Of a DNA stretch of 52,072 bases, positions 1 to 52,072 are shown piece after piece (position 1 is the first letter of the stretch; each line of letters opens with the position of its first letter). Position numbers and translations under genes: made by a program. The notes under the pieces are model-generated. The model saw nothing but the letters and a program-made list of their open reading frames with translations. It ran no database searches and was not told where the DNA came from. The stretch comes from Calothrix sp. HK-06 (GTDB lineage Bacteria > Cyanobacteriota > Cyanobacteriia > Cyanobacteriales > Nostocaceae), in the NCBI RefSeq assembly GCF_001904745.1, contig NZ_MRCD01000054.1, forward strand, positions 1 to 52,072, in the 5' to 3' direction.

Positions 1-45
1 TTATACTTAATTTAGGTTGTTTCGCTCCCTTATCTACGCGAAAAG

Positions 46-1384
46 CGGTTCTTGCGTACTTAACGTGCTAAAATATTAGTATAAGTATTTATTTATCAGT
101 AAAATTAATTATGAAAAGAATCCTTACTCAACTCTTAAACTTACCAGATGTAGTGGTAGAATCAAGTCTAAAAGAGGGTTCCGTCTTAATTTTATCAGTA
201 AGTAAAAAGGTTAAAAGTGCGGTATGCCCGCATTGCGGTACAAAGTCAGAACATTTACACCAAAATCAAAATTACTTGGTGAAAGATTTACCGATGGGAG
301 ATAAAGAAGTAATACTAAATTTAAATAGACGAAGATTTAAGTGTAAAAAATGTCGAAAGACTTTTAGCGAACGGCTTGATTTTGTTGGAATGAAAAAGGG
401 ATTTACGCATCGATACGCAGAATATATTGTTAAACAAGTTATTAGTAGTAATGTAAGTAATGTTGCGGAAAATAATGGACTAAGTGATGAAGAAGTTAAA
501 GTCTTCCGGGGGAAACTTCCCCCGGAGAGCTTTAACGTTAATTCGATGATTGAAGACGTAGCTCAAAATTTGCTGCCAATAGATATGAGTAATTTAAGGA
601 GGTTAGGAATTGATGAAATTAGTTTGGTTAAAGGTCAAGGAAAATTTATTGTTGTACTTGTAGATATAGATACAGGAAAATTAATAGGATTAGTAAAAGA
701 AAGAAAACAGATTGTAATAGAAAATTTCATGAAGATGTGGGGGAAAGAAATTCTAGAAAAAATAGAAGAAGTTAGTATTGATATGACCGGGAATTATAAA
801 AATTTAGTCGAGAAGGTTTGCCCAAACGCTCTTGTGACAGTAGATAGGTTCCATGTTACCAAAGTTATACATCAAGAACTAAATGAAGCTAGAATAGAAG
901 AAAAGAAAACAGCGTTGGAATTAAATATTGAGTTAAGAGAAAAAGCATTTGATAGTTTAAAAGGTAACAAATTTACACTCTTAAAAGCTGAAAATAAACT
1001 CACATATAAACAAAAAGATAAATTAGATAAAATTAGAGAAGCGTCACCTTTACTAAAAATTATGCATTCATTGAAAGAGGAATTTCATGATATTTTTGAT
1101 AAAAGTGAAGATTTAGGAGAAGGAATTTTATGGTTACTAGATTGGTTAGATAAGGCTGAACCTTATTATCAAAAAAGTGTTAAGACAATTGAACGATGGT
1201 TTGGAGAGATAATAGGGTATTTTGAAAGAAAAACTACTAATGGAGTAGTAGAAGGAATTAATAATAAATTGAAACTGATAAAACGGAGTGGATTTGGCTT
1301 TAGAAATTTTCGCAATTTTGAAATTAGAGCTTTACTTTCTTGGCACTATAATATTAATTTAGCACGCTAAGTACGCAAGAACCG
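46..1384 (+). mobile_element. ISL3-family insertion sequence
   Basis: Terminal inverted repeats of 24 bp lie at 46-69 and 1361-1384 and differ at one position (outer part cggttcttgcgtactta). They enclose a single transposase gene. The right repeat overlaps the last codons of the transposase, so the stop codon lies inside it. The 8 bases outside each end (about 38-45 and 1385-1392) do not match, so no target duplication is visible. The right end lies 12 bp from the stop of the neighbouring small gene. No GGCGCC site occurs in this element, unlike most of the window, which fits recent arrival. Confidence 0.93.
111..1370 (+). CDS. ISL3-family transposase
   Basis: DDE transposase of 419 residues that moves the surrounding element. 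The N-terminal part holds a zinc-finger pair (CPHCGTKSEHLH near residue 40 and CKKCRKTF near residue 79), as in ISL3 enzymes. The catalytic acidic residues appear to be D168 (GIDEIS), D245 (TVDRFHV) and E381 (VVEGINN). The C-terminal stretch RSGFGFRNFRNFEIRALL is the usual ISL3 ending. Length is normal for the family and the frame is intact, so the enzyme may be active. The stop codon is formed inside the right inverted repeat. Confidence 0.95.
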   Translation: MKRILTQLLNLPDVVVESSLKEGSVLILSVSKKVKSAVCPHCGTKSEHLHQNQNYLVKDLPMGDKEVILNLNRRRFKCKKCRKTFSERLDFVGMKKGFTHRYAEYIVKQVISSNVSNVAENNGLSDEEVKVFRGKLPPESFNVNSMIEDVAQNLLPIDMSNLRRLGIDEISLVKGQGKFIVVLVDIDTGKLIGLVKERKQIVIENFMKMWGKEILEKIEEVSIDMTGNYKNLVEKVCPNALVTVDRFHVTKVIHQELNEARIEEKKTALELNIELREKAFDSLKGNKFTLLKAENKLTYKQKDKLDKIREASPLLKIMHSLKEEFHDIFDKSEDLGEGILWLLDWLDKAEPYYQKSVKTIERWFGEIIGYFERKTTNGVVEGINNKLKLIKRSGFGFRNFRNFEIRALLSWHYNINLAR

Positions 1385-1395
1385 AATTCCCGAAT

Positions 1396-1788
1396 CTAAC
1401 CAAACAATTGCCATATGTCAAGAATATAGTTTTGTCCTTCGGGTCGGTCAGCATCAATATTTTGTTTAAATCGTTCCCTAGCTTCTGCTTGTTGTGCAAC
1501 TTCAGCATTGCTCATAGATTCACGCCTAGCAATTCTTTTTTCTAGTGCTTCTACTGCGTGCGGTTTGGCTAAATCTGCAAGTTTATATTGAGTTTTACTA
1601 GTGGTCAATCGTCTTTGATCATCATCTAAATATTTTGTTAAAATATCTAGGTCATCATTATCAATTTTCAAGGTGCCCTCGCTACCTTCAAGAATTAGTG
1701 AGTAGTTATTATCATTGTCGTTAGGAATTAATGCAACAAACCGAGATATATCGAGAATTTTATTTTTTGTGAGTCTAACTAACTGCAT
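1396..1788 (-). CDS. hypothetical protein, 130 aa
   Basis: Unrecognised soluble protein of 130 residues with no signal peptide or membrane segment. The N-terminal half is predicted mixed strand (LILEGSEGTLKID, DDLDILTKYL). The second half is charged and helical (EALEKRIARRESMSNAEVAQQ), ending NYILDIWQLFG. It starts at ATG 1788 and sits 76 bp downstream of the exporter gene on the same strand, so it could be the last gene of that transcript. The insertion sequence ends just beyond its stop codon and does not break the frame. Confidence 0.6.
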   Translation of the reverse strand: MQLVRLTKNKILDISRFVALIPNDNDNNYSLILEGSEGTLKIDNDDLDILTKYLDDDQRRLTTSKTQYKLADLAKPHAVEALEKRIARRESMSNAEVAQQAEARERFKQNIDADRPEGQNYILDIWQLFG

Positions 1789-1864
1789 GAATTTAGACTG
1801 AGATTGACTACATTACTATATACTAGCTGAGGAAATCGACAGGCGCTAATAGTTGTAACGTCCA

Positions 1865-4105
1865 TTATTGATTATTTATTAATGCTGCATAATGCCCACC
1901 CAAAGCTAATAGCTCCTCATGAGTACCTCGTTCGACAATAGTACCTGCATTAAAAACCAAAATTACATCAGCATTGCGAATAGTACTCAGTCTATGAGCA
2001 ATAGCAATTCGCGTACATGAGAGATTGCTGATGTTTTGCTCGACCAAACTTTCTGTAACCACATCCAAATGGCTAGTTGCTTCATCCATTAAAAGGATAG
2101 CCGGTTTGTGTGCTAAGGCACGAGCTATTGATAGCCGTTGTCGCTGTCCTCCTGATAATCCACTTCCTCCCTCAGAAATTTTGGTTTCATAACCCATAGG
2201 CATTTGCACAATGTCATCGTGAATACTTGCTAATTTAGCTGCTTCCATAACCTCTTCAAGTGATAGGTTGGGGTTGTTAGCAGTAATGTTGTGACGAATG
2301 GAACTGCTAAATAAAAATGACTCTTGCAGTACGATACCAAATTGACTTCGTAAAGTGCGGTAGTTTAATTTGTGCAAAGGGATATCATCGTAGAGAATTT
2401 CACCTTGAGTTGGGGTGTAGATGCCGAGTAAAAGTTTCGCAAAAGTGCTTTTACCAGAACCAGAACGACCAACCAGCGCAACTTTTTGTCCGGGTTCGAT
2501 AGTGACTGAAATATCACGCAACACCAATGGGGAGTTTGGGTCGTAACGAAAACTAACCTGTTGTAACTCAATTCGACCAGTGAGGGAGGGTGCTGTTTCA
2601 ACTACTTCTATATTTTGTTCTGGTTCTGCTTCCAAAACATCAGCTAATCGCTCCAAATGTCCGCCAACTAACTGTAATTGTTGACCGCTTGATACTAAAG
2701 TTGCTAGCGGCATCAAAAAGGAATTAGCTAGAGCATTTAGTGCTAACATTGTCCCCAAGGTCATTGTTCCCTCAAGTACGCGCAACCCTCCAAACCACAA
2801 AAGAAAGATTGGTGAAAAAGTACGAAGCGCTAACATTACGGTGTCAATCTTAGCTGATAAATGGCTTTTTTGTAGCGAAACATTTAACTGTTTAAAAAAT
2901 AGATTTGACCAATAGTCAAACGCGCGTTCTTCAGAACCGGATGCTTTCAGGGTTTCAATTCCCCTCAAAGCTTCTACCATGTAACTGTTAGACTCGGACT
3001 GCGCTACTAAGTCTCGTTGCACGAGGTGATGTACTTGAGGTGTTGTCCCCAGTAACAAAGCTATTTGCAATAATCCTGCTACCAGGACGGCAATACCAAA
3101 TAAGGGTTCTTGAATGAGTAAAAGTGTTAGATAACCAAGGACAAAAGTACCATCCAAAACCAGTGATATTGTTTGGCTGGTAAGTGTTTCGCGAATAACG
3201 GCATTGCTTCCAAGCCGCATTAATAGGTCGCCGGTTGTCCGCTGCTCAAAAAACCGAAATGGTAGTGAGAGCAAATGGTCAAAGAAGCCCAACATTGTTT
3301 GGGTATCAAGTCGCGCTTGCAAATGAATAAGCAGTCCAGCACGCAAATAACTGGTTACTACTTGAGTTAAAATTAAGATAGTGGCGCCGATGCCAAGCAT
3401 TGTCATTACACCAGCGATATGAAGCGGCAAAATGTAATCTACAAGTATCTTGGTAAAAATAGGCAGCGCTAACCCGAAAACTTGCAATAAAAGTGAAGTA
3501 CCAAGAATTTGGATAAGTAAGCCTGGTGCTTGCAATATATACTGGATGAGGAAGTTGCTCCAAGATAAGTGTTTTTTTGCTCTTTGTCCTTGGAATTGGG
3601 CGCCCTTGTCAAATGTCAAAACTATACCAGTGAAGCTAGCATTAAATTCAGCAGCACTCAACTGGCGCCGTCCGCGAGATGGATCTATAACATCAACCTT
3701 TTTTGATGACCAACGCTCCACAACTATAAAGTGGTCAAAATCCCAATGGATAATAGCTGGTAGTTGTATGTATTGAAAATCTGCTGTTTCTATAGAGTAA
3801 GCTTTAACACGTAAACCGTAGCTGCGGGCAACGTTAGAAATTGCGCGCGCTGTAACACCATCTCGACCAATACCCAAGCGTTCGTAACATTCTGCAACCT
3901 TTGTATTACGCCCGTAGTAGCTAAGAATCATTGCTAGACAGGCGGCGCCACATTCAACTTCGCTCAATTGCCACCTGACAGGAACTCGACGATGCAGCAG
4001 GTTATTTATCCCAGTTTTCTGGAACAACGAAGAACAATTTTGTTTCAGCCAAGCAATAGTTTTTTGGTAGCGAGCGCGCGCTTTTTGATTTCCAACAGCT
4101 TTCAT
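1865..4105 (-). CDS. lanT: Peptidase-containing ABC exporter (LanT type)
   Basis: A 746-residue bifunctional exporter that cuts the leader after its double glycine and moves the mature peptide across the inner membrane. An N-terminal C39 peptidase covers about residues 43-170: catalytic Cys is probably C52 (VECGAACLAMI), with H125 (WDFDHFIVVE) and D141 (VIDPSRG). The membrane domain follows at about 190-470. The ATPase at about 500-746 has Walker A GRSGSGKST, signature LSGGQRQRLSIARAL and Walker B ILLMDEATSHLD, so it looks functional. Precursors with a matching GG site lie at 4629, 18915, 19419 and 25689. The gene is about 11 kb from lanM, on the same strand. A partial copy of the shared leader segment lies about 95 bp upstream. 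Confidence 0.93.
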   Translation of the reverse strand: MKAVGNQKARARYQKTIAWLKQNCSSLFQKTGINNLLHRRVPVRWQLSEVECGAACLAMILSYYGRNTKVAECYERLGIGRDGVTARAISNVARSYGLRVKAYSIETADFQYIQLPAIIHWDFDHFIVVERWSSKKVDVIDPSRGRRQLSAAEFNASFTGIVLTFDKGAQFQGQRAKKHLSWSNFLIQYILQAPGLLIQILGTSLLLQVFGLALPIFTKILVDYILPLHIAGVMTMLGIGATILILTQVVTSYLRAGLLIHLQARLDTQTMLGFFDHLLSLPFRFFEQRTTGDLLMRLGSNAVIRETLTSQTISLVLDGTFVLGYLTLLLIQEPLFGIAVLVAGLLQIALLLGTTPQVHHLVQRDLVAQSESNSYMVEALRGIETLKASGSEERAFDYWSNLFFKQLNVSLQKSHLSAKIDTVMLALRTFSPIFLLWFGGLRVLEGTMTLGTMLALNALANSFLMPLATLVSSGQQLQLVGGHLERLADVLEAEPEQNIEVVETAPSLTGRIELQQVSFRYDPNSPLVLRDISVTIEPGQKVALVGRSGSGKSTFAKLLLGIYTPTQGEILYDDIPLHKLNYRTLRSQFGIVLQESFLFSSSIRHNITANNPNLSLEEVMEAAKLASIHDDIVQMPMGYETKISEGGSGLSGGQRQRLSIARALAHKPAILLMDEATSHLDVVTESLVEQNISNLSCTRIAIAHRLSTIRNADVILVFNAGTIVERGTHEELLALGGHYAALINNQ

Positions 4106-4196
4106 AACCTTACGTGTTACATAATTTACAAAGGCAACAGCAATATTACCCTTCGCGTGCTTCTACATCCGCACTCTGGATATCACTTATAAATAA

Positions 4197-4252
4197 GCTA
4201 TATTTGGTTGCCTAATCTCTACTACTGGGACTTCAACTTATTTATGCAACCC
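4197..4252 (-). promoter_or_regulatory. Partial leader segment upstream of the exporter
   Basis: This stretch matches the segment found upstream of the lanthipeptide precursors: it shares ctactactg and tttatgcaaccct in the same order and spacing. The outer half, with the TTGACA-like box, is missing because the copy breaks at about 4252 into the remnant of lanM. It may supply part of the 5' leader for the exporter gene. A regulatory role is inferred from repetition only. Confidence 0.5.
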
Positions 4253-4397
4253 TGACTTGGCGCCAATTTTACAAACGATAATTAATTTGTTTATTGTTAG
4301 TTTGTGTGGTTTTATTAATAAAATCATTGTCCAGACGCTCAGTGATTGTACTGGCTTTTGCAATAATTTGAATTAACTCTTGCTGTGTAAATTTCAG
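4253..4397 (-). pseudogene. Remnant of a second lanM (first 45 or so codons)
   Basis: Read on the minus strand this region translates to KFTQQELIQIIAKASTITER and onward to NYRL-stop-NWRQV, aligning with the first residues of the intact LanM (KFSQQELIKIIAKASTVSER). The start codon has changed from ATG to CTG (4395-4397) and an in-frame stop follows NYRL. After NWRQV the similarity ends abruptly. The remnant lies downstream of the same terminator that precedes the intact lanM, so it is the decayed counterpart of that gene. Confidence 0.85.
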
Positions 4398-4433
4398 AAT
4401 AATACTCAATATTTAATTATAAAGCATGGTTGT

Positions 4434-4473
4434 AAAAAAGACCCAGAGGTGTTTTATAAGCAATCTCTGGGTC
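4434..4473 (-). terminator. Rho-independent terminator of lanthipeptide locus 1
   Basis: On the minus strand GACCCAGAG and CTCTGGGTC form a perfect 9-bp stem (4465-4473 with 4440-4448) around a 16-base loop, followed by six T. The same hairpin lies at 18839-18879 between the precursors and the intact lanM. Confidence 0.85.
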
Positions 4474-4489
4474 AATTACTACTGAAGAA

Positions 4490-4616
4490 TTTCGGTACTA
4501 TCTAATGCCTAATCGCAACAGGCAGTAATACAGATATATTTAATGCTTATCTGATGTATATTAGTAGTTTAATGGGGCGCCAAGACTTGATTTATTTGGC
4601 TGTCTATTTGCAACTA
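4490..4616 (-). pseudogene. Scar of a lost second precursor gene with its leader
   Basis: The part at about 4548-4616 matches the 5' leader that lies between the two precursors of locus 2: it has tattagtagtttaatgg, gcgccaa, tttatttggct and ctactga in the same order. The part at about 4483-4540 resembles the 3' end of a precursor (gaagaatttcggtactat, caacaggcagtaa). The precursor body between them is gone. Locus 1 therefore once had two precursors in tandem, like locus 2. Confidence 0.6.
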
Positions 4617-4628
4617 CTGAAGGTGCTT

Positions 4629-4943
4629 TTAACCCCAGCAACATTTAGTAACACCAGCCGATGTGACTGTAGTTGTTTTATCGGCCATTCTTCCACCTGC
4701 AACGGCTTCGAGTTGTTCGTCACTTAATTCTGCGGCTGAAAGAACAGAAGGTTTAACAGGTAGTACCAAGTAAACTTTGTTAGCAGTTTCTTCAACAACT
4801 TCTACTTGAATGTTTGAAGGGACTTCTACTCCTAATGCCTTTAATGCAGCATTGGTATTGTTTAATAATTCTTGTTTGAATGCTTCATCTTTCCAAGATT
4901 TAGCAGCAATATCAGCTTGGAGGTCGTGAGACAATTGAGACAT
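4629..4943 (-). CDS. Lanthipeptide precursor, NHLP leader (locus 1)
   Basis: A 104-residue precursor. The leader of 84 residues is of the nitrile-hydratase-like (NHLP) type: KSWKDEAFKQELL, AALKALGVEVPSNI and VYLVLPVKPSV are visible, ending in the cleavage site LEAVAGG. The core is about 20 residues, reading ADKTTTVTSAGVTKCCWG after Arg-Met. It has several Thr, one Ser and two adjacent Cys, so at most two thioether rings can form. The start was placed at MSQLSHD because AAGGA lies 6-7 bases upstream. LanM at 15503 is the likely modifying enzyme and the exporter at 1865 the likely processing enzyme. The final Gly is absent from the locus 2 cores. Confidence 0.92.
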   Translation of the reverse strand: MSQLSHDLQADIAAKSWKDEAFKQELLNNTNAALKALGVEVPSNIQVEVVEETANKVYLVLPVKPSVLSAAELSDEQLEAVAGGRMADKTTTVTSAGVTKCCWG

Positions 4944-5123
4944 ATTCAATCCTTTTTGATGTATATGAAATGTTTAGTAGTTCGCCAAAATTGGATTTAT
5001 TTGGCTCCCTACTTCCTACTACTGAGGCTCGAACTTGTTTATGCAACCCTAAACTCAGATTTTTGAAAAATATTTGGTTGTCAACTGTCAAAGCCTTATC
5101 AAAACTTAGTTTTGAGCATTTGA
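4944..5123 (-). promoter_or_regulatory. Shared upstream segment of precursor (copy 1)
   Basis: This roughly 180-bp stretch is strongly similar to 19731-19913 and 26004-26185, each immediately upstream of a precursor start. It carries a TTGACA-like box (minus strand, about 5085-5092), the small palindrome ATTTTTGAAAAAT near 5068, and the block gggttgcataaacaag. The ribosome site aagga ends the segment. No convincing -10 box is visible at standard spacing. From about 5124 to 5267 I see nothing recognisable. Confidence 0.7.
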
Positions 5124-5267
5124 GGAAATTATTCTAATTCAAAAATTAATTTATATCACTGCTATAAATCCTAACCCCCTAAGTATCGTTAAAAGAAAAC
5201 AACCCCATCAAGGCATAATTTTATTCCTCCACAAGCAAATTCTTAATTGAAAAGCACATAATTTCGT

Positions 5268-5531
5268 TGCAACATAGGGCGAGGTAGAATTACTGGAGAT
5301 GGCGTGGTTGGTTTATCTCGCGCGTTCGTTAGTGCAAAAGTCAAGCGTGTTGTAGTTTCTTTATGGTCAGTACCCGATAACCCGACTGCTTTACTGATGA
5401 CTGAATTCTATCGCAGCGTGCAACGTCAGTCTGATAAAGCCATTGCATTGCGTCAAGCCATGTTGACCACAATGAAACAATATCCGCACCCATTTGATTG
5501 GGCTGCTTTTCTGTTGATTGGTCAACCGTAA
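5268..5531 (+). pseudogene. CHAT protease fragment (C-terminal part)
   Basis: An open frame begins at CNIGRGRITGDGVVGLSRAF and runs to a stop at 5531. It matches the C-terminal third of CHAT domains, which normally read LSACNTGRGRITGDG. The conserved Cys of that motif is the first recognisable residue (5268-5270). A stop codon lies two codons before it, and the His-containing part is absent. It precedes a DUF928 gene and a CHASE2 protein, the partners that the complete module at 35924-41582 also carries. It cannot be an active protease as it stands. Confidence 0.75.
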
Positions 5532-5620
5532 CTATGGTTAATCCACAGTTTCTAGTTGAATGCAAAATCTGAGCTTGCTTTTGGGAATACTTAATTTAGG
5601 TAGTTAACTCCTATATCAAC

Positions 5621-6397
5621 ATGAAATGCATTAAGCCATCGCTATATTATGTAGCCTTTTTTTTACCCTTGTGTTTGAACTGTGTTACGCTTTCTGCTTT
5701 TGCAGCACACGAAATGCAGCTTCAGGCAGAACATACCAAAAAAACTTGGCTTCTTAGCCAGGGATTTAAACCACCACAACGTGGAAACCCTCCTGTAAGT
5801 GCTGGTGGTTCAACCCGTAGTAGTTCTTGCATATCAAGAAACAAACAAATAACTCCCTTAGTACCTCCAAATAAATTAGGGCTAACATTTGCTAAATATC
5901 CAACATTTTTTTGGCATATACCGACATCTGTGACTAAAACAGCCAAGTTGACCATTCTGACAGATAAAAATCAAACCGTATTTTATGAAACATCTTTTAC
6001 ACTTCCGGGTAAACCTGGAATTATTAGCTTTACTCTTCCTAATAGTGCGCCTGCACTTGCAGTAGGTAAAACTTACCGCTGGAAGCTGACAGTTGTTTGT
6101 GATGCTGAAGACGACAGTGGAAACCCAAGTGTAGATGCTTGGGTAGAACGTACTCAGCCAGAATTACGCTTATCACAAGCTTTAGCAAAAGCAGATTCAC
6201 GCAAGTTGCCTACTATCTATGCAGAAGCAGGGATTTGGCATGAAGCGCTAACTACTTTGGTCAAGCTACGTCGTGCCGAGCCAAATAATTCAAAAATTAA
6301 GATGGATTGGCAAAAATTTTTACAATCAGTTGGGCTAGATGCGATTGTAAAAGAGCCATTCATTAATTGCTGTACAAATGATAATTCCTCACAATAG
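5621..6397 (+). CDS. DUF928 family exported protein
   Basis: A 258-residue protein of the cyanobacterial DUF928 family, of unknown function. It has a signal peptide (hydrophobic residues 8-28, ending SAFA) and a conserved central region with PTFFWHIP, LPGKPGIISFTLP and GKTYRWKLTVVCD. The C-terminal part includes YAEAGIWHEALTTL, and the second DUF928 protein at 40806 has the closely similar YAENGIWFDALTTL. It follows the CHAT fragment by about 90 bp and precedes the CHASE2 cyclase by about 130 bp. It is probably periplasmic or outer-membrane associated. Confidence 0.88.
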   Translation: MKCIKPSLYYVAFFLPLCLNCVTLSAFAAHEMQLQAEHTKKTWLLSQGFKPPQRGNPPVSAGGSTRSSSCISRNKQITPLVPPNKLGLTFAKYPTFFWHIPTSVTKTAKLTILTDKNQTVFYETSFTLPGKPGIISFTLPNSAPALAVGKTYRWKLTVVCDAEDDSGNPSVDAWVERTQPELRLSQALAKADSRKLPTIYAEAGIWHEALTTLVKLRRAEPNNSKIKMDWQKFLQSVGLDAIVKEPFINCCTNDNSSQ

Positions 6398-6473
6398 TGC
6401 CGACTTCTTAACAATCAGCACTAAATATCTAATACTCCATGTGATTAAATTTGGTGGGTCATCTCTCAATAAT

Positions 6474-6516
6474 TCTTTCTTCGCGTCCTTTGCGTCCTTT
6501 GTGGTTAATTTTCTTA
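6474..6516. repeat. Short dispersed repeat (cttcgcgtcctttgcgtcc)
   Basis: The string cttcgcgtcctttgcgtcct, followed by ttgtggttaa, belongs to a type of short dispersed repeat common in many bacterial genomes. It lies between the DUF928 gene and the cyclase gene. No other copy was found in this window. Confidence 0.4.
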
Positions 6517-6528
6517 AGAAGCGAATAA

Positions 6529-8781
6529 ATGACACTGACCACTAAATCTAATAAATATAATCTGGGCATTTGGGCAAAGCTAAAACCCCAAATATGGCAA
6601 TGGCGGGGTATTTTATATGCGGTTCCCAAAATTACAGCCCTAGTGATTGCACTACGCTTAACTGGATTACTGCAATTGTTGGAATTAGCAGCGTTGGATC
6701 AATTTTTTCTCCTCCGACCACCAGAACCACTTGATACCCGCATTGTCATACTTGATATTAATGAGGCAGATATCCGTAAACAAGGTCAGTGGCCCATGTC
6801 TGATGAGTCACTTGCTAGCTTGCTAAACAAAATCAAACAGCAGCAACCTAGAGCGATCGGTTTAGATATCTACCGTGACTTACCCGTCAATCCCGGTCAT
6901 CAAGAGCTACTTAAGGTGTTTGAGTCTACTGCCAATTTGATTGGAGTGCAAAAAATCTCTGATACTATTGATAGTTCTGCTGTTGATGCACCTCTAGTGC
7001 TAAAACAACGTCAGCAAATTGGCGCCAATGATTTACCTTTAGATGGGGATGGTAAAATTCGGCGCGGATTGTTGTACTTAAACTTAAATAAGCAAGAGAC
7101 TCTTGAAAGCTTTGGGTTGAAACTCGCATTGTTGTACTTAAAAGGTGAAGGTATTACCGAGCAGCCAGCAAAAAATAATCCTAATTACTTGCAATTAAGT
7201 CGGGGTGTTTTTCCTATTTTTGAAGCGAATGATGGGGGTTACGTCCGAGCAAATGCTGGCAGCTACCAAGTGCTGTTAAACTACCGGGGACGAATACAGC
7301 AGTTTACCAGAGTTTCCCTCACAGACGTGCAAGAAGACCGCATCCCAAAAAACTTAATGCGGGGCAAGGTCGTATTAATTGGTGCAACTGCTGAAAGTTT
7401 GAAGGACTTATTCTACACACCTTACAGCAGTAATATGTTTACTTACCCAGAACGCATGGCAGGTGTGACAATTCACGCTAATTTAATTAGCCAAATTTTA
7501 AGTGCAGCTTTGGATAATCGTCCACTAATAAAATGCTTACCTGAGCAGCTAGAATGGCTATTGATTTTGGGCTGGTCAATCATTGGTGCTACTCTGTCTT
7601 GGGTACAACGCCATAACAATAAACAGAAAAACCTCATGGTTGTCAGCGTTTTCCTAACGGGGGGTTGTTTAGTTGGCGCCAGCTTTGTAGCGTTTCTTGC
7701 TGGTTGGTGGATTCCCGTTATACCTTCCCTGCTGGCATTAGGAGGAGCGGCGATTGCTATAACTCAGTATATTGCCCAAAGCGCTACTGAGATGCGAAAA
7801 ACCCTTGGTCGCTATCTAACTGACGAAATAGTCGCCAATATACTGGAAACTCCTTCTGGTTTAAAGCTGGGAGGAGAACGGAAAAAAGTCACAGTTCTTG
7901 TATCTGATTTAAGAGGATTCTCCGCTATTTCTGAGCAATTGCCACCTGAGCAAGTAGTAAAGGTCTTAAATCTTTATTTAGGAGCAATGACAGATGTTAT
8001 TAATCAACATAAAGGTACGATTAGTGACTTTATGGGTGATGGCATCTTTGTAATGTTTGGTGCGCCGATTAATCGTAAAGATGATTCTACTAGAGCAATC
8101 GCCTGTGCTGTGGGGATGCAATTGGCAATGCAGGAAGTTAACGAACAAAATAAGCGAATGAATTTACCAATCCTTGAAATGGGAATTGGGATTAATACAG
8201 GTGAGGTAGTGGCAGGAAATATTGGTTCTCAAAAACGCGCTCAATATACAGTCATTGGCAGTCATGTCAATTTGGCTGCGCGAATTGAGACTTATACCGT
8301 GGGAGGACAGATTTTAATTTCCGAAAATACCCGAAAAGATGCCAATATTGACCTCCAAATTGTCGGAACACAACAAATAGAACCCAAAGGAGTTAAAGAC
8401 CCTGTAACAATTTATGAAATTAGTGGCATTGGGGGCGAATATAACCTATCCCTGCCTCAAGATAATGAGACAATCATCAGCTTAAATCAAAAAGTGCCTG
8501 TAGAGTACACAGTTTTGCAGGGAAAACACGTCCTTGATACAGTATTTCAGGGTGAATTTGTTGGTTTATCAGAAAAAGGGGCACAACTGCAAGTTCCAGA
8601 AAAGTTAAAACTCTTTAGTAATCTCAAACTCAAGTTATTAATTGAAACTTCGTTGGCTACAGAAGAGAAATATCTCTATGCCAAGGTGGTCAAACAATCT
8701 GATATTGACGGGCGCCATTTTCTAATTATGTTTACAGCTATTTCACCAAAAGCAAGCGCATTTCTAAGCACATTTCGCTAG
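6529..8781 (+). CDS. CHASE2 sensor / class III nucleotide cyclase
   Basis: A 750-residue membrane signalling protein. An extracytoplasmic CHASE2 domain (about 45-320, with RIVILDINEADIRKQGQWP and KVVLIGATAESLKDLFYTPY) is followed by membrane helices (about 340-420) and a class III cyclase domain (about 450-640). Metal-binding Asp are D460 (VSDLRGFS) and D504 (FMGDGIFVMFG). Transition-state residues N582 and R586 are in VNLAARIE. The two positions that normally select ATP (Lys and Asp) are D500 and S578 here, so the substrate is uncertain. The last 100 residues resemble a PilZ-like barrel. The end of this gene is duplicated at 44794-44940. Confidence 0.9.
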   Translation: MTLTTKSNKYNLGIWAKLKPQIWQWRGILYAVPKITALVIALRLTGLLQLLELAALDQFFLLRPPEPLDTRIVILDINEADIRKQGQWPMSDESLASLLNKIKQQQPRAIGLDIYRDLPVNPGHQELLKVFESTANLIGVQKISDTIDSSAVDAPLVLKQRQQIGANDLPLDGDGKIRRGLLYLNLNKQETLESFGLKLALLYLKGEGITEQPAKNNPNYLQLSRGVFPIFEANDGGYVRANAGSYQVLLNYRGRIQQFTRVSLTDVQEDRIPKNLMRGKVVLIGATAESLKDLFYTPYSSNMFTYPERMAGVTIHANLISQILSAALDNRPLIKCLPEQLEWLLILGWSIIGATLSWVQRHNNKQKNLMVVSVFLTGGCLVGASFVAFLAGWWIPVIPSLLALGGAAIAITQYIAQSATEMRKTLGRYLTDEIVANILETPSGLKLGGERKKVTVLVSDLRGFSAISEQLPPEQVVKVLNLYLGAMTDVINQHKGTISDFMGDGIFVMFGAPINRKDDSTRAIACAVGMQLAMQEVNEQNKRMNLPILEMGIGINTGEVVAGNIGSQKRAQYTVIGSHVNLAARIETYTVGGQILISENTRKDANIDLQIVGTQQIEPKGVKDPVTIYEISGIGGEYNLSLPQDNETIISLNQKVPVEYTVLQGKHVLDTVFQGEFVGLSEKGAQLQVPEKLKLFSNLKLKLLIETSLATEEKYLYAKVVKQSDIDGRHFLIMFTAISPKASAFLSTFR

Positions 8782-8875
8782 CATTTTAAAATAAAATGTA
8801 ATATTTTTTACAATAAATTTATTTAGTAGTCTGGAACCACGTTCGCACGACAGCTGCACTTGCTGCTATAATTGA

Positions 8876-9058
8876 AGAACTAATGTCGCATCATTTTATA
8901 CATATCGACCCTTAGTTAATGCACGAAAAAACCAGAATGGTGATACTTATTTTTATGTATTTGTTAAGGCAATAAAACAAGGTGTTATGGGAATCCTTTG
9001 GTATGGATTTAACACTACCAAAGAACGAAACGATTTGCATTACAACTTTCAATCGTAA
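8876..9058 (+). pseudogene. Possible decayed coding remnant
   Basis: In the 407 bp between the cyclase and the sugar dehydrogenase there is one open frame of 60 codons without a start codon. It contains NGDTYFYVFVKAIKQGVMG and ILWYGFNTTKERND. The composition looks protein-like but I do not recognise the family. The rest of this gap shows nothing clear. Confidence 0.25.
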
Positions 9059-9188
9059 ACAGGCACCTATCAAACAACCTTACAAGAAATTGAATCACAT
9101 CTATACTACTGAGCGAAAATAGAAGTAATTTTCTGCTATAATTTATCTTGCACGTAGTTATAATTTTTACATTATTCTTTCCAGTTGC

Positions 9189-10643
9189 ATGAAAAAGTTA
9201 TACGTTATTTTTTGTATTTGCTTACTTATTATTTCAATTTTAGCTTTTTCTAGTATCTCTCAAGCTCAAATAATTGACCCGATCCCTGAAAAAATAGAAA
9301 AATCAAAACTAGCTGTAGGATTGCAAGAAGTTGCACAAATTCCCAAAAGTGGAACTGGACGAGAAAGAGTACCGCGATTGAACTTTTTAACCCATGCAGG
9401 TGATGGTAGCGGCAGGTTATTTGTTAATGATATGCGAGGAAAGCTATATGTGATTATTAATGGTAAAGCTTCTTTATACTTAAATTTTAAAAACTTAGTA
9501 TGTTCAGGCTTTAGCTATGATACTTCACAACAGGGTTTTTCCTATTTTGCTTTTCACCCAGAATTTGCTAAAAATGGAATTTTATACACTGTACATAGTG
9601 AAGATAAGAATAATCGTATCCCTGATTTTCCTGTTATCAAAAAGATTACTGATAACAAAGGCAATACTATAGAAAGTTCTCACCACGATGTAATTCTGGA
9701 GTGGAAAGCTGCGAACCCAGCGGCAAATACTTTTACCGGGACATTTCGGGAAATAATGCGTATTGAACAGCCCTACGAAGACCATAATACGGGTCAATTA
9801 GGTTTTAATCCTAATGCTAAACCGGGAGATACCGATTATGGTATGTTGTATATTGCTTTAGCTGATGGTGGGAGTAATGGCTTTCCTGTCAGTGATACAG
9901 ACCCCCTCGATAATGCACAAGACCTCAGTACACCTTTAGGTAAAATTCTCCGGATAAATCCTTTTGGGAACAATAGTGCTAATGGCAAGTATGGCATTCC
10001 GCAGGATAATCCTTTTGTTAATGATAGGAATCCAAAAACATTAGGAGAAATTTGGGCTTATGGGTTGCGTAACCCCCATCGTTTTAGCTGGGATATGGGT
10101 AGCGATCGAAAAATGTTGATTGTTGATACTGGTCAGGCTTTTATAGAAGAAGTAAATCTTGGTATCAAAGGAGCTAATTATGGATGGGGGAATCGGGAAG
10201 GGACTTGGGTTATAGATGAAAGAAATGAGAATGTTCTGTTCCCTTTACCTAAAGATGATGGCAAGTATGGTTATACCTACCCTGTTGCCCAATATAGCCA
10301 TCATATACCAAAGGATTATCCAGGTTTTTATGGAATTGCAATTACAGGTGGTTATGTTTATAGGGGTAAAGCGATTCCGGAATTAGTCGGTCAATATATT
10401 TTTGCAGATTTTGGCAATGACGCGCGTTTTTTTCATGTACCTGTAGATGAGCTTGTAAATGGTAAACAGGCAAAGATAAAAGAACTTAGGCTTTTTGATG
10501 GGAAACAAGAAGCTACTTTTCTCCAAATTATTGGTAGCAAACGTTCTGATGTCCGGTTTGGGACAGATGAAGAGGGGGAAATATATGTTACGTCCAAGAG
10601 TGATGGTAAAGTGAGAAAAGTTATTCCTGTACCAAAAATATAG
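9189..10643 (+). CDS. PQQ-type glucose/sorbosone dehydrogenase, exported
   Basis: A 484-residue beta-propeller enzyme of the soluble glucose dehydrogenase/sorbosone dehydrogenase family, expected to oxidise aldoses to lactones with PQQ outside the cytoplasm. A signal peptide covers residues 1-26 (ending SQA). Family motifs are visible: RLNFLTHAGDGSGRLFV near the start, DHNTGQLGFNP with the likely catalytic His near 199, LGKILRINPFG, and EIWAYGLRNPHRFSWD. It lies 5 bp upstream of a gluconolactonase gene, so the pair would convert an aldose to an aldonic acid. No PQQ synthesis gene is in the window; most cyanobacteria are not known to make PQQ, so the cofactor may be external. Confidence 0.85.
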   Translation: MKKLYVIFCICLLIISILAFSSISQAQIIDPIPEKIEKSKLAVGLQEVAQIPKSGTGRERVPRLNFLTHAGDGSGRLFVNDMRGKLYVIINGKASLYLNFKNLVCSGFSYDTSQQGFSYFAFHPEFAKNGILYTVHSEDKNNRIPDFPVIKKITDNKGNTIESSHHDVILEWKAANPAANTFTGTFREIMRIEQPYEDHNTGQLGFNPNAKPGDTDYGMLYIALADGGSNGFPVSDTDPLDNAQDLSTPLGKILRINPFGNNSANGKYGIPQDNPFVNDRNPKTLGEIWAYGLRNPHRFSWDMGSDRKMLIVDTGQAFIEEVNLGIKGANYGWGNREGTWVIDERNENVLFPLPKDDGKYGYTYPVAQYSHHIPKDYPGFYGIAITGGYVYRGKAIPELVGQYIFADFGNDARFFHVPVDELVNGKQAKIKELRLFDGKQEATFLQIIGSKRSDVRFGTDEEGEIYVTSKSDGKVRKVIPVPKI

Positions 10644-10648
10644 TGTAG

Positions 10649-11587
10649 ATGAGAAAAATGGCTTTACAACAACTAAGAGTGTGCAGTTTATTAATAAGCT
10701 TGTTGATGGTACAGCAAAGCTCCGAAAACACTTACGCTACTATACCAGCTATTGCAGATAGCAACGCCAAGGTAGAAAAGTTGTCTGATGGTTTCAAATT
10801 TACAGAAGGACCAGTCTGGAATCCTAGCGGCTTTTTACTCTTTAGTGATATCCCTGCCGATACAATCTATAAATGGGCGCCTAACGCTATTTCTGTATTT
10901 CGTCGTCCTGCGGGAAATCCCAACGGTAATACTTTTGATCGACAAGGACGATTAATTACTGCTCAACATAACCGCCAACTGACACGTACAGAAAAAAACG
11001 GTAAAATAACAATCTTGGCTGAACGCTACCAAGGAAAACGTCTCAATAGTCCTAACGATGTTGTAGTTAAGTCGAATGGTAGCATTTATTTTACTGACCC
11101 ACCCTACGGTATTCAAAAGCAACAGGAAGAACTTGGCTTTTATGGTATCTATCGCTGGAAACCAAATGGAACCCTAACATTGTTGAACAAACAGATGGTG
11201 CGTCCCAATGGAATTGCATTCTCGCCAGATGAGACAAAATTATATGTCAGTGATTCTGAAAAATTACATATCCGCGTTTTTGATGTCCAGTCAGACGGGA
11301 CATTAGCTAACAGTAGGGTGTTTGCAGAGTTGCCTGGGCCCACAGATAAAGGTGTACCTGATGGGATGAAGGTCGATGTTAAAGGCAATGTTTACTGTAG
11401 TGGTTCAGGAGGAGTATGGATTTTTTCGCCAAAAGGTCAACTTCTGGGCAAAATTCCTGTCCCCCAATCAGTAACAAATTTAGCTTGGGGCAATAAAGAT
11501 TACAAAACGCTTTATATTACAGCAGGGAACAGTATTTACCGTATTCGCTTGAATATTGCAGGGACAATAATGATTAATACTTTATGA
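10649..11587 (+). CDS. SMP-30/gluconolactonase family protein, exported
   Basis: A 312-residue calcium-dependent lactonase-like beta-propeller (SGL family) expected to open sugar lactones. It has a signal-like hydrophobic N terminus (about residues 8-24). Motifs include FTEGPVWNPSGFLLFSDI, NSPNDVVVKSNGSIYFTDPP, RPNGIAFSPDETKLYVSD and PDGMKVDVKGNVYC, which carry the metal-binding Glu, Asn and Asp of the family. It follows the dehydrogenase by 5 bp and is surely co-transcribed. Its 3' end overlaps the convergent ABC transporter gene by 6 bp. ATG 10658 is an alternative start. Confidence 0.88.
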   Translation: MRKMALQQLRVCSLLISLLMVQQSSENTYATIPAIADSNAKVEKLSDGFKFTEGPVWNPSGFLLFSDIPADTIYKWAPNAISVFRRPAGNPNGNTFDRQGRLITAQHNRQLTRTEKNGKITILAERYQGKRLNSPNDVVVKSNGSIYFTDPPYGIQKQQEELGFYGIYRWKPNGTLTLLNKQMVRPNGIAFSPDETKLYVSDSEKLHIRVFDVQSDGTLANSRVFAELPGPTDKGVPDGMKVDVKGNVYCSGSGGVWIFSPKGQLLGKIPVPQSVTNLAWGNKDYKTLYITAGNSIYRIRLNIAGTIMINTL

Positions 11588-13279
11588 TTTCCTGATTTGC
11601 CAATTTTCAGCATCTAATATCTCTAATATTAGATTGTGATATTGAAGTAGAGTAGGACGATGACCAACACTGATAAAAGTTGTCCGCGTATTCAACAAAT
11701 GTTGATATACATTTTCCTCGTTTTTAATATCCAAAGCACTAGTTGCCTCATCTAAAATTGCATATTTTGGCTTATAAATTAAGAGGCGGGCAAAAGCAAC
11801 ACGCTGTTGTTCTCCTAAAGAAAGCACATCAGCCCAATCTTTTTCAACATCAAAACCACCGAATCTTAACGCTAAATCTGGTAGGTTTACCTGTTGCAAT
11901 ACTTTATGCAGTTCTTCTTCACTAATAGTATCCTGCGACAAAGGATATACTAACTGTTTACGAAGAGTTCCCAAAACCATGTAAGGACGCTGAGGCAAAA
12001 ATAGGATTTCATCTAATCTTGGTCGGATAATTGTCCCACTACCAGAATTCCATAAACCAGCGATAGCTCGCAATAAAGAACTTTTACCACAGCCACTCGT
12101 ACCTATAATTAACATTCCTTGTCCAGTTTGCAGGTTGACCGAAACATCCTGCAATAAAATTCTTTGATATTTGGGTGTATACAATTTCAGGTTTTGGAAT
12201 GCGAAACAGCTATCTTCTAAGGTATTAATAGTTGTATCCTGAATACTCCCAGTAGTAATTCCTCTGTTTGATTGTTGCAGAAAATTATAAAATTCATATA
12301 AACGTTCAATTCCAACAGCAAAACCAACCAGTTCGTGGAAAGTCCTGACAATCACATACATGGCATTAAAAAGTTGATTAAATGCCCCTTGAGATTCAGC
12401 AAGTTTACCAACTTCCAACTCACCAGCAAAAATAATAGGAGCAATAATTACTGCTGGTATAATCCACGGAATATACTGATAAAGCCTGACGAAAGCATTC
12501 AAAAATAGTTCTTGCCAAAAGAGAATTTTCTTGTAATTTATAAATACTTGGTTAAATAGATACTTAACTTGATTTAATTCTTGCGCTTCTCCTCGATAAA
12601 AGGCAACAGATTCAGCATTTTCCCGGAGACGTAATAAACCAAAACGAAAGTTAGCTTCTTTTTTTTCCTGCTCGAAATTGAGTTGAACTAATTTTCTTCC
12701 AAATAACCAAGTTGTGATCAGCGTTCCACTTCCAACATAAATAAGCAAAACAATCATCAAAGTGGGTGAAATACCCCAGAGTACAGTGCTAAAAGCAATC
12801 ACCTGTAAACAGGTGTATAACATATCAAAGAAGAAGGATAGAAACCCATCAGCAAACTTGTTAATATCTTCAGATATTCGTTGATCTGGGTTATCAATTT
12901 CGCTCTGATATTGGCTGAGTTCATAAAAAGCCCGATTTCTAAAATATTTACTTAAAAAATAATTAGTCAACCACCTTCGCCAATAGAGAGTCAGTTTTTT
13001 GCGTATGTAGTTGTATGCAGCCCAAATAATCACTAAAATCAGATATAGCCCAAACAAGTTCCAAGTAGTAGCCCAGAATTTATCCCCATCCTTTGCAGCC
13101 AGTGCGGAAATAACATTACCCTGTTGAGTGTTGCTGATGACATTCACATGGGTAGCAACTAGATTAATTGCAATCAGGCTCAATAGTAAACTGAGCGCGC
13201 CCCATTTTTCATTCCCACACAAGTAGAGTTGGGAAATAGCCCAAAATTTATGAAAAAAAGTTCGGTTAAGCTTATTCAT
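11582..13279 (-). CDS. ABC transporter, fused permease-ATPase (YddA/McyH type)
   Basis: A 565-residue half-transporter with an SbmA/BacA-like membrane domain (about 1-330; YIRKKLTLYWRRWLTNYFLS and NPDQRISEDINKFADGF are typical) fused to an ATPase with Walker A GTSGCGKSS, LSLGEQQRVAFARLL as signature, and Walker B AILDEATSALD. Proteins of this type include YddA, Rv1819c and the cyanobacterial McyH-like exporters linked to peptide natural products; others carry vitamins or siderophores. The substrate cannot be told from sequence. It lies on the lanthipeptide strand between the two loci but has no peptidase domain, so a role in lanthipeptide export is only a possibility. Confidence 0.88.
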   Translation of the reverse strand: MNKLNRTFFHKFWAISQLYLCGNEKWGALSLLLSLIAINLVATHVNVISNTQQGNVISALAAKDGDKFWATTWNLFGLYLILVIIWAAYNYIRKKLTLYWRRWLTNYFLSKYFRNRAFYELSQYQSEIDNPDQRISEDINKFADGFLSFFFDMLYTCLQVIAFSTVLWGISPTLMIVLLIYVGSGTLITTWLFGRKLVQLNFEQEKKEANFRFGLLRLRENAESVAFYRGEAQELNQVKYLFNQVFINYKKILFWQELFLNAFVRLYQYIPWIIPAVIIAPIIFAGELEVGKLAESQGAFNQLFNAMYVIVRTFHELVGFAVGIERLYEFYNFLQQSNRGITTGSIQDTTINTLEDSCFAFQNLKLYTPKYQRILLQDVSVNLQTGQGMLIIGTSGCGKSSLLRAIAGLWNSGSGTIIRPRLDEILFLPQRPYMVLGTLRKQLVYPLSQDTISEEELHKVLQQVNLPDLALRFGGFDVEKDWADVLSLGEQQRVAFARLLIYKPKYAILDEATSALDIKNEENVYQHLLNTRTTFISVGHRPTLLQYHNLILEILDAENWQIRKS

Positions 13280-13297
13280 CTTATTGTTTTTTTTTAA

Positions 13298-13786
13298 CAG
13301 GACTTATGCAAAAGGCACAAAATGCTGGCACGGCTTCGCCCCCGCTGCACGATAATTGAAATTATGCCAAACGCATATAAACGCCTGGACGTTACTCCAT
13401 ATTAATGATTCAATATTTTTATATTTTTATTTTCCAAATGTATCATCAACTAAATAATTAGTTTTTAAAGGGCAATAATAAACTTTGTCTAGCCTATCAA
13501 TATAAAGCATTAAATTCTTTACCGCATACCAACTTAGTAAATAGTGACAGTAATCGAGTTTTGTAAATTTCATATTTAATCAGCAACTAAAATTGCAAAG
13601 TAGTTATAATTTTCTCATTAAAGTGAGAATAATAATATTTTTATTACTTATGATGCCTGTAATTAAAAATCTATTTTTAAAAATGAAGAATTTACTGTTT
13701 TTACTTGCGTTTTAAGCATTAGTAGCTGGGTTTACACCGATGGCGCGGCTTCGCCGAGACTAATTGTGCCAGTTGCGTAAGTCCTG
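13298..13786. mobile_element. Inverted-repeat element, MITE or IS remnant
   Basis: A 22-bp inverted repeat brackets 489 bp: 13298-13319 begins caggacttatgca and 13765-13786 ends tgcgtaagtcctg, with 19 of 22 positions complementary. No transposase frame survives inside. The interior is AT-rich with two short cggcttcgcc palindromes. Similar gacttacgca-type ends are common on cyanobacterial insertion sequences and their non-autonomous derivatives. It fills most of the 870-bp gap upstream of the ABC transporter gene. Confidence 0.6.
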
Positions 13787-13995
13787 AAAAAATGGCGCAC
13801 ATTGCAAACTTTGCAGCTACTGCCACTATAATCCAAGATTCGCATGAGCGATTGTAAACCTGCGTGATATCAAAGGACTAGTCAGGTCAACTTTGCAAAC
13901 AAGCTTAGTTAATGGCTATCTTTCCCTATATAAGATTTCTTCAGGTACAGTTATGCGTAATGCTCATAGGTTAAAAACTGAGTTGGTTTAAAATT

Positions 13996-14160
13996 ATGAC
14001 TTTACCGGATTATAGTATAGATATTAGTAGCTTGCAAGGGCAAAATCCTATAATGAAGAGATATTTAAGAAAAATTAAAGTAAATCAGGCGATTATTGGC
14101 TATATGGATATAATTTTCAACTGGCTCTTTGTAAGAGGGTACTTTCCTGATGAAGGCTAA
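13996..14160 (+). CDS. Possible small ORF overlapping the DUF4380 start
   Basis: A 54-codon frame starting MTLPDYSIDISSLQGQ and ending WLFVRGYFPDEG. Its stop overlaps the start of the next gene by 11 bp, an arrangement compatible with translational coupling. The C-terminal half is hydrophobic. I do not recognise it and see no clear ribosome site, so it may be chance or a remnant. Confidence 0.3.
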   Translation: MTLPDYSIDISSLQGQNPIMKRYLRKIKVNQAIIGYMDIIFNWLFVRGYFPDEG

Positions 14161-15142
14161 AAGCTTGCTATTATTTTGTTTGGGATTCTTGATCACAGTT
14201 TGTTGTTATTTAGAAGTAACCGCAAATATCCCGGCAAAAATTACAGTCACAAAAACCAATTACCAAGGCTGGCGAGATTCTTATATTTTAAGTAATGGTC
14301 AAGTAGAAGCGGTTGTAGTCCCAAAAGTTGGACGGGTGATGCAGTTTCGCTTCAAGGGTGGAGAAGGTACATTCTGGGAAAATGACCAGGTGTATGGTAA
14401 AGCGCCTAATATCAAATCTAAGGAATGGGGCTATTTTGGCGCCGGGGGTGATAAAACCTGGCCTGCACCTCAATCTGCATGGGAAAAAATTACAGGACGA
14501 GGTTGGCCCCCACCAGCTACGTTTGATTCTATACCAGTTACCGCAAGAGTTAATCGCAACGATGTAACGCTGATTTCTCCCATTGACCCCTTCTACGGCA
14601 TTCGTACCTTCCGTACAATAACACTTGAACAACACAAACCCGTAATGAAAATTACCACAACTTACGAAAAAGTCAAGGGTAAGCCACAAAATGTTTCTAT
14701 ATGGATAGTTACACAGTTACGTGACCCAGTTGCAGCCTACGCAGCGCTACCCCAACCGTCGATTTTTCCTGAAGGTTATAACAAGCAATCTGAAAATTTA
14801 CCAGCTAACTTAAAAGTAGACAACGGCTTATTGTCCTTAACACGCGACCGTAATAAATCCCACAAAATAGGCTGCGATGCTAGTACATTATTATGGATGG
14901 GCGAAAAAGTCGCAGTCCGCATTGACTCACCAAGAGTACCTGGAGCTAGTTATCCCGACAACAACAGTAGTGCCGAAATTTATACCAACTTAGACCCAAA
15001 GGCTTACGTAGAGCTTGAATTTCTAAGCCCGCTAAAAACACTGCGAGTCGGCGAAAAAATGGATTTTACTACCACATATACTTTAATTCCCCGCATAACT
15101 GAGAATGCTGAACAAGAAGCCAGGAAAATTCTGGGACGATAA
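14150..15142 (+). CDS. DUF4380 (mutarotase-like) exported protein
   Basis: A 330-residue protein of the DUF4380 family, which has the fold of aldose 1-epimerases. A signal peptide covers about residues 1-25. The diagnostic region LSNGQVEAVVVPKVGRVMQF, then KGGEGTFWEND, matches the family start. WGYFGAGGDKTWPAPQ and DPFYGIRTFRTI follow. The catalytic residues of true epimerases cannot be assigned with confidence. It is on the same strand as the dehydrogenase-lactonase pair but 2.5 kb away, across an opposed gene. A role in extracellular sugar handling is inferred. Confidence 0.8.
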   Translation: MKAKSLLLFCLGFLITVCCYLEVTANIPAKITVTKTNYQGWRDSYILSNGQVEAVVVPKVGRVMQFRFKGGEGTFWENDQVYGKAPNIKSKEWGYFGAGGDKTWPAPQSAWEKITGRGWPPPATFDSIPVTARVNRNDVTLISPIDPFYGIRTFRTITLEQHKPVMKITTTYEKVKGKPQNVSIWIVTQLRDPVAAYAALPQPSIFPEGYNKQSENLPANLKVDNGLLSLTRDRNKSHKIGCDASTLLWMGEKVAVRIDSPRVPGASYPDNNSSAEIYTNLDPKAYVELEFLSPLKTLRVGEKMDFTTTYTLIPRITENAEQEARKILGR

Positions 15143-15153
15143 TAAGGGGAGTA

Positions 15154-15226
15154 ATTAAAGCCTCTCCCCGCTTGCCGAAGCGGCACACTGCGTGAACGGG
15201 GAGAGGTTTGGAGAGGGGTCTTTAAT
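15154..15226. repeat. Palindromic repeat (cctctcccc family)
   Basis: A 73-bp element with attaaag and ctttaat at its ends and an inner cctctccccg / cggggagagg pair. The core recurs at 35858-35904 and, in altered form, at 41625-41670. Its right end supplies the stop codon of the truncated HlyD frame. On the plus strand it could also act as terminator for the DUF4380 gene. Confidence 0.7.
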
Positions 15227-15488
15227 TGTCCCGCGCGCACCCAGCAGCAGTTTGTTGATTTTTATTATTTGTAGGCATAATCACAGCATTCTCGCCCGTA
15301 TATACAGATAGTTTTATAAACAAAGTCGAGATAGTAGTAACTCCTAACAAACTTAACATTCCTAACAGACTCCATAAGAAGATAAAGCTACGAGGGGAGG
15401 CAATTCGCGGTAGTACAGAGTTTTCTTTACTTTGAGTATACTGGCGAATTGCATCAGTACGGAATAACGCGCGATTTTCATCTTTCAT
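15222..15488 (-). pseudogene. Truncated HlyD-type membrane fusion protein
   Basis: An 88-residue frame matching the N terminus of cyanobacterial HlyD-like secretion proteins: ALFRTDAIRQYTQSKENSVL, then PRIASPRSFIFLWSLLGML, leading into one membrane helix (about 33-55). Full proteins run to 400-500 residues with a coiled coil and lipoyl-like domain; here the frame stops inside a palindromic repeat shortly after the helix. It begins 14 bp after the lanM stop, so it was the third gene of the locus 2 operon. It is probably non-functional, though a short membrane anchor cannot be excluded. Confidence 0.7.
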
Positions 15489-15502
15489 TTATTTTTGTCT
15501 CC

Positions 15503-18500
15503 CTAATTAAACAAAAGTACTGAGGGGAGTAAATCTGGATGTGCTAACCGTAGGAGTTCGTAACCAATTCCTGCCACTCCTTGAAAAAAGCCAGGTGTGT
15601 AAGCATCTCTAGGAAGTTGAGGAGAAATACAAAAAGTACCTTCTTGTTCTGCTCTATTAACAATCCAGCTAACTTGTTTGTGAATTTTTTCTAGTAATTC
15701 AGGACAATTAAGTTTGAGTGACGCTGTGAGAAGTACATCAATGCGTCCCAAATTACCACAGCAGAGGTTATCTATTTCCTGCCAGCTACACTTTTGCGTT
15801 GTTTGCAAAGCAATTTCAATTTCTTGGCGAATTTCATCAGTGTCAATAATCGCTAAACTATCCAAACGACTCAAACCAATACCAGGGGCGCCATGACACC
15901 AGCTAATATTAAATGTTGGTTTGCCGTCAACAATCGCATTCGGTCTAAAATCGGGCCAGTTGGCTGCGGTTGGAGAAAATACTTGTCGTTCGTATTCAAT
16001 TGCTTCTAAAGCTGCTTGTAAAAAATCAGTACGCTTAGTTGCTTGATATAGCCGTAATAAAGCGCAAGCAATTCCTGCTGCTCCATGAGAAAATCCAGTT
16101 ATTAGCTTGCCATTGATAGTTGCCCAAGCTTTAAAGCCTGAATCGCTGGTGATGCGGTGGTTGAGTAAATGTTCACCACATGAAGAAGCTACCTCTAAAA
16201 CAGAAGATTCGCCAACAGCATCGTATAAAGCTAACAGTCCTAAAATTGTGCCAGCAGAACCTACGGTAATATCAAAAGAGCGGTCGTTGGCAATTAAGTT
16301 AGGAGTAATTAAAGTTGCAACATGTTTGGCATCTTCTAAAAGAGCGGGTTCCCCTAAGAATTGGCTGCTCCGTACTAAGGCATATATAAGAGAACCTAAC
16401 CCCACAGCTCCACCCATACCAATTTTCTTGGCAATTCTAGAATCAGATTGAGAATTTTGTAACATCTGGCGAATGGGAAGCAAAGCACTCAGCGCCAAGT
16501 CCTTAAATCCAGCACCAGGAGTGATTTTTTCCAAAGCAGCTAAAAATAAGGCAACACCAGCACAACCGTCTCCCAAGTTATAGCCGATAGGCTGAAACTG
16601 GAAGCGTTGGGCATCATGAATATATATCATACCAATCCAGGTGGCGCCACCATCGGCAGCATAAATAGCCCTTTGTTGTAATTCTCTGCCAATTTTTACT
16701 GCTTGTTGAATTAATCGTTCCTGAGTTAAGGAGACAATAGTATCTGTTAATTCCTCATCTTTAGAGGCAATTATATTAATTCTGGCAACGCGCGAATATA
16801 GGGAACTTTTAATTATTGCTAGTTGTTGATTGAGATTGCATTCGCTCAGGGTTTGGATGGACTCAATTACACGGTTATAGCTAGGCTCTTGAAAGCATTG
16901 CTCAATAATTTGATTGGGAGCAACAGTCATTCCATCGCTATTGCAAGTAATTGTGAAAAAGGGGATATCCAACTGTTCCATTGCTTGTTTTTCCACAGTA
17001 AGTATAGGTAATAATGACGCTTTTTCCTCACTTACCAAAAACCCTCGGCTGAGAACATCCAATGCAATACTCCAGTCTGCTCCATCTCGTAGATATTTGG
17101 GGTCAAAGGTTTGATTGAGCAAAACAGTGTAAACTTGAGTAGGGCGACACACGAACCGCACGCGCTGATCAATAAAGCTTGCCAAAGGACTCTCACTATC
17201 TAGAAGTGCTGCTTGTTTTTGCATTAAAAAGCGATACATCAACTGGAAACCATCCACCAGTTCGCTAACATAATCATTTGGCGATAAAGGTTTACCATTC
17301 AAAATAGGAGTATTAGCTTGGGATGGTAAAGAAACCGACTTGCTAATTACAAGTTCCATATTGTCTGTATTTATATCCCGCCATTGCCGCGCGCGGTAAT
17401 TAATCTTCTGTTCGCCAACACCTCCCAAACCACTGATGTCATAAGCTGCTTGGTTATTTTGCTCAAATTCCCAACGCGGTAGCATACCAGTACTTAACAC
17501 CGAATCGTAAACTAGCTGTTTGGCAATTGATTCTGCTTGCGCTTCCCCATCCCCACAAGCTGTTTCTTCCCGTTCTCTTGGTTGCATTAGCATCTCTGGG
17601 TCTATAAGAACTAGATGCTCGCCATTAGCAATTAAATTTTCGTAATGACAGTCAGTACCCGCTAAGATATAGAGCATACAGGTTAGCATTCCAGCCCGTT
17701 GATAAAAACGCTGCGCTGCTGCCTCCGAATCACAGGGCAAATGTTCGACAAATTCTACCCAACCATAGGTAGAGCGATTAAGAACTTTAATAATTTTAAA
17801 AGGTAAGGAAACACCCTGATGATTACACCAATCGAGTAACTCAAAATAAGCAACTTCTATACCTAAATCTTTAGGTTTGTAAATCAACTTTAATCCAGAA
17901 GCAAAGGTCAGAGCAATAACATGGCGCCCTTGATTATGCGAATCAGAAAGTGCAGATTCAATGGTAATAATTTGCCCCAAGTCACTGTCACCTGCTTGGA
18001 AAGTTTGTTGGATGTCCTGCAAGTCAGATGCCAAGCGTTGCAAAAATTCTGCTGTTGCATCAACCCAAAAATCAATTGCAACTGCCACTAAGCGAGCTAA
18101 AACGCTATATTCTTGGAAAAAAGACTTCAGTCCATCACTAAGAAGCTTTTCAACAAATTTTTGATACTGCTCTTTACCGCAAGTCCCTTGCTTTATCCCT
18201 ATTAAACGATTAAGGGAAGGTTGTTGAAATGACCGAAAAATTGAGAATTCTAGCGCTAAGGTTCCAGCACATAATTTAGCTACGCGCTTGAGTAAACCAT
18301 GCTCTAAGCTGTTAACAGCGTTATCAGTCAGAAGCTTCTGTAACTTATAACCTTGAGCTTCTAATTCATTAATTCGCCCATTTAATTTATTTTGAGCAAC
18401 TTGAATAAAAGGTATATAAATGTCCTCAAAGGGAAGCGGGTCTTCAGCAATAACGCAGCGATGAGGCTTTGATATTTCTCCATGTTCCCACTGTTTTTGA

Positions 18501-18802
18501 GAAGCAATTTCGATAATTTCCTGTAAAGTTTCTGCCCATCGAGGTAAAAGTGAATTTTCAGCAAAACCAACACTGCCTAGTATGGGGGCAACAGTATCGA
18601 CATCTAAACCATCCCACGCGAGACGCTTGGCAAACTTTTCTGGATTTCCTTGGGCAACAACTTGGCGCCAAGTTTCTAAACGAGAATTAATTTGCTGATT
18701 GTTAGGTTGTGTAGTATTAATAATAAAATTATTGCCCAGACGCTCGCTAACAGTACTGGCTTTGGCGATAATTTTAATTAGCTCTTGCTGTGAAAATTTC
18801 AT
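15503..18802 (-). CDS. lanM: Class II lanthipeptide synthetase LanM (CCG group)
   Basis: A 1099-residue bifunctional enzyme that dehydrates Ser/Thr in the core and joins them to Cys. The N-terminal dehydratase (DUF4135 type) spans about 120-660, with the kinase-like motifs IYKPKDLGIEVAYFELLDW near 309, AGTDCHYENLIA near 385 and LVLIDPEML near 402. The C-terminal LanC-like cyclase spans about 740-1099. Zinc ligands are probably C969 (WCHGAPG), C1014 and C1015 (LCCGNLGR). The adjacent Cys pair in place of Cys-His marks the CCG group, which includes ProcM and often serves many precursors. It lies downstream of two precursors, across a hairpin terminator. It is the only complete lanM in the window. 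Confidence 0.95.
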   Translation of the reverse strand: MKFSQQELIKIIAKASTVSERLGNNFIINTTQPNNQQINSRLETWRQVVAQGNPEKFAKRLAWDGLDVDTVAPILGSVGFAENSLLPRWAETLQEIIEIASQKQWEHGEISKPHRCVIAEDPLPFEDIYIPFIQVAQNKLNGRINELEAQGYKLQKLLTDNAVNSLEHGLLKRVAKLCAGTLALEFSIFRSFQQPSLNRLIGIKQGTCGKEQYQKFVEKLLSDGLKSFFQEYSVLARLVAVAIDFWVDATAEFLQRLASDLQDIQQTFQAGDSDLGQIITIESALSDSHNQGRHVIALTFASGLKLIYKPKDLGIEVAYFELLDWCNHQGVSLPFKIIKVLNRSTYGWVEFVEHLPCDSEAAAQRFYQRAGMLTCMLYILAGTDCHYENLIANGEHLVLIDPEMLMQPREREETACGDGEAQAESIAKQLVYDSVLSTGMLPRWEFEQNNQAAYDISGLGGVGEQKINYRARQWRDINTDNMELVISKSVSLPSQANTPILNGKPLSPNDYVSELVDGFQLMYRFLMQKQAALLDSESPLASFIDQRVRFVCRPTQVYTVLLNQTFDPKYLRDGADWSIALDVLSRGFLVSEEKASLLPILTVEKQAMEQLDIPFFTITCNSDGMTVAPNQIIEQCFQEPSYNRVIESIQTLSECNLNQQLAIIKSSLYSRVARINIIASKDEELTDTIVSLTQERLIQQAVKIGRELQQRAIYAADGGATWIGMIYIHDAQRFQFQPIGYNLGDGCAGVALFLAALEKITPGAGFKDLALSALLPIRQMLQNSQSDSRIAKKIGMGGAVGLGSLIYALVRSSQFLGEPALLEDAKHVATLITPNLIANDRSFDITVGSAGTILGLLALYDAVGESSVLEVASSCGEHLLNHRITSDSGFKAWATINGKLITGFSHGAAGIACALLRLYQATKRTDFLQAALEAIEYERQVFSPTAANWPDFRPNAIVDGKPTFNISWCHGAPGIGLSRLDSLAIIDTDEIRQEIEIALQTTQKCSWQEIDNLCCGNLGRIDVLLTASLKLNCPELLEKIHKQVSWIVNRAEQEGTFCISPQLPRDAYTPGFFQGVAGIGYELLRLAHPDLLPSVLLFN

Positions 18803-18838
18803 AATAATAGTGAATAATTAAGTATAAAGCATGGCTAT

Positions 18839-18879
18839 AAAAAACGACCCAGAGGTGTTTTGGAAGCAATCTCTGGGTC
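18839..18879 (-). terminator. Terminator/attenuator between precursors and lanM
   Basis: On the minus strand GACCCAGAG and CTCTGGGTC (18871-18879 with 18846-18854) form a perfect 9-bp stem around a 16-base loop, followed by G and six T. It lies after the second precursor and before lanM, so it should keep precursor mRNA in excess over lanM mRNA. It is nearly identical to 4434-4473. Confidence 0.85.
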
Positions 18880-18914
18880 AATTGCTATTGAAGAATTTTG
18901 GTGCTATCGTCTAC

Positions 18915-19226
18915 TTACCAGCAACATCTAGTAACGCCTGCCGATGTAACTGTGCCTGTTTTATCAGCCATTTTTCCACCTGCAACAGCTTCGAGTTGCT
19001 CGTCGCTTAATTCTCTTGAAGCAAGAACAGAAGGTTTAACAGGTAATACCAAGTAAACTTTATTCGCTGTTTCCTCAATCACTTGTACTTCAATGTTTGA
19101 GGGAACTTCTACTCCCAATGCTTTTAATGCTGCATTTGGATTGCTTAACAATTCTTGCTTAAATGCTTCATCTTTCCAAGATTTAGCAATAATATCGGCT
19201 TGGAGGTCGTGAGATAGTTGAGACAT
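18915..19226 (-). CDS. Lanthipeptide precursor, NHLP leader (locus 2, second)
   Basis: A 103-residue precursor with an 84-residue NHLP leader ending LEAVAGG. The core of 19 residues reads ADKTGTVTSAGVTRCCW after Lys-Met. It differs from the precursor at 19419 by one leader residue (Ile instead of Val at position 13), so the pair is a very recent or homogenised duplication. It starts at MSQLSHD, with AAGGA about 7 bases upstream. It is co-transcribed with 19419 and, when the terminator is read through, with lanM. Confidence 0.93.
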   Translation of the reverse strand: MSQLSHDLQADIIAKSWKDEAFKQELLSNPNAALKALGVEVPSNIEVQVIEETANKVYLVLPVKPSVLASRELSDEQLEAVAGGKMADKTGTVTSAGVTRCCW

Positions 19227-19344
19227 ATTTAATCCTTGTTTAATGTGTATTAGTGGTTTAATGGAAGCGCCAAAACCTAGATTTATTTGGCTCTCTTACT
19301 TCCTACTACTGAGACTCGAACTTGTTTATGCAATGGAAGGAAGA

Positions 19345-19389
19345 AACTGACTCAAAGGTGTTTTAATATCTATGTTTGGGTCAGTTTTT
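19345..19389. terminator. Hairpin between the two locus 2 precursors
   Basis: AACTGACTCAAA (19345-19356) and TTTGGGTCAGTT (19375-19386) pair over 12 positions with one mismatch. The T-run follows on the plus strand, so in the direction of precursor transcription this looks more like a processing or spacer hairpin than a classic terminator. A related sequence (tttgggtcagttt) occurs upstream of the TPR gene at about 26595. Confidence 0.5.
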
Positions 19390-19418
19390 GCGCTCAAAAG
19401 TTAGGCGCTATCGTCTAC

Positions 19419-19730
19419 TTACCAGCAACATCTAGTAACGCCTGCCGATGTAACTGTGCCTGTTTTATCAGCCATTTTTCCACCTGCAACAGCTTCGAGT
19501 TGCTCGTCGCTTAATTCTCTTGAAGCAAGAACAGAAGGTTTAACAGGTAATACCAAGTAAACTTTATTCGCTGTTTCCTCAATCACTTGTACTTCAATAT
19601 TTGAGGGAACTTCTACTCCCAATGCTTTTAATGCTGCATTTGGATTGCTTAATAACTCTTGTTTGAATGCTTCATCTTTCCAAGATTTAGCAACAATATC
19701 AGCTTGGAGGTCGTGAGATAGTTGAGACAT
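19419..19730 (-). CDS. Lanthipeptide precursor, NHLP leader (locus 2, first)
   Basis: A 103-residue precursor, first gene of the locus 2 operon, with the same core as its neighbour (ADKTGTVTSAGVTRCCW). The open frame extends 35 codons further upstream, but the true start is the MSQLSHD ATG: it is preceded by AAGGATTAAAT and all copies share this start. The upstream codons lie in the conserved leader segment. The two adjacent Cys near the C terminus limit the product to two rings; the donors must be among the Thr residues and the single Ser. Confidence 0.93.
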   Translation of the reverse strand: MSQLSHDLQADIVAKSWKDEAFKQELLSNPNAALKALGVEVPSNIEVQVIEETANKVYLVLPVKPSVLASRELSDEQLEAVAGGKMADKTGTVTSAGVTRCCW

Positions 19731-19913
19731 ATTTAATCCTTGTTTGATGTGTATTAGTGGTTTAATGGGAGCGCCAAAGCTTGATTGATTTGGCTCTCTA
19801 CTTGCTACTACTGAGGGTCGAACTTGTTTATGCAACCCTCAACCCGGATTTTTCAAAATTATTCGGTTATTAACTGTCAAAGCCTTATTCAGGTTTGGTT
19901 TTGAGCATTTTAG
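19731..19913 (-). promoter_or_regulatory. Shared upstream segment of precursor (copy 2)
   Basis: Homologous to 4944-5123 and 26004-26185, with the same order of blocks: TTGACA-like box near 19875, AT-rich core, gggttgcataaacaag, cagtagtag, gcgccaaa and the aagga ribosome site. The ATTTTTGAAAAAT palindrome is degraded here. It probably holds the promoter and 5' leader of the operon. Between 19914 and 20299 I see only a small palindrome (actccagtttggagt, 19981-19995) and no gene. Confidence 0.7.
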
Positions 19914-20299
19914 ACAATTATGGGGTGTTATTGAAAACCCTTGTAAAAGGCTACGGTCTAGGAAAAGTGACACCGTCTCCACTCCAGTTTGGAGTTTGCA
20001 ATTAAAAGTTCAACTACGAATGCAGCTTAGTTTGGGGAACAGGGGGTGTAGGCGCCTATAATACTAGGGGTCAATCCTTCTGCATTGTTATTTATTAGTA
20101 AAAATTATCAATTGAATGATAGAATATGGTCATTACCCTTACTCATACTTATGGCCTCAATCTTGATATAGCTTTTCCTAAGTGACTAAGGTACATCTAA
20201 ATCTTTATTAGTAAAGTTACCCCTAAAAATGTACCTCACCAGGTAGGGAACCGCTGTAATCCAAGTTTGATTACTTTTTTATACCAAATAAATTTAATT

Positions 20300-21316
20300 A
20301 TGAAAACAATCACAGAAGTTGAATACCAGGAACTATTAGAGGAAAGTATTGCAGCAGGCGAAGTAATATATAATTATAAAGGTTTTGACTACATAATCAA
20401 GTTTCAAAACCAAATTGAAAAAAATTATTTTCGGTATGTAGAACTACGTCATGGGCTTGAGTTAGAAATTTGTGAAGATAAGTTTTACCGTGATTTAAGT
20501 ATAAATTCTTCCCATAATGACTTACAGCTATTTGTTTCCAAATTTTATCTTTTAGGGAATCATCATGTACTAACTCCTGGCATTAAAGAGATTGCAGATG
20601 ATTATATGGAACAGGTAGGAAAGAATTATCTGTTTTACCTACCCGATATTAAAGAGATTGAGCAATGGTCAGCAGGCAAACATGTTAAGGTTGTTAGAAT
20701 TTGTGTTAGCCCTGAACTTTTAAGAGATTACTGCACAGATTCAGAATCCCTCCCTGAAGACATACAAGCAGTAATTAATAATAATTCCACTTTAAAATTT
20801 CATCGTTCTGGTAGCATTACACCTGCAATGTTTGCGATATTGCAGCAACTAATGGATTCTCCCTATCAAGGGATGATTCAGCGCTTATATTTGGAAAGTA
20901 AAGTCATGGAATTGTTGGCTTTACAGCTAAACCAGATTGTGCAGAGTGAAAAATCAATTACTTTTGTCAGCAAATTAAAACATACAGATATTGATAAGAT
21001 TTATCAAGCAAGAGATATTTTGATTCGTAAGCAAGACAGTCCACCATGTTTATTAGACTTGGCGAAGATGGTAGGTTTAGGCGAGCGCAAACTTAGACAG
21101 GGTTTTAAGGAAATATTTAATACAACCGTTTTTGGCTATTTACATGATTACCGCATGGAACAGGCATGGTTACTGCTTTGTGGCAGTAAAATGCGAGTAG
21201 CTGATGTAGCACAGATAACAGGATACTCTCACCTGGGTTACTTTGGTCAAGCATTTAAACGTAAGTTTGGTATTACACCCAAAGAATGCAAGTTTCGTGA
21301 AAAGCCGCTCAAGTGA
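20300..21316 (+). CDS. AraC-family transcriptional regulator (PchR-like)
   Basis: A 338-residue regulator with a poorly conserved N-terminal sensor part and a C-terminal pair of helix-turn-helix motifs (about 235-330): CLLDLAKMVGLGERKLRQGF, then RVADVAQITGYSHLGYFGQA, with FKRKFGITPKECK closing the domain. Its position directly upstream of a TonB-dependent receptor on the same strand resembles PchR-type regulators that switch on siderophore uptake when the siderophore is bound. The start at ATG 20300 (MKTITEVEYQELLEES) is preferred over the earlier in-frame ATG at 20267. No Fur box was recognised upstream. Confidence 0.87.
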   Translation: MKTITEVEYQELLEESIAAGEVIYNYKGFDYIIKFQNQIEKNYFRYVELRHGLELEICEDKFYRDLSINSSHNDLQLFVSKFYLLGNHHVLTPGIKEIADDYMEQVGKNYLFYLPDIKEIEQWSAGKHVKVVRICVSPELLRDYCTDSESLPEDIQAVINNNSTLKFHRSGSITPAMFAILQQLMDSPYQGMIQRLYLESKVMELLALQLNQIVQSEKSITFVSKLKHTDIDKIYQARDILIRKQDSPPCLLDLAKMVGLGERKLRQGFKEIFNTTVFGYLHDYRMEQAWLLLCGSKMRVADVAQITGYSHLGYFGQAFKRKFGITPKECKFREKPLK

Positions 21317-21414
21317 CAAAAAAATAGCTGCTTTACTAGATAGACATAATCTTTGAAACTCCGTAAGCTAGCCATATACGTAATTAAGAATCTTTTTCTA
21401 TTGGCTTGGGTATT

Positions 21415-24063
21415 ATGAATAGCTTACAGAGATTTTTTATAGCTACTAAGTATATAAATACACAATTGCGGATAATTGCTTTAGGTGTCTTGGCGATCCA
21501 ACCGACTTGGGCTTCACCCCTCTCTATAGACGCGAAGTTGCTTCTCGAAGGGCGTGTTCCCCTTGAGAAAAGAGAGGTTTCCGATAAAATTGGTAGGCTT
21601 TTATTCGCGCAGCAACCTAACAGCACTGTACCCATTACAATTACAGGGGTGAAGATTAATTCTACTGCTAGTGGTATTGAGGTTATTTTGCAAACGACTC
21701 TTGGAAGTAAATTGCAAGTAGTAGACAAGAGTGACACTAAATCATTTACAGTAGATATTCTTAACGCTCAGTTACAGCTACCTAATGGTAATCAATTTCA
21801 ACAAGAAAAGCCCATAGCAGGAATTGCCGAGGTAACGGTAAGCAACCAGAATGCTAATACAATTCGCTTAATGGTAATGGGTGAAACTACTGCACCAAAA
21901 GCGGAATTATTTGATGGTGACGAAGGTTTAATTTTTGGGTTTACACCAGTTGCATCAACTACTCAACAGCCTCAAACGCAACCCACACCAGCACCACAAC
22001 CTCCAGCGACTCAAGAAAAACCCAGCGAGAAACCACAAGCTGATACTAATAATGACCCGATTGAATTAGTGGTGACAGGTGAGCAAGATAGATACCGCGT
22101 ACCCGAATCATCTACAGCCACTAAAATAGAGGTTCCTATACGTGATATTCCCCAGTCAATTCAAGTCATTCCGCGACAGGTTATTGAAGATAGGAAAGTA
22201 ACACGTCTAAGTGAGTTGACAGATAACGTTAGTGGTGTACAGAGACAATCCGGTTACGGTGGACTCTCGTCAACAACATATTATATTCGTGGGTTTGATT
22301 CCTCAGAAAGCTTACGTAATGGGTTTAAGGATTTTGCGTTTACCAGTCCACGCGATACTGCTAATATTGAGCGAGTCGAGTTCCTCAAAGGTCCAGCATC
22401 GGTTCTGTATGGAGCAGGTTCTACTTTAGGTGGTATTGTTAACACTATCACTAAAAAACCACTGACGGAGCCTTTTTACAAGATATCCATGACAGCAGGT
22501 AACTTCAATTTCTATCGTCCAGAAATTGATTTAACTGGTCCTTTAACTGATGATAAATCTTTGTTATATCGTCTGAATCTTGCCTATGAGAATGCCAATA
22601 GTTTCCGCGATGGCGTAGAGAATGAAAGTATTTTTGTATCTCCAGTAATAACTTGGAATATTAGCCAAAATACAACTCTTACAGCGGAATTAGAGTATCA
22701 GAAATATGATTATACTTTTGACCGAGGCTTTTTTCCTGACCCAATTGTCTTTAAACTTCCGGTCAGTAGGTTACTTTTAGGAGAACCAGATTATAGCCGC
22801 AACGAAGTAGAGTCTTTAGCTTTCAATTATAACTTTGAACATAAATTCAGTGAGCAATGGAAAATTCGTCAAGGCTTTAGCCTATTAGAAGTTAATAGCA
22901 ACACTAAAGAGGTAACTCTTGCTAACTTTGCCTCTCCATTTTTAGATGTTGATGGTAGAACCTTACAGCGTAAAGCCTCCGAGTCCAATGGTCCTCAAGA
23001 AAATTACTCGTTGCAAAATGAATTATCGGGTAAATTCAATACAGGAAGCGTGAGGCACAACGTACTAGTTGGCTTAGAGTTATCTCGTAGTTTATTTGGC
23101 TATCAATTTTTTAACGCACCTATTGCTTCCATCGATATTTTTGACCCCAAATATGGTGCTAAACCACGACGAGAAGATTTTGTACCTTCTTATTCTCCAG
23201 AAGAATATGGCGCCAATACAGTTGCACTTTACTTACAGGATTTGATTGAAATTACACCCAACCTCAAACTACTTGCTGGTGGTCGTTTTGACTGGGTAGA
23301 TTCTTTTTACCGAAATGAAGACCGAACAACTGATTTAGAGCAATCAGATTTTAGGTTTTCGCCACGAATTGGTCTCGTCTACCAACCTTCTAACTCAACT
23401 TCGCTTTATGCAAGTTGGTCAAATTCTTTTAGTCCAGAAATCTTTAGCCGTAATCGTACAGGAGAGCCATTTAAACCAACGATTGGAGAACAAATTGAGG
23501 TGGGGATAAAACAGGATTTTTTGGATAATCGGCTTTCTGCAACTTTAGCGCTTTACCAACTTACCAAACAAAACGTACTCACAACTGATCCAGAAGACCC
23601 GGATTTTAGCATCCAGTCAGGTGAACAAAAAAGCCGAGGTATTGAGTTAGATATAGCTGGTGAAATTTTACCTGGTTGGAGGCTTATTGCGACCTATGCT
23701 TACACTGATGCTTTTGTTAGTAAAGATAATTTGCTACCAGTTGGAGATAGGTTAGTTAATATACCATACAACAGCGCTAGTCTATGGACAACTTATGAAT
23801 TTCAAAAAGGTTCATTGCAAGGTTTCGGATTTGGGTTGGGAGCTGTTTATGCTGGTGAACGGGAAGTACAACTACCAAATACCAGAACTAAACTGCCTTC
23901 GTATATACGTGCAGATGCAGCTTTATTCTATCGGCTGAATAATTATAAATTTGGTTTAAATTTTAAGAATTTATTCAGTACAAAGTATTACGACACTCAG
24001 GGTTTTTTCATTACTCCTAACGCACCTTTTACAGTCCTTGGAAGCGTTTCAGTAGAGTTTTGA
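21415..24063 (+). CDS. TonB-dependent siderophore receptor with AMIN domain
   Basis: An 882-residue outer-membrane receptor. Order: signal peptide (about 1-34), AMIN domain (about 65-180), a Pro/Gln linker, plug domain from about 220 (DIPQSIQVIPRQVIEDRKV; YYIRGFDSSESLRNGF; ERVEFLKGPASVLYGAG), then the beta-barrel, ending PFTVLGSVSVEF with a C-terminal Phe. It is of the FhuA/FecA-like siderophore class; the N-terminal AMIN domain is typical of cyanobacterial receptors. The start at ATG 21415 is chosen over a TTG upstream. Codons for about residues 38-60 lie in a repeat-like palindromic insertion. The ligand cannot be told. Confidence 0.93.
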   Translation: MNSLQRFFIATKYINTQLRIIALGVLAIQPTWASPLSIDAKLLLEGRVPLEKREVSDKIGRLLFAQQPNSTVPITITGVKINSTASGIEVILQTTLGSKLQVVDKSDTKSFTVDILNAQLQLPNGNQFQQEKPIAGIAEVTVSNQNANTIRLMVMGETTAPKAELFDGDEGLIFGFTPVASTTQQPQTQPTPAPQPPATQEKPSEKPQADTNNDPIELVVTGEQDRYRVPESSTATKIEVPIRDIPQSIQVIPRQVIEDRKVTRLSELTDNVSGVQRQSGYGGLSSTTYYIRGFDSSESLRNGFKDFAFTSPRDTANIERVEFLKGPASVLYGAGSTLGGIVNTITKKPLTEPFYKISMTAGNFNFYRPEIDLTGPLTDDKSLLYRLNLAYENANSFRDGVENESIFVSPVITWNISQNTTLTAELEYQKYDYTFDRGFFPDPIVFKLPVSRLLLGEPDYSRNEVESLAFNYNFEHKFSEQWKIRQGFSLLEVNSNTKEVTLANFASPFLDVDGRTLQRKASESNGPQENYSLQNELSGKFNTGSVRHNVLVGLELSRSLFGYQFFNAPIASIDIFDPKYGAKPRREDFVPSYSPEEYGANTVALYLQDLIEITPNLKLLAGGRFDWVDSFYRNEDRTTDLEQSDFRFSPRIGLVYQPSNSTSLYASWSNSFSPEIFSRNRTGEPFKPTIGEQIEVGIKQDFLDNRLSATLALYQLTKQNVLTTDPEDPDFSIQSGEQKSRGIELDIAGEILPGWRLIATYAYTDAFVSKDNLLPVGDRLVNIPYNSASLWTTYEFQKGSLQGFGFGLGAVYAGEREVQLPNTRTKLPSYIRADAALFYRLNNYKFGLNFKNLFSTKYYDTQGFFITPNAPFTVLGSVSVEF

Positions 24064-24139
24064 GAATCATTATATCAAATTTGCGCTTGGTGAAATGTCT
24101 GTTCAAAACATCTTCCGGTGAAACATCACTAAAATAACC

Positions 24140-25285
24140 ATGAAATCTAGGAAACTCCGAAATATCGTTTTTACCCTTCACCGCTATATCGGTCTAGTTG
24201 TAGGCTTGATTGTAGCTGTCATTGGCTTAACTGGTAGCTTGTTAATATTTGAGCCGGAAATCGAGCATTTTCAAGTCTCACAGCGATTTGGTAATATAAC
24301 ACCCCAAGGACAACTGTTATCAATCGATTCAATATTAGAAAATATTAAAGCTGAGATTTCTCAAAAAGCTGACCTCAAAATAGGCTCTATTATAGTGCCA
24401 AAAGATCCAACATCACCTTATGAAGCCCGTTTATGGGACACTAATGATAAACTTACGCAGATGTTCATCAACCCTTACACGGGTAAAATGATGGGTATGA
24501 TGAAGGAAAAATCTAGTTTTTTGCAATGGCTTTTAAGACTTCATTACGAACTTTTGGCTGGAAAAACTGGAATGGTCATAGCTGGAATTGCTGGACTATT
24601 TTTATTTATACTTTCTGCCACTGGGTTGATTCTTTGGCCTGGTTGGCGGAAACTGATTGCTGGATTTAAAATTAAATCAAATGCTCATCCCAAACGGTTT
24701 AATTTTGATATTCACAAAGTAGCAGGAGTTGTTGCTGCTGTTTTTTTAACTTTTACTGGTTTTACGGGTTTTTGCTGGAACTTTTATGATTGGTCGAGTT
24801 CAGCCATTTATGCGTTAACTTTTACCTCCAAACCAACAGAACTAGTTTCTAAACCAATCTCAGGTAAAGCTCCTGTTGGGCTGTCGCAAGTATTACTTAA
24901 TGCTGACGCAGCCATACCTAAAGCAGTAACAACCTATATTGGAATACCAGATAAACATGATGGAGTTATCAGGGTAGGTAAAAGACAAACCCATGAAACA
25001 AGTATCTACGGTCAGAGTGAGATTACGCTAGATCAATATAGTGGACAAGTTTTACGAGTTGCTGATAGTAAGTCTCTGAATTTAGGCGATAACATTCTCA
25101 ACTCTTTTGCTCCCCTACATTACGGTACTTTCTGGGGATTGCCAAGCCGTATTCTTTATGTATTTGTGGGACTAGCACCATTAATTCTTTTTGTTACTGG
25201 CTTTGTCATGTGGTGGTATCGCAAGCGCAAGAAATACAAGGGAGATAAAATACTATCACCTGAATTTAAGCATATTAGTAAATAA
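24140..25285 (+). CDS. PepSY-domain membrane protein (iron-uptake associated)
   Basis: A 381-residue inner-membrane protein of the PepSY-associated TM family, often found next to TonB-dependent siderophore receptors and proposed to reduce ferric siderophores. Membrane segments lie near residues 10-35 (HRYIGLVVGLIVAVIGLTGS), 140-175 (GMVIAGIAGLFLFILSATG), 195-220 (HKVAGVVAAVFLTFTGFTG) and 340-370 (VFVGLAPLILFVTGFVMWWY). Conserved His residues (HRY, LHYELL, DIHK, LHYGTF) could bind haem. It lies 76 bp downstream of the receptor and is probably in its operon. Confidence 0.9.
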   Translation: MKSRKLRNIVFTLHRYIGLVVGLIVAVIGLTGSLLIFEPEIEHFQVSQRFGNITPQGQLLSIDSILENIKAEISQKADLKIGSIIVPKDPTSPYEARLWDTNDKLTQMFINPYTGKMMGMMKEKSSFLQWLLRLHYELLAGKTGMVIAGIAGLFLFILSATGLILWPGWRKLIAGFKIKSNAHPKRFNFDIHKVAGVVAAVFLTFTGFTGFCWNFYDWSSSAIYALTFTSKPTELVSKPISGKAPVGLSQVLLNADAAIPKAVTTYIGIPDKHDGVIRVGKRQTHETSIYGQSEITLDQYSGQVLRVADSKSLNLGDNILNSFAPLHYGTFWGLPSRILYVFVGLAPLILFVTGFVMWWYRKRKKYKGDKILSPEFKHISK

Positions 25286-25301
25286 TATTGTTGGATTTGC
25301 T

Positions 25302-25335
25302 CTAAATAACTGTACGTAGGCTGAAATACTAGAGC
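25302..25335. repeat. 34-bp dispersed repeat, copy 1
   Basis: This stretch, starting ctaaataactgtacgtag, recurs at 43874-43907 with two differences in 34 positions, both copies in the same orientation and just after a gene end. Its nature is unknown. Further on, at 25431-25487, aattaagttaa and ttaacttaatt form an 11-bp inverted repeat that may terminate the uptake operon. Confidence 0.6.
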
Positions 25336-25534
25336 AGATTGTTTTAGGGTGGAATGCCCAACAAAGCGAGAGCGAACGACCGCCAAAAGACAAAGATGAA
25401 TCGATTTTCTACAAGCCATTGGGGTAGGTAAAATTAAGTTAAACTAAGGGTCTCTTCACCAAAGCAAGTTAGCTTAACTTAATTCCTCCTATTGGCAGTT
25501 GTAATTGAAGCAATTGTGGTACTATTTGTGATGC

Positions 25535-25666
25535 TTACCAGCAACATTTAGTGACACCTTCCGATGTGACTGTGGTGCTTTTATCAGCCTTTCTTCCACC
25601 TGCAACAGCTTCGAGTTGCTCGTCGCTTAATTCTGTTGAAGCAAGAACAGAAGGTTTAACAGGTAG
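25535..25666 (-). pseudogene. 3' half copy of a lanthipeptide precursor
   Basis: The frame from LPVKPSVLASTELSDEQ to the stop reproduces the last part of the leader, the GG site and a core (ADKSTTVTSEGVTKCCW after Arg-Lys). The first 60 residues of the leader are missing and no proper start exists. It stands in tandem, downstream of the intact precursor at 25689. The core differs from that neighbour at several positions, so it diverged before or after truncation. It is probably not expressed as a usable precursor. Confidence 0.8.
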
Positions 25667-25688
25667 GTGCGATTTTCTAACCTTGGTC

Positions 25689-26003
25689 TTAACCCCAGCA
25701 ACACTTAGTAACGCCTGCCACTGTGACTGTACCTGTTTTATCAGCCATTCTTCCACCTGCAACAGCTTCGAGTTGCTCGTCGCTTAATTCTGTTGAAGCA
25801 AGAACAGAAGGTTTAACAGGTAGTACCAAGTAAACTTTATTCGCCGTTTCCTCTATCACTTGTACCTCAATATTTGAGGGAACTTCTACTCCCAACGCTT
25901 TTAAAGCTGCGTTGGGATTTCTTAACAATTCTTGTTTGAATGCTTCATCTTTCCAATATTTAGCAACGATTTCGGCTTGGAGATCGTGAGATAATTGAGA
26001 CAT
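25689..26003 (-). CDS. Lanthipeptide precursor, NHLP leader (locus 3)
   Basis: A 104-residue precursor with NHLP leader (KYWKDEAFKQELL, AALKALGVEVPSNI) ending LEAVAGG, and a 20-residue core reading ADKTGTVTVAGVTKCCWG after Arg-Met. Val replaces the otherwise constant Ser, so all ring donors here must be Thr. There is no lanM or exporter beside it; modification would depend on LanM 7 kb away. It starts at MSQLSHD, with AAGGA upstream. The full upstream segment is present, so the gene is likely transcribed independently. Confidence 0.92.
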   Translation of the reverse strand: MSQLSHDLQAEIVAKYWKDEAFKQELLRNPNAALKALGVEVPSNIEVQVIEETANKVYLVLPVKPSVLASTELSDEQLEAVAGGRMADKTGTVTVAGVTKCCWG

Positions 26004-26185
26004 ATTCAATCCTTATTTGATGTGTATTAATTGTTGATTCGGAGCGCCAAAACTTGATTTATTCTGCTCTCTACTTCCTACTACTGAATCGCCAACTTAT
26101 TTATGCAACCCTAAACTCAGATTTTTGAAAAATATTTGGTTATTAACTGTCAAAGCCTTATCCAAGCTTAATTTTCAGCATTTGG
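26004..26185 (-). promoter_or_regulatory. Shared upstream segment of precursor (copy 3)
   Basis: Nearly the same as 4944-5123: TTGACA-like box near 26148, ATTTTTGAAAAAT palindrome at about 26120-26132, gggttgcataaataag, and the aagga ribosome site. It lies back to back with a fourth, inverted copy at 26436-26610 that faces the TPR gene. The 250 bp between the two copies hold no gene; I see only a common cccccatgatttggagg-type repeat near 26247. Confidence 0.7.
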
Positions 26186-26435
26186 GTAAATAATGGAACC
26201 ACTAATACCATTTTTATATGAAGATGCACTTTATTATTCTTAGCCCTCCAAATCATGGGGGGTTAGGGGAATCTAATTATTAATACAAAATGTACTATCT
26301 ACTATAAAAATGGCGATTGACTATATTGACTATATTTATAGAAAAACTTTTACAGTGGGATAAGGGTGGTTCGGGATGCCCACTCCACAAGAAGTTTCAG
26401 TAAATCGCAAAGTTTTTTACAATAAAGGTGAAGTT

Positions 26436-26610
26436 AATGCTCAAAACCTAAGCTGGATAAGGATTTTAGAACTTGAGAAGCAAATATTTTCAAAAATGTA
26501 GGTCGAGGGTTGCATAAACAAGTTGGAATCTCAGTAGTAGGAAGTAGGAACCCAAATACATCCATGAGGCTCCTCCAGAGAGCTTTTAAAGCACTTTTGG
26601 GTCAGTTTAT
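26436..26610 (+). promoter_or_regulatory. Shared upstream segment facing the TPR gene (copy 4)
   Basis: The plus strand here repeats the precursor upstream segment: aatgctcaaaacc, ggataagg, the AT-rich core, gggttgcataaacaag and cagtagtaggaagtagg, in order. It is followed by ccagagag and tttgggtcagttt, which resemble hairpin sequences near the precursors. It ends about 37 bp before the TPR start. Either a precursor gene was lost here and left its control region, or the TPR gene is under the same control. Confidence 0.65.
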
Positions 26611-26646
26611 TTCTAGCATCCTTTAACCTTATTCTTAACTATTGTC

Positions 26647-27924
26647 ATGAAATTTTATTCTTTAAAAACAACCATTGCCGCATTAAGCATCTTCGCTTCT
26701 CTATCTTCTACCGCAGCTATCGCAAATAGTCCTAAAGTACTACCTACATTTGCTACAAACGTTGCAGAGCAATTACCCGCAGAACAAGTTAATTTCCAAT
26801 TATCCTCATTTGAAGCTGATAACGCGGAATTTTATTTGAAACGAGGTAACACTCGGTATGAACAAAAAAACTATAAAGAAGCGATACAAGATTATAACCA
26901 AGCAATAAAGATTAATCCTAACTACGTCCAAGCATACTTCCAACGTGGTATTACCCTACGTACCATTGGCAATTTTCAGCAAAGTATTGCAGATTTTACT
27001 ACTATGCTGAGTATTAATCCAAACAATGCTCAAGCTTATCTGAATCGGGGCGTTAGCTACTATAATTGGGGAAAAGCTCAAAAAGCGATAGCGGATTTTA
27101 ACCTAGCTCTGCAAATTGAACCTGATAATGCCCAAGCTTACCGCAATCGGGGTGTTGCTCGCACTTCCCAAAAAGACTTAGAAGGCGCCATTTCCGATTT
27201 CAACCTAGCTCTGCAAATTAATTTCAATTATGCCGAAGCTTATCTCGGACGGGGTATTGCTCGGAGAACTATGGGAGACAGAACAGGAGCAATTTCCGAT
27301 TTCAACCTAGCTCTGCAAATTGAACCTAATAATGCTCAAATTTATCGCAATCGGGGTGTTGCTCGCGCGGCTTTAAAAGATAGCAAGGGAGCTATTGCTG
27401 ATTTCAACCAAGCTTTACGAATTAGCCCTAATTATGCTGAAGCTTATCTCAACCGGGGCATTGTTCGCAGAATGTTAGGAGATTCATCAGGCGCCCTGGC
27501 GGATTTTAACATTGCTTTGCGAATTGAACCCAATAACGCTCAAGTTTACCGCAATCAGGGTATTGCTTACCTTCGCCAAAAACAATATCAAAATGCAATC
27601 GCTAGTTTCCAAACTGCCCTGCGAATTAACCCCAAATATGCCGAAGCTTATCTAAACCAAGGTGTTGCTCGCCGCAGTCAAGGAGACTTGAAAGGAAGTA
27701 TAGTTAATTTCAATCAAGCTGTGCGAATTAACCCCAGATATGCTGAAGCCTACCAACTTCGCGCTACTACTCGCGAATTCTTGGGAGACAAAAAAGGCGC
27801 TAGAGCTGATTTGCAAATAGCAGCAGAACTATTTTTGCAGCAAAATAAAATTCAATCTTATCAGCAAGCTCTCAAAGCAATCGACCAAATCACAATCGCT
27901 CTCTTGGACAAACCATACTTCTAA
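26647..27924 (+). CDS. Exported tetratricopeptide-repeat protein
   Basis: A 425-residue protein with a signal peptide (about 1-26, ending AAIA) and about ten 34-residue TPR units from residue 55 onward (for example AEAYLNRGIVRRMLGDSSGA and NAQAYRNRGVARTSQKDLEG). The repeats alternate between NPNYAEAY and EPNNAQ types, so they arose by duplication of pairs. It is probably a periplasmic scaffold for protein contacts. It lies divergent from the locus 3 precursor, behind a copy of the same upstream segment. A hairpin (ggtggg-cagta-cccacc, 27937-27953) follows the stop. Confidence 0.88.
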   Translation: MKFYSLKTTIAALSIFASLSSTAAIANSPKVLPTFATNVAEQLPAEQVNFQLSSFEADNAEFYLKRGNTRYEQKNYKEAIQDYNQAIKINPNYVQAYFQRGITLRTIGNFQQSIADFTTMLSINPNNAQAYLNRGVSYYNWGKAQKAIADFNLALQIEPDNAQAYRNRGVARTSQKDLEGAISDFNLALQINFNYAEAYLGRGIARRTMGDRTGAISDFNLALQIEPNNAQIYRNRGVARAALKDSKGAIADFNQALRISPNYAEAYLNRGIVRRMLGDSSGALADFNIALRIEPNNAQVYRNQGIAYLRQKQYQNAIASFQTALRINPKYAEAYLNQGVARRSQGDLKGSIVNFNQAVRINPRYAEAYQLRATTREFLGDKKGARADLQIAAELFLQQNKIQSYQQALKAIDQITIALLDKPYF

Positions 27925-28151
27925 GTGCAGCTGTAAGGTGGGCAGTACCCACCCCTACCCTTATTAAAAAATTGTGTAAAATAAGAGACAAGGTACTAAA
28001 TTGATATATTTTAATTAAAAGTATAAATTATAACATTTTATTTATAAACGTTTGTATACGCCATTCCTCAAGATAATTATTAGATTACAAACTATTAGAG
28101 ATTCTATAAGCGTTAGCTTTTTAAGCAAAATTATCATATTTTACTCAAACA

Positions 28152-29492
28152 ATGGATTTTATTACTACAACAGTTTTAGAATATTTACTCAGTAGTTTAT
28201 GGCTTAGTACTAGTGTCAGCTTAGTTACTGCACTAGTCGTCGGCGCTATTGTTGGTGTAATTACGCGGATAATTGCGCGTCGGCAAAAAGCATTAAAAAA
28301 GAACATTCTCGCGGCAATTACAGGCGCCTATATTGGCTCGCTCTTGGGAATGCTTCTAGTTACTATTCACATGTATTCCCTCCGCAATAGTGGACCATAT
28401 GCAGGAATAATTTTACTTATCGTTATTCCAATTTATTTGTTAGGTGGCTCTATACCAGGTGCAATAGCAGGAGTTAGGATTGGGCAAAGTAAGTCAATCA
28501 AATTTAAGAGCAGAAAGGCACTAATTGCTATTGGTACTGCTTACAGCATTATAGTTCTTGCCTGCATTGTAATTGTAGAGAAGCCACCACTTCCCCAATT
28601 TATAAGAGCTAACGCGCAAGAACAATCAAAATCTCTGATTGGTACTTTTATTGGTCACGCAGATAATATAAATTCCCTTGCTTTCACTCCTGATGGTCAA
28701 ACTCTCATTAGCAGTGGTCACGACCAAACTATCCGTTTTTGGGACATCAAAAATTGGAAGCTATTAAAGACAATTAGAGTACAAAATCAGATTCGCGATA
28801 TAGCTATTAGCCCTGATGGGCAAACTTTGGTAGGAAGCGGTTTATATTTAGATATTTGGCAACTAAAGCCCATCAAACAAGTCAGGCGACTAACAGGTGA
28901 AGGCATTTGTAGCCAGGTTACTATTAGTCGAAGCGGAGAATTTGTAGCTTGTATTACAGGTTACGAATCCCCTCAAAAAGAAATTACGATTTGGCGCCTG
29001 AAGACAGGGGAGGAGGTAAAAACCTTGAAAGAGGAAAGCCAATATGGATTTTTTAACAACATAGCTATCAGTCCTGACGAGAAAACTTTAGTTAGTAGTG
29101 GTAATGGAGTTGTCAAAATTTGGGAATTCCCCACTGGCAAAATTTTAAAAGTAGTCAAGATGGATGAGACTGTTGACGCTCTAACAATACATCCATCAAG
29201 CAAAACATTTATCACCCTTGGTTCTAATATCGAAATTAGGCAAATTGACCAAGGTACATTAGTTAGAAAATTACCAAGCATTCAAAGTGAAGGACATTTA
29301 GCACTCAGTCCAGATGGAAAAATCTTGGCTAGTTTGTATACAAATAAAATCCTGAACTTCTGGGAAGCTAGTACAGGCAAGCAATTACAATCCTGGCGAG
29401 ATGTAGGAGATAGAACAATTGCTATCAGTCCTGACAATCGAATTATTGCCACAGATTTAGGTAAAGCTATTAAAATTTGGTGGCTACCATAA
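28152..29492 (+). CDS. Membrane-anchored WD40 repeat protein
   Basis: A 446-residue protein with about four membrane segments in the first 145 residues (LVTALVVGAIVGVI; ILAAITGAYIGSLLGMLL; GIILLIVIPIYLLGG; IGTAYSIIVLACIVIV), followed by a seven-bladed WD40-like propeller. The best unit is IGHADNINSLAFTPDGQTL with IRFWD; later units keep AISPD and IWxL signatures. Such proteins serve as interaction platforms; no catalytic domain is attached. It stands alone between the TPR gene and the kinase gene. Confidence 0.85.
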   Translation: MDFITTTVLEYLLSSLWLSTSVSLVTALVVGAIVGVITRIIARRQKALKKNILAAITGAYIGSLLGMLLVTIHMYSLRNSGPYAGIILLIVIPIYLLGGSIPGAIAGVRIGQSKSIKFKSRKALIAIGTAYSIIVLACIVIVEKPPLPQFIRANAQEQSKSLIGTFIGHADNINSLAFTPDGQTLISSGHDQTIRFWDIKNWKLLKTIRVQNQIRDIAISPDGQTLVGSGLYLDIWQLKPIKQVRRLTGEGICSQVTISRSGEFVACITGYESPQKEITIWRLKTGEEVKTLKEESQYGFFNNIAISPDEKTLVSSGNGVVKIWEFPTGKILKVVKMDETVDALTIHPSSKTFITLGSNIEIRQIDQGTLVRKLPSIQSEGHLALSPDGKILASLYTNKILNFWEASTGKQLQSWRDVGDRTIAISPDNRIIATDLGKAIKIWWLP

Positions 29493-29538
29493 ATATAAGT
29501 TTTGAATATAAGATCAATCATTTGTTCAAATTCACATT

Positions 29539-29567
29539 GTAGAGACGCGATTAAATCGCGTCTCTAC
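29539..29567. repeat. Perfect inverted repeat (gtagagacgcgatt)
   Basis: Arms of 14 bp (29539-29552 and 29554-29567) around a single A. This gtagagacgcgatt type of palindrome is a common dispersed repeat in cyanobacterial genomes. It may also terminate the WD40 gene. Confidence 0.75.
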
Positions 29568-29635
29568 GTGATCTGGGATGACGAAAACCGGAAAAGATTT
29601 TCGTCATACAATTTACCAAGCATTTAAAAGCGCTG

Positions 29636-29801
29636 GATTGACCATTGTTCCGCTAGCCCCTGCCGTTTTTAGTACAAGCGCTGGCGCCAGTTCGAGTAAA
29701 GCTCCCCACTGTGGAAAGGGTATTTGTAGACGAGGAAATACTAAATCGCGATTTCCCAGTGGTTCTAACAAATTTTCTGCCTGAGTAGTAGGTAGTCCAG
29801 G
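29636..29801 (-). pseudogene. Fragment of a DUF1822 gene
   Basis: The minus strand encodes TQAENLLEPLGNRDLVFPRL followed by QIPFPQWGALLE, almost the same as residues 205-240 of the DUF1822 protein at 35924, and the DNA match extends over about 165 bp with a 6-base gap. The frame shifts after the match (WRQRLYEKRQG is garbled here). It is a duplicated, broken fragment and lies just upstream of the hybrid kinase gene, which starts 110 bp further on. Confidence 0.8.
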
Positions 29802-29911
29802 ACCCGCCTGCATGTCAATATAAATCTTAATGTATGTATTAGTTTTCCCTATGTTAATAATGAGCCGATACAAGGGAACAATAGACTGGCAACTTAAGCA
29901 AACCTTATGAT

Positions 29912-32900
29912 ATGAAGATTTTTACAGAAATCACCGGGTACAAAGTGAGCAGCCTGTTGTATAAAGGTTCCCGCACTTTGATATATCGAGGACTAAGAGA
30001 AGCTGACCAAAAACCTGTGGTTATTAAGTTACTTAATAACGCCTATCCCACTTTAAATGAATTGGTTAAATTTCGTAATCAATATACTATTAGCAAAAAT
30101 CTAGAAATACCGGAAGTTGTTCAAGTATATAGCTTAGAATCCTATCAAAATGGTTATGCATTAGTAATGGAAGATTTTGGAGGTATTTCACTGCACGACT
30201 ATACCAAGAAAAATACTTTTGATTTATTGCAGTTTTTGATTATAGCAGTAAAGCTAAGTGATATTTTAGATAAGCTCCACCGCAACAAAGTTATTCATAA
30301 AGATATTAAGCCTGCAAATATTCTTATTAATCCTGAGACAAAGCAAATTAAACTTGCTGACTTTAGTATTGCATCTTTATTACTCAAAGAGACCCAAGAA
30401 ATTATACATCCTAATGTTTTAGAAGGCACATTAGCTTATGTATCACCAGAGCAAACTGGGAGAATGAATAGAGGGATTGATTATCGCACTGATTTTTATA
30501 GTTTAGGCGTCAGTTTTTATGAATTATTAACAGGAAAATTACCATTTATTAGTGATGATGCAATGGAATTAGTACATTGTCACATTGCTCGCCATCCTGT
30601 ACCTGTTCATAGTTTACAACCAGAAATACCGGAAGCTTTATCAAATATTGTTGCGAAGTTAATGGCAAAAAATGCCGAAAATCGTTATCAAACCGCTTTG
30701 GGATTGAAAACAGATTTAGAGACTTGTTTACATCAGTTAAAAGAAACAGGAATAATAAGAGAATTTGCTATTGCCCAGCAAGATATGTGCAATAGGTTTA
30801 TAATTCCAGAAAAATTATATGGAAGAGAGCAAGAAGTCAATTCTTTACTTAGCGCTTTTCAAAGAGTTAGTCAAGGCGCCACAGAGTTATTGTTAGTTGC
30901 GGGTTCTTCTGGCATTGGTAAAACTGCGGTTGTGAATGAGGTTCATAAACCAATTGTTGCACAACGCGGTTATTTTATAAAGGGTAAATATGACCAGTTT
31001 CAGCGTAATATTCCGCTTTTTGCTTTTGTCCAAGCATTTCAAGATTTAATGGGGCAGTTACTTAGTGAAAGCGACGAACAGTTGAAGCAATGGAAACATC
31101 AAATTATTAGCGCAGTCGGTGAAAATGGTCAAGTACTTATTGAAGTTATCCCAGAGTTAGAGCGCATTATTGGCGAGCAGCCACCTGTACCTTATCTATC
31201 AGCAAGTTCAGTGCAAAATCGCTTTAATTTATTATTCCAAAAGTTTACACAAGTTTTTTGTAGTCCAGAACATCCATTGGTAATTTTCTTAGATGATTTG
31301 CAATGGGCTGATGCTACATCACTAAAATTATTACAATTATTGATGAGTGATGCCAAACACTTATTGATTATAGGCGCCTATAGAAATAATGAAGTATCTT
31401 CCACCCATCCATTCATATTGGCAGTAGATGAAATACAAAAAAAAGGGGCAACTATCGGTACAATTACTCTCCAGCCACTTGGTCGAAAGGACGTGAACCA
31501 ATTGATTACCGATACGCTAAATTGTAACCAAGATATTTCTCGACCACTTGAAGAACTAGTGTATCAAAAAACACAAGGTAATCCCTTTTTTGCATCACAA
31601 TTTATTAAAGCTTTACATGCCGACGGATTGATTACTTTTAATTGCAAAAATTGGTGTTGGCAGTGTGACATGGCTCGGGTACGTGTGTCGGCACTGACTG
31701 ATGATATAGTCGAGTTTATGGCAAGGCAATTACAGAAGCTGCCTGCTGAAACACAGCATATTTTAAAGTTTGCTGCTTGTATTGGAGCGCAGTTTGATTT
31801 AATGACTTTAGCTACCGTTTTAGAAAAATCTTTAGCCACTACCGCAGCACAGTTATGGAAAGGTTTACTGGAAGGTTTTGTCATACCAAAGAGCGAAACT
31901 TATAAGTTTTTCCAAAGCAGCGAAGTTTCTTTTGTAGATGTAAAAGGAGATTTGTGTACAAGCTATCGCTTTCTTCACGACAGAGTACAACAAGCTGCCT
32001 ATTTACTGATTCCAAAGCATCAAAGACAAATTGTTCATCTACACGTAGGGCAATTAATTCTCCAAAATACATCATCCACAGAATTAGACGAAAAACTTTT
32101 TGATATTGCCAATCATTTAAATATCGGCGCCAAATCCTTAGTTCATGCCCAATCCGAGCGCGTTAAAATAGCAGAACTCAATCTGCTAGCTGGACAAAAG
32201 GCGAAGCTTTCAACAGCTTATGAGGTTGGAGTAAAATATTTAACAGCAGGTGTAGAACTGTTAAACAGTAATTGGGATAATAATTATGATTTAATGTTAT
32301 CCCTTCATAAAGCATTAATTGAGTGCGCCTATTTAGCGGCACAATTTACACTAGCAGAAAGTTACGCTCGAACTGCAATTGCAAAAGCTAAATCGCACTT
32401 AGATCAAGCTTCTATCAATGTGATTCGCCTTGTACATTACCAAAATAGCGCAGCTTATGAGAAAGCAATACACATTGGCTTAGACAGTCTTCAATTATTT
32501 GGGTTGGAATTACCTGTTACACCAGACCGAGATACTATTCAGCTAGCTGCACAGGAAGCTTCAACCAGCTTAGGTGAGCGCAAAATTGAAGATTTAATCT
32601 CCGTGCCAATGCTTGAAAAGCCAGAACATCTTATCTTAGTCGAATTATTGGTCAATTTAATTCCACCAACGTATATTGCTAATCAATCGCTTATGGTGCT
32701 GGTTATTCTCAAAATGACTACACTTTGCTTGAAATATGGCAATACACAGCTTTCTAGCTTTGTTTATATTTGGTACGGAACCGTTCTTTGTGCAATTTTT
32801 GGTGAATACTGTAGAGGCGAGCAATTTGGAACATTAGGACTCAAATTTTATGAACAGTCTAATAATCTCGCACTCAAAGGGCGCCTTTATATGTCTTTTG

Positions 32901-35362
32901 CCAATTTTATCAGCCATTGGCGCCGACCAATAATTCAAAATCTGGAACTGCCTCATATTGCATACCAAGCAGCGCTGGAAGCTGGTGATTTCTCTTGGTG
33001 TCACCACAGCGCACTATTCAGCTTTTGGCAACATTTTATCTCATCTAAAAGCTTAGATGAATTAGCAAATGATTATAACCGATATATTAGCTTTGCTCAG
33101 AAGAGTGAATTAACAGCAGCTAAGGCTTTAGAATTACAAAACAAAATACTAATAAATTTGCAGGCTACTAGCTCAAGTTATGAAAATTTAAATTCTCAGC
33201 AATTCGATGAAGCATCTGCATTACATCTATTTGAAGAAAGTCGTTATGACTATGGCGCCTGCACTTACTACTTTGCAAAAGCATTTTTATTCTTTTGTGC
33301 AGCTAATTATGCCGATGCCTATCAGATGGGATTAGAAGTCGAGAAATATCTGGGTACGCTTTACAGTCAGTTTCAAATCACTCTACATTACTTTTACCAA
33401 TCCCTCAACCTTGTCCACCTTTATGCCACGGCAACCGAACAAGAAAAACAACAATACTACAATAAATTACAAGAATACAAAACAAAACTTAAAACTTGGG
33501 CTGATAACTGTCCAGAAAATTTTTCTGCACAATATTATCTACTCGAAGCAGAATTATTCCAAATTGAAAAAGATGCGTGGAACGCAAGTAAGTCGTATGA
33601 TTTGGCAATTGAGATAGCGCGTAAAAACGGTTTAACTTATTTTGTTCTATTAAGTAACGAACTAGCTGCTCAGTTTTATTTCAATTGGAATAAACCTCAG
33701 ATTGCTCAAGCTTATTTAATGGATGCCTACTACGGCTACGCATGTTGGGGCGCCAAGAGTAAAGTTCTAGACCTGGAACAACGCTACCCCCAATTACTCG
33801 ATGCTATCGTGCAAAATTATCCAATAGATTTCAAAAGAAAGCTTACAATTGCTAACAATAACTTTACTACCCAAACTAGTAGTTCAAAACCCTGTATCCT
33901 GTCTGATAGCGCTACCTCTATTGCCCTTGACCTAGAAACCATTATTAAAGGTTGCCAAGCATTAAGTAGTGAAATTGAGCAGGATAAACTACTTGCAACC
34001 TTATTGAAACTTGTCATTACTAATGCAGGCGCCGACAAGTGTGCTTTTGTTCGCGTCGAAGCATCACAACTAATAGTAGAAGCTATTTCTTATATTGAAA
34101 TTACAGATAATATAGCGTTTGTGATGCCTGGAGTATTGCTCGATAACTGCATTGAGCTACCAATTCGTTTGGTTACTTTAGTAAAGCGCTGTTTGCAACC
34201 GGCGATAATTAGTAATGCTAATAATCATCCACTGTTAGGCGCCGACCCCTATATATTGTATCAGCGCCCTAAGAGTATGTTGTGTATGCCTATTCAAAGA
34301 AAAGACAAACTGCTAGGGTTGTTGTATCTAGAGAACCGCGAAACTGAAAGTGTATTTACTCAAGATCGTCTGTCCATTCTCAACCTCTTATGTTCGCAAG
34401 CTGCAATTTCACTGGAGAATGCCTTACTTTACAAAACCCTAGAGGAGAAGGTGGCTCAAAGAACAGGGGAGTTACATGAAAAAAACACATCTCTCCAGCA
34501 AACATTAGCAGAACTTCAACAGACCCAAATTCAACTTATTCAATCTGAGAAAATGTCAAGTTTGGGGCACTTGGTAGCAGGTATTGCCCATGAAATTAAT
34601 AATCCTGTTAGCTTTATTCATGGGAATCTCAAGTATATTTCCGAATACACCGAACACGTATTAGGCTTACTACAACTTTATCAAAAATATTATACGGAGC
34701 CAGTAGCAGAAATTCAAAGTCAAATTGAAGCAATTGATTTAGATTTTTTACGAGAAGATTTACATAAAATTTTGAGTTCAATTAACATCGGTTCAGAGCG
34801 CATTCGAGATATAATCAAATCTTTACGCATCTTCTCACGTTTAGATGAAGCGGAATATAAAACCGTAGATATTCATCAAGGACTGGATAGCACTTTAATG
34901 ATTTTAGAAAATCGTATTACAGCTAAATCCAAATATCCTGGGATAGAAATAATCAAAGAATATGGAGAACTACCACCTGTTGAATGCTATGCAGGACAAC
35001 TAAACCAAGTTTTTATGCATATTTTAGTTAATGCCATTGATGCTTTGGAAGAAAGAAATAAACAGTGTCACTTGACAGATATTATAGAAAATCCTAGCAA
35101 GATATATATTTCTACTTCTTTTATAAAGCAAGAAAATAATGTAATAATCACAATTAAAGATAATGGGAATGGAATACCAGAAAATGTTCAAAAGCTTATT
35201 TTTAACCCATTTTTTACTACTAAAGAAGTTGGTAAAGGCAGAGGTTTAGGAATGGCAATTAGCTATGAAATTATTACAAATCAACATAAGGGAAGTTTAA
35301 AATGTATTTCTCACCCTGGAAATGGCGCCTGCTTTGAAATAAAAATACCTACTGCACAATGA
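29912..35362 (+). CDS. Hybrid Ser/Thr kinase - AAA ATPase - GAF - histidine kinase
   Basis: A 1816-residue signalling protein. Residues 10-270 form a Ser/Thr kinase: K39, H129/D131 in HKDIKPANIL, D150 in ADFSIAS (DFS rather than DFG) and GTLAYVSPEQTGRMNRG. Residues about 300-560 form an ATPase with Walker A GSSGIGKT near 331 and FLDDLQWAD as Walker B. A long TPR-like helical middle follows to about 1320. A GAF domain lies at about 1345-1510. The C terminus is a histidine kinase: H1560 in AGIAHEINNPVSF, N-box ILVNAIDALEE, G-boxes DNGNGIP and GRGLGMAISYEI. This architecture is widespread in filamentous cyanobacteria. No receiver gene is nearby. Confidence 0.93.
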   Translation: MKIFTEITGYKVSSLLYKGSRTLIYRGLREADQKPVVIKLLNNAYPTLNELVKFRNQYTISKNLEIPEVVQVYSLESYQNGYALVMEDFGGISLHDYTKKNTFDLLQFLIIAVKLSDILDKLHRNKVIHKDIKPANILINPETKQIKLADFSIASLLLKETQEIIHPNVLEGTLAYVSPEQTGRMNRGIDYRTDFYSLGVSFYELLTGKLPFISDDAMELVHCHIARHPVPVHSLQPEIPEALSNIVAKLMAKNAENRYQTALGLKTDLETCLHQLKETGIIREFAIAQQDMCNRFIIPEKLYGREQEVNSLLSAFQRVSQGATELLLVAGSSGIGKTAVVNEVHKPIVAQRGYFIKGKYDQFQRNIPLFAFVQAFQDLMGQLLSESDEQLKQWKHQIISAVGENGQVLIEVIPELERIIGEQPPVPYLSASSVQNRFNLLFQKFTQVFCSPEHPLVIFLDDLQWADATSLKLLQLLMSDAKHLLIIGAYRNNEVSSTHPFILAVDEIQKKGATIGTITLQPLGRKDVNQLITDTLNCNQDISRPLEELVYQKTQGNPFFASQFIKALHADGLITFNCKNWCWQCDMARVRVSALTDDIVEFMARQLQKLPAETQHILKFAACIGAQFDLMTLATVLEKSLATTAAQLWKGLLEGFVIPKSETYKFFQSSEVSFVDVKGDLCTSYRFLHDRVQQAAYLLIPKHQRQIVHLHVGQLILQNTSSTELDEKLFDIANHLNIGAKSLVHAQSERVKIAELNLLAGQKAKLSTAYEVGVKYLTAGVELLNSNWDNNYDLMLSLHKALIECAYLAAQFTLAESYARTAIAKAKSHLDQASINVIRLVHYQNSAAYEKAIHIGLDSLQLFGLELPVTPDRDTIQLAAQEASTSLGERKIEDLISVPMLEKPEHLILVELLVNLIPPTYIANQSLMVLVILKMTTLCLKYGNTQLSSFVYIWYGTVLCAIFGEYCRGEQFGTLGLKFYEQSNNLALKGRLYMSFANFISHWRRPIIQNLELPHIAYQAALEAGDFSWCHHSALFSFWQHFISSKSLDELANDYNRYISFAQKSELTAAKALELQNKILINLQATSSSYENLNSQQFDEASALHLFEESRYDYGACTYYFAKAFLFFCAANYADAYQMGLEVEKYLGTLYSQFQITLHYFYQSLNLVHLYATATEQEKQQYYNKLQEYKTKLKTWADNCPENFSAQYYLLEAELFQIEKDAWNASKSYDLAIEIARKNGLTYFVLLSNELAAQFYFNWNKPQIAQAYLMDAYYGYACWGAKSKVLDLEQRYPQLLDAIVQNYPIDFKRKLTIANNNFTTQTSSSKPCILSDSATSIALDLETIIKGCQALSSEIEQDKLLATLLKLVITNAGADKCAFVRVEASQLIVEAISYIEITDNIAFVMPGVLLDNCIELPIRLVTLVKRCLQPAIISNANNHPLLGADPYILYQRPKSMLCMPIQRKDKLLGLLYLENRETESVFTQDRLSILNLLCSQAAISLENALLYKTLEEKVAQRTGELHEKNTSLQQTLAELQQTQIQLIQSEKMSSLGHLVAGIAHEINNPVSFIHGNLKYISEYTEHVLGLLQLYQKYYTEPVAEIQSQIEAIDLDFLREDLHKILSSINIGSERIRDIIKSLRIFSRLDEAEYKTVDIHQGLDSTLMILENRITAKSKYPGIEIIKEYGELPPVECYAGQLNQVFMHILVNAIDALEERNKQCHLTDIIENPSKIYISTSFIKQENNVIITIKDNGNGIPENVQKLIFNPFFTTKEVGKGRGLGMAISYEIITNQHKGSLKCISHPGNGACFEIKIPTAQ

Positions 35363-35542
35363 TTGGTCTTACCTTATATTTGCCAACAGGATTTCTCAAA
35401 CAAGTGATATTGTTTGGCTAACTTAGCACTCTCTTGGATGGATCAGATTTTATAACCTTTGCAGAAAAAGAATCCCCGGCCATAAATTTATGGCGGGGAG
35501 TTTGTTACAGACTGGAAAGATAGCTTTGCAGCAAGACCTTGG

Positions 35543-35713
35543 ATGGTTCTACTAGAACCTAGTACGGACAATAATTTAGTGAAAATTTCTGCTGTTGATA
35601 CTTTTCAAATACGCTCGGTTTCCGAAACTAGATTAATCAGAAAGCTAGGAGAAGTATCTGAATCGGAAATGTTACTAATTGCTCAGGCGTTAGCGCTTGT
35701 TTTAAGCCTTTGA
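35543..35713 (+). pseudogene. C-terminal fragment of a MazF/PemK-like toxin
   Basis: A 56-codon frame containing VDTFQIRSVSETRLIRKLGE followed by VSESEMLLIAQALALVLSL, which matches the end of MazF/PemK ribonuclease toxins. The N-terminal half, which carries the RNA-binding and catalytic Arg, is not in frame. About 140 bp upstream SDIVWLT can be read and may be the decayed N terminus. No antitoxin gene was found. Function is most likely lost. Confidence 0.55.
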
Positions 35714-35811
35714 ATATTAATTTTACCTTAATTATTTCATATGGCGTTAACTGCTCCATTTTGTCATCCTTCGCGCCTATCTAAGAGTTGCTAGAGCAAG
35801 CATTTTAAGCG

Positions 35812-35905
35812 CCAATTCGTTTATACAATTCTAAACTCAAATTTTTGAAAATATTTTATTTTAAAGCCTCTCCCCGACACGGGGAGAGGTTTGGAGAGGG
35901 GTTTT
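35812..35905. repeat. Leader-segment fragment joined to a palindromic repeat
   Basis: At 35812-35858 the sequence matches part of the precursor upstream segment (cgccaa, tttata, ctaaactca, atttttgaaaatattt in order). It runs directly into a cctctccccg palindrome at 35858-35904, the same type as at 15154-15226. No precursor gene accompanies it. The rest of 35363-35923 holds only the toxin fragment. Confidence 0.55.
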
Positions 35906-35923
35906 ACGTATATTTTTAGACTT

Positions 35924-37102
35924 TTAAAAGCGCAGAATTTCTCGCTCGTAGTGTTCCGGAGTTGGCTCAATTTCCCATACCAGTCCTTCTCCTGCCTCTA
36001 ATATTACTTCGACAGAAAGTTGATAGCTCTCAGTTGTTGCCGTATCGACATTATCGTCAAAAGGCTGGAGGTCTTCAGTGAGGAGTCGCAAGGTAAAACC
36101 TTCTGGAATTAAGCCATCATCACTGAGACTGCGTAGCTCGAAACGCCAGAGACGCTCATCTGGATTACCTTGGAGAAATATATGTAATTTATAAGGATTA
36201 CCTGCGATCAACAATTGCCGTGATAGAGTAGCGACGGGCACTTGTATTTCTCCTCCGCGCGTTCCTAGCATGTCTGGAACAGGTTGCAATTCGCTGTGTT
36301 CCCAGCCCAACTGTTGCCCTAGATAGGAAATGCCAGCTTGCAGCCACTGCTGAATTGACCATTGTTCCCCTAGTCCCTGCCGTTTTTCGTACAAGCGCTG
36401 GCGCCAACCGGAATGTTCAAGCAAAGCTCCCCACTGTGGAAAGGGAATTTGCAGACGGGGAAATACTAAATCGCGATTTCCCAGCCGTTCTAATAAATTT
36501 TCTGCCTGAGTTTGAGATAATCCAGGTAAAGGGGTAACTTCAGCACGTAGAGATTCATCAGGACAAAATTGACGAGCTAGCCACAACACATTTACGTTTT
36601 GGATTAAATCAGCAGTATTGACACAGTACGCACGATTGCTTGTATCGTAAGTTCCGAATCTCTTCAGTTTTTGATGGGTGGTATACCCGACAATGCGGAT
36701 ATACTCGTCCTCTGGGTTAACTTGTACGTGTAAGTAATAATCTCCTGCCCAAGTGGGAATATCAACCCATTCTTGGGGTACCCGCAACTCGCGCAAATCA
36801 ATTGATTCAACTGGCAGCACAACAAGCCGCATGTTGTCAACCAAAATTACGGCGCCGTTAACAACTTCCCAAAAACTTGGCAGTGCGTCTTCTCGTGTCC
36901 ACACACGAGCATTTGCTGCATGTTCTTCACGCAACCAAGACAGAAGGGCATTGAGGCAAAGTTGATTGAGATAGGCACGCCGACAAGCACCTGTTGTGGA
37001 GAAAAATTCCTCTTGGAACTCTTTTACAAGGGGCGAAATTTCCAAATACAACTGGTTAAAATTTGGGTCAATTAAAGTCGATGGCATGGAATCGAAGGTC
37101 AT
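35924..37102 (-). CDS. DUF1822 family protein
   Basis: A 392-residue soluble protein of the cyanobacterial DUF1822 family; function unknown. Recognisable blocks are VNGAVILVDNMRLVVLPVES, VPQEWVDIPTWAGDYYLHVQ, VNPEDEYIRIVGYTTHQKLK and VFPRLQIPFPQWGALLE. The C-terminal 120 residues are rich in beta strands. It starts 45 bp downstream of the sigma-like gene and is surely co-transcribed with it. A 165-bp piece of it is copied at 29636-29801. These two genes are divergent from the CHAT-CHASE2 and DUF928 genes. Confidence 0.85.
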   Translation of the reverse strand: MTFDSMPSTLIDPNFNQLYLEISPLVKEFQEEFFSTTGACRRAYLNQLCLNALLSWLREEHAANARVWTREDALPSFWEVVNGAVILVDNMRLVVLPVESIDLRELRVPQEWVDIPTWAGDYYLHVQVNPEDEYIRIVGYTTHQKLKRFGTYDTSNRAYCVNTADLIQNVNVLWLARQFCPDESLRAEVTPLPGLSQTQAENLLERLGNRDLVFPRLQIPFPQWGALLEHSGWRQRLYEKRQGLGEQWSIQQWLQAGISYLGQQLGWEHSELQPVPDMLGTRGGEIQVPVATLSRQLLIAGNPYKLHIFLQGNPDERLWRFELRSLSDDGLIPEGFTLRLLTEDLQPFDDNVDTATTESYQLSVEVILEAGEGLVWEIEPTPEHYEREILRF

Positions 37103-37146
37103 AGGGATACTCCAGATAAGGGCAGAGGTAGGGTTGACTTTAGAAG

Positions 37147-38328
37147 TTAGTTATTTGCTTTCATTTTTTCTTTTAGCCATTCCTCCAGTACAGTGTCCAT
37201 ATAATCTAGTACTTCGGAAGTCACGGAAAAATGCAGTGTGTCTTGGCTCCACTTGACAAGCGCGCGTAGCAAGGCGCCTCTAGCACTAGCAATTTTGCGT
37301 GATACTGAGTATTGCTTCATACCAAGCTGTTGAGCAATTTGTTGCTGTGTAAGGTCTTGTCCGTAATATGTTTTAAGAAGGTTTTGCTGCTGTGGCTCAA
37401 GTTGGGTAATTGCTTCACTTAATATCTTTGCCAACTGTTGTTTTTGGTTTTGTCTGGTTTCAGTCTCTTCTTCTGCAATTAGTTCGTTGAGCAAAGTTTC
37501 GGAAACAAAAGGCAAATTTTCCAACAGTTCACCTTGTTCCTGTCCAGGTTGAGGAGTGTTAGCTGAAACAACGGTTGGTAACTCTAAGGCGCGAACTGCT
37601 GCCGCACATTCTAACATCCATTTCAACAAGGTTTCGGGAGTTGCTACGGAGCTATTGGCGCCTAGCTGACTTAAGCGTTGCGTATTATAAACTTTGGCAA
37701 TTGCCTCCCAAGTTGCAGCATCGGGTTTGGATTGTTTTCGGGTTGCTTTGGCGCCAGCAGGAGCAGTTAGTTCCCGAAAACAATTCCAAGCAAAAACATA
37801 AGCAGCTATAGAGCTATCGCTAAACCCAGCAAACTGGAGAGATTCCACTAAACCCTTCTGACTAACTCTGTGCAGTAGTGACCAATCAGTACAAATATTC
37901 ACTTCTTGGTTCTTGCGAACCGTATCTTTAATCAGATTACTAAAGCTTAAATCCGCGTACCCTTTGAGATTTGAACTAAGTTTATTGTTAAAACCTTTAA
38001 GGACTTTGGGGAGACTGACTATGGCACTTTGAAACAGGTCAGCGATTGATTGTTTACTACCGAAGTTTGTAGCAACCTTTTTAGCATTCCAGTAACAAAC
38101 CTCCTGTAAATATGCTGCCAGGTGTAAATTTGCAAGGGAATTTTCTTGAGTTTGCCAAAGCTGATGCCAATAAAGTGCCCAAATTTCTGACTCTCTAGGT
38201 TTTGCTTGGTGTAAACAATGCTCCATACTACGACGCAGTTTTGGGTCGGTAAGCCAGCCTAAGAAATCATTTTCGTCCAACTGGATAAATGTGGAGAAGA
38301 TATCAACGATGCCCTGCCGAGGTTTCAT
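37147..38328 (-). CDS. Sigma-70 family RNA polymerase sigma factor-like protein
   Basis: A 393-residue protein whose C-terminal part (about 300-355) matches sigma region 4: LEPQQQNLLKTYYGQDLTQQ, then QIAQQLGMKQYSVSRKIASA. The N-terminal 250 residues are helical and diverged; a region 2-like part may lie at about 85-160 (ADLFQSAIVSLPKVLKGF). It is longer than typical ECF sigma factors. Its position upstream of DUF1822 and divergent from CHAT-CHASE2 suggests that it controls this module, perhaps through the 85-bp gap at 38329-38413. The target promoters are unknown. Confidence 0.75.
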   Translation of the reverse strand: MKPRQGIVDIFSTFIQLDENDFLGWLTDPKLRRSMEHCLHQAKPRESEIWALYWHQLWQTQENSLANLHLAAYLQEVCYWNAKKVATNFGSKQSIADLFQSAIVSLPKVLKGFNNKLSSNLKGYADLSFSNLIKDTVRKNQEVNICTDWSLLHRVSQKGLVESLQFAGFSDSSIAAYVFAWNCFRELTAPAGAKATRKQSKPDAATWEAIAKVYNTQRLSQLGANSSVATPETLLKWMLECAAAVRALELPTVVSANTPQPGQEQGELLENLPFVSETLLNELIAEEETETRQNQKQQLAKILSEAITQLEPQQQNLLKTYYGQDLTQQQIAQQLGMKQYSVSRKIASARGALLRALVKWSQDTLHFSVTSEVLDYMDTVLEEWLKEKMKANN

Positions 38329-38413
38329 ATATCACAAAAACACTAAGTAGTTCTATAATCTTAAGTTAGAGTTGAGTGCAAATCAGGAAGTTAGATGCTA
38401 GGGGCAGCCGTCC

Positions 38414-40813
38414 GTGGAAAAATTAGTCATTTTGAAGCTAGGCTCTGGTAGCTTTGAACAAGGATTTCCCGTTACGCTTCAAATTGGCGAAGAAGCTGCA
38501 CGACCGATGTTAGAGATTACAGGTGATTTACCCCCTGGACTCGAAGTTGTTCAAGATTATCAACAGTGGCAAACAATTTATTACAGCATGGATTTGCGCG
38601 GACGACCGATAGGGGTACGAAAGCCTACACGGAAAGTCGCAACAGTGGCGGAATGTCAAAAAGCCGCAGACCAATTGCGCGTGCGCTTTAATCAGTGGCT
38701 TCAAGCAGAATCGTTTCGCCCAATTCGAGAGAAATGGCTGGAAAAATTGCAACCCGACCATAGGATACGGGTGATTATTCAGACCAAAGACTATCAAGTG
38801 CAGAAATTACCTTGGCATGTGTGGGATTTGGTTGAGCGGTATTCTCAAGCAGAAATTGCTTTAGCGGCGCCTACTTACGAACAAATCCCTGCTATCAGGC
38901 ACAACTCAACCACAGTTAGAATACTTGCCATTTTGGGTAACAGCCAAAACATTGATACACAAGCTGATCGTATGGCACTGGAACAGTTGACTAATGCCAG
39001 GGTCAACTTTCTGGTTGAGCCGCGCAGTGAAGATTTAAGCGACCGCCTTTGGGAGCAGCCTTGGGATATTCTATTTTTTGCTGGACACAGTTACAGTGAC
39101 CCAACAGGTGAAACTGGCCTAATGTCTATCAACCCGAATGAGAGTTTGACAATTAGCCAACTCAAGTATGCGCTCAGTAAGGCAGTCGGACGAGGCTTAA
39201 AGCTGGCAATTTTTAACTCCTGTAATGGTTTAGGATTAGCGCGAGAGTTCGCTTCTTTACAAATTCCCCAGTTAATAGTTATGCGGGAACCTGTGCCAGA
39301 CCGTGTTGCCCAAACTTTTTTGAAATATTTCTTGGAAGCATTTTCCCGTGGCGAATCTCTTTACCTTGCAGTGCGAGAAGCACGGGAACGATTACAAGGT
39401 TTAGAAACGCAATTTCCTTGTGCCAGCTGGTTGCCAGTTATTTTTCAAAACCCAGCAGAAATTCCCTCCAGTTGGAATGGACTTCTAGAAAATACACATG
39501 ATGCATTAACTAACACAATTAACCCAAGTCCACCTAAATTACAACCCCAAGCTCGCCTCAAGGCGCCTGCTTTATTAACATCTCTTACATTCGCATCTCT
39601 CATAAGTATAGGCATCTCTGCCCTAGTGCTAGGTGTTCGACATCTAGGTTTTTTGCAATCTTGGGAGTTACAAGCATTCGACCATCTGCGACAATACCAA
39701 CCAGATGAGCCACCCGACTCGCGCATCTTAATAGTCACAGTAACGGAGGCAGATGTGCAAGCCCAACCTCAAGAACAACGACGTGGCTCGCTGTCTGATT
39801 TAGCACTTGCCAAGCTTTTAGACAAACTAGAAGCTTACCAACCGCGAGTAATTGGCTTGGATATTTATCGAGATTATCCGGTACAGGACAAAGGTCAAGA
39901 TAAAGAATTATTGCAGAAGTTAGCAAAGTGGATGCACCACGATCGCTTTATCGCTGTTTGTCAGGTGAGTAATCCGATTACCAAAGAACGTGGAATTGCG
40001 CCACCAGAGGAAGTCAGCTCCAATCGCTTGGGTTTTAGCGACCTTGCCCTTGACCCAGATAATGTAGTACGGCGCCACCTGCTAGCATTAGACCCACCAC
40101 CAGATTCATCCTGTCCGGCAACCTATGCTTTAAGTACGCAACTAGCAATACATTATCTTGCAAAGCAAGGAATAGAACTAAAATTTACTGACGATGGAAA
40201 GTGGAAGTTGGGTAAAACAGTTTTTAAACCCCTTGAAGCTCATACGGGTGGTTATCAGGATATTGATGCTTGGGGACACCAAATTTTACTGAATTACCGT
40301 TCGCACCGTTCGATTACCGAGATAGCTCCCCAAATTACTTTAGGAGAAGTTTTAGCAGGAAAACTCAATGCCGAAGCTGTCAAAGACCGCATTGTCTTAA
40401 TTGGCACAACGGCAGCAAGTTTTAAAGATTTCTCTTTAACCCCTTACAAAACCGATCAAGGTGAAGCTCAAAGCATCTCTGGAGTTATCCTGCAAGCACA
40501 AGCAATCAGTCAAATTATCAGTGCTGCCCTAGATGGGCGCCCACTACTTTGGGTGTTGCCATACTGGGGAGAAGGAATTTGGATTTTGCTTTGGGCGATC
40601 GTGGGTAGTCTGCTGGGTTTGCTTCGACAACCAAAGTTCTGCGGATTGACTGCTATAGTAACTATTATTACTATCTACATTAGTTGTTTAGGGCTGTTAA
40701 TTGGGTTTGGTTGTTGGATACCTTTTATTCCTCCTGTGCTTGCCCTCCTTGGCAGCGGTGGCAGCACTTTTATCGTTATCAAATTGTTAGTAAGAAACAA
40801 AAAAAATGATTAA
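38414..40813 (+). CDS. CHAT protease - CHASE2 sensor fusion protein
   Basis: A 799-residue membrane protein. The N-terminal CHAT domain (about 150-350) is a caspase-like Cys protease with H225 (FFAGHSYSD) and C270 (FNSCNGLGLA) as the probable dyad. A membrane segment near 400 leads to an extracytoplasmic CHASE2 domain (about 415-690; RILIVTVTEADVQ, PRVIGLDIYRDYPV, IVLIGTTAASFKDFSLTPY), then two or three helices (about 700-795). It would therefore couple an outside signal to a protease inside. The start is GTG, with AGGGG 10 bases upstream. It overlaps the DUF928 gene by 8 bp. Confidence 0.92.
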   Translation: MEKLVILKLGSGSFEQGFPVTLQIGEEAARPMLEITGDLPPGLEVVQDYQQWQTIYYSMDLRGRPIGVRKPTRKVATVAECQKAADQLRVRFNQWLQAESFRPIREKWLEKLQPDHRIRVIIQTKDYQVQKLPWHVWDLVERYSQAEIALAAPTYEQIPAIRHNSTTVRILAILGNSQNIDTQADRMALEQLTNARVNFLVEPRSEDLSDRLWEQPWDILFFAGHSYSDPTGETGLMSINPNESLTISQLKYALSKAVGRGLKLAIFNSCNGLGLAREFASLQIPQLIVMREPVPDRVAQTFLKYFLEAFSRGESLYLAVREARERLQGLETQFPCASWLPVIFQNPAEIPSSWNGLLENTHDALTNTINPSPPKLQPQARLKAPALLTSLTFASLISIGISALVLGVRHLGFLQSWELQAFDHLRQYQPDEPPDSRILIVTVTEADVQAQPQEQRRGSLSDLALAKLLDKLEAYQPRVIGLDIYRDYPVQDKGQDKELLQKLAKWMHHDRFIAVCQVSNPITKERGIAPPEEVSSNRLGFSDLALDPDNVVRRHLLALDPPPDSSCPATYALSTQLAIHYLAKQGIELKFTDDGKWKLGKTVFKPLEAHTGGYQDIDAWGHQILLNYRSHRSITEIAPQITLGEVLAGKLNAEAVKDRIVLIGTTAASFKDFSLTPYKTDQGEAQSISGVILQAQAISQIISAALDGRPLLWVLPYWGEGIWILLWAIVGSLLGLLRQPKFCGLTAIVTIITIYISCLGLLIGFGCWIPFIPPVLALLGSGGSTFIVIKLLVRNKKND

Positions 40814-41582
40814 GAAATTCACGCCAGAGACTCTGAGCTTAATTGCCTTACTCGTATTTATTAGTACTAATAGTATGACCGCAGCACAGGCAAATCTACC
40901 AACTAATTTGATTGCCCAGTATCAGCCTCCTCCACCTCCCAGTCGAGGGGCGCCAGGAAAACGAGGAACAGGCGCCAGTCGAGGCGAGTGTCTCCGCAGC
41001 CAAACTCCCTTAACTGCCCTTGTCCCCTCATTTAATAATTCTCAGAAAGACCAAGACGTTTGGGGATTAACAACGCGCGAACGACCAACCTTTTGGTTTT
41101 ATATACCTTTTGCTAGGGGATGTAGCACAATTGAACTTGTTTTACAGGATGACGCAGGTATTCCCTTGTATCAGATACCTGCCACTGTTCCTGCAAAACC
41201 TGGCATTATCGGCGTGCAGTTGCCTGCTACCGCTCCTGCACTCAAGCCCAATCGGATGTATCATTGGTTGTTGCAAGCGAAAGTGAAACCAAAAGATTTA
41301 GAAGAGGAAGAATTATTCGTGGTAGATGGCTGGATACAGCGTATTAACCCCAGTACTAAATTGAGCCAACAGTTAAAGCAAGCACCTATAAATAAACAAG
41401 CGCGACTCTATGCTGAAAATGGCATTTGGTTCGATGCCTTAACAACTTTAGCAGAACAGCGTTTAAAGAATTCTCAAGATACAACAATTGCACAAGACTG
41501 GAAGACTTTATTGAAGTCCGTGGGACTAGAAAACTTTGCGGTGGAAACACTCTCATTGTCAGATAAAAGAGCGATGCGCTAG
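40806..41582 (+). CDS. DUF928 family exported protein
   Basis: A 258-residue DUF928 protein, the same length as the one at 5621. It has a signal peptide (about 1-30, ending AAQA), a Pro/Gly-rich segment (QPPPPPSRGAPG), then RPTFWFYIPFARG, AKPGIIGVQLPATAPALKP and YAENGIWFDALTTLAEQ. Function is unknown. It is translationally coupled to the CHAT-CHASE2 gene (8-bp overlap), which points to a shared role at the cell envelope. Confidence 0.9.
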   Translation: MIKKFTPETLSLIALLVFISTNSMTAAQANLPTNLIAQYQPPPPPSRGAPGKRGTGASRGECLRSQTPLTALVPSFNNSQKDQDVWGLTTRERPTFWFYIPFARGCSTIELVLQDDAGIPLYQIPATVPAKPGIIGVQLPATAPALKPNRMYHWLLQAKVKPKDLEEEELFVVDGWIQRINPSTKLSQQLKQAPINKQARLYAENGIWFDALTTLAEQRLKNSQDTTIAQDWKTLLKSVGLENFAVETLSLSDKRAMR

Positions 41583-42111
41583 GAGGGTATGAGTTGTTGC
41601 CGGGACAAATACGCGGGAAGTTGTTTAAAACCTCTCCCCCAACCCCTCTCCTGCGAGGAGAGGGAAGCAAATGTACTCCACCTTCCCTTCTAAAATACTG
41701 CTGGTCATTCAGGGGCAAGACTCTTCGTTATTCCACATGCCCGCCGTCACCCTAGAAGGGTGCGGCTAATTGAAAGGAAGCCCACCTGCGTGGGCTAAAA
41801 ACATAAAAACACTAGCCCACGCAGGTGGGCTTTGTATCGATAGCCCCAGGCTCTGGTTCCTGTGGGCGTTTGTGAGCGTATGATCTAATGATGGGTCTCA
41901 ACCCCTATTCGCCAATGGCATCCTGCTAGGGAAGGGGGTTGGGGGGTTAGCTTTTACGGAGCGTTTTTCCGCTATTAGGATATTGCTTTCATAGACTTTT
42001 CCAAATTTCCTATGATGTCTCCTCTATGACTTTTATCCTATGTTGTAATTAATTGAGAGTTTTTGTAAAAAATGGGAAGAATAAGTATGAAATCTAAGAG
42101 ATGAAATATTT
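41583..42111. other. Gene-free repeat-rich interval
   Basis: This 529-bp gap contains a cctctcccc-type palindrome (about 41625-41670), a long inverted repeat described separately, and a gggaagggggttggggggtt tract near 41932. No open frame or RNA gene is recognisable. A weak ribosome site precedes the next gene. Confidence 0.6.
41779..41831. terminator. Long perfect inverted repeat, 19-bp arms
   Basis: Arms at 41779-41797 and 41813-41831 (agcccacctgcgtgggcta and its complement) surround a 15-base AT-rich spacer. Each arm is itself nearly self-complementary. No T-run of terminator type follows directly, so it may be a dispersed repeat element that also stops transcription from the DUF928 operon. 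Confidence 0.65.
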
Positions 42112-43803
42112 ATGACTCCAGCCAAAATTCATGCATCTGAATATCCTCTGCATAAAGTATTTAGTGGTGACTTTACCTTTACCATTCCGATGTATCAACG
42201 TCCTTATGCTTGGGGGAAAGAACAAGCTGGAGAACTAATAGATGATTTGATTACAGCCTTAGAAGAAGGTTCAATAAAAATTGATGAAGTAAATCCTTAT
42301 TTTTTAGGAAGTATTGTCCTAATAAAGGGCGACAAGCCAGATGCAGAAATTATAGATGGGCAGCAACGTTTAACTACATTAACTATACTTTTATCTGTTC
42401 TAAGAGAATTAGTTTCTCCAGAATATAAGCAAAAAATAACTCCATATATATATCAAAGTCCAGATTTTGATTTGGATGCAGAATCTACTATTTATCGTCT
42501 AACTTTACGTGAAAGAGATGCGGATTTTTTTAGAGAGCATATTCAAGATGAAGGTGGTATAGCCAGACTGGAATCATTACCAAATTCAGGTCTTTCTGAA
42601 AGCCGTAAAAACATCAAAGAAAATACTATTTTGCTGAAGCAGAGATTACAAAAATTTAGTCAAGAAAATTTGCAAAATCTAACTAAATTTGTCTTGAAAC
42701 GCTGCTTCTTAGTTGTTGTCTCAACTCCAGATATTGATTCTGCGTATCGTATTTTCTCCGTTATCAATAATCGCGGCTTAAATTTATCACATGCTGATAT
42801 TTTTAAGTCAGAAATTATTGGCAAAATTGAGAAAGACAAACAAGACTCATACAGTTCAAAATGGGAAGAAATTGAAGAAAAGCTGGGCAGGGAAGATTTT
42901 AAAAGCCTCTTCTCTCATATTAGAATGATTCATGTTAAAAGTAAACCGACTCAAAGCATTCTTAAGGAATTTCATGAAGATGTCAAGCCATCTCCCGCTA
43001 AATACCCTCAAGAATTCATTGATAAAATTCTCATTCCACTGGCTAACGCATTTTATGGTATCAAAAATCAATCTTATAAAAGCGATACGCTAGAAGACAA
43101 AGTTAACCAAAGTTTCAGATGGTTATCTTGGATAGATAATTCTGATTGGATACCACCTGCAATTTTATTTCTCTCAAAAAATTATCGGAAACCAGAATTA
43201 TTACTACCATTCTTTACCGATTTAGACCGTCTTGCATCAGGTTTAATGATTCAGAGATATAATATTTATGAAAGAGTAGAACGTTATAGTAAACTACTAA
43301 AAGCTATTGAATCAGAAGCAGATTTGTATGCGCCTGATTCACCGCTACAATTACAGGAATTAGAAAAAGATAATATATTAAGAATCTTGAATGCTGAACT
43401 CTATTTAATGAAAAAAATTAGGCTATATGTTTTATTACGTTTAGATGCGGCATTATCACGGGGAGAAGCTGAGTATAAGTATCCTACTATCACCGTAGAG
43501 CATGTATTGCCACAAAAGCCAGCATCTGATAGTGAATGGAGTAAATGGTTTCCGAATGCAGAAGAACATAAAAAATACGTTCATTGTTTAGGTAATTTAG
43601 TATTATTACCTAACTACAAAAATAGTGAGGCCAAAAATTACGATTTTGAGATGAAAAAGCAAAAATATTTTAAAACTAAATATGGGGTTTCTCCCTTTGC
43701 TTTGACTACCCAAGTGTTGAATGAAAAACAATGGAAACCAGAAGTAATTGAAAAACGGCAAAAAGATTTAATTAATATATTTAAGGAACTTTGGCATTTG
43801 TAG
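42112..43803 (+). CDS. DUF262/DUF1524 protein, GmrSD-like defence nuclease
   Basis: A 563-residue protein with an N-terminal DUF262 domain (FTIPMYQRPYAWGKEQ; EIIDGQQRLTTLTIL near 82; RIFSVINNRGLNLSHADIFK) and a C-terminal DUF1524 HNH nuclease with ITVEHVLPQKP near 462 and HCLGNLVLLPNYKNS. GmrSD-type enzymes are nucleotide-dependent restriction systems against modified phage DNA, and many single-gene relatives act in phage defence. The gene stands alone, lacks any GGCGCC site over 1.7 kb and is AT-rich, which suits recent transfer. Its actual target is unknown. Confidence 0.88.
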   Translation: MTPAKIHASEYPLHKVFSGDFTFTIPMYQRPYAWGKEQAGELIDDLITALEEGSIKIDEVNPYFLGSIVLIKGDKPDAEIIDGQQRLTTLTILLSVLRELVSPEYKQKITPYIYQSPDFDLDAESTIYRLTLRERDADFFREHIQDEGGIARLESLPNSGLSESRKNIKENTILLKQRLQKFSQENLQNLTKFVLKRCFLVVVSTPDIDSAYRIFSVINNRGLNLSHADIFKSEIIGKIEKDKQDSYSSKWEEIEEKLGREDFKSLFSHIRMIHVKSKPTQSILKEFHEDVKPSPAKYPQEFIDKILIPLANAFYGIKNQSYKSDTLEDKVNQSFRWLSWIDNSDWIPPAILFLSKNYRKPELLLPFFTDLDRLASGLMIQRYNIYERVERYSKLLKAIESEADLYAPDSPLQLQELEKDNILRILNAELYLMKKIRLYVLLRLDAALSRGEAEYKYPTITVEHVLPQKPASDSEWSKWFPNAEEHKKYVHCLGNLVLLPNYKNSEAKNYDFEMKKQKYFKTKYGVSPFALTTQVLNEKQWKPEVIEKRQKDLINIFKELWHL

Positions 43804-43873
43804 ATAGTATGTATTAGCAACAACCATTGGTGCCTAATTTGTCATATTGACGGTGCCAGTTATGTTGCTGACG

Positions 43874-43907
43874 CTAAATAACTGTACGTAGACTGAAATG
43901 CTAGAGC
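43874..43907. repeat. 34-bp dispersed repeat, copy 2
   Basis: Same sequence as 25302-25335 apart from two positions, again about 70 bp after a gene end. The nature of the element is unknown. Confidence 0.6.
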
Positions 43908-44047
43908 TTATATCTTGCACATTAAATTTCTAACATTTGGATGGAGCATATATCCAACTTCGGACTGATACTAAGCGTTTTTAATTTATGCGACCTTAGA
44001 TATACATAAGCATAAACACTTAATATTAAGAGACACAAGGGAAAACA

Positions 44048-44593
44048 ATGCCTGACCAAGAATTTAGAGCAAACGTTCCAGAAGTTGACCCAACGGAGAT
44101 TGAAGATTCTCGAACCGCAGCGGCAATCGCTAGCGAACACCGTTCATTCCTTGAAAAGGTCATGGTCGGAAGCGGATTCGGGGATTTGTATGATGCCAGA
44201 GACTTTAGCGAAATTGTGTTTCGCGTTATGCGCGACTTAATGACAACAGATGCACAAGAACGCGTCGAGGCAGAACTGCATAATCCGGCTTTGGAGACGG
44301 AGGATAAATCACTCAAGATGGAAGTGGCTGACCTCTGGAAAGACACAAATCCGATTGTTGGATTTTTAAGTAGAATACGCAAACCTTTAAGAGGTCCGGC
44401 GCCAATAGGAATTGATTCCAATTTATTCCTCACCCGAATTGCTAACGAAGGAGGACTCCCAGGAACAGTCGATCCAGAGCAGGCAGTTAAAGCAGTATTT
44501 TCTGCCACCAAAGACGAACTTTCCTCTGAACGGATTCAGGAAATTGCTGGCTGGCTCCCTGACGATGTCCGCAAGCTTTGGGAACAAGCTTAA
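44048..44593 (+). CDS. DUF2267 domain protein
   Basis: A 181-residue soluble helical protein of the DUF2267 family. Both family halves are visible: DLYDARDFSEIVFRVMRDLM near 46-65 and VDPEQAVKAVFSATKDELSS near 142-161, followed by IQEIAGWLPDDVRKLWEQ. Biochemical function is not established. The start follows a purine-rich ribosome site (aagggaaaac). It stands between the defence nuclease and a chimeric pseudogene; no operon is evident. Confidence 0.8.
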   Translation: MPDQEFRANVPEVDPTEIEDSRTAAAIASEHRSFLEKVMVGSGFGDLYDARDFSEIVFRVMRDLMTTDAQERVEAELHNPALETEDKSLKMEVADLWKDTNPIVGFLSRIRKPLRGPAPIGIDSNLFLTRIANEGGLPGTVDPEQAVKAVFSATKDELSSERIQEIAGWLPDDVRKLWEQA

Positions 44594-44639
44594 TTAGACT
44601 GAACGCAAAAATATCTGTAGCGAGGTAGGCTCAATACAG

Positions 44640-44940
44640 GAGAATGGTATCTTTACTGCCAATGAAATTCTCAACCTGAAATTGAACAATGAACTAGTCG
44701 TCCTCAGCGCTTGCAACACTGGGCGAGGTAGAATTACTGGAGATGACGTGGTTGGTTTATCTCGGGCGTTCGTTAATGCAAAAGTCAAGAGAGTTATTAA
44801 TTGAAACTTCGTTGGCTACAGAAGATAAATACCTTTATGCCAGGGTGATCAAACAATCTGGTATTGACGGGCGCCATTTTCTAATTATGTTTACAGCTAT
44901 TTCGCCAAAAGCAAGCGCATTCCTCAATACATTCCGCTAG
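44640..44940 (+). pseudogene. Chimeric remnant: CHAT domain joined to cyclase C terminus
   Basis: The first part (44640-44800) reads ENGIFTANEILNLKLNNELV, then VLSACNTGRGRITGDDVVG and LSRAFVNAKVKRVIN-stop, the middle of a CHAT domain. At about 44790 it switches to a near copy of the last 150 bp of the cyclase gene at 6529 (TSLATEDKYLYARVIKQSGI, ending AFLNTFR). The join lies in gttattaattg, which both parents share or nearly share. In the locus at 5268-8781 the same two pieces stand 3.3 kb apart, so this is an internally deleted copy of such a locus. Confidence 0.85.
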
Positions 44941-45294
44941 CATGGCTGAATAATATGGCACATTTATTACAAAGGCACCGTTTTTGACATCTTTTAAAAA
45001 AATTAAAGGCCCACTAACACCAGGAGATTTACCAATTGCTTGGATTATTTACAGCCACCAAGCCAGCGGTGATTGGAGCGCAGGTGCAAATCTTTTGGTT
45101 GCAAAAATCCAATTAAACATCTTGTGGAATGAGCATCCTTGCCCGTTCCAAACGTAAGGGCGGGCATGGCAGGGATGCGAATATGACAAAGAAAGCGCTT
45201 TTCGGGTTGCATGGGCAGCAGCCAAACGTCACTACGAAAAAGGTTTGGCAAAAAATATTTTTGAATTACTGGCTTTCCTGTTCAATATAACGCT
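44941..45294 (+). other. Gap with a possible ChaB-like remnant
   Basis: Most of this interval shows no gene. From 45176 a frame without a start codon reads CEYDKESAFRVAWAAAKRHY, then EKGLAKNIFELLAF, to a stop at 45310. The string AFRVAWAAAKRHYEKG recalls the end of ChaB-family proteins. A second possible piece, GPLTPGDLPIAWIIYSHQAS, is near 45010. Both calls are tentative. Confidence 0.3.
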
Positions 45295-45324
45295 AAAAAA
45301 GCACGCTTAAGTCTCAAGCGTGCT
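45295..45324 (-). terminator. Rho-independent terminator of the giant repeat gene
   Basis: On the minus strand AGCACGCTT (45316-45324) and AAGCGTGCT (45300-45308) form a perfect 9-bp stem with a 7-base loop, followed by a run of T. It lies about 50 bp beyond the stop of the lipase-domain gene. Confidence 0.88.
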
Positions 45325-45370
45325 AAGGAAGATAAATTTCAGGTCAATGATTTATTGACTCTCATTCTCA

Positions 45371-48300
45371 CTAAAATAGTGTAGTATTATTAACTACTGT
45401 AGTGTTAATATCGTGACTACCTCCCAAGGTAAACAAGTCATTTAATGCAAATGTAGAACCATTACTCTGAGCATAAGAACTACCTTGGTAAAGATCGCTC
45501 AACAACTCAATTGGGTAAGTGTGATTTCCAATAAAACTTGATTCACCCGGTTGGAACGAATCATTCCAATTTAAGTACACATCTAACCCACCAAGAAGAT
45601 CGTCGTAACCCAGAACGCTACTAGAATGTATGGCAATAACACGGTTTGCATCTGAAGCATCGAGTCGTTCTGACTCTTCCCTAAATCCATACTCAAATAA
45701 TGGTCCAGCTGGATCGAGACCAATGACTGTACTTAAAGCACTACCAGTTAGGCTATCATAAGTGTCGGCAGCAATACCGCTTACATGGGCGCCTAAACTG
45801 TGACCAATAAGGGTTGTATTGGTAGAATTAACGCCTAAATTACTCAAGAATTCCCCTAGCTCTTTGCCAACAATGGCTGTGCCATCGGCAGATTCCATAT
45901 AGTTGTAGTTATTACCCAAATCTGTCCAATCTGTTAAGAAAATGTTCGCGTTAGGATTATATCCGGCAATCGATTTAGCTAAATCTGCAAAGTCAGTAGC
46001 TGTTACTCCATCACTTTGCCATCCGTGAGTAATAACATATGTTGATTGAGTCCTGTCAAAAATACTATCTTGACCCCATAGATAGAACTTAGCTGATTCA
46101 GATTCTTGATAAAGCTTAAACTCGTTATCACTGCTTTCAATAACATTATCAGTGCTGTAAGCTTTAACTAGCTCTTGAATTTCATACTGCTGCAAGCTAA
46201 AACCATCATTAAATTGGAAGGTATCAATACGTTGAGTCTCCGAGGCATACCAATTTTGCAGAATTATTGTTTGGTCAGCATTAAGAATGCTTATTTCTAG
46301 GTCTAAATCTCCAAACTGCTTGAAGGTGATATTATCTGCACTGTATGAGAAGCTAAATGCCAATATATCAGTTGTAGCCGTATCACCTTGGTTGTCAATG
46401 TAAGCAGTAAGTTTACCAGCTAAAGAACCATCAATATTCCACTTTTCCAAGCTGTAGGTGTCATAGCCAGTACCACCAATAAAGGTGTTATTGTTACCGC
46501 CGATGAAGAACATATTACTACCACTTCCACCTTTAATGGTATTGTTCTCACCGTCACTGATAACAGTGTCATCACCATCGCCAGCATCAAAGGTATTGTA
46601 ATAACCACCAGCATTAATTAAGTCATTACCACTACCTGCATTAAACTTACTATAAATGTCGGTAGCAGTAATTGTGTCATTGCCTTCACCACTATAGACT
46701 TTGTTGTTGATACCATTAGAGAAAATAGTATCGTTGTCAGCAAAGGTGTATATTTTGTTTCCTATTCCAATATTAGCAACTGTTTCTTGACCGTAGAAAT
46801 CAATGAAGTAGTTGGATTTTCCACCCGCAAGCATCCAGTCATCGCCATTACCACCAAAGACAATATTGGTTTTACCGATACCAAAAATCGTATCATTACC
46901 TTCGCCACCGAGGAAAATATTAGACTTCCCACCAGCAAGTAGGATATCCTCACCATCGCCACCGCTAATTATGTTACTTTCACCTAAACCGATGATAATA
47001 TCGTTACCACTTTGAGCAAGAATACTGTTGGTTTTGCCTAAAGCAACAACAATATCGTCATCACTACCAGCAGCTATGATGTTAATTTGTCCAGCAGCAA
47101 GGATAGTATCGGCGCCGCTACCGCTAAGAATGTAGTTAGATTTACCAGCACTAAAGATTAGGTCATTACCTTCATCACTTAGTACAGCATTATTTTGACC
47201 AGCACCCAATACTATGTCATTACCAGCACCACCTAACATGACATTATTCTGACCAGCGCTAACTAGAATATCATCTCCCAAGGCGCCACTAACAATATTG
47301 AGTTTACCTGCTGCAACGATAATATCGCCGTTATCCTGATAGAAATTAAAGTTAAATCGATTCAGGAAGTAATTAGAGTTAAATTGAGATAAGTTGGGAC
47401 TCAGATTTGACCAATCAGGTAAAGATAAGTTAAGCGAAGAGAAGTCAGGAAGATTAAAGCTAGGAAGGGAAAGATTTGCTAACGTACTATTTAGGGTTTG
47501 AATATCGTTAGTACTACTTTCATCTAACGTTCCAAAGCTAGGTAAAGTGAAAGTGGGTATGGAAATATCAGCAGGAGTCGCGACAGAATTAAACCCAAAT
47601 TCATCTAAAGAGTAGTCAAAATCAGAGGTATTGAAGTCGAAGTTGAGGTCGAAGCTAGTATCTGTACTATCGGAGAAGAGGTTAATATTGAATAAGCTTG
47701 GTAACTCTAAAGAACCAAGGTCAATGTTTGTTAAGCTATTCCAATCAACATCTGGGAAAAAGCTTTCAATATTTATTTCAGAGGGGATATCAGGGATAAA
47801 GTCATCGGTGCTAGGAAGTTCAATTGAGCCATAATTTAAATGGCTGAAGTAACCTTCTTCATAAATAATGTTTTTGCTTCCGCCAGCGAAAATTAGGTCG
47901 CTACCATTACCACCACTCAAAATGTTAGTTTGGCTAACGGCAACAATAATGTCATCACCATCACCAGCACTCACAGAATTTTTCTGACCGGCAGCAAAGA
48001 TAATGTCATCACCGTTACCAGTACTGGCAGAATTTTGCTTACCGCCAGCAAAGATAACATCATTGCCCTCGAATGTGTAAATTCTATTACTTGAACCAAT
48101 GCTAATAACGGTATTATCACCAAAGAAATCGAGGAACTTGTTGTTACTTCCTCCTGCAATAATCCAATCATTGCCGCGATCGCCAGATATAATATTGTTT
48201 TGACCGATACCGACAATAATGTCATCGCCGGCACCACCGAGGAAGATATTCGACTTACCGCCAGCTAATAATACATCATTACCATCGCCACCACTTATTC

Positions 48301-51300
48301 GGTTACTTTCACCTAAACCGATAACAATGTCATCACCACTTTGAGCGAGGATATTGTTGCTTTTACCGAGAGAGAACACAATATCATCACCGCTACCAGC
48401 CAGTATAACGTTGGTTTGTCCAGCAGCGAGGATAGTATCGTTATCACTACCACTGAGAATATAGTTTGATTTACCTGCATTTAAGATCAGGTCGTTACCT
48501 TCGTCTCCTAGCACCAGATTATTTTGACCAGCACCAAAGACTAATTCGTTACCAGCACCGCCAAACATGACGTTATTTTTACCAGCACTGATAATAACGT
48601 CATCTCCCAAGGCGCCACCAACAACGTTAAGTTGGCCTGCTGTAACGATAATATCACCGTTATTATTGTAGAAATCAAAGCTGAAGCGAGATGTCAAGTC
48701 AAAATTGGGCAAATCGGGTAAAGATAACCCAGTTAGGGATACATCAGGAAAAGAAAAATTAGAGAAATCGGGTAGAGAAAAGCTTGGTAGAGAAAGACTT
48801 GGTATGCTGAAATCAGGAATACCCAAGCTAGGAATATCCAAGTCTACTATTGGTATAGTAAAGCTTGGTGTCTCCCAACTAGGTAAACTGAAACTTGGTA
48901 AAGAGATATTAGGAACAGAGAAAGAACCGAAGCCAAACTCACCCAAAGAGAAGTCAAAATCAGCAAGATTGAAGTCAAAGTCTAGATCAAAAGTTAAATC
49001 TGGGATATCAACGTCAATATCAATATCGAGAAGTTGATCCAAGCTAAAACCAAGACTAGGTAAGTCCAAAGCCCCAAGATTTATACTAAACAAATTCGTC
49101 AAATCAATATCTAAAATATTGAGTTCTGGAAAGCTTAAATCAATACCAGAAATATTGAAATCTAGAAGGCTTAAATCAATATCTGAGATATTGAAAATTG
49201 GGAAGCTTAAATCAATATCGGGAATATTGAAATCTAGAAGGCTTAAATTAATCTCTGGGATATTGAAATTCAAATTATCAAAGTTAAAATCAATATCTGG
49301 AAGTTGAAAATTAATATCTGGTATCAAACTAGCGAGATAATTCCAATCAATATCGGGAAGTAAATTGTCAACACCAGGAATTTGAATCGAATCTAAAGTC
49401 CAACCTTGATTTAAACTGTCTCCGTAAACAAAGTTGTAAAGTCCCCCAGCAACAATAATATCTGCCCCTGCGTCACCTACAGCAGCATTATATTTTCCAA
49501 GGGTGACAATCACGTCATTTCCGGTGACTTGCCCAGTTGTTTCAACATTACCAGCATTTTCCCAATCTACACCAGTATTAATTTCATCGGTTCTAGCATC
49601 TTTACCTGCATTCTTCGTTTCACTGGAACCAAAACCACCCAAATCTATCCCCAAGGAATCACCGAAAGCAATATTCCCCATACCAGCGGCAACCATGATA
49701 TCATCGGCGCCGCCACCAATCATGGCATTGACTTTACCCACACCAATAATGAGGTCTTTACTATCACCCCAAGAGGTCAAGATATTGTATAAACCAACAC
49801 CAATCATTGTCGATGCACCATGACCGACTTTGGTTAGTAAATTCCCTTTACCAACGGCAATCATGGTATCTGTGTCATAGCTATCGCTAACTTTGGTGAG
49901 AATATTGAAGGCGCCACCAGCGTACATATTGGTGTTACCGCTACCAATCTTGGCAAAAACGTTAGCTCCACCAATAGCAGCCATAGTATCAGTACCACTA
50001 CCAGTTTTGACAAATACGTTTCCAGCAGCAAGTCCATATATCTCGTTGTTACCGTCAGAGTCGTAAACAACGTTGGCGCCGCCACCAGCAATAACTATGT
50101 CATTCCCTGAACCGGAGAGAACTACATTTAGTCCACCACCAACAACAATCTCATCATTTCCTGAGCCGGATTGAATTACGTTAGTACCACCAGCAGCAAT
50201 GATATTGTCAGTCCCAGAACCTGTAGTAATTACATTGGCAAGACCCGCAGCAATAATTTTATTATTACCATCGCTAGCGTTAATAACATTGGCGCCACCA
50301 TAAGCTTGTATGTCGTCGTCACCAGAACCAGTATTGATTACGTTGGCACCACCACCTGCGATGATTTTATTGTTGCCATTGCTAGCGTTGATGACATTGG
50401 CAGCACCGTAAGCTTCGATATTATCGCTACCAGAACCAGTATCAATGATATTGGCGCCACCTTCTGCGTAGATATTATCAGCGTTACCATCATCGTTGGC
50501 ATCAATTTCGTTACCACCACCGTAAGCTTTTATTGTGTCCGAACCGGAACGAGCATAAATTTTGTTATAGCCACCTTCAGCAGTGATGGTATCATTGCCG
50601 TTGCCAGCATCTATATCGTTGTAACCACCTTTAGCAGTGATGGTATCATTACCAGAACCAGCATCAATGATATTGGCGCCACCTTCAGCATAGATATTGT
50701 CAGCATTGCCATCATCATCAGCATCAATTACGTTGCCACCACCGTAAGCTTTTATTGTGTCCGAACCAGAACGGGCGTAAATTTTGTTATAGCCACCATA
50801 GGCAGTGATAGTGTCATTGCCATTTCCAGCATCAATATCGTTATAACCACCTTTAGCTGTGATGATGTCATTACCAGAACCAGCATCAATATCGTTGTAG
50901 GCGCCTTCTACGTAGATATTGTCAGCAAGTCCATCGTCGTTGGCATCAATTACATTACCAGCACCATAGGCTTTTATGGTGTCGGAACCGGAACGAGCAT
51001 AAATTTTGTTATAACCACCTTCAGCAGTAATAGTATCATTACCGTTTCCTGCATCAATATCGTTGTAACCACCTTTTGCTGTGATCGTGTCATTACCAGA
51101 ACCAGCGTCAATATCGTTGTAGGCGCCTTCTACGTAAATATTGTCAGCAAGTCCATCGTCGTTGGCATCAATTACATTACCAGCACCGTAAGCTTTTATC
51201 GTATCGGAACCAGAACGGGCATAAATTTTGTTATAGCCACCTTCAGCAGTAATAGTATCATTACCGTTTCCTGCATCGATGTCGTTGTAACCGCCTTTAG

Positions 51301-52072
51301 CAGTGATGATGTCATTACCAGAACCTGCATCAATATCGTTATAGGCGCCTTCAACATAAATATTGTCAGCAAGTCCGTCGTCATTGGCATCAATTACATT
51401 ACCAGCACCGTAAGCTTTTATTGTGTCAGAACCAGAACGGGCATAAATTTTGTTATAGCCACCATAGGCAGTGATTGTGTCATTACCGTTTCCAGCATCA
51501 ATATCGTTGTAGCCAGCTTCAGCAGTGATGGTATCATCACCGTTTCCAGCATCAATATCGTTGTAGCCACCTTTGGCAGTAATGGTGTCATTACCACTAC
51601 CTGCATCAATGATATTGGCGCCACCTTCTGCGTAGATACTGTCAGCATTACCATCATCATTGGCATCAATTACGTTACCACCACCGTAAGCTTTTATTGT
51701 GTCAGAACCAGAACGAGCATAAATTTTGTTATAACCACCTTCTGCAGTAATGGTGTCATTACCGTCTCCAGCATCTACATTGTTGTAGCCACCTTTAGCA
51801 TTGATGGTATCATTACCACTACCCGCATCAATAATATTGGTGCCACCTTCAGCATAGATATCATCGTTACCATTGTATACTCTCTGTACTGTAGTATACA
51901 CAGGAGTTACTATAGGAATGCGTATAAAACCAATATTTATGTACTCAGTTTTAAATCCAGTTAGTACATTTTCTGAAAAGGTTTTGCTGGAACTGCCTTG
52001 AATATAATTACCGCCACCATAAGCTTTGATAACATTAGAATTACTGTCGCCATTTGTATAAATTTTGTTGTA
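45371..52072 (-). CDS. Giant RTX-like repeat protein with C-terminal lipase (partial)
   Basis: The frame is open to the right edge, so more than 2230 residues are present and the N terminus is missing; a GTG at 51901 is not a real start. Reading inward: RTX-like 18-residue units (GGYNDIDAGNGNDTITAE) down to about 49430; a Leu/Asp/Pro/Phe-rich stretch (about 49390-48680); more RTX-like units to 47880; a second such stretch (47850-47350); more units to about 46450; a calcium-binding-related domain (LQNWYASETQRIDTFQFNDG); and a lipase domain of pancreatic type. The probable triad is Ser in GHSLGAH (codon 45797-45799), Asp in IGLDPAGP (45713-45715) and His in GNHTYP (45521-45523). RLDASDANRVIAIHSS also matches pancreatic lipases. 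It is probably a secreted, calcium-folded surface enzyme. Confidence 0.9.
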   Translation of the reverse strand, partial: YNKIYTNGDSNSNVIKAYGGGNYIQGSSSKTFSENVLTGFKTEYINIGFIRIPIVTPVYTTVQRVYNGNDDIYAEGGTNIIDAGSGNDTINAKGGYNNVDAGDGNDTITAEGGYNKIYARSGSDTIKAYGGGNVIDANDDGNADSIYAEGGANIIDAGSGNDTITAKGGYNDIDAGNGDDTITAEAGYNDIDAGNGNDTITAYGGYNKIYARSGSDTIKAYGAGNVIDANDDGLADNIYVEGAYNDIDAGSGNDIITAKGGYNDIDAGNGNDTITAEGGYNKIYARSGSDTIKAYGAGNVIDANDDGLADNIYVEGAYNDIDAGSGNDTITAKGGYNDIDAGNGNDTITAEGGYNKIYARSGSDTIKAYGAGNVIDANDDGLADNIYVEGAYNDIDAGSGNDIITAKGGYNDIDAGNGNDTITAYGGYNKIYARSGSDTIKAYGGGNVIDADDDGNADNIYAEGGANIIDAGSGNDTITAKGGYNDIDAGNGNDTITAEGGYNKIYARSGSDTIKAYGGGNEIDANDDGNADNIYAEGGANIIDTGSGSDNIEAYGAANVINASNGNNKIIAGGGANVINTGSGDDDIQAYGGANVINASDGNNKIIAAGLANVITTGSGTDNIIAAGGTNVIQSGSGNDEIVVGGGLNVVLSGSGNDIVIAGGGANVVYDSDGNNEIYGLAAGNVFVKTGSGTDTMAAIGGANVFAKIGSGNTNMYAGGAFNILTKVSDSYDTDTMIAVGKGNLLTKVGHGASTMIGVGLYNILTSWGDSKDLIIGVGKVNAMIGGGADDIMVAAGMGNIAFGDSLGIDLGGFGSSETKNAGKDARTDEINTGVDWENAGNVETTGQVTGNDVIVTLGKYNAAVGDAGADIIVAGGLYNFVYGDSLNQGWTLDSIQIPGVDNLLPDIDWNYLASLIPDINFQLPDIDFNFDNLNFNIPEINLSLLDFNIPDIDLSFPIFNISDIDLSLLDFNISGIDLSFPELNILDIDLTNLFSINLGALDLPSLGFSLDQLLDIDIDVDIPDLTFDLDFDFNLADFDFSLGEFGFGSFSVPNISLPSFSLPSWETPSFTIPIVDLDIPSLGIPDFSIPSLSLPSFSLPDFSNFSFPDVSLTGLSLPDLPNFDLTSRFSFDFYNNNGDIIVTAGQLNVVGGALGDDVIISAGKNNVMFGGAGNELVFGAGQNNLVLGDEGNDLILNAGKSNYILSGSDNDTILAAGQTNVILAGSGDDIVFSLGKSNNILAQSGDDIVIGLGESNRISGGDGNDVLLAGGKSNIFLGGAGDDIIVGIGQNNIISGDRGNDWIIAGGSNNKFLDFFGDNTVISIGSSNRIYTFEGNDVIFAGGKQNSASTGNGDDIIFAAGQKNSVSAGDGDDIIVAVSQTNILSGGNGSDLIFAGGSKNIIYEEGYFSHLNYGSIELPSTDDFIPDIPSEINIESFFPDVDWNSLTNIDLGSLELPSLFNINLFSDSTDTSFDLNFDFNTSDFDYSLDEFGFNSVATPADISIPTFTLPSFGTLDESSTNDIQTLNSTLANLSLPSFNLPDFSSLNLSLPDWSNLSPNLSQFNSNYFLNRFNFNFYQDNGDIIVAAGKLNIVSGALGDDILVSAGQNNVMLGGAGNDIVLGAGQNNAVLSDEGNDLIFSAGKSNYILSGSGADTILAAGQINIIAAGSDDDIVVALGKTNSILAQSGNDIIIGLGESNIISGGDGEDILLAGGKSNIFLGGEGNDTIFGIGKTNIVFGGNGDDWMLAGGKSNYFIDFYGQETVANIGIGNKIYTFADNDTIFSNGINNKVYSGEGNDTITATDIYSKFNAGSGNDLINAGGYYNTFDAGDGDDTVISDGENNTIKGGSGSNMFFIGGNNNTFIGGTGYDTYSLEKWNIDGSLAGKLTAYIDNQGDTATTDILAFSFSYSADNITFKQFGDLDLEISILNADQTIILQNWYASETQRIDTFQFNDGFSLQQYEIQELVKAYSTDNVIESSDNEFKLYQESESAKFYLWGQDSIFDRTQSTYVITHGWQSDGVTATDFADLAKSIAGYNPNANIFLTDWTDLGNNYNYMESADGTAIVGKELGEFLSNLGVNSTNTTLIGHSLGAHVSGIAADTYDSLTGSALSTVIGLDPAGPLFEYGFREESERLDASDANRVIAIHSSSVLGYDDLLGGLDVYLNWNDSFQPGESSFIGNHTYPIELLSDLYQGSSYAQSNGSTFALNDLFTLGGSHDINTTVVNNTTLF
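50560..51890 (-). repeat. 222-bp tandem repeats inside the giant gene
   Basis: Blocks of 74 codons (18+20+18+18 residues) recur about six times, for example starting near 51232, 51010 and 50791. Each contains one NVIDANDDGLADNIY unit and three GNGNDTI-type units. Copies differ at few positions, so the array is recent or homogenised. It is coding in the minus direction; the long plus-strand frame over it is a shadow. Confidence 0.85.

Follow-up and report, generated by a model that had tools for sequence, protein, structure and literature searches.

A predicted class II lanthipeptide cluster in Calothrix sp. HK-06 with one LanM and duplicated precursors of nearly one core

Introduction

Why should a filamentous cyanobacterium with a single lanthipeptide synthetase keep several precursor genes that encode nearly the same peptide? 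The question is raised by a 52,072-nucleotide stretch of the Calothrix sp. HK-06 genome (the window), in which a sequence-only reading had placed precursors, a LanM and an exporter. Our analysis found all of these at the positions given there (Table 1). With its clear boundaries, the locus lends itself to the question of what leads some LanM systems of cyanobacteria to diversify their cores and others to keep copies of one.

Results

A single predicted LanM of the CCG type

The synthetase is a predicted bifunctional LanM (dehydratase and LanC-like cyclase) that scores 1007 bits against TIGR03897 (cut-off 304), with PF13575 and PF05147 both over cut-off. Each of these two families matches one place in the 10-Mb genome, making this LanM/LanC unique. 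A different lanM serving the precursors, which had been named as a finding that would overturn the earlier proposal, was looked for genome-wide with the same families, and none was found. In an alignment with CylM (5dzt), whose columns we counted by hand, the nine CylM dehydratase residues D252, H254, K274, D347, H349, N352, D364, R506 and T512 (PMC4550811) correspond to D287, H289, K309, D384, H386, N389, D401, R549 and T555. The CylM zinc ligands C875, C911 and H912 align with C969, C1014 and C1015, replacing His with Cys; the motifs are WCHG at 968 and LCCGN at 1013-1017, in which CCG supplies the third Cys zinc ligand. By this zinc motif the predicted enzyme is a member of the CCG, or ProcM-like, group, as previously claimed. 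Next to lanM is a precursor with a Gly-Gly leader and a Ser/Thr/Cys core (precursor B, which ends ~110 bp before lanM), and from its gene content the locus is a predicted class II lanthipeptide gene cluster.

Table 1. Features of the window and their positions
Feature	Position	Strand	Details
ISL3 transposase	111-1370		
C39 peptidase-ABC exporter, PCAT type, 746 aa	1865-4105	-	PF03412, PF00664, PF00005
31-bp element upstream of exporter	4219-4249	-	exact pattern match
Relic: precursor-unit end, terminator hairpin, first ~85 codons of second lanM	4255-4531	-	
Terminator-like hairpin and T-run in relic	4440-4473	-	fold z -4.03
Precursor upstream region without precursor or full 31-bp element	4532-4620	-	repeat D6; PCC 7103 upstream-region match
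Precursor A	4629-4943	-	core RMADKTTTVTSAGVTKCCWG; TIGR03793 96.1 bits, cut-off 50.9
31-bp element upstream of A	5016-5046	-	exact pattern match
88-aa single-TM protein, downstream of lanM	15222-15488	-	possible HlyD N-terminal remnant
lanM, 1099 aa, CCG type	15503-18802	-	TIGR03897, PF13575 and PF05147; active site aligned with CylM 5dzt
Terminator-like hairpin and T-run between B and lanM	18846-18879	-	fold z -3.61
Precursor B	18915-19226	-	core KMADKTGTVTSAGVTRCCW; TIGR03793 105.1 bits
31-bp element upstream of B	19303-19333	-	exact pattern match
Precursor C	19419-19730	-	core same as B; TIGR03793 104.1 bits
31-bp element upstream of C	19805-19835	-	exact pattern match
Fifth copy, truncated	25535-25669	-	leader end and core RKADKSTTVTSEGVTKCCW, no leader start
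Precursor D	25689-26003	-	core RMADKTGTVTVAGVTKCCWG; TIGR03793 102.7 bits
31-bp element upstream of D	26078-26108	-	exact pattern match
Inverted relic, precursor upstream region	26436-26656	+	element at 26510-26540

Four intact precursors, a fifth fragment and several relics

The window contains four intact precursors with NHLP leaders (A-D) and one leader-less fragment, all on the minus strand. A-D pass the curated TIGR03793 cut-off of 50.9 at 96-105 bits, with E-values of 8e-28 to 1e-30, beyond chance. The sequence-only reading had counted four near-identical cores; its four full precursors stand, but it overlooked the truncated fifth copy, which carries the core KADKSTTVTSEGVTKCCW, lacks leader residues 1-59, matches at 82% across residues 60-103 and, at 18.9 bits, falls under the cut-off. 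Its core motif, ADKTxTVTSAGVTKCCW, captured a real similarity but was too strict: core A is ADKTTTVTSAGVTKCCWG, B and C share ADKTGTVTSAGVTRCCW, and D is ADKTGTVTVAGVTKCCWG. Core A has TTT and ends in CCWG, B and C have TGT and end in CCW, and D combines TGT with CCWG.

These precursors had been called dispersed, and they do occupy three places over 22 kb, but on one strand and in the relative order of Calothrix PCC 7103, where the arrangement is compact (precursor, precursor, lanM, 88-aa membrane protein, exporter). Direct repeats of 300 nt with 87-98% identity, beyond chance, occur in the window. The earlier wording of one "complete" lanM had only hinted at a second copy; we located its stump beside the exporter, with an altered start codon and an internal stop. 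This relic aligns at 84% to 18660-18844 and at 81% to 18840-18934, and also matches PCC 7103. The inverted relic includes a stretch matching the PCC 7103 precursor-lanM junction, with the precursor between them missing. Apparently, the HK-06 window is a PCC 7103-type cluster that was stretched and duplicated, with dead pieces remaining. In FI2-JRJ7 the orthologous lanM is lost and the exporter is frameshifted and truncated, yet a precursor is still open; an open precursor is therefore no proof of use. Between them, the three related genomes show the cluster at separate stages: it is compact in PCC 7103, has expanded in HK-06 and has decayed in FI2-JRJ7.

The exporter and a small membrane protein

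The top NCBIfam match of the exporter is TIGR03796 (NHLM_micro_ABC1), at 664 bits under an 853-bit cut-off. It is 96% identical to the PCC 7103 copy and 72% to the copy in the G061 cluster, which adjoins lanM, and four of five orthologs outside the HK-06 genome (E <= 1e-250) are found no more than 4 kb from a lanM. The claim of one lanM and one C39 exporter thus holds genome-wide for lanM but only within the window for the exporter: 16 C39 domains across the genome exceed the cut-off, and the 15 others could export the peptide.

The 88-aa protein shares 89% identity with its PCC 7103 counterpart in the equivalent position. In G061, a 197-aa protein that separates lanM from the exporter matches it at 49% across 37 aa, and its identity to a full HlyD (L068) is 26% (E 6e-4), a weak N-terminal likeness. 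It has no Pfam or NCBIfam match, and no full-length HlyD or protease lies beside lanM.

A common upstream element points to shared control

A 31-bp element recurs at six exact sites, against 0 expected from 100 shuffles, upstream of the four precursors and the exporter and in the inverted relic. In PCC 7103 it is exact upstream of both precursors and has two mismatches upstream of the exporter; in FI2-JRJ7 it precedes the precursor and the exporter remnant. It was not found in the G061 LanM cluster. The alternatives previously offered for the copies were dosage or separate regulation. One element common to four precursors and the exporter speaks for common control and dosage and against separate regulation; the element may act as a switch shared by the precursor copies and the exporter.

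Two candidate mechanisms were set aside. A sigma-70 promoter at the element gained no support from a scan of 18700-20000, which yielded 2 sites against 3.1 expected. A structured 5' leader RNA was ruled out: the folds of the four 5' leaders (z of -1.69, -0.58, -0.49 and +0.96) were no better than shuffles, and an Rfam search gave no match. A simple terminator scan, limited to loops of 3-8, found 0 terminators; it missed the hairpin between B and lanM because the loop exceeds that length, and folding was used in its place.

Duplicated genes under constraint

Substitution rates (NG86, dN/dS) are 0.066/0.570 for precursors A-B and 0.043/0.482 for A-P1, where P1 and P2 are the PCC 7103 precursors. 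Against PCC 7103 the exporter gives 0.022/0.219 and lanM 0.035/0.198, the latter taken on a codon alignment because both genes have compensating indels. Constraint on the cores is uneven: A vs P1 gives 0.000/0.520, an identical protein with five silently different codons, while B-P2 gives 0.047/0.079 and B-P1 0.102/0.250. Leaders differ at 7/252 bases between B and C, 4/252 between P1 and P2, and 14-18/252 between genomes, a pattern in favour of homogenisation within each genome. With near-identical cores, these values support the earlier suggestion of nearly one product, encoded by several genes under apparent purifying selection.

The copies might instead be debris, mostly neutral, from recent duplications in a locus that is decaying and rearranging, in which only B, next to lanM, matters and copy number has no function. 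The dead pieces at 4255-4620, 25535-25669 and 26436-26656, the nearby ISL3 transposase, the missing lanM in FI2-JRJ7 and the near identity of B and C all lend this some weight. However, A and D are older copies when set against B (dS of 0.57 for A-B and 0.29 for B-D), and both still have undamaged leaders and cores, with upstream elements that match exactly, at dN/dS near 0.1. We regard the debris explanation as rather unlikely, if worth keeping in view.

It could also be that two slightly different products are needed, TTT...CCWG (A, P1) and TGT...CCW (B, C, P2), as a two-peptide system or a tuned mixture. HK-06 and PCC 7103 each have both forms, cores A and P1 encode the same peptide despite their silent differences, and P1 and P2, whose leaders differ at just 4/252 bases, also differ at 4 within their 57-base cores. 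The differences are nevertheless small, D mixes features of the two and FI2-JRJ7 keeps only the TTT...CCWG form; in known two-peptide lantibiotics, moreover, the partners are clearly different. A requirement for two products seems improbable. We are similarly doubtful of a related idea, a regulon of its own (the element does not precede lanM) combined with gene conversion that keeps the two forms distinct, giving a fixed two-form mixture. If it were true, the lineage-specific 31-bp element would be one switch for all copies and the exporter.

We consider it quite probable that the locus is a class II lanthipeptide cluster with one LanM, a shared switch and duplicated precursors that chiefly boost the amount of nearly one product. 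The common element would turn on every precursor copy together with the exporter, and lanM would be transcribed by read-through past the terminator after B, so that peptide would exceed enzyme. LanM would phosphorylate and then dehydrate Ser/Thr of the C-terminal core and couple both adjacent Cys to dehydro-residues, forming at most two thioether rings because the core has two Cys, as already proposed. The C39 domain would cleave after Gly-Gly and the exporter release a 19-20-residue product. Extra copies would descend from one ancestral cluster (precursor-precursor-lanM-exporter) that underwent segmental duplication, homogenisation and decay, with a higher dose of nearly one product as their main effect. 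The common element is directly testable, and mass spectrometry could readily follow the chemistry of so short a core with two Cys. The calculated [M+H]+ of the linear cores is 2115.998 for A, 2014.951 for B and C and 2084.009 for D, and would fall by 18.011 with every dehydration. The general picture of lanthipeptide biosynthesis is unchanged.

Relation to known systems and spread of the core

Cerecidins are encoded by tandem precursor copies. Like these, the surveyed G071 region and a B. cereus cluster described with 13 identical precursors (PMC7268733), HK-06 has one enzyme for many copies of nearly one core; unlike those tandem copies, its own extend over 22 kb with relics between. Group IV (LanM) cyanobacterial bacteriocin clusters, as characterized by Wang, Fewer and Sivonen (2011, PMC3140520), similarly combine LanM, a short-type C39-ABC transporter and several double-glycine precursors (a mean of 3.81 per cluster, of NHLP and Nif11 kinds), and truncations and rearrangements are frequent among them. 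That account stresses diverse cores, whereas here there is almost one core sequence, and no more than an 88-aa remnant of HlyD may be left.

Prochlorosins/ProcM and SyncM share with HK-06 a CCG-type LanM and several precursors, some far away (PMC11667668, PMC10783134), but they have Nif11 leaders and very diverse cores, in contrast to NHLP leaders and nearly one core. Reviews tie the CCG motif to substrate tolerance (PMC10783134, PMC12328550), which would fit a ProcM-like combinatorial system whose LanM also serves non-NHLP precursors elsewhere in the genome. In prochlorosin-type systems a single LanM handles a wide variety of cores; HK-06 has nearly identical ones, and a genome-wide search confined to NHLP leaders (TIGR03793) left none over cut-off beyond A-D, four of six places passing and all four in the window. 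We judge the combinatorial system very improbable.

The G061 cluster (L143) resembles HK-06 in its exporter, in having a related small membrane protein that separates lanM from the exporter, and in one core that ends NCCW. It departs in its different cores, a LanM only 48% identical, the absent 31-bp element and leaders that, judged by eye, look Nif11-like.

Near-identical cores had been thought exceptional for such enzymes, and the adjacent Cys pair unusual; neither view was supported by the survey. Core pairs at least 70% identical occur in 5/40 Nostocales LanM regions, chosen by rank among LanM places and thus non-random, and G071 has ten mutually similar cores beside lanM (nine identical and one close variant). 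CC occurs in a core in 8/28 LanM regions with a recognised precursor, one of them (L151) through an atypical leader motif; the motif used to locate precursors overlooks some, among them two known places in G026 and one in G043.

The type of cluster is already known; the member with this core is new. The strings VTKCCW, TSAGVTKCC and TVTSAGVT did not occur in the literature searched, and nothing on this cluster appeared among the matches listed for Calothrix or PCC 7103 lanthipeptides. A plasmid origin of the precursor was rejected, with 8/72,556 plasmid records matching, all at <60% identity. The core was found in 3/150 relatives and, in a contig scan limited to six peptide patterns, in 2/26 loci. 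A draw of 386 genomes of the phylum, judged on matches at E <= 1e-15 and leaving aside the end of the match in G182, shows the core in HK-06 alone. Among the loci collected, cores ending in [KR]CCW occur in only three genomes of one genus.

Precursors, enzymes and selection

The window (bases 1-52072) derives from a 60,575-base contig of a 9.99-Mb cyanobacterial genome and contains a real class II lanthipeptide cluster, in which several genes encode almost the same core. Its four intact precursors (A-D), of 103-104 residues, score 96-105 bits against the NHLP leader family in a profile search (cut-off 50.9). Their cores of 19-20 residues start after Gly-Gly and differ at few positions; of a fifth copy, residues 60-103 alone remain. 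The precursors share the window with a single LanM and a single C39-ABC exporter, all on the same strand, and this set, as described in the sequence-only reading, stands with small corrections.

Features of the cluster and its surroundings
Feature	Position	Strand	Remarks
ISL3-family transposase	111-1370		intact-looking; 38-bp inverted repeats at 46-83 and 1347-1384
Exporter	1865-4105	minus	C39-ABC
Relic between A and exporter		 	277 bp; matches precursor-terminator-lanM start junction; start codon changed, internal stop
Upstream region	4532-4620		without precursor
Precursor A	4629-4943	minus	
88-aa protein	15222-15488	minus	
lanM	15503-18802	minus	
Precursor B	18915-19226	minus	
Precursor C	19419-19730	minus	
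Block between C and D	20267-25285		
Precursor D	25689-26003	minus	
Inverted relic (upstream region)	26436-26656	plus	without precursor
TPR-repeat gene	26647-27924	plus	
Giant repeat protein	45371-52072		runs into rest of contig

The cluster is apparently functional. NG86 dN/dS is ~0.1 for A-B and for A against P1, one of two precursors (P1, P2) of Calothrix sp. PCC 7103, and is 0.18 for lanM and 0.10 for the exporter. The A and P1 cores are the same in protein, with five codons changed silently; comparisons of the core are weaker for B-P2 (dN/dS 0.047/0.079) and B-P1 (0.102/0.250).

Nine dehydratase residues of CylM, named in PMC4550811, align with identical residues in the LanM. Its zinc site aligns as Cys, Cys, Cys, versus Cys, Cys, His in CylM, and it shares with ProcM-like enzymes their CCG motif (PMC10783134). 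A genome-wide search found this LanM or LanC-like gene only. Genome-wide there are 16 C39-domain proteins, the exporter among them, but its close relatives at E <= 1e-250 are few: they occur in six of 150 genomes, this one counted, and lie within 4 kb of a lanM in four of the other five. In one Nostocales genome (G061), lanM is followed by a small membrane protein related to the 88-aa protein and then by an exporter relative. The 88-aa protein itself has a weakly HlyD-like N-terminus and returned no family match. The exporter in this G061 LanM region, 72% identical to that of the window, serves precursors whose leaders differ, suggesting that LanM clusters exchange exporter and precursor families.

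Arrangement and history

Genome taxonomy places the window genome, PCC 7103 and Calothrix sp. FI2-JRJ7 in one genus. The order in PCC 7103 is compact: P1-P2-lanM-88-aa protein and then, after 3.9 kb, the exporter. Identity to the window proteins is 93% for LanM and 96% for the exporter. Two blocks are colinear at 93%, B-lanM-88 aa (4.2 kb) and the exporter (2.4 kb), and in the window these lie ~10 kb apart, with A adjoining the exporter and D 6 kb past C. In FI2-JRJ7, a single A-like precursor adjoins a frameshifted, truncated exporter, and the sole LanM match (49% identical) is not the ortholog.

The dS of A is 0.48 to P1 and 0.57 to B, versus 0.20 for lanM between the window and PCC 7103; the A lineage therefore predates the split from PCC 7103. 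B-C and P1-P2 are nearer within than between genomes, which points to homogenization of neighboring copies. In the simplest history, an ancestral cluster would have duplicated, the lineages would have shed different parts, and neighboring precursors would have kept homogenizing.

Repeated cores and cysteine pairs in relatives

Near-identical repeated cores had seemed exceptional, but a survey of 40 LanM regions, chosen by rank among the LanM matches in relatives, shows core pairs at least 70% identical in five. Precursors were recognized by motif in 28 regions, 15 of them with two or more; the motif misses some precursors, so these counts are lower bounds. In one region, ten cores all resemble one another and nine of them are the same. 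The adjacent Cys pair, proposed to be unusual, is not exceptional either: it occurs in 8/28 regions, once ending NCCW and once via an atypical motif. A 2011 cyanobacterial survey (PMC3140520) describes LanM clusters that are often rearranged and contain several precursors of the NHLP and Nif11 kinds; for Bacillus, repeats of an identical precursor have been reported (PMC7268733). The core sequence had no match in the literature searched, nor outside this genus among the genomes searched. The region with the ten similar cores belongs to another Nostocales genome (G071:C1:3158500-3177500) and has eleven precursors, nine sharing the core VCLGWSFAKVCVAWSFARNANKSV. Two gammaproteobacterial loci (L074, L079) encode NHLP-like precursors with the very short tail LCCCGW.

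A common upstream element

The 31-bp pattern TTGCATAAAYAAGTTN6YCAGTAGTAG matches six window sites without mismatch: upstream of A, B, C, D and the exporter, and inside the inverted relic. None is expected (100 shuffles), which shows common descent or constraint rather than function, the pattern having been derived from the same copies. In PCC 7103 it is exact before P1 and P2 and has two mismatches before the exporter; in FI2-JRJ7 it precedes the precursor and the exporter remnant, and a search of G061 found none. Among the genomes compared, every match (E <= 0.01) to a 66-base query around the element falls at this locus; a longer query of 150 bases added a single marginal hit at another place (contig C215, E 0.008), to a part of the query that does not include the element. 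In the 108 bases upstream of the start codons, A and B differ at 12/102 positions, far below synonymous sites; searches for a promoter (in 18700-20000), an RNA fold or an Rfam family recognized none. No copy of the element precedes lanM, and folding places a stable hairpin with a T-run between B and lanM; partial read-through would yield the lanM transcript, with the hairpin as expected under that scheme. Multiple precursors had been ascribed to dosage or separate regulation, a proposal that finds partial support. One element common to the copies and the exporter, and none at lanM, is the direct, still inferential argument for dosage, the better half of that proposal, and against separate regulation, which is not supported.

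Neighboring genes

The element in the inverted relic lies 106 bp upstream of the TPR-repeat gene. The relic's match to the PCC 7103 precursor-lanM junction extends into this gene's first codons, so the gene may have acquired its own upstream region from the cluster. The ISL3-family transposase lies on the exporter side of the cluster. The giant repeat protein, which exceeds 2200 aa within the window and has a lipase-like end, adjoins the cluster in PCC 7103 and FI2-JRJ7 too. Between C and D are an AraC-type regulator, a TonB-dependent receptor with an AMIN domain and, by eye, a possible PepSY-type membrane protein, likely a siderophore-uptake block inserted in the cluster.
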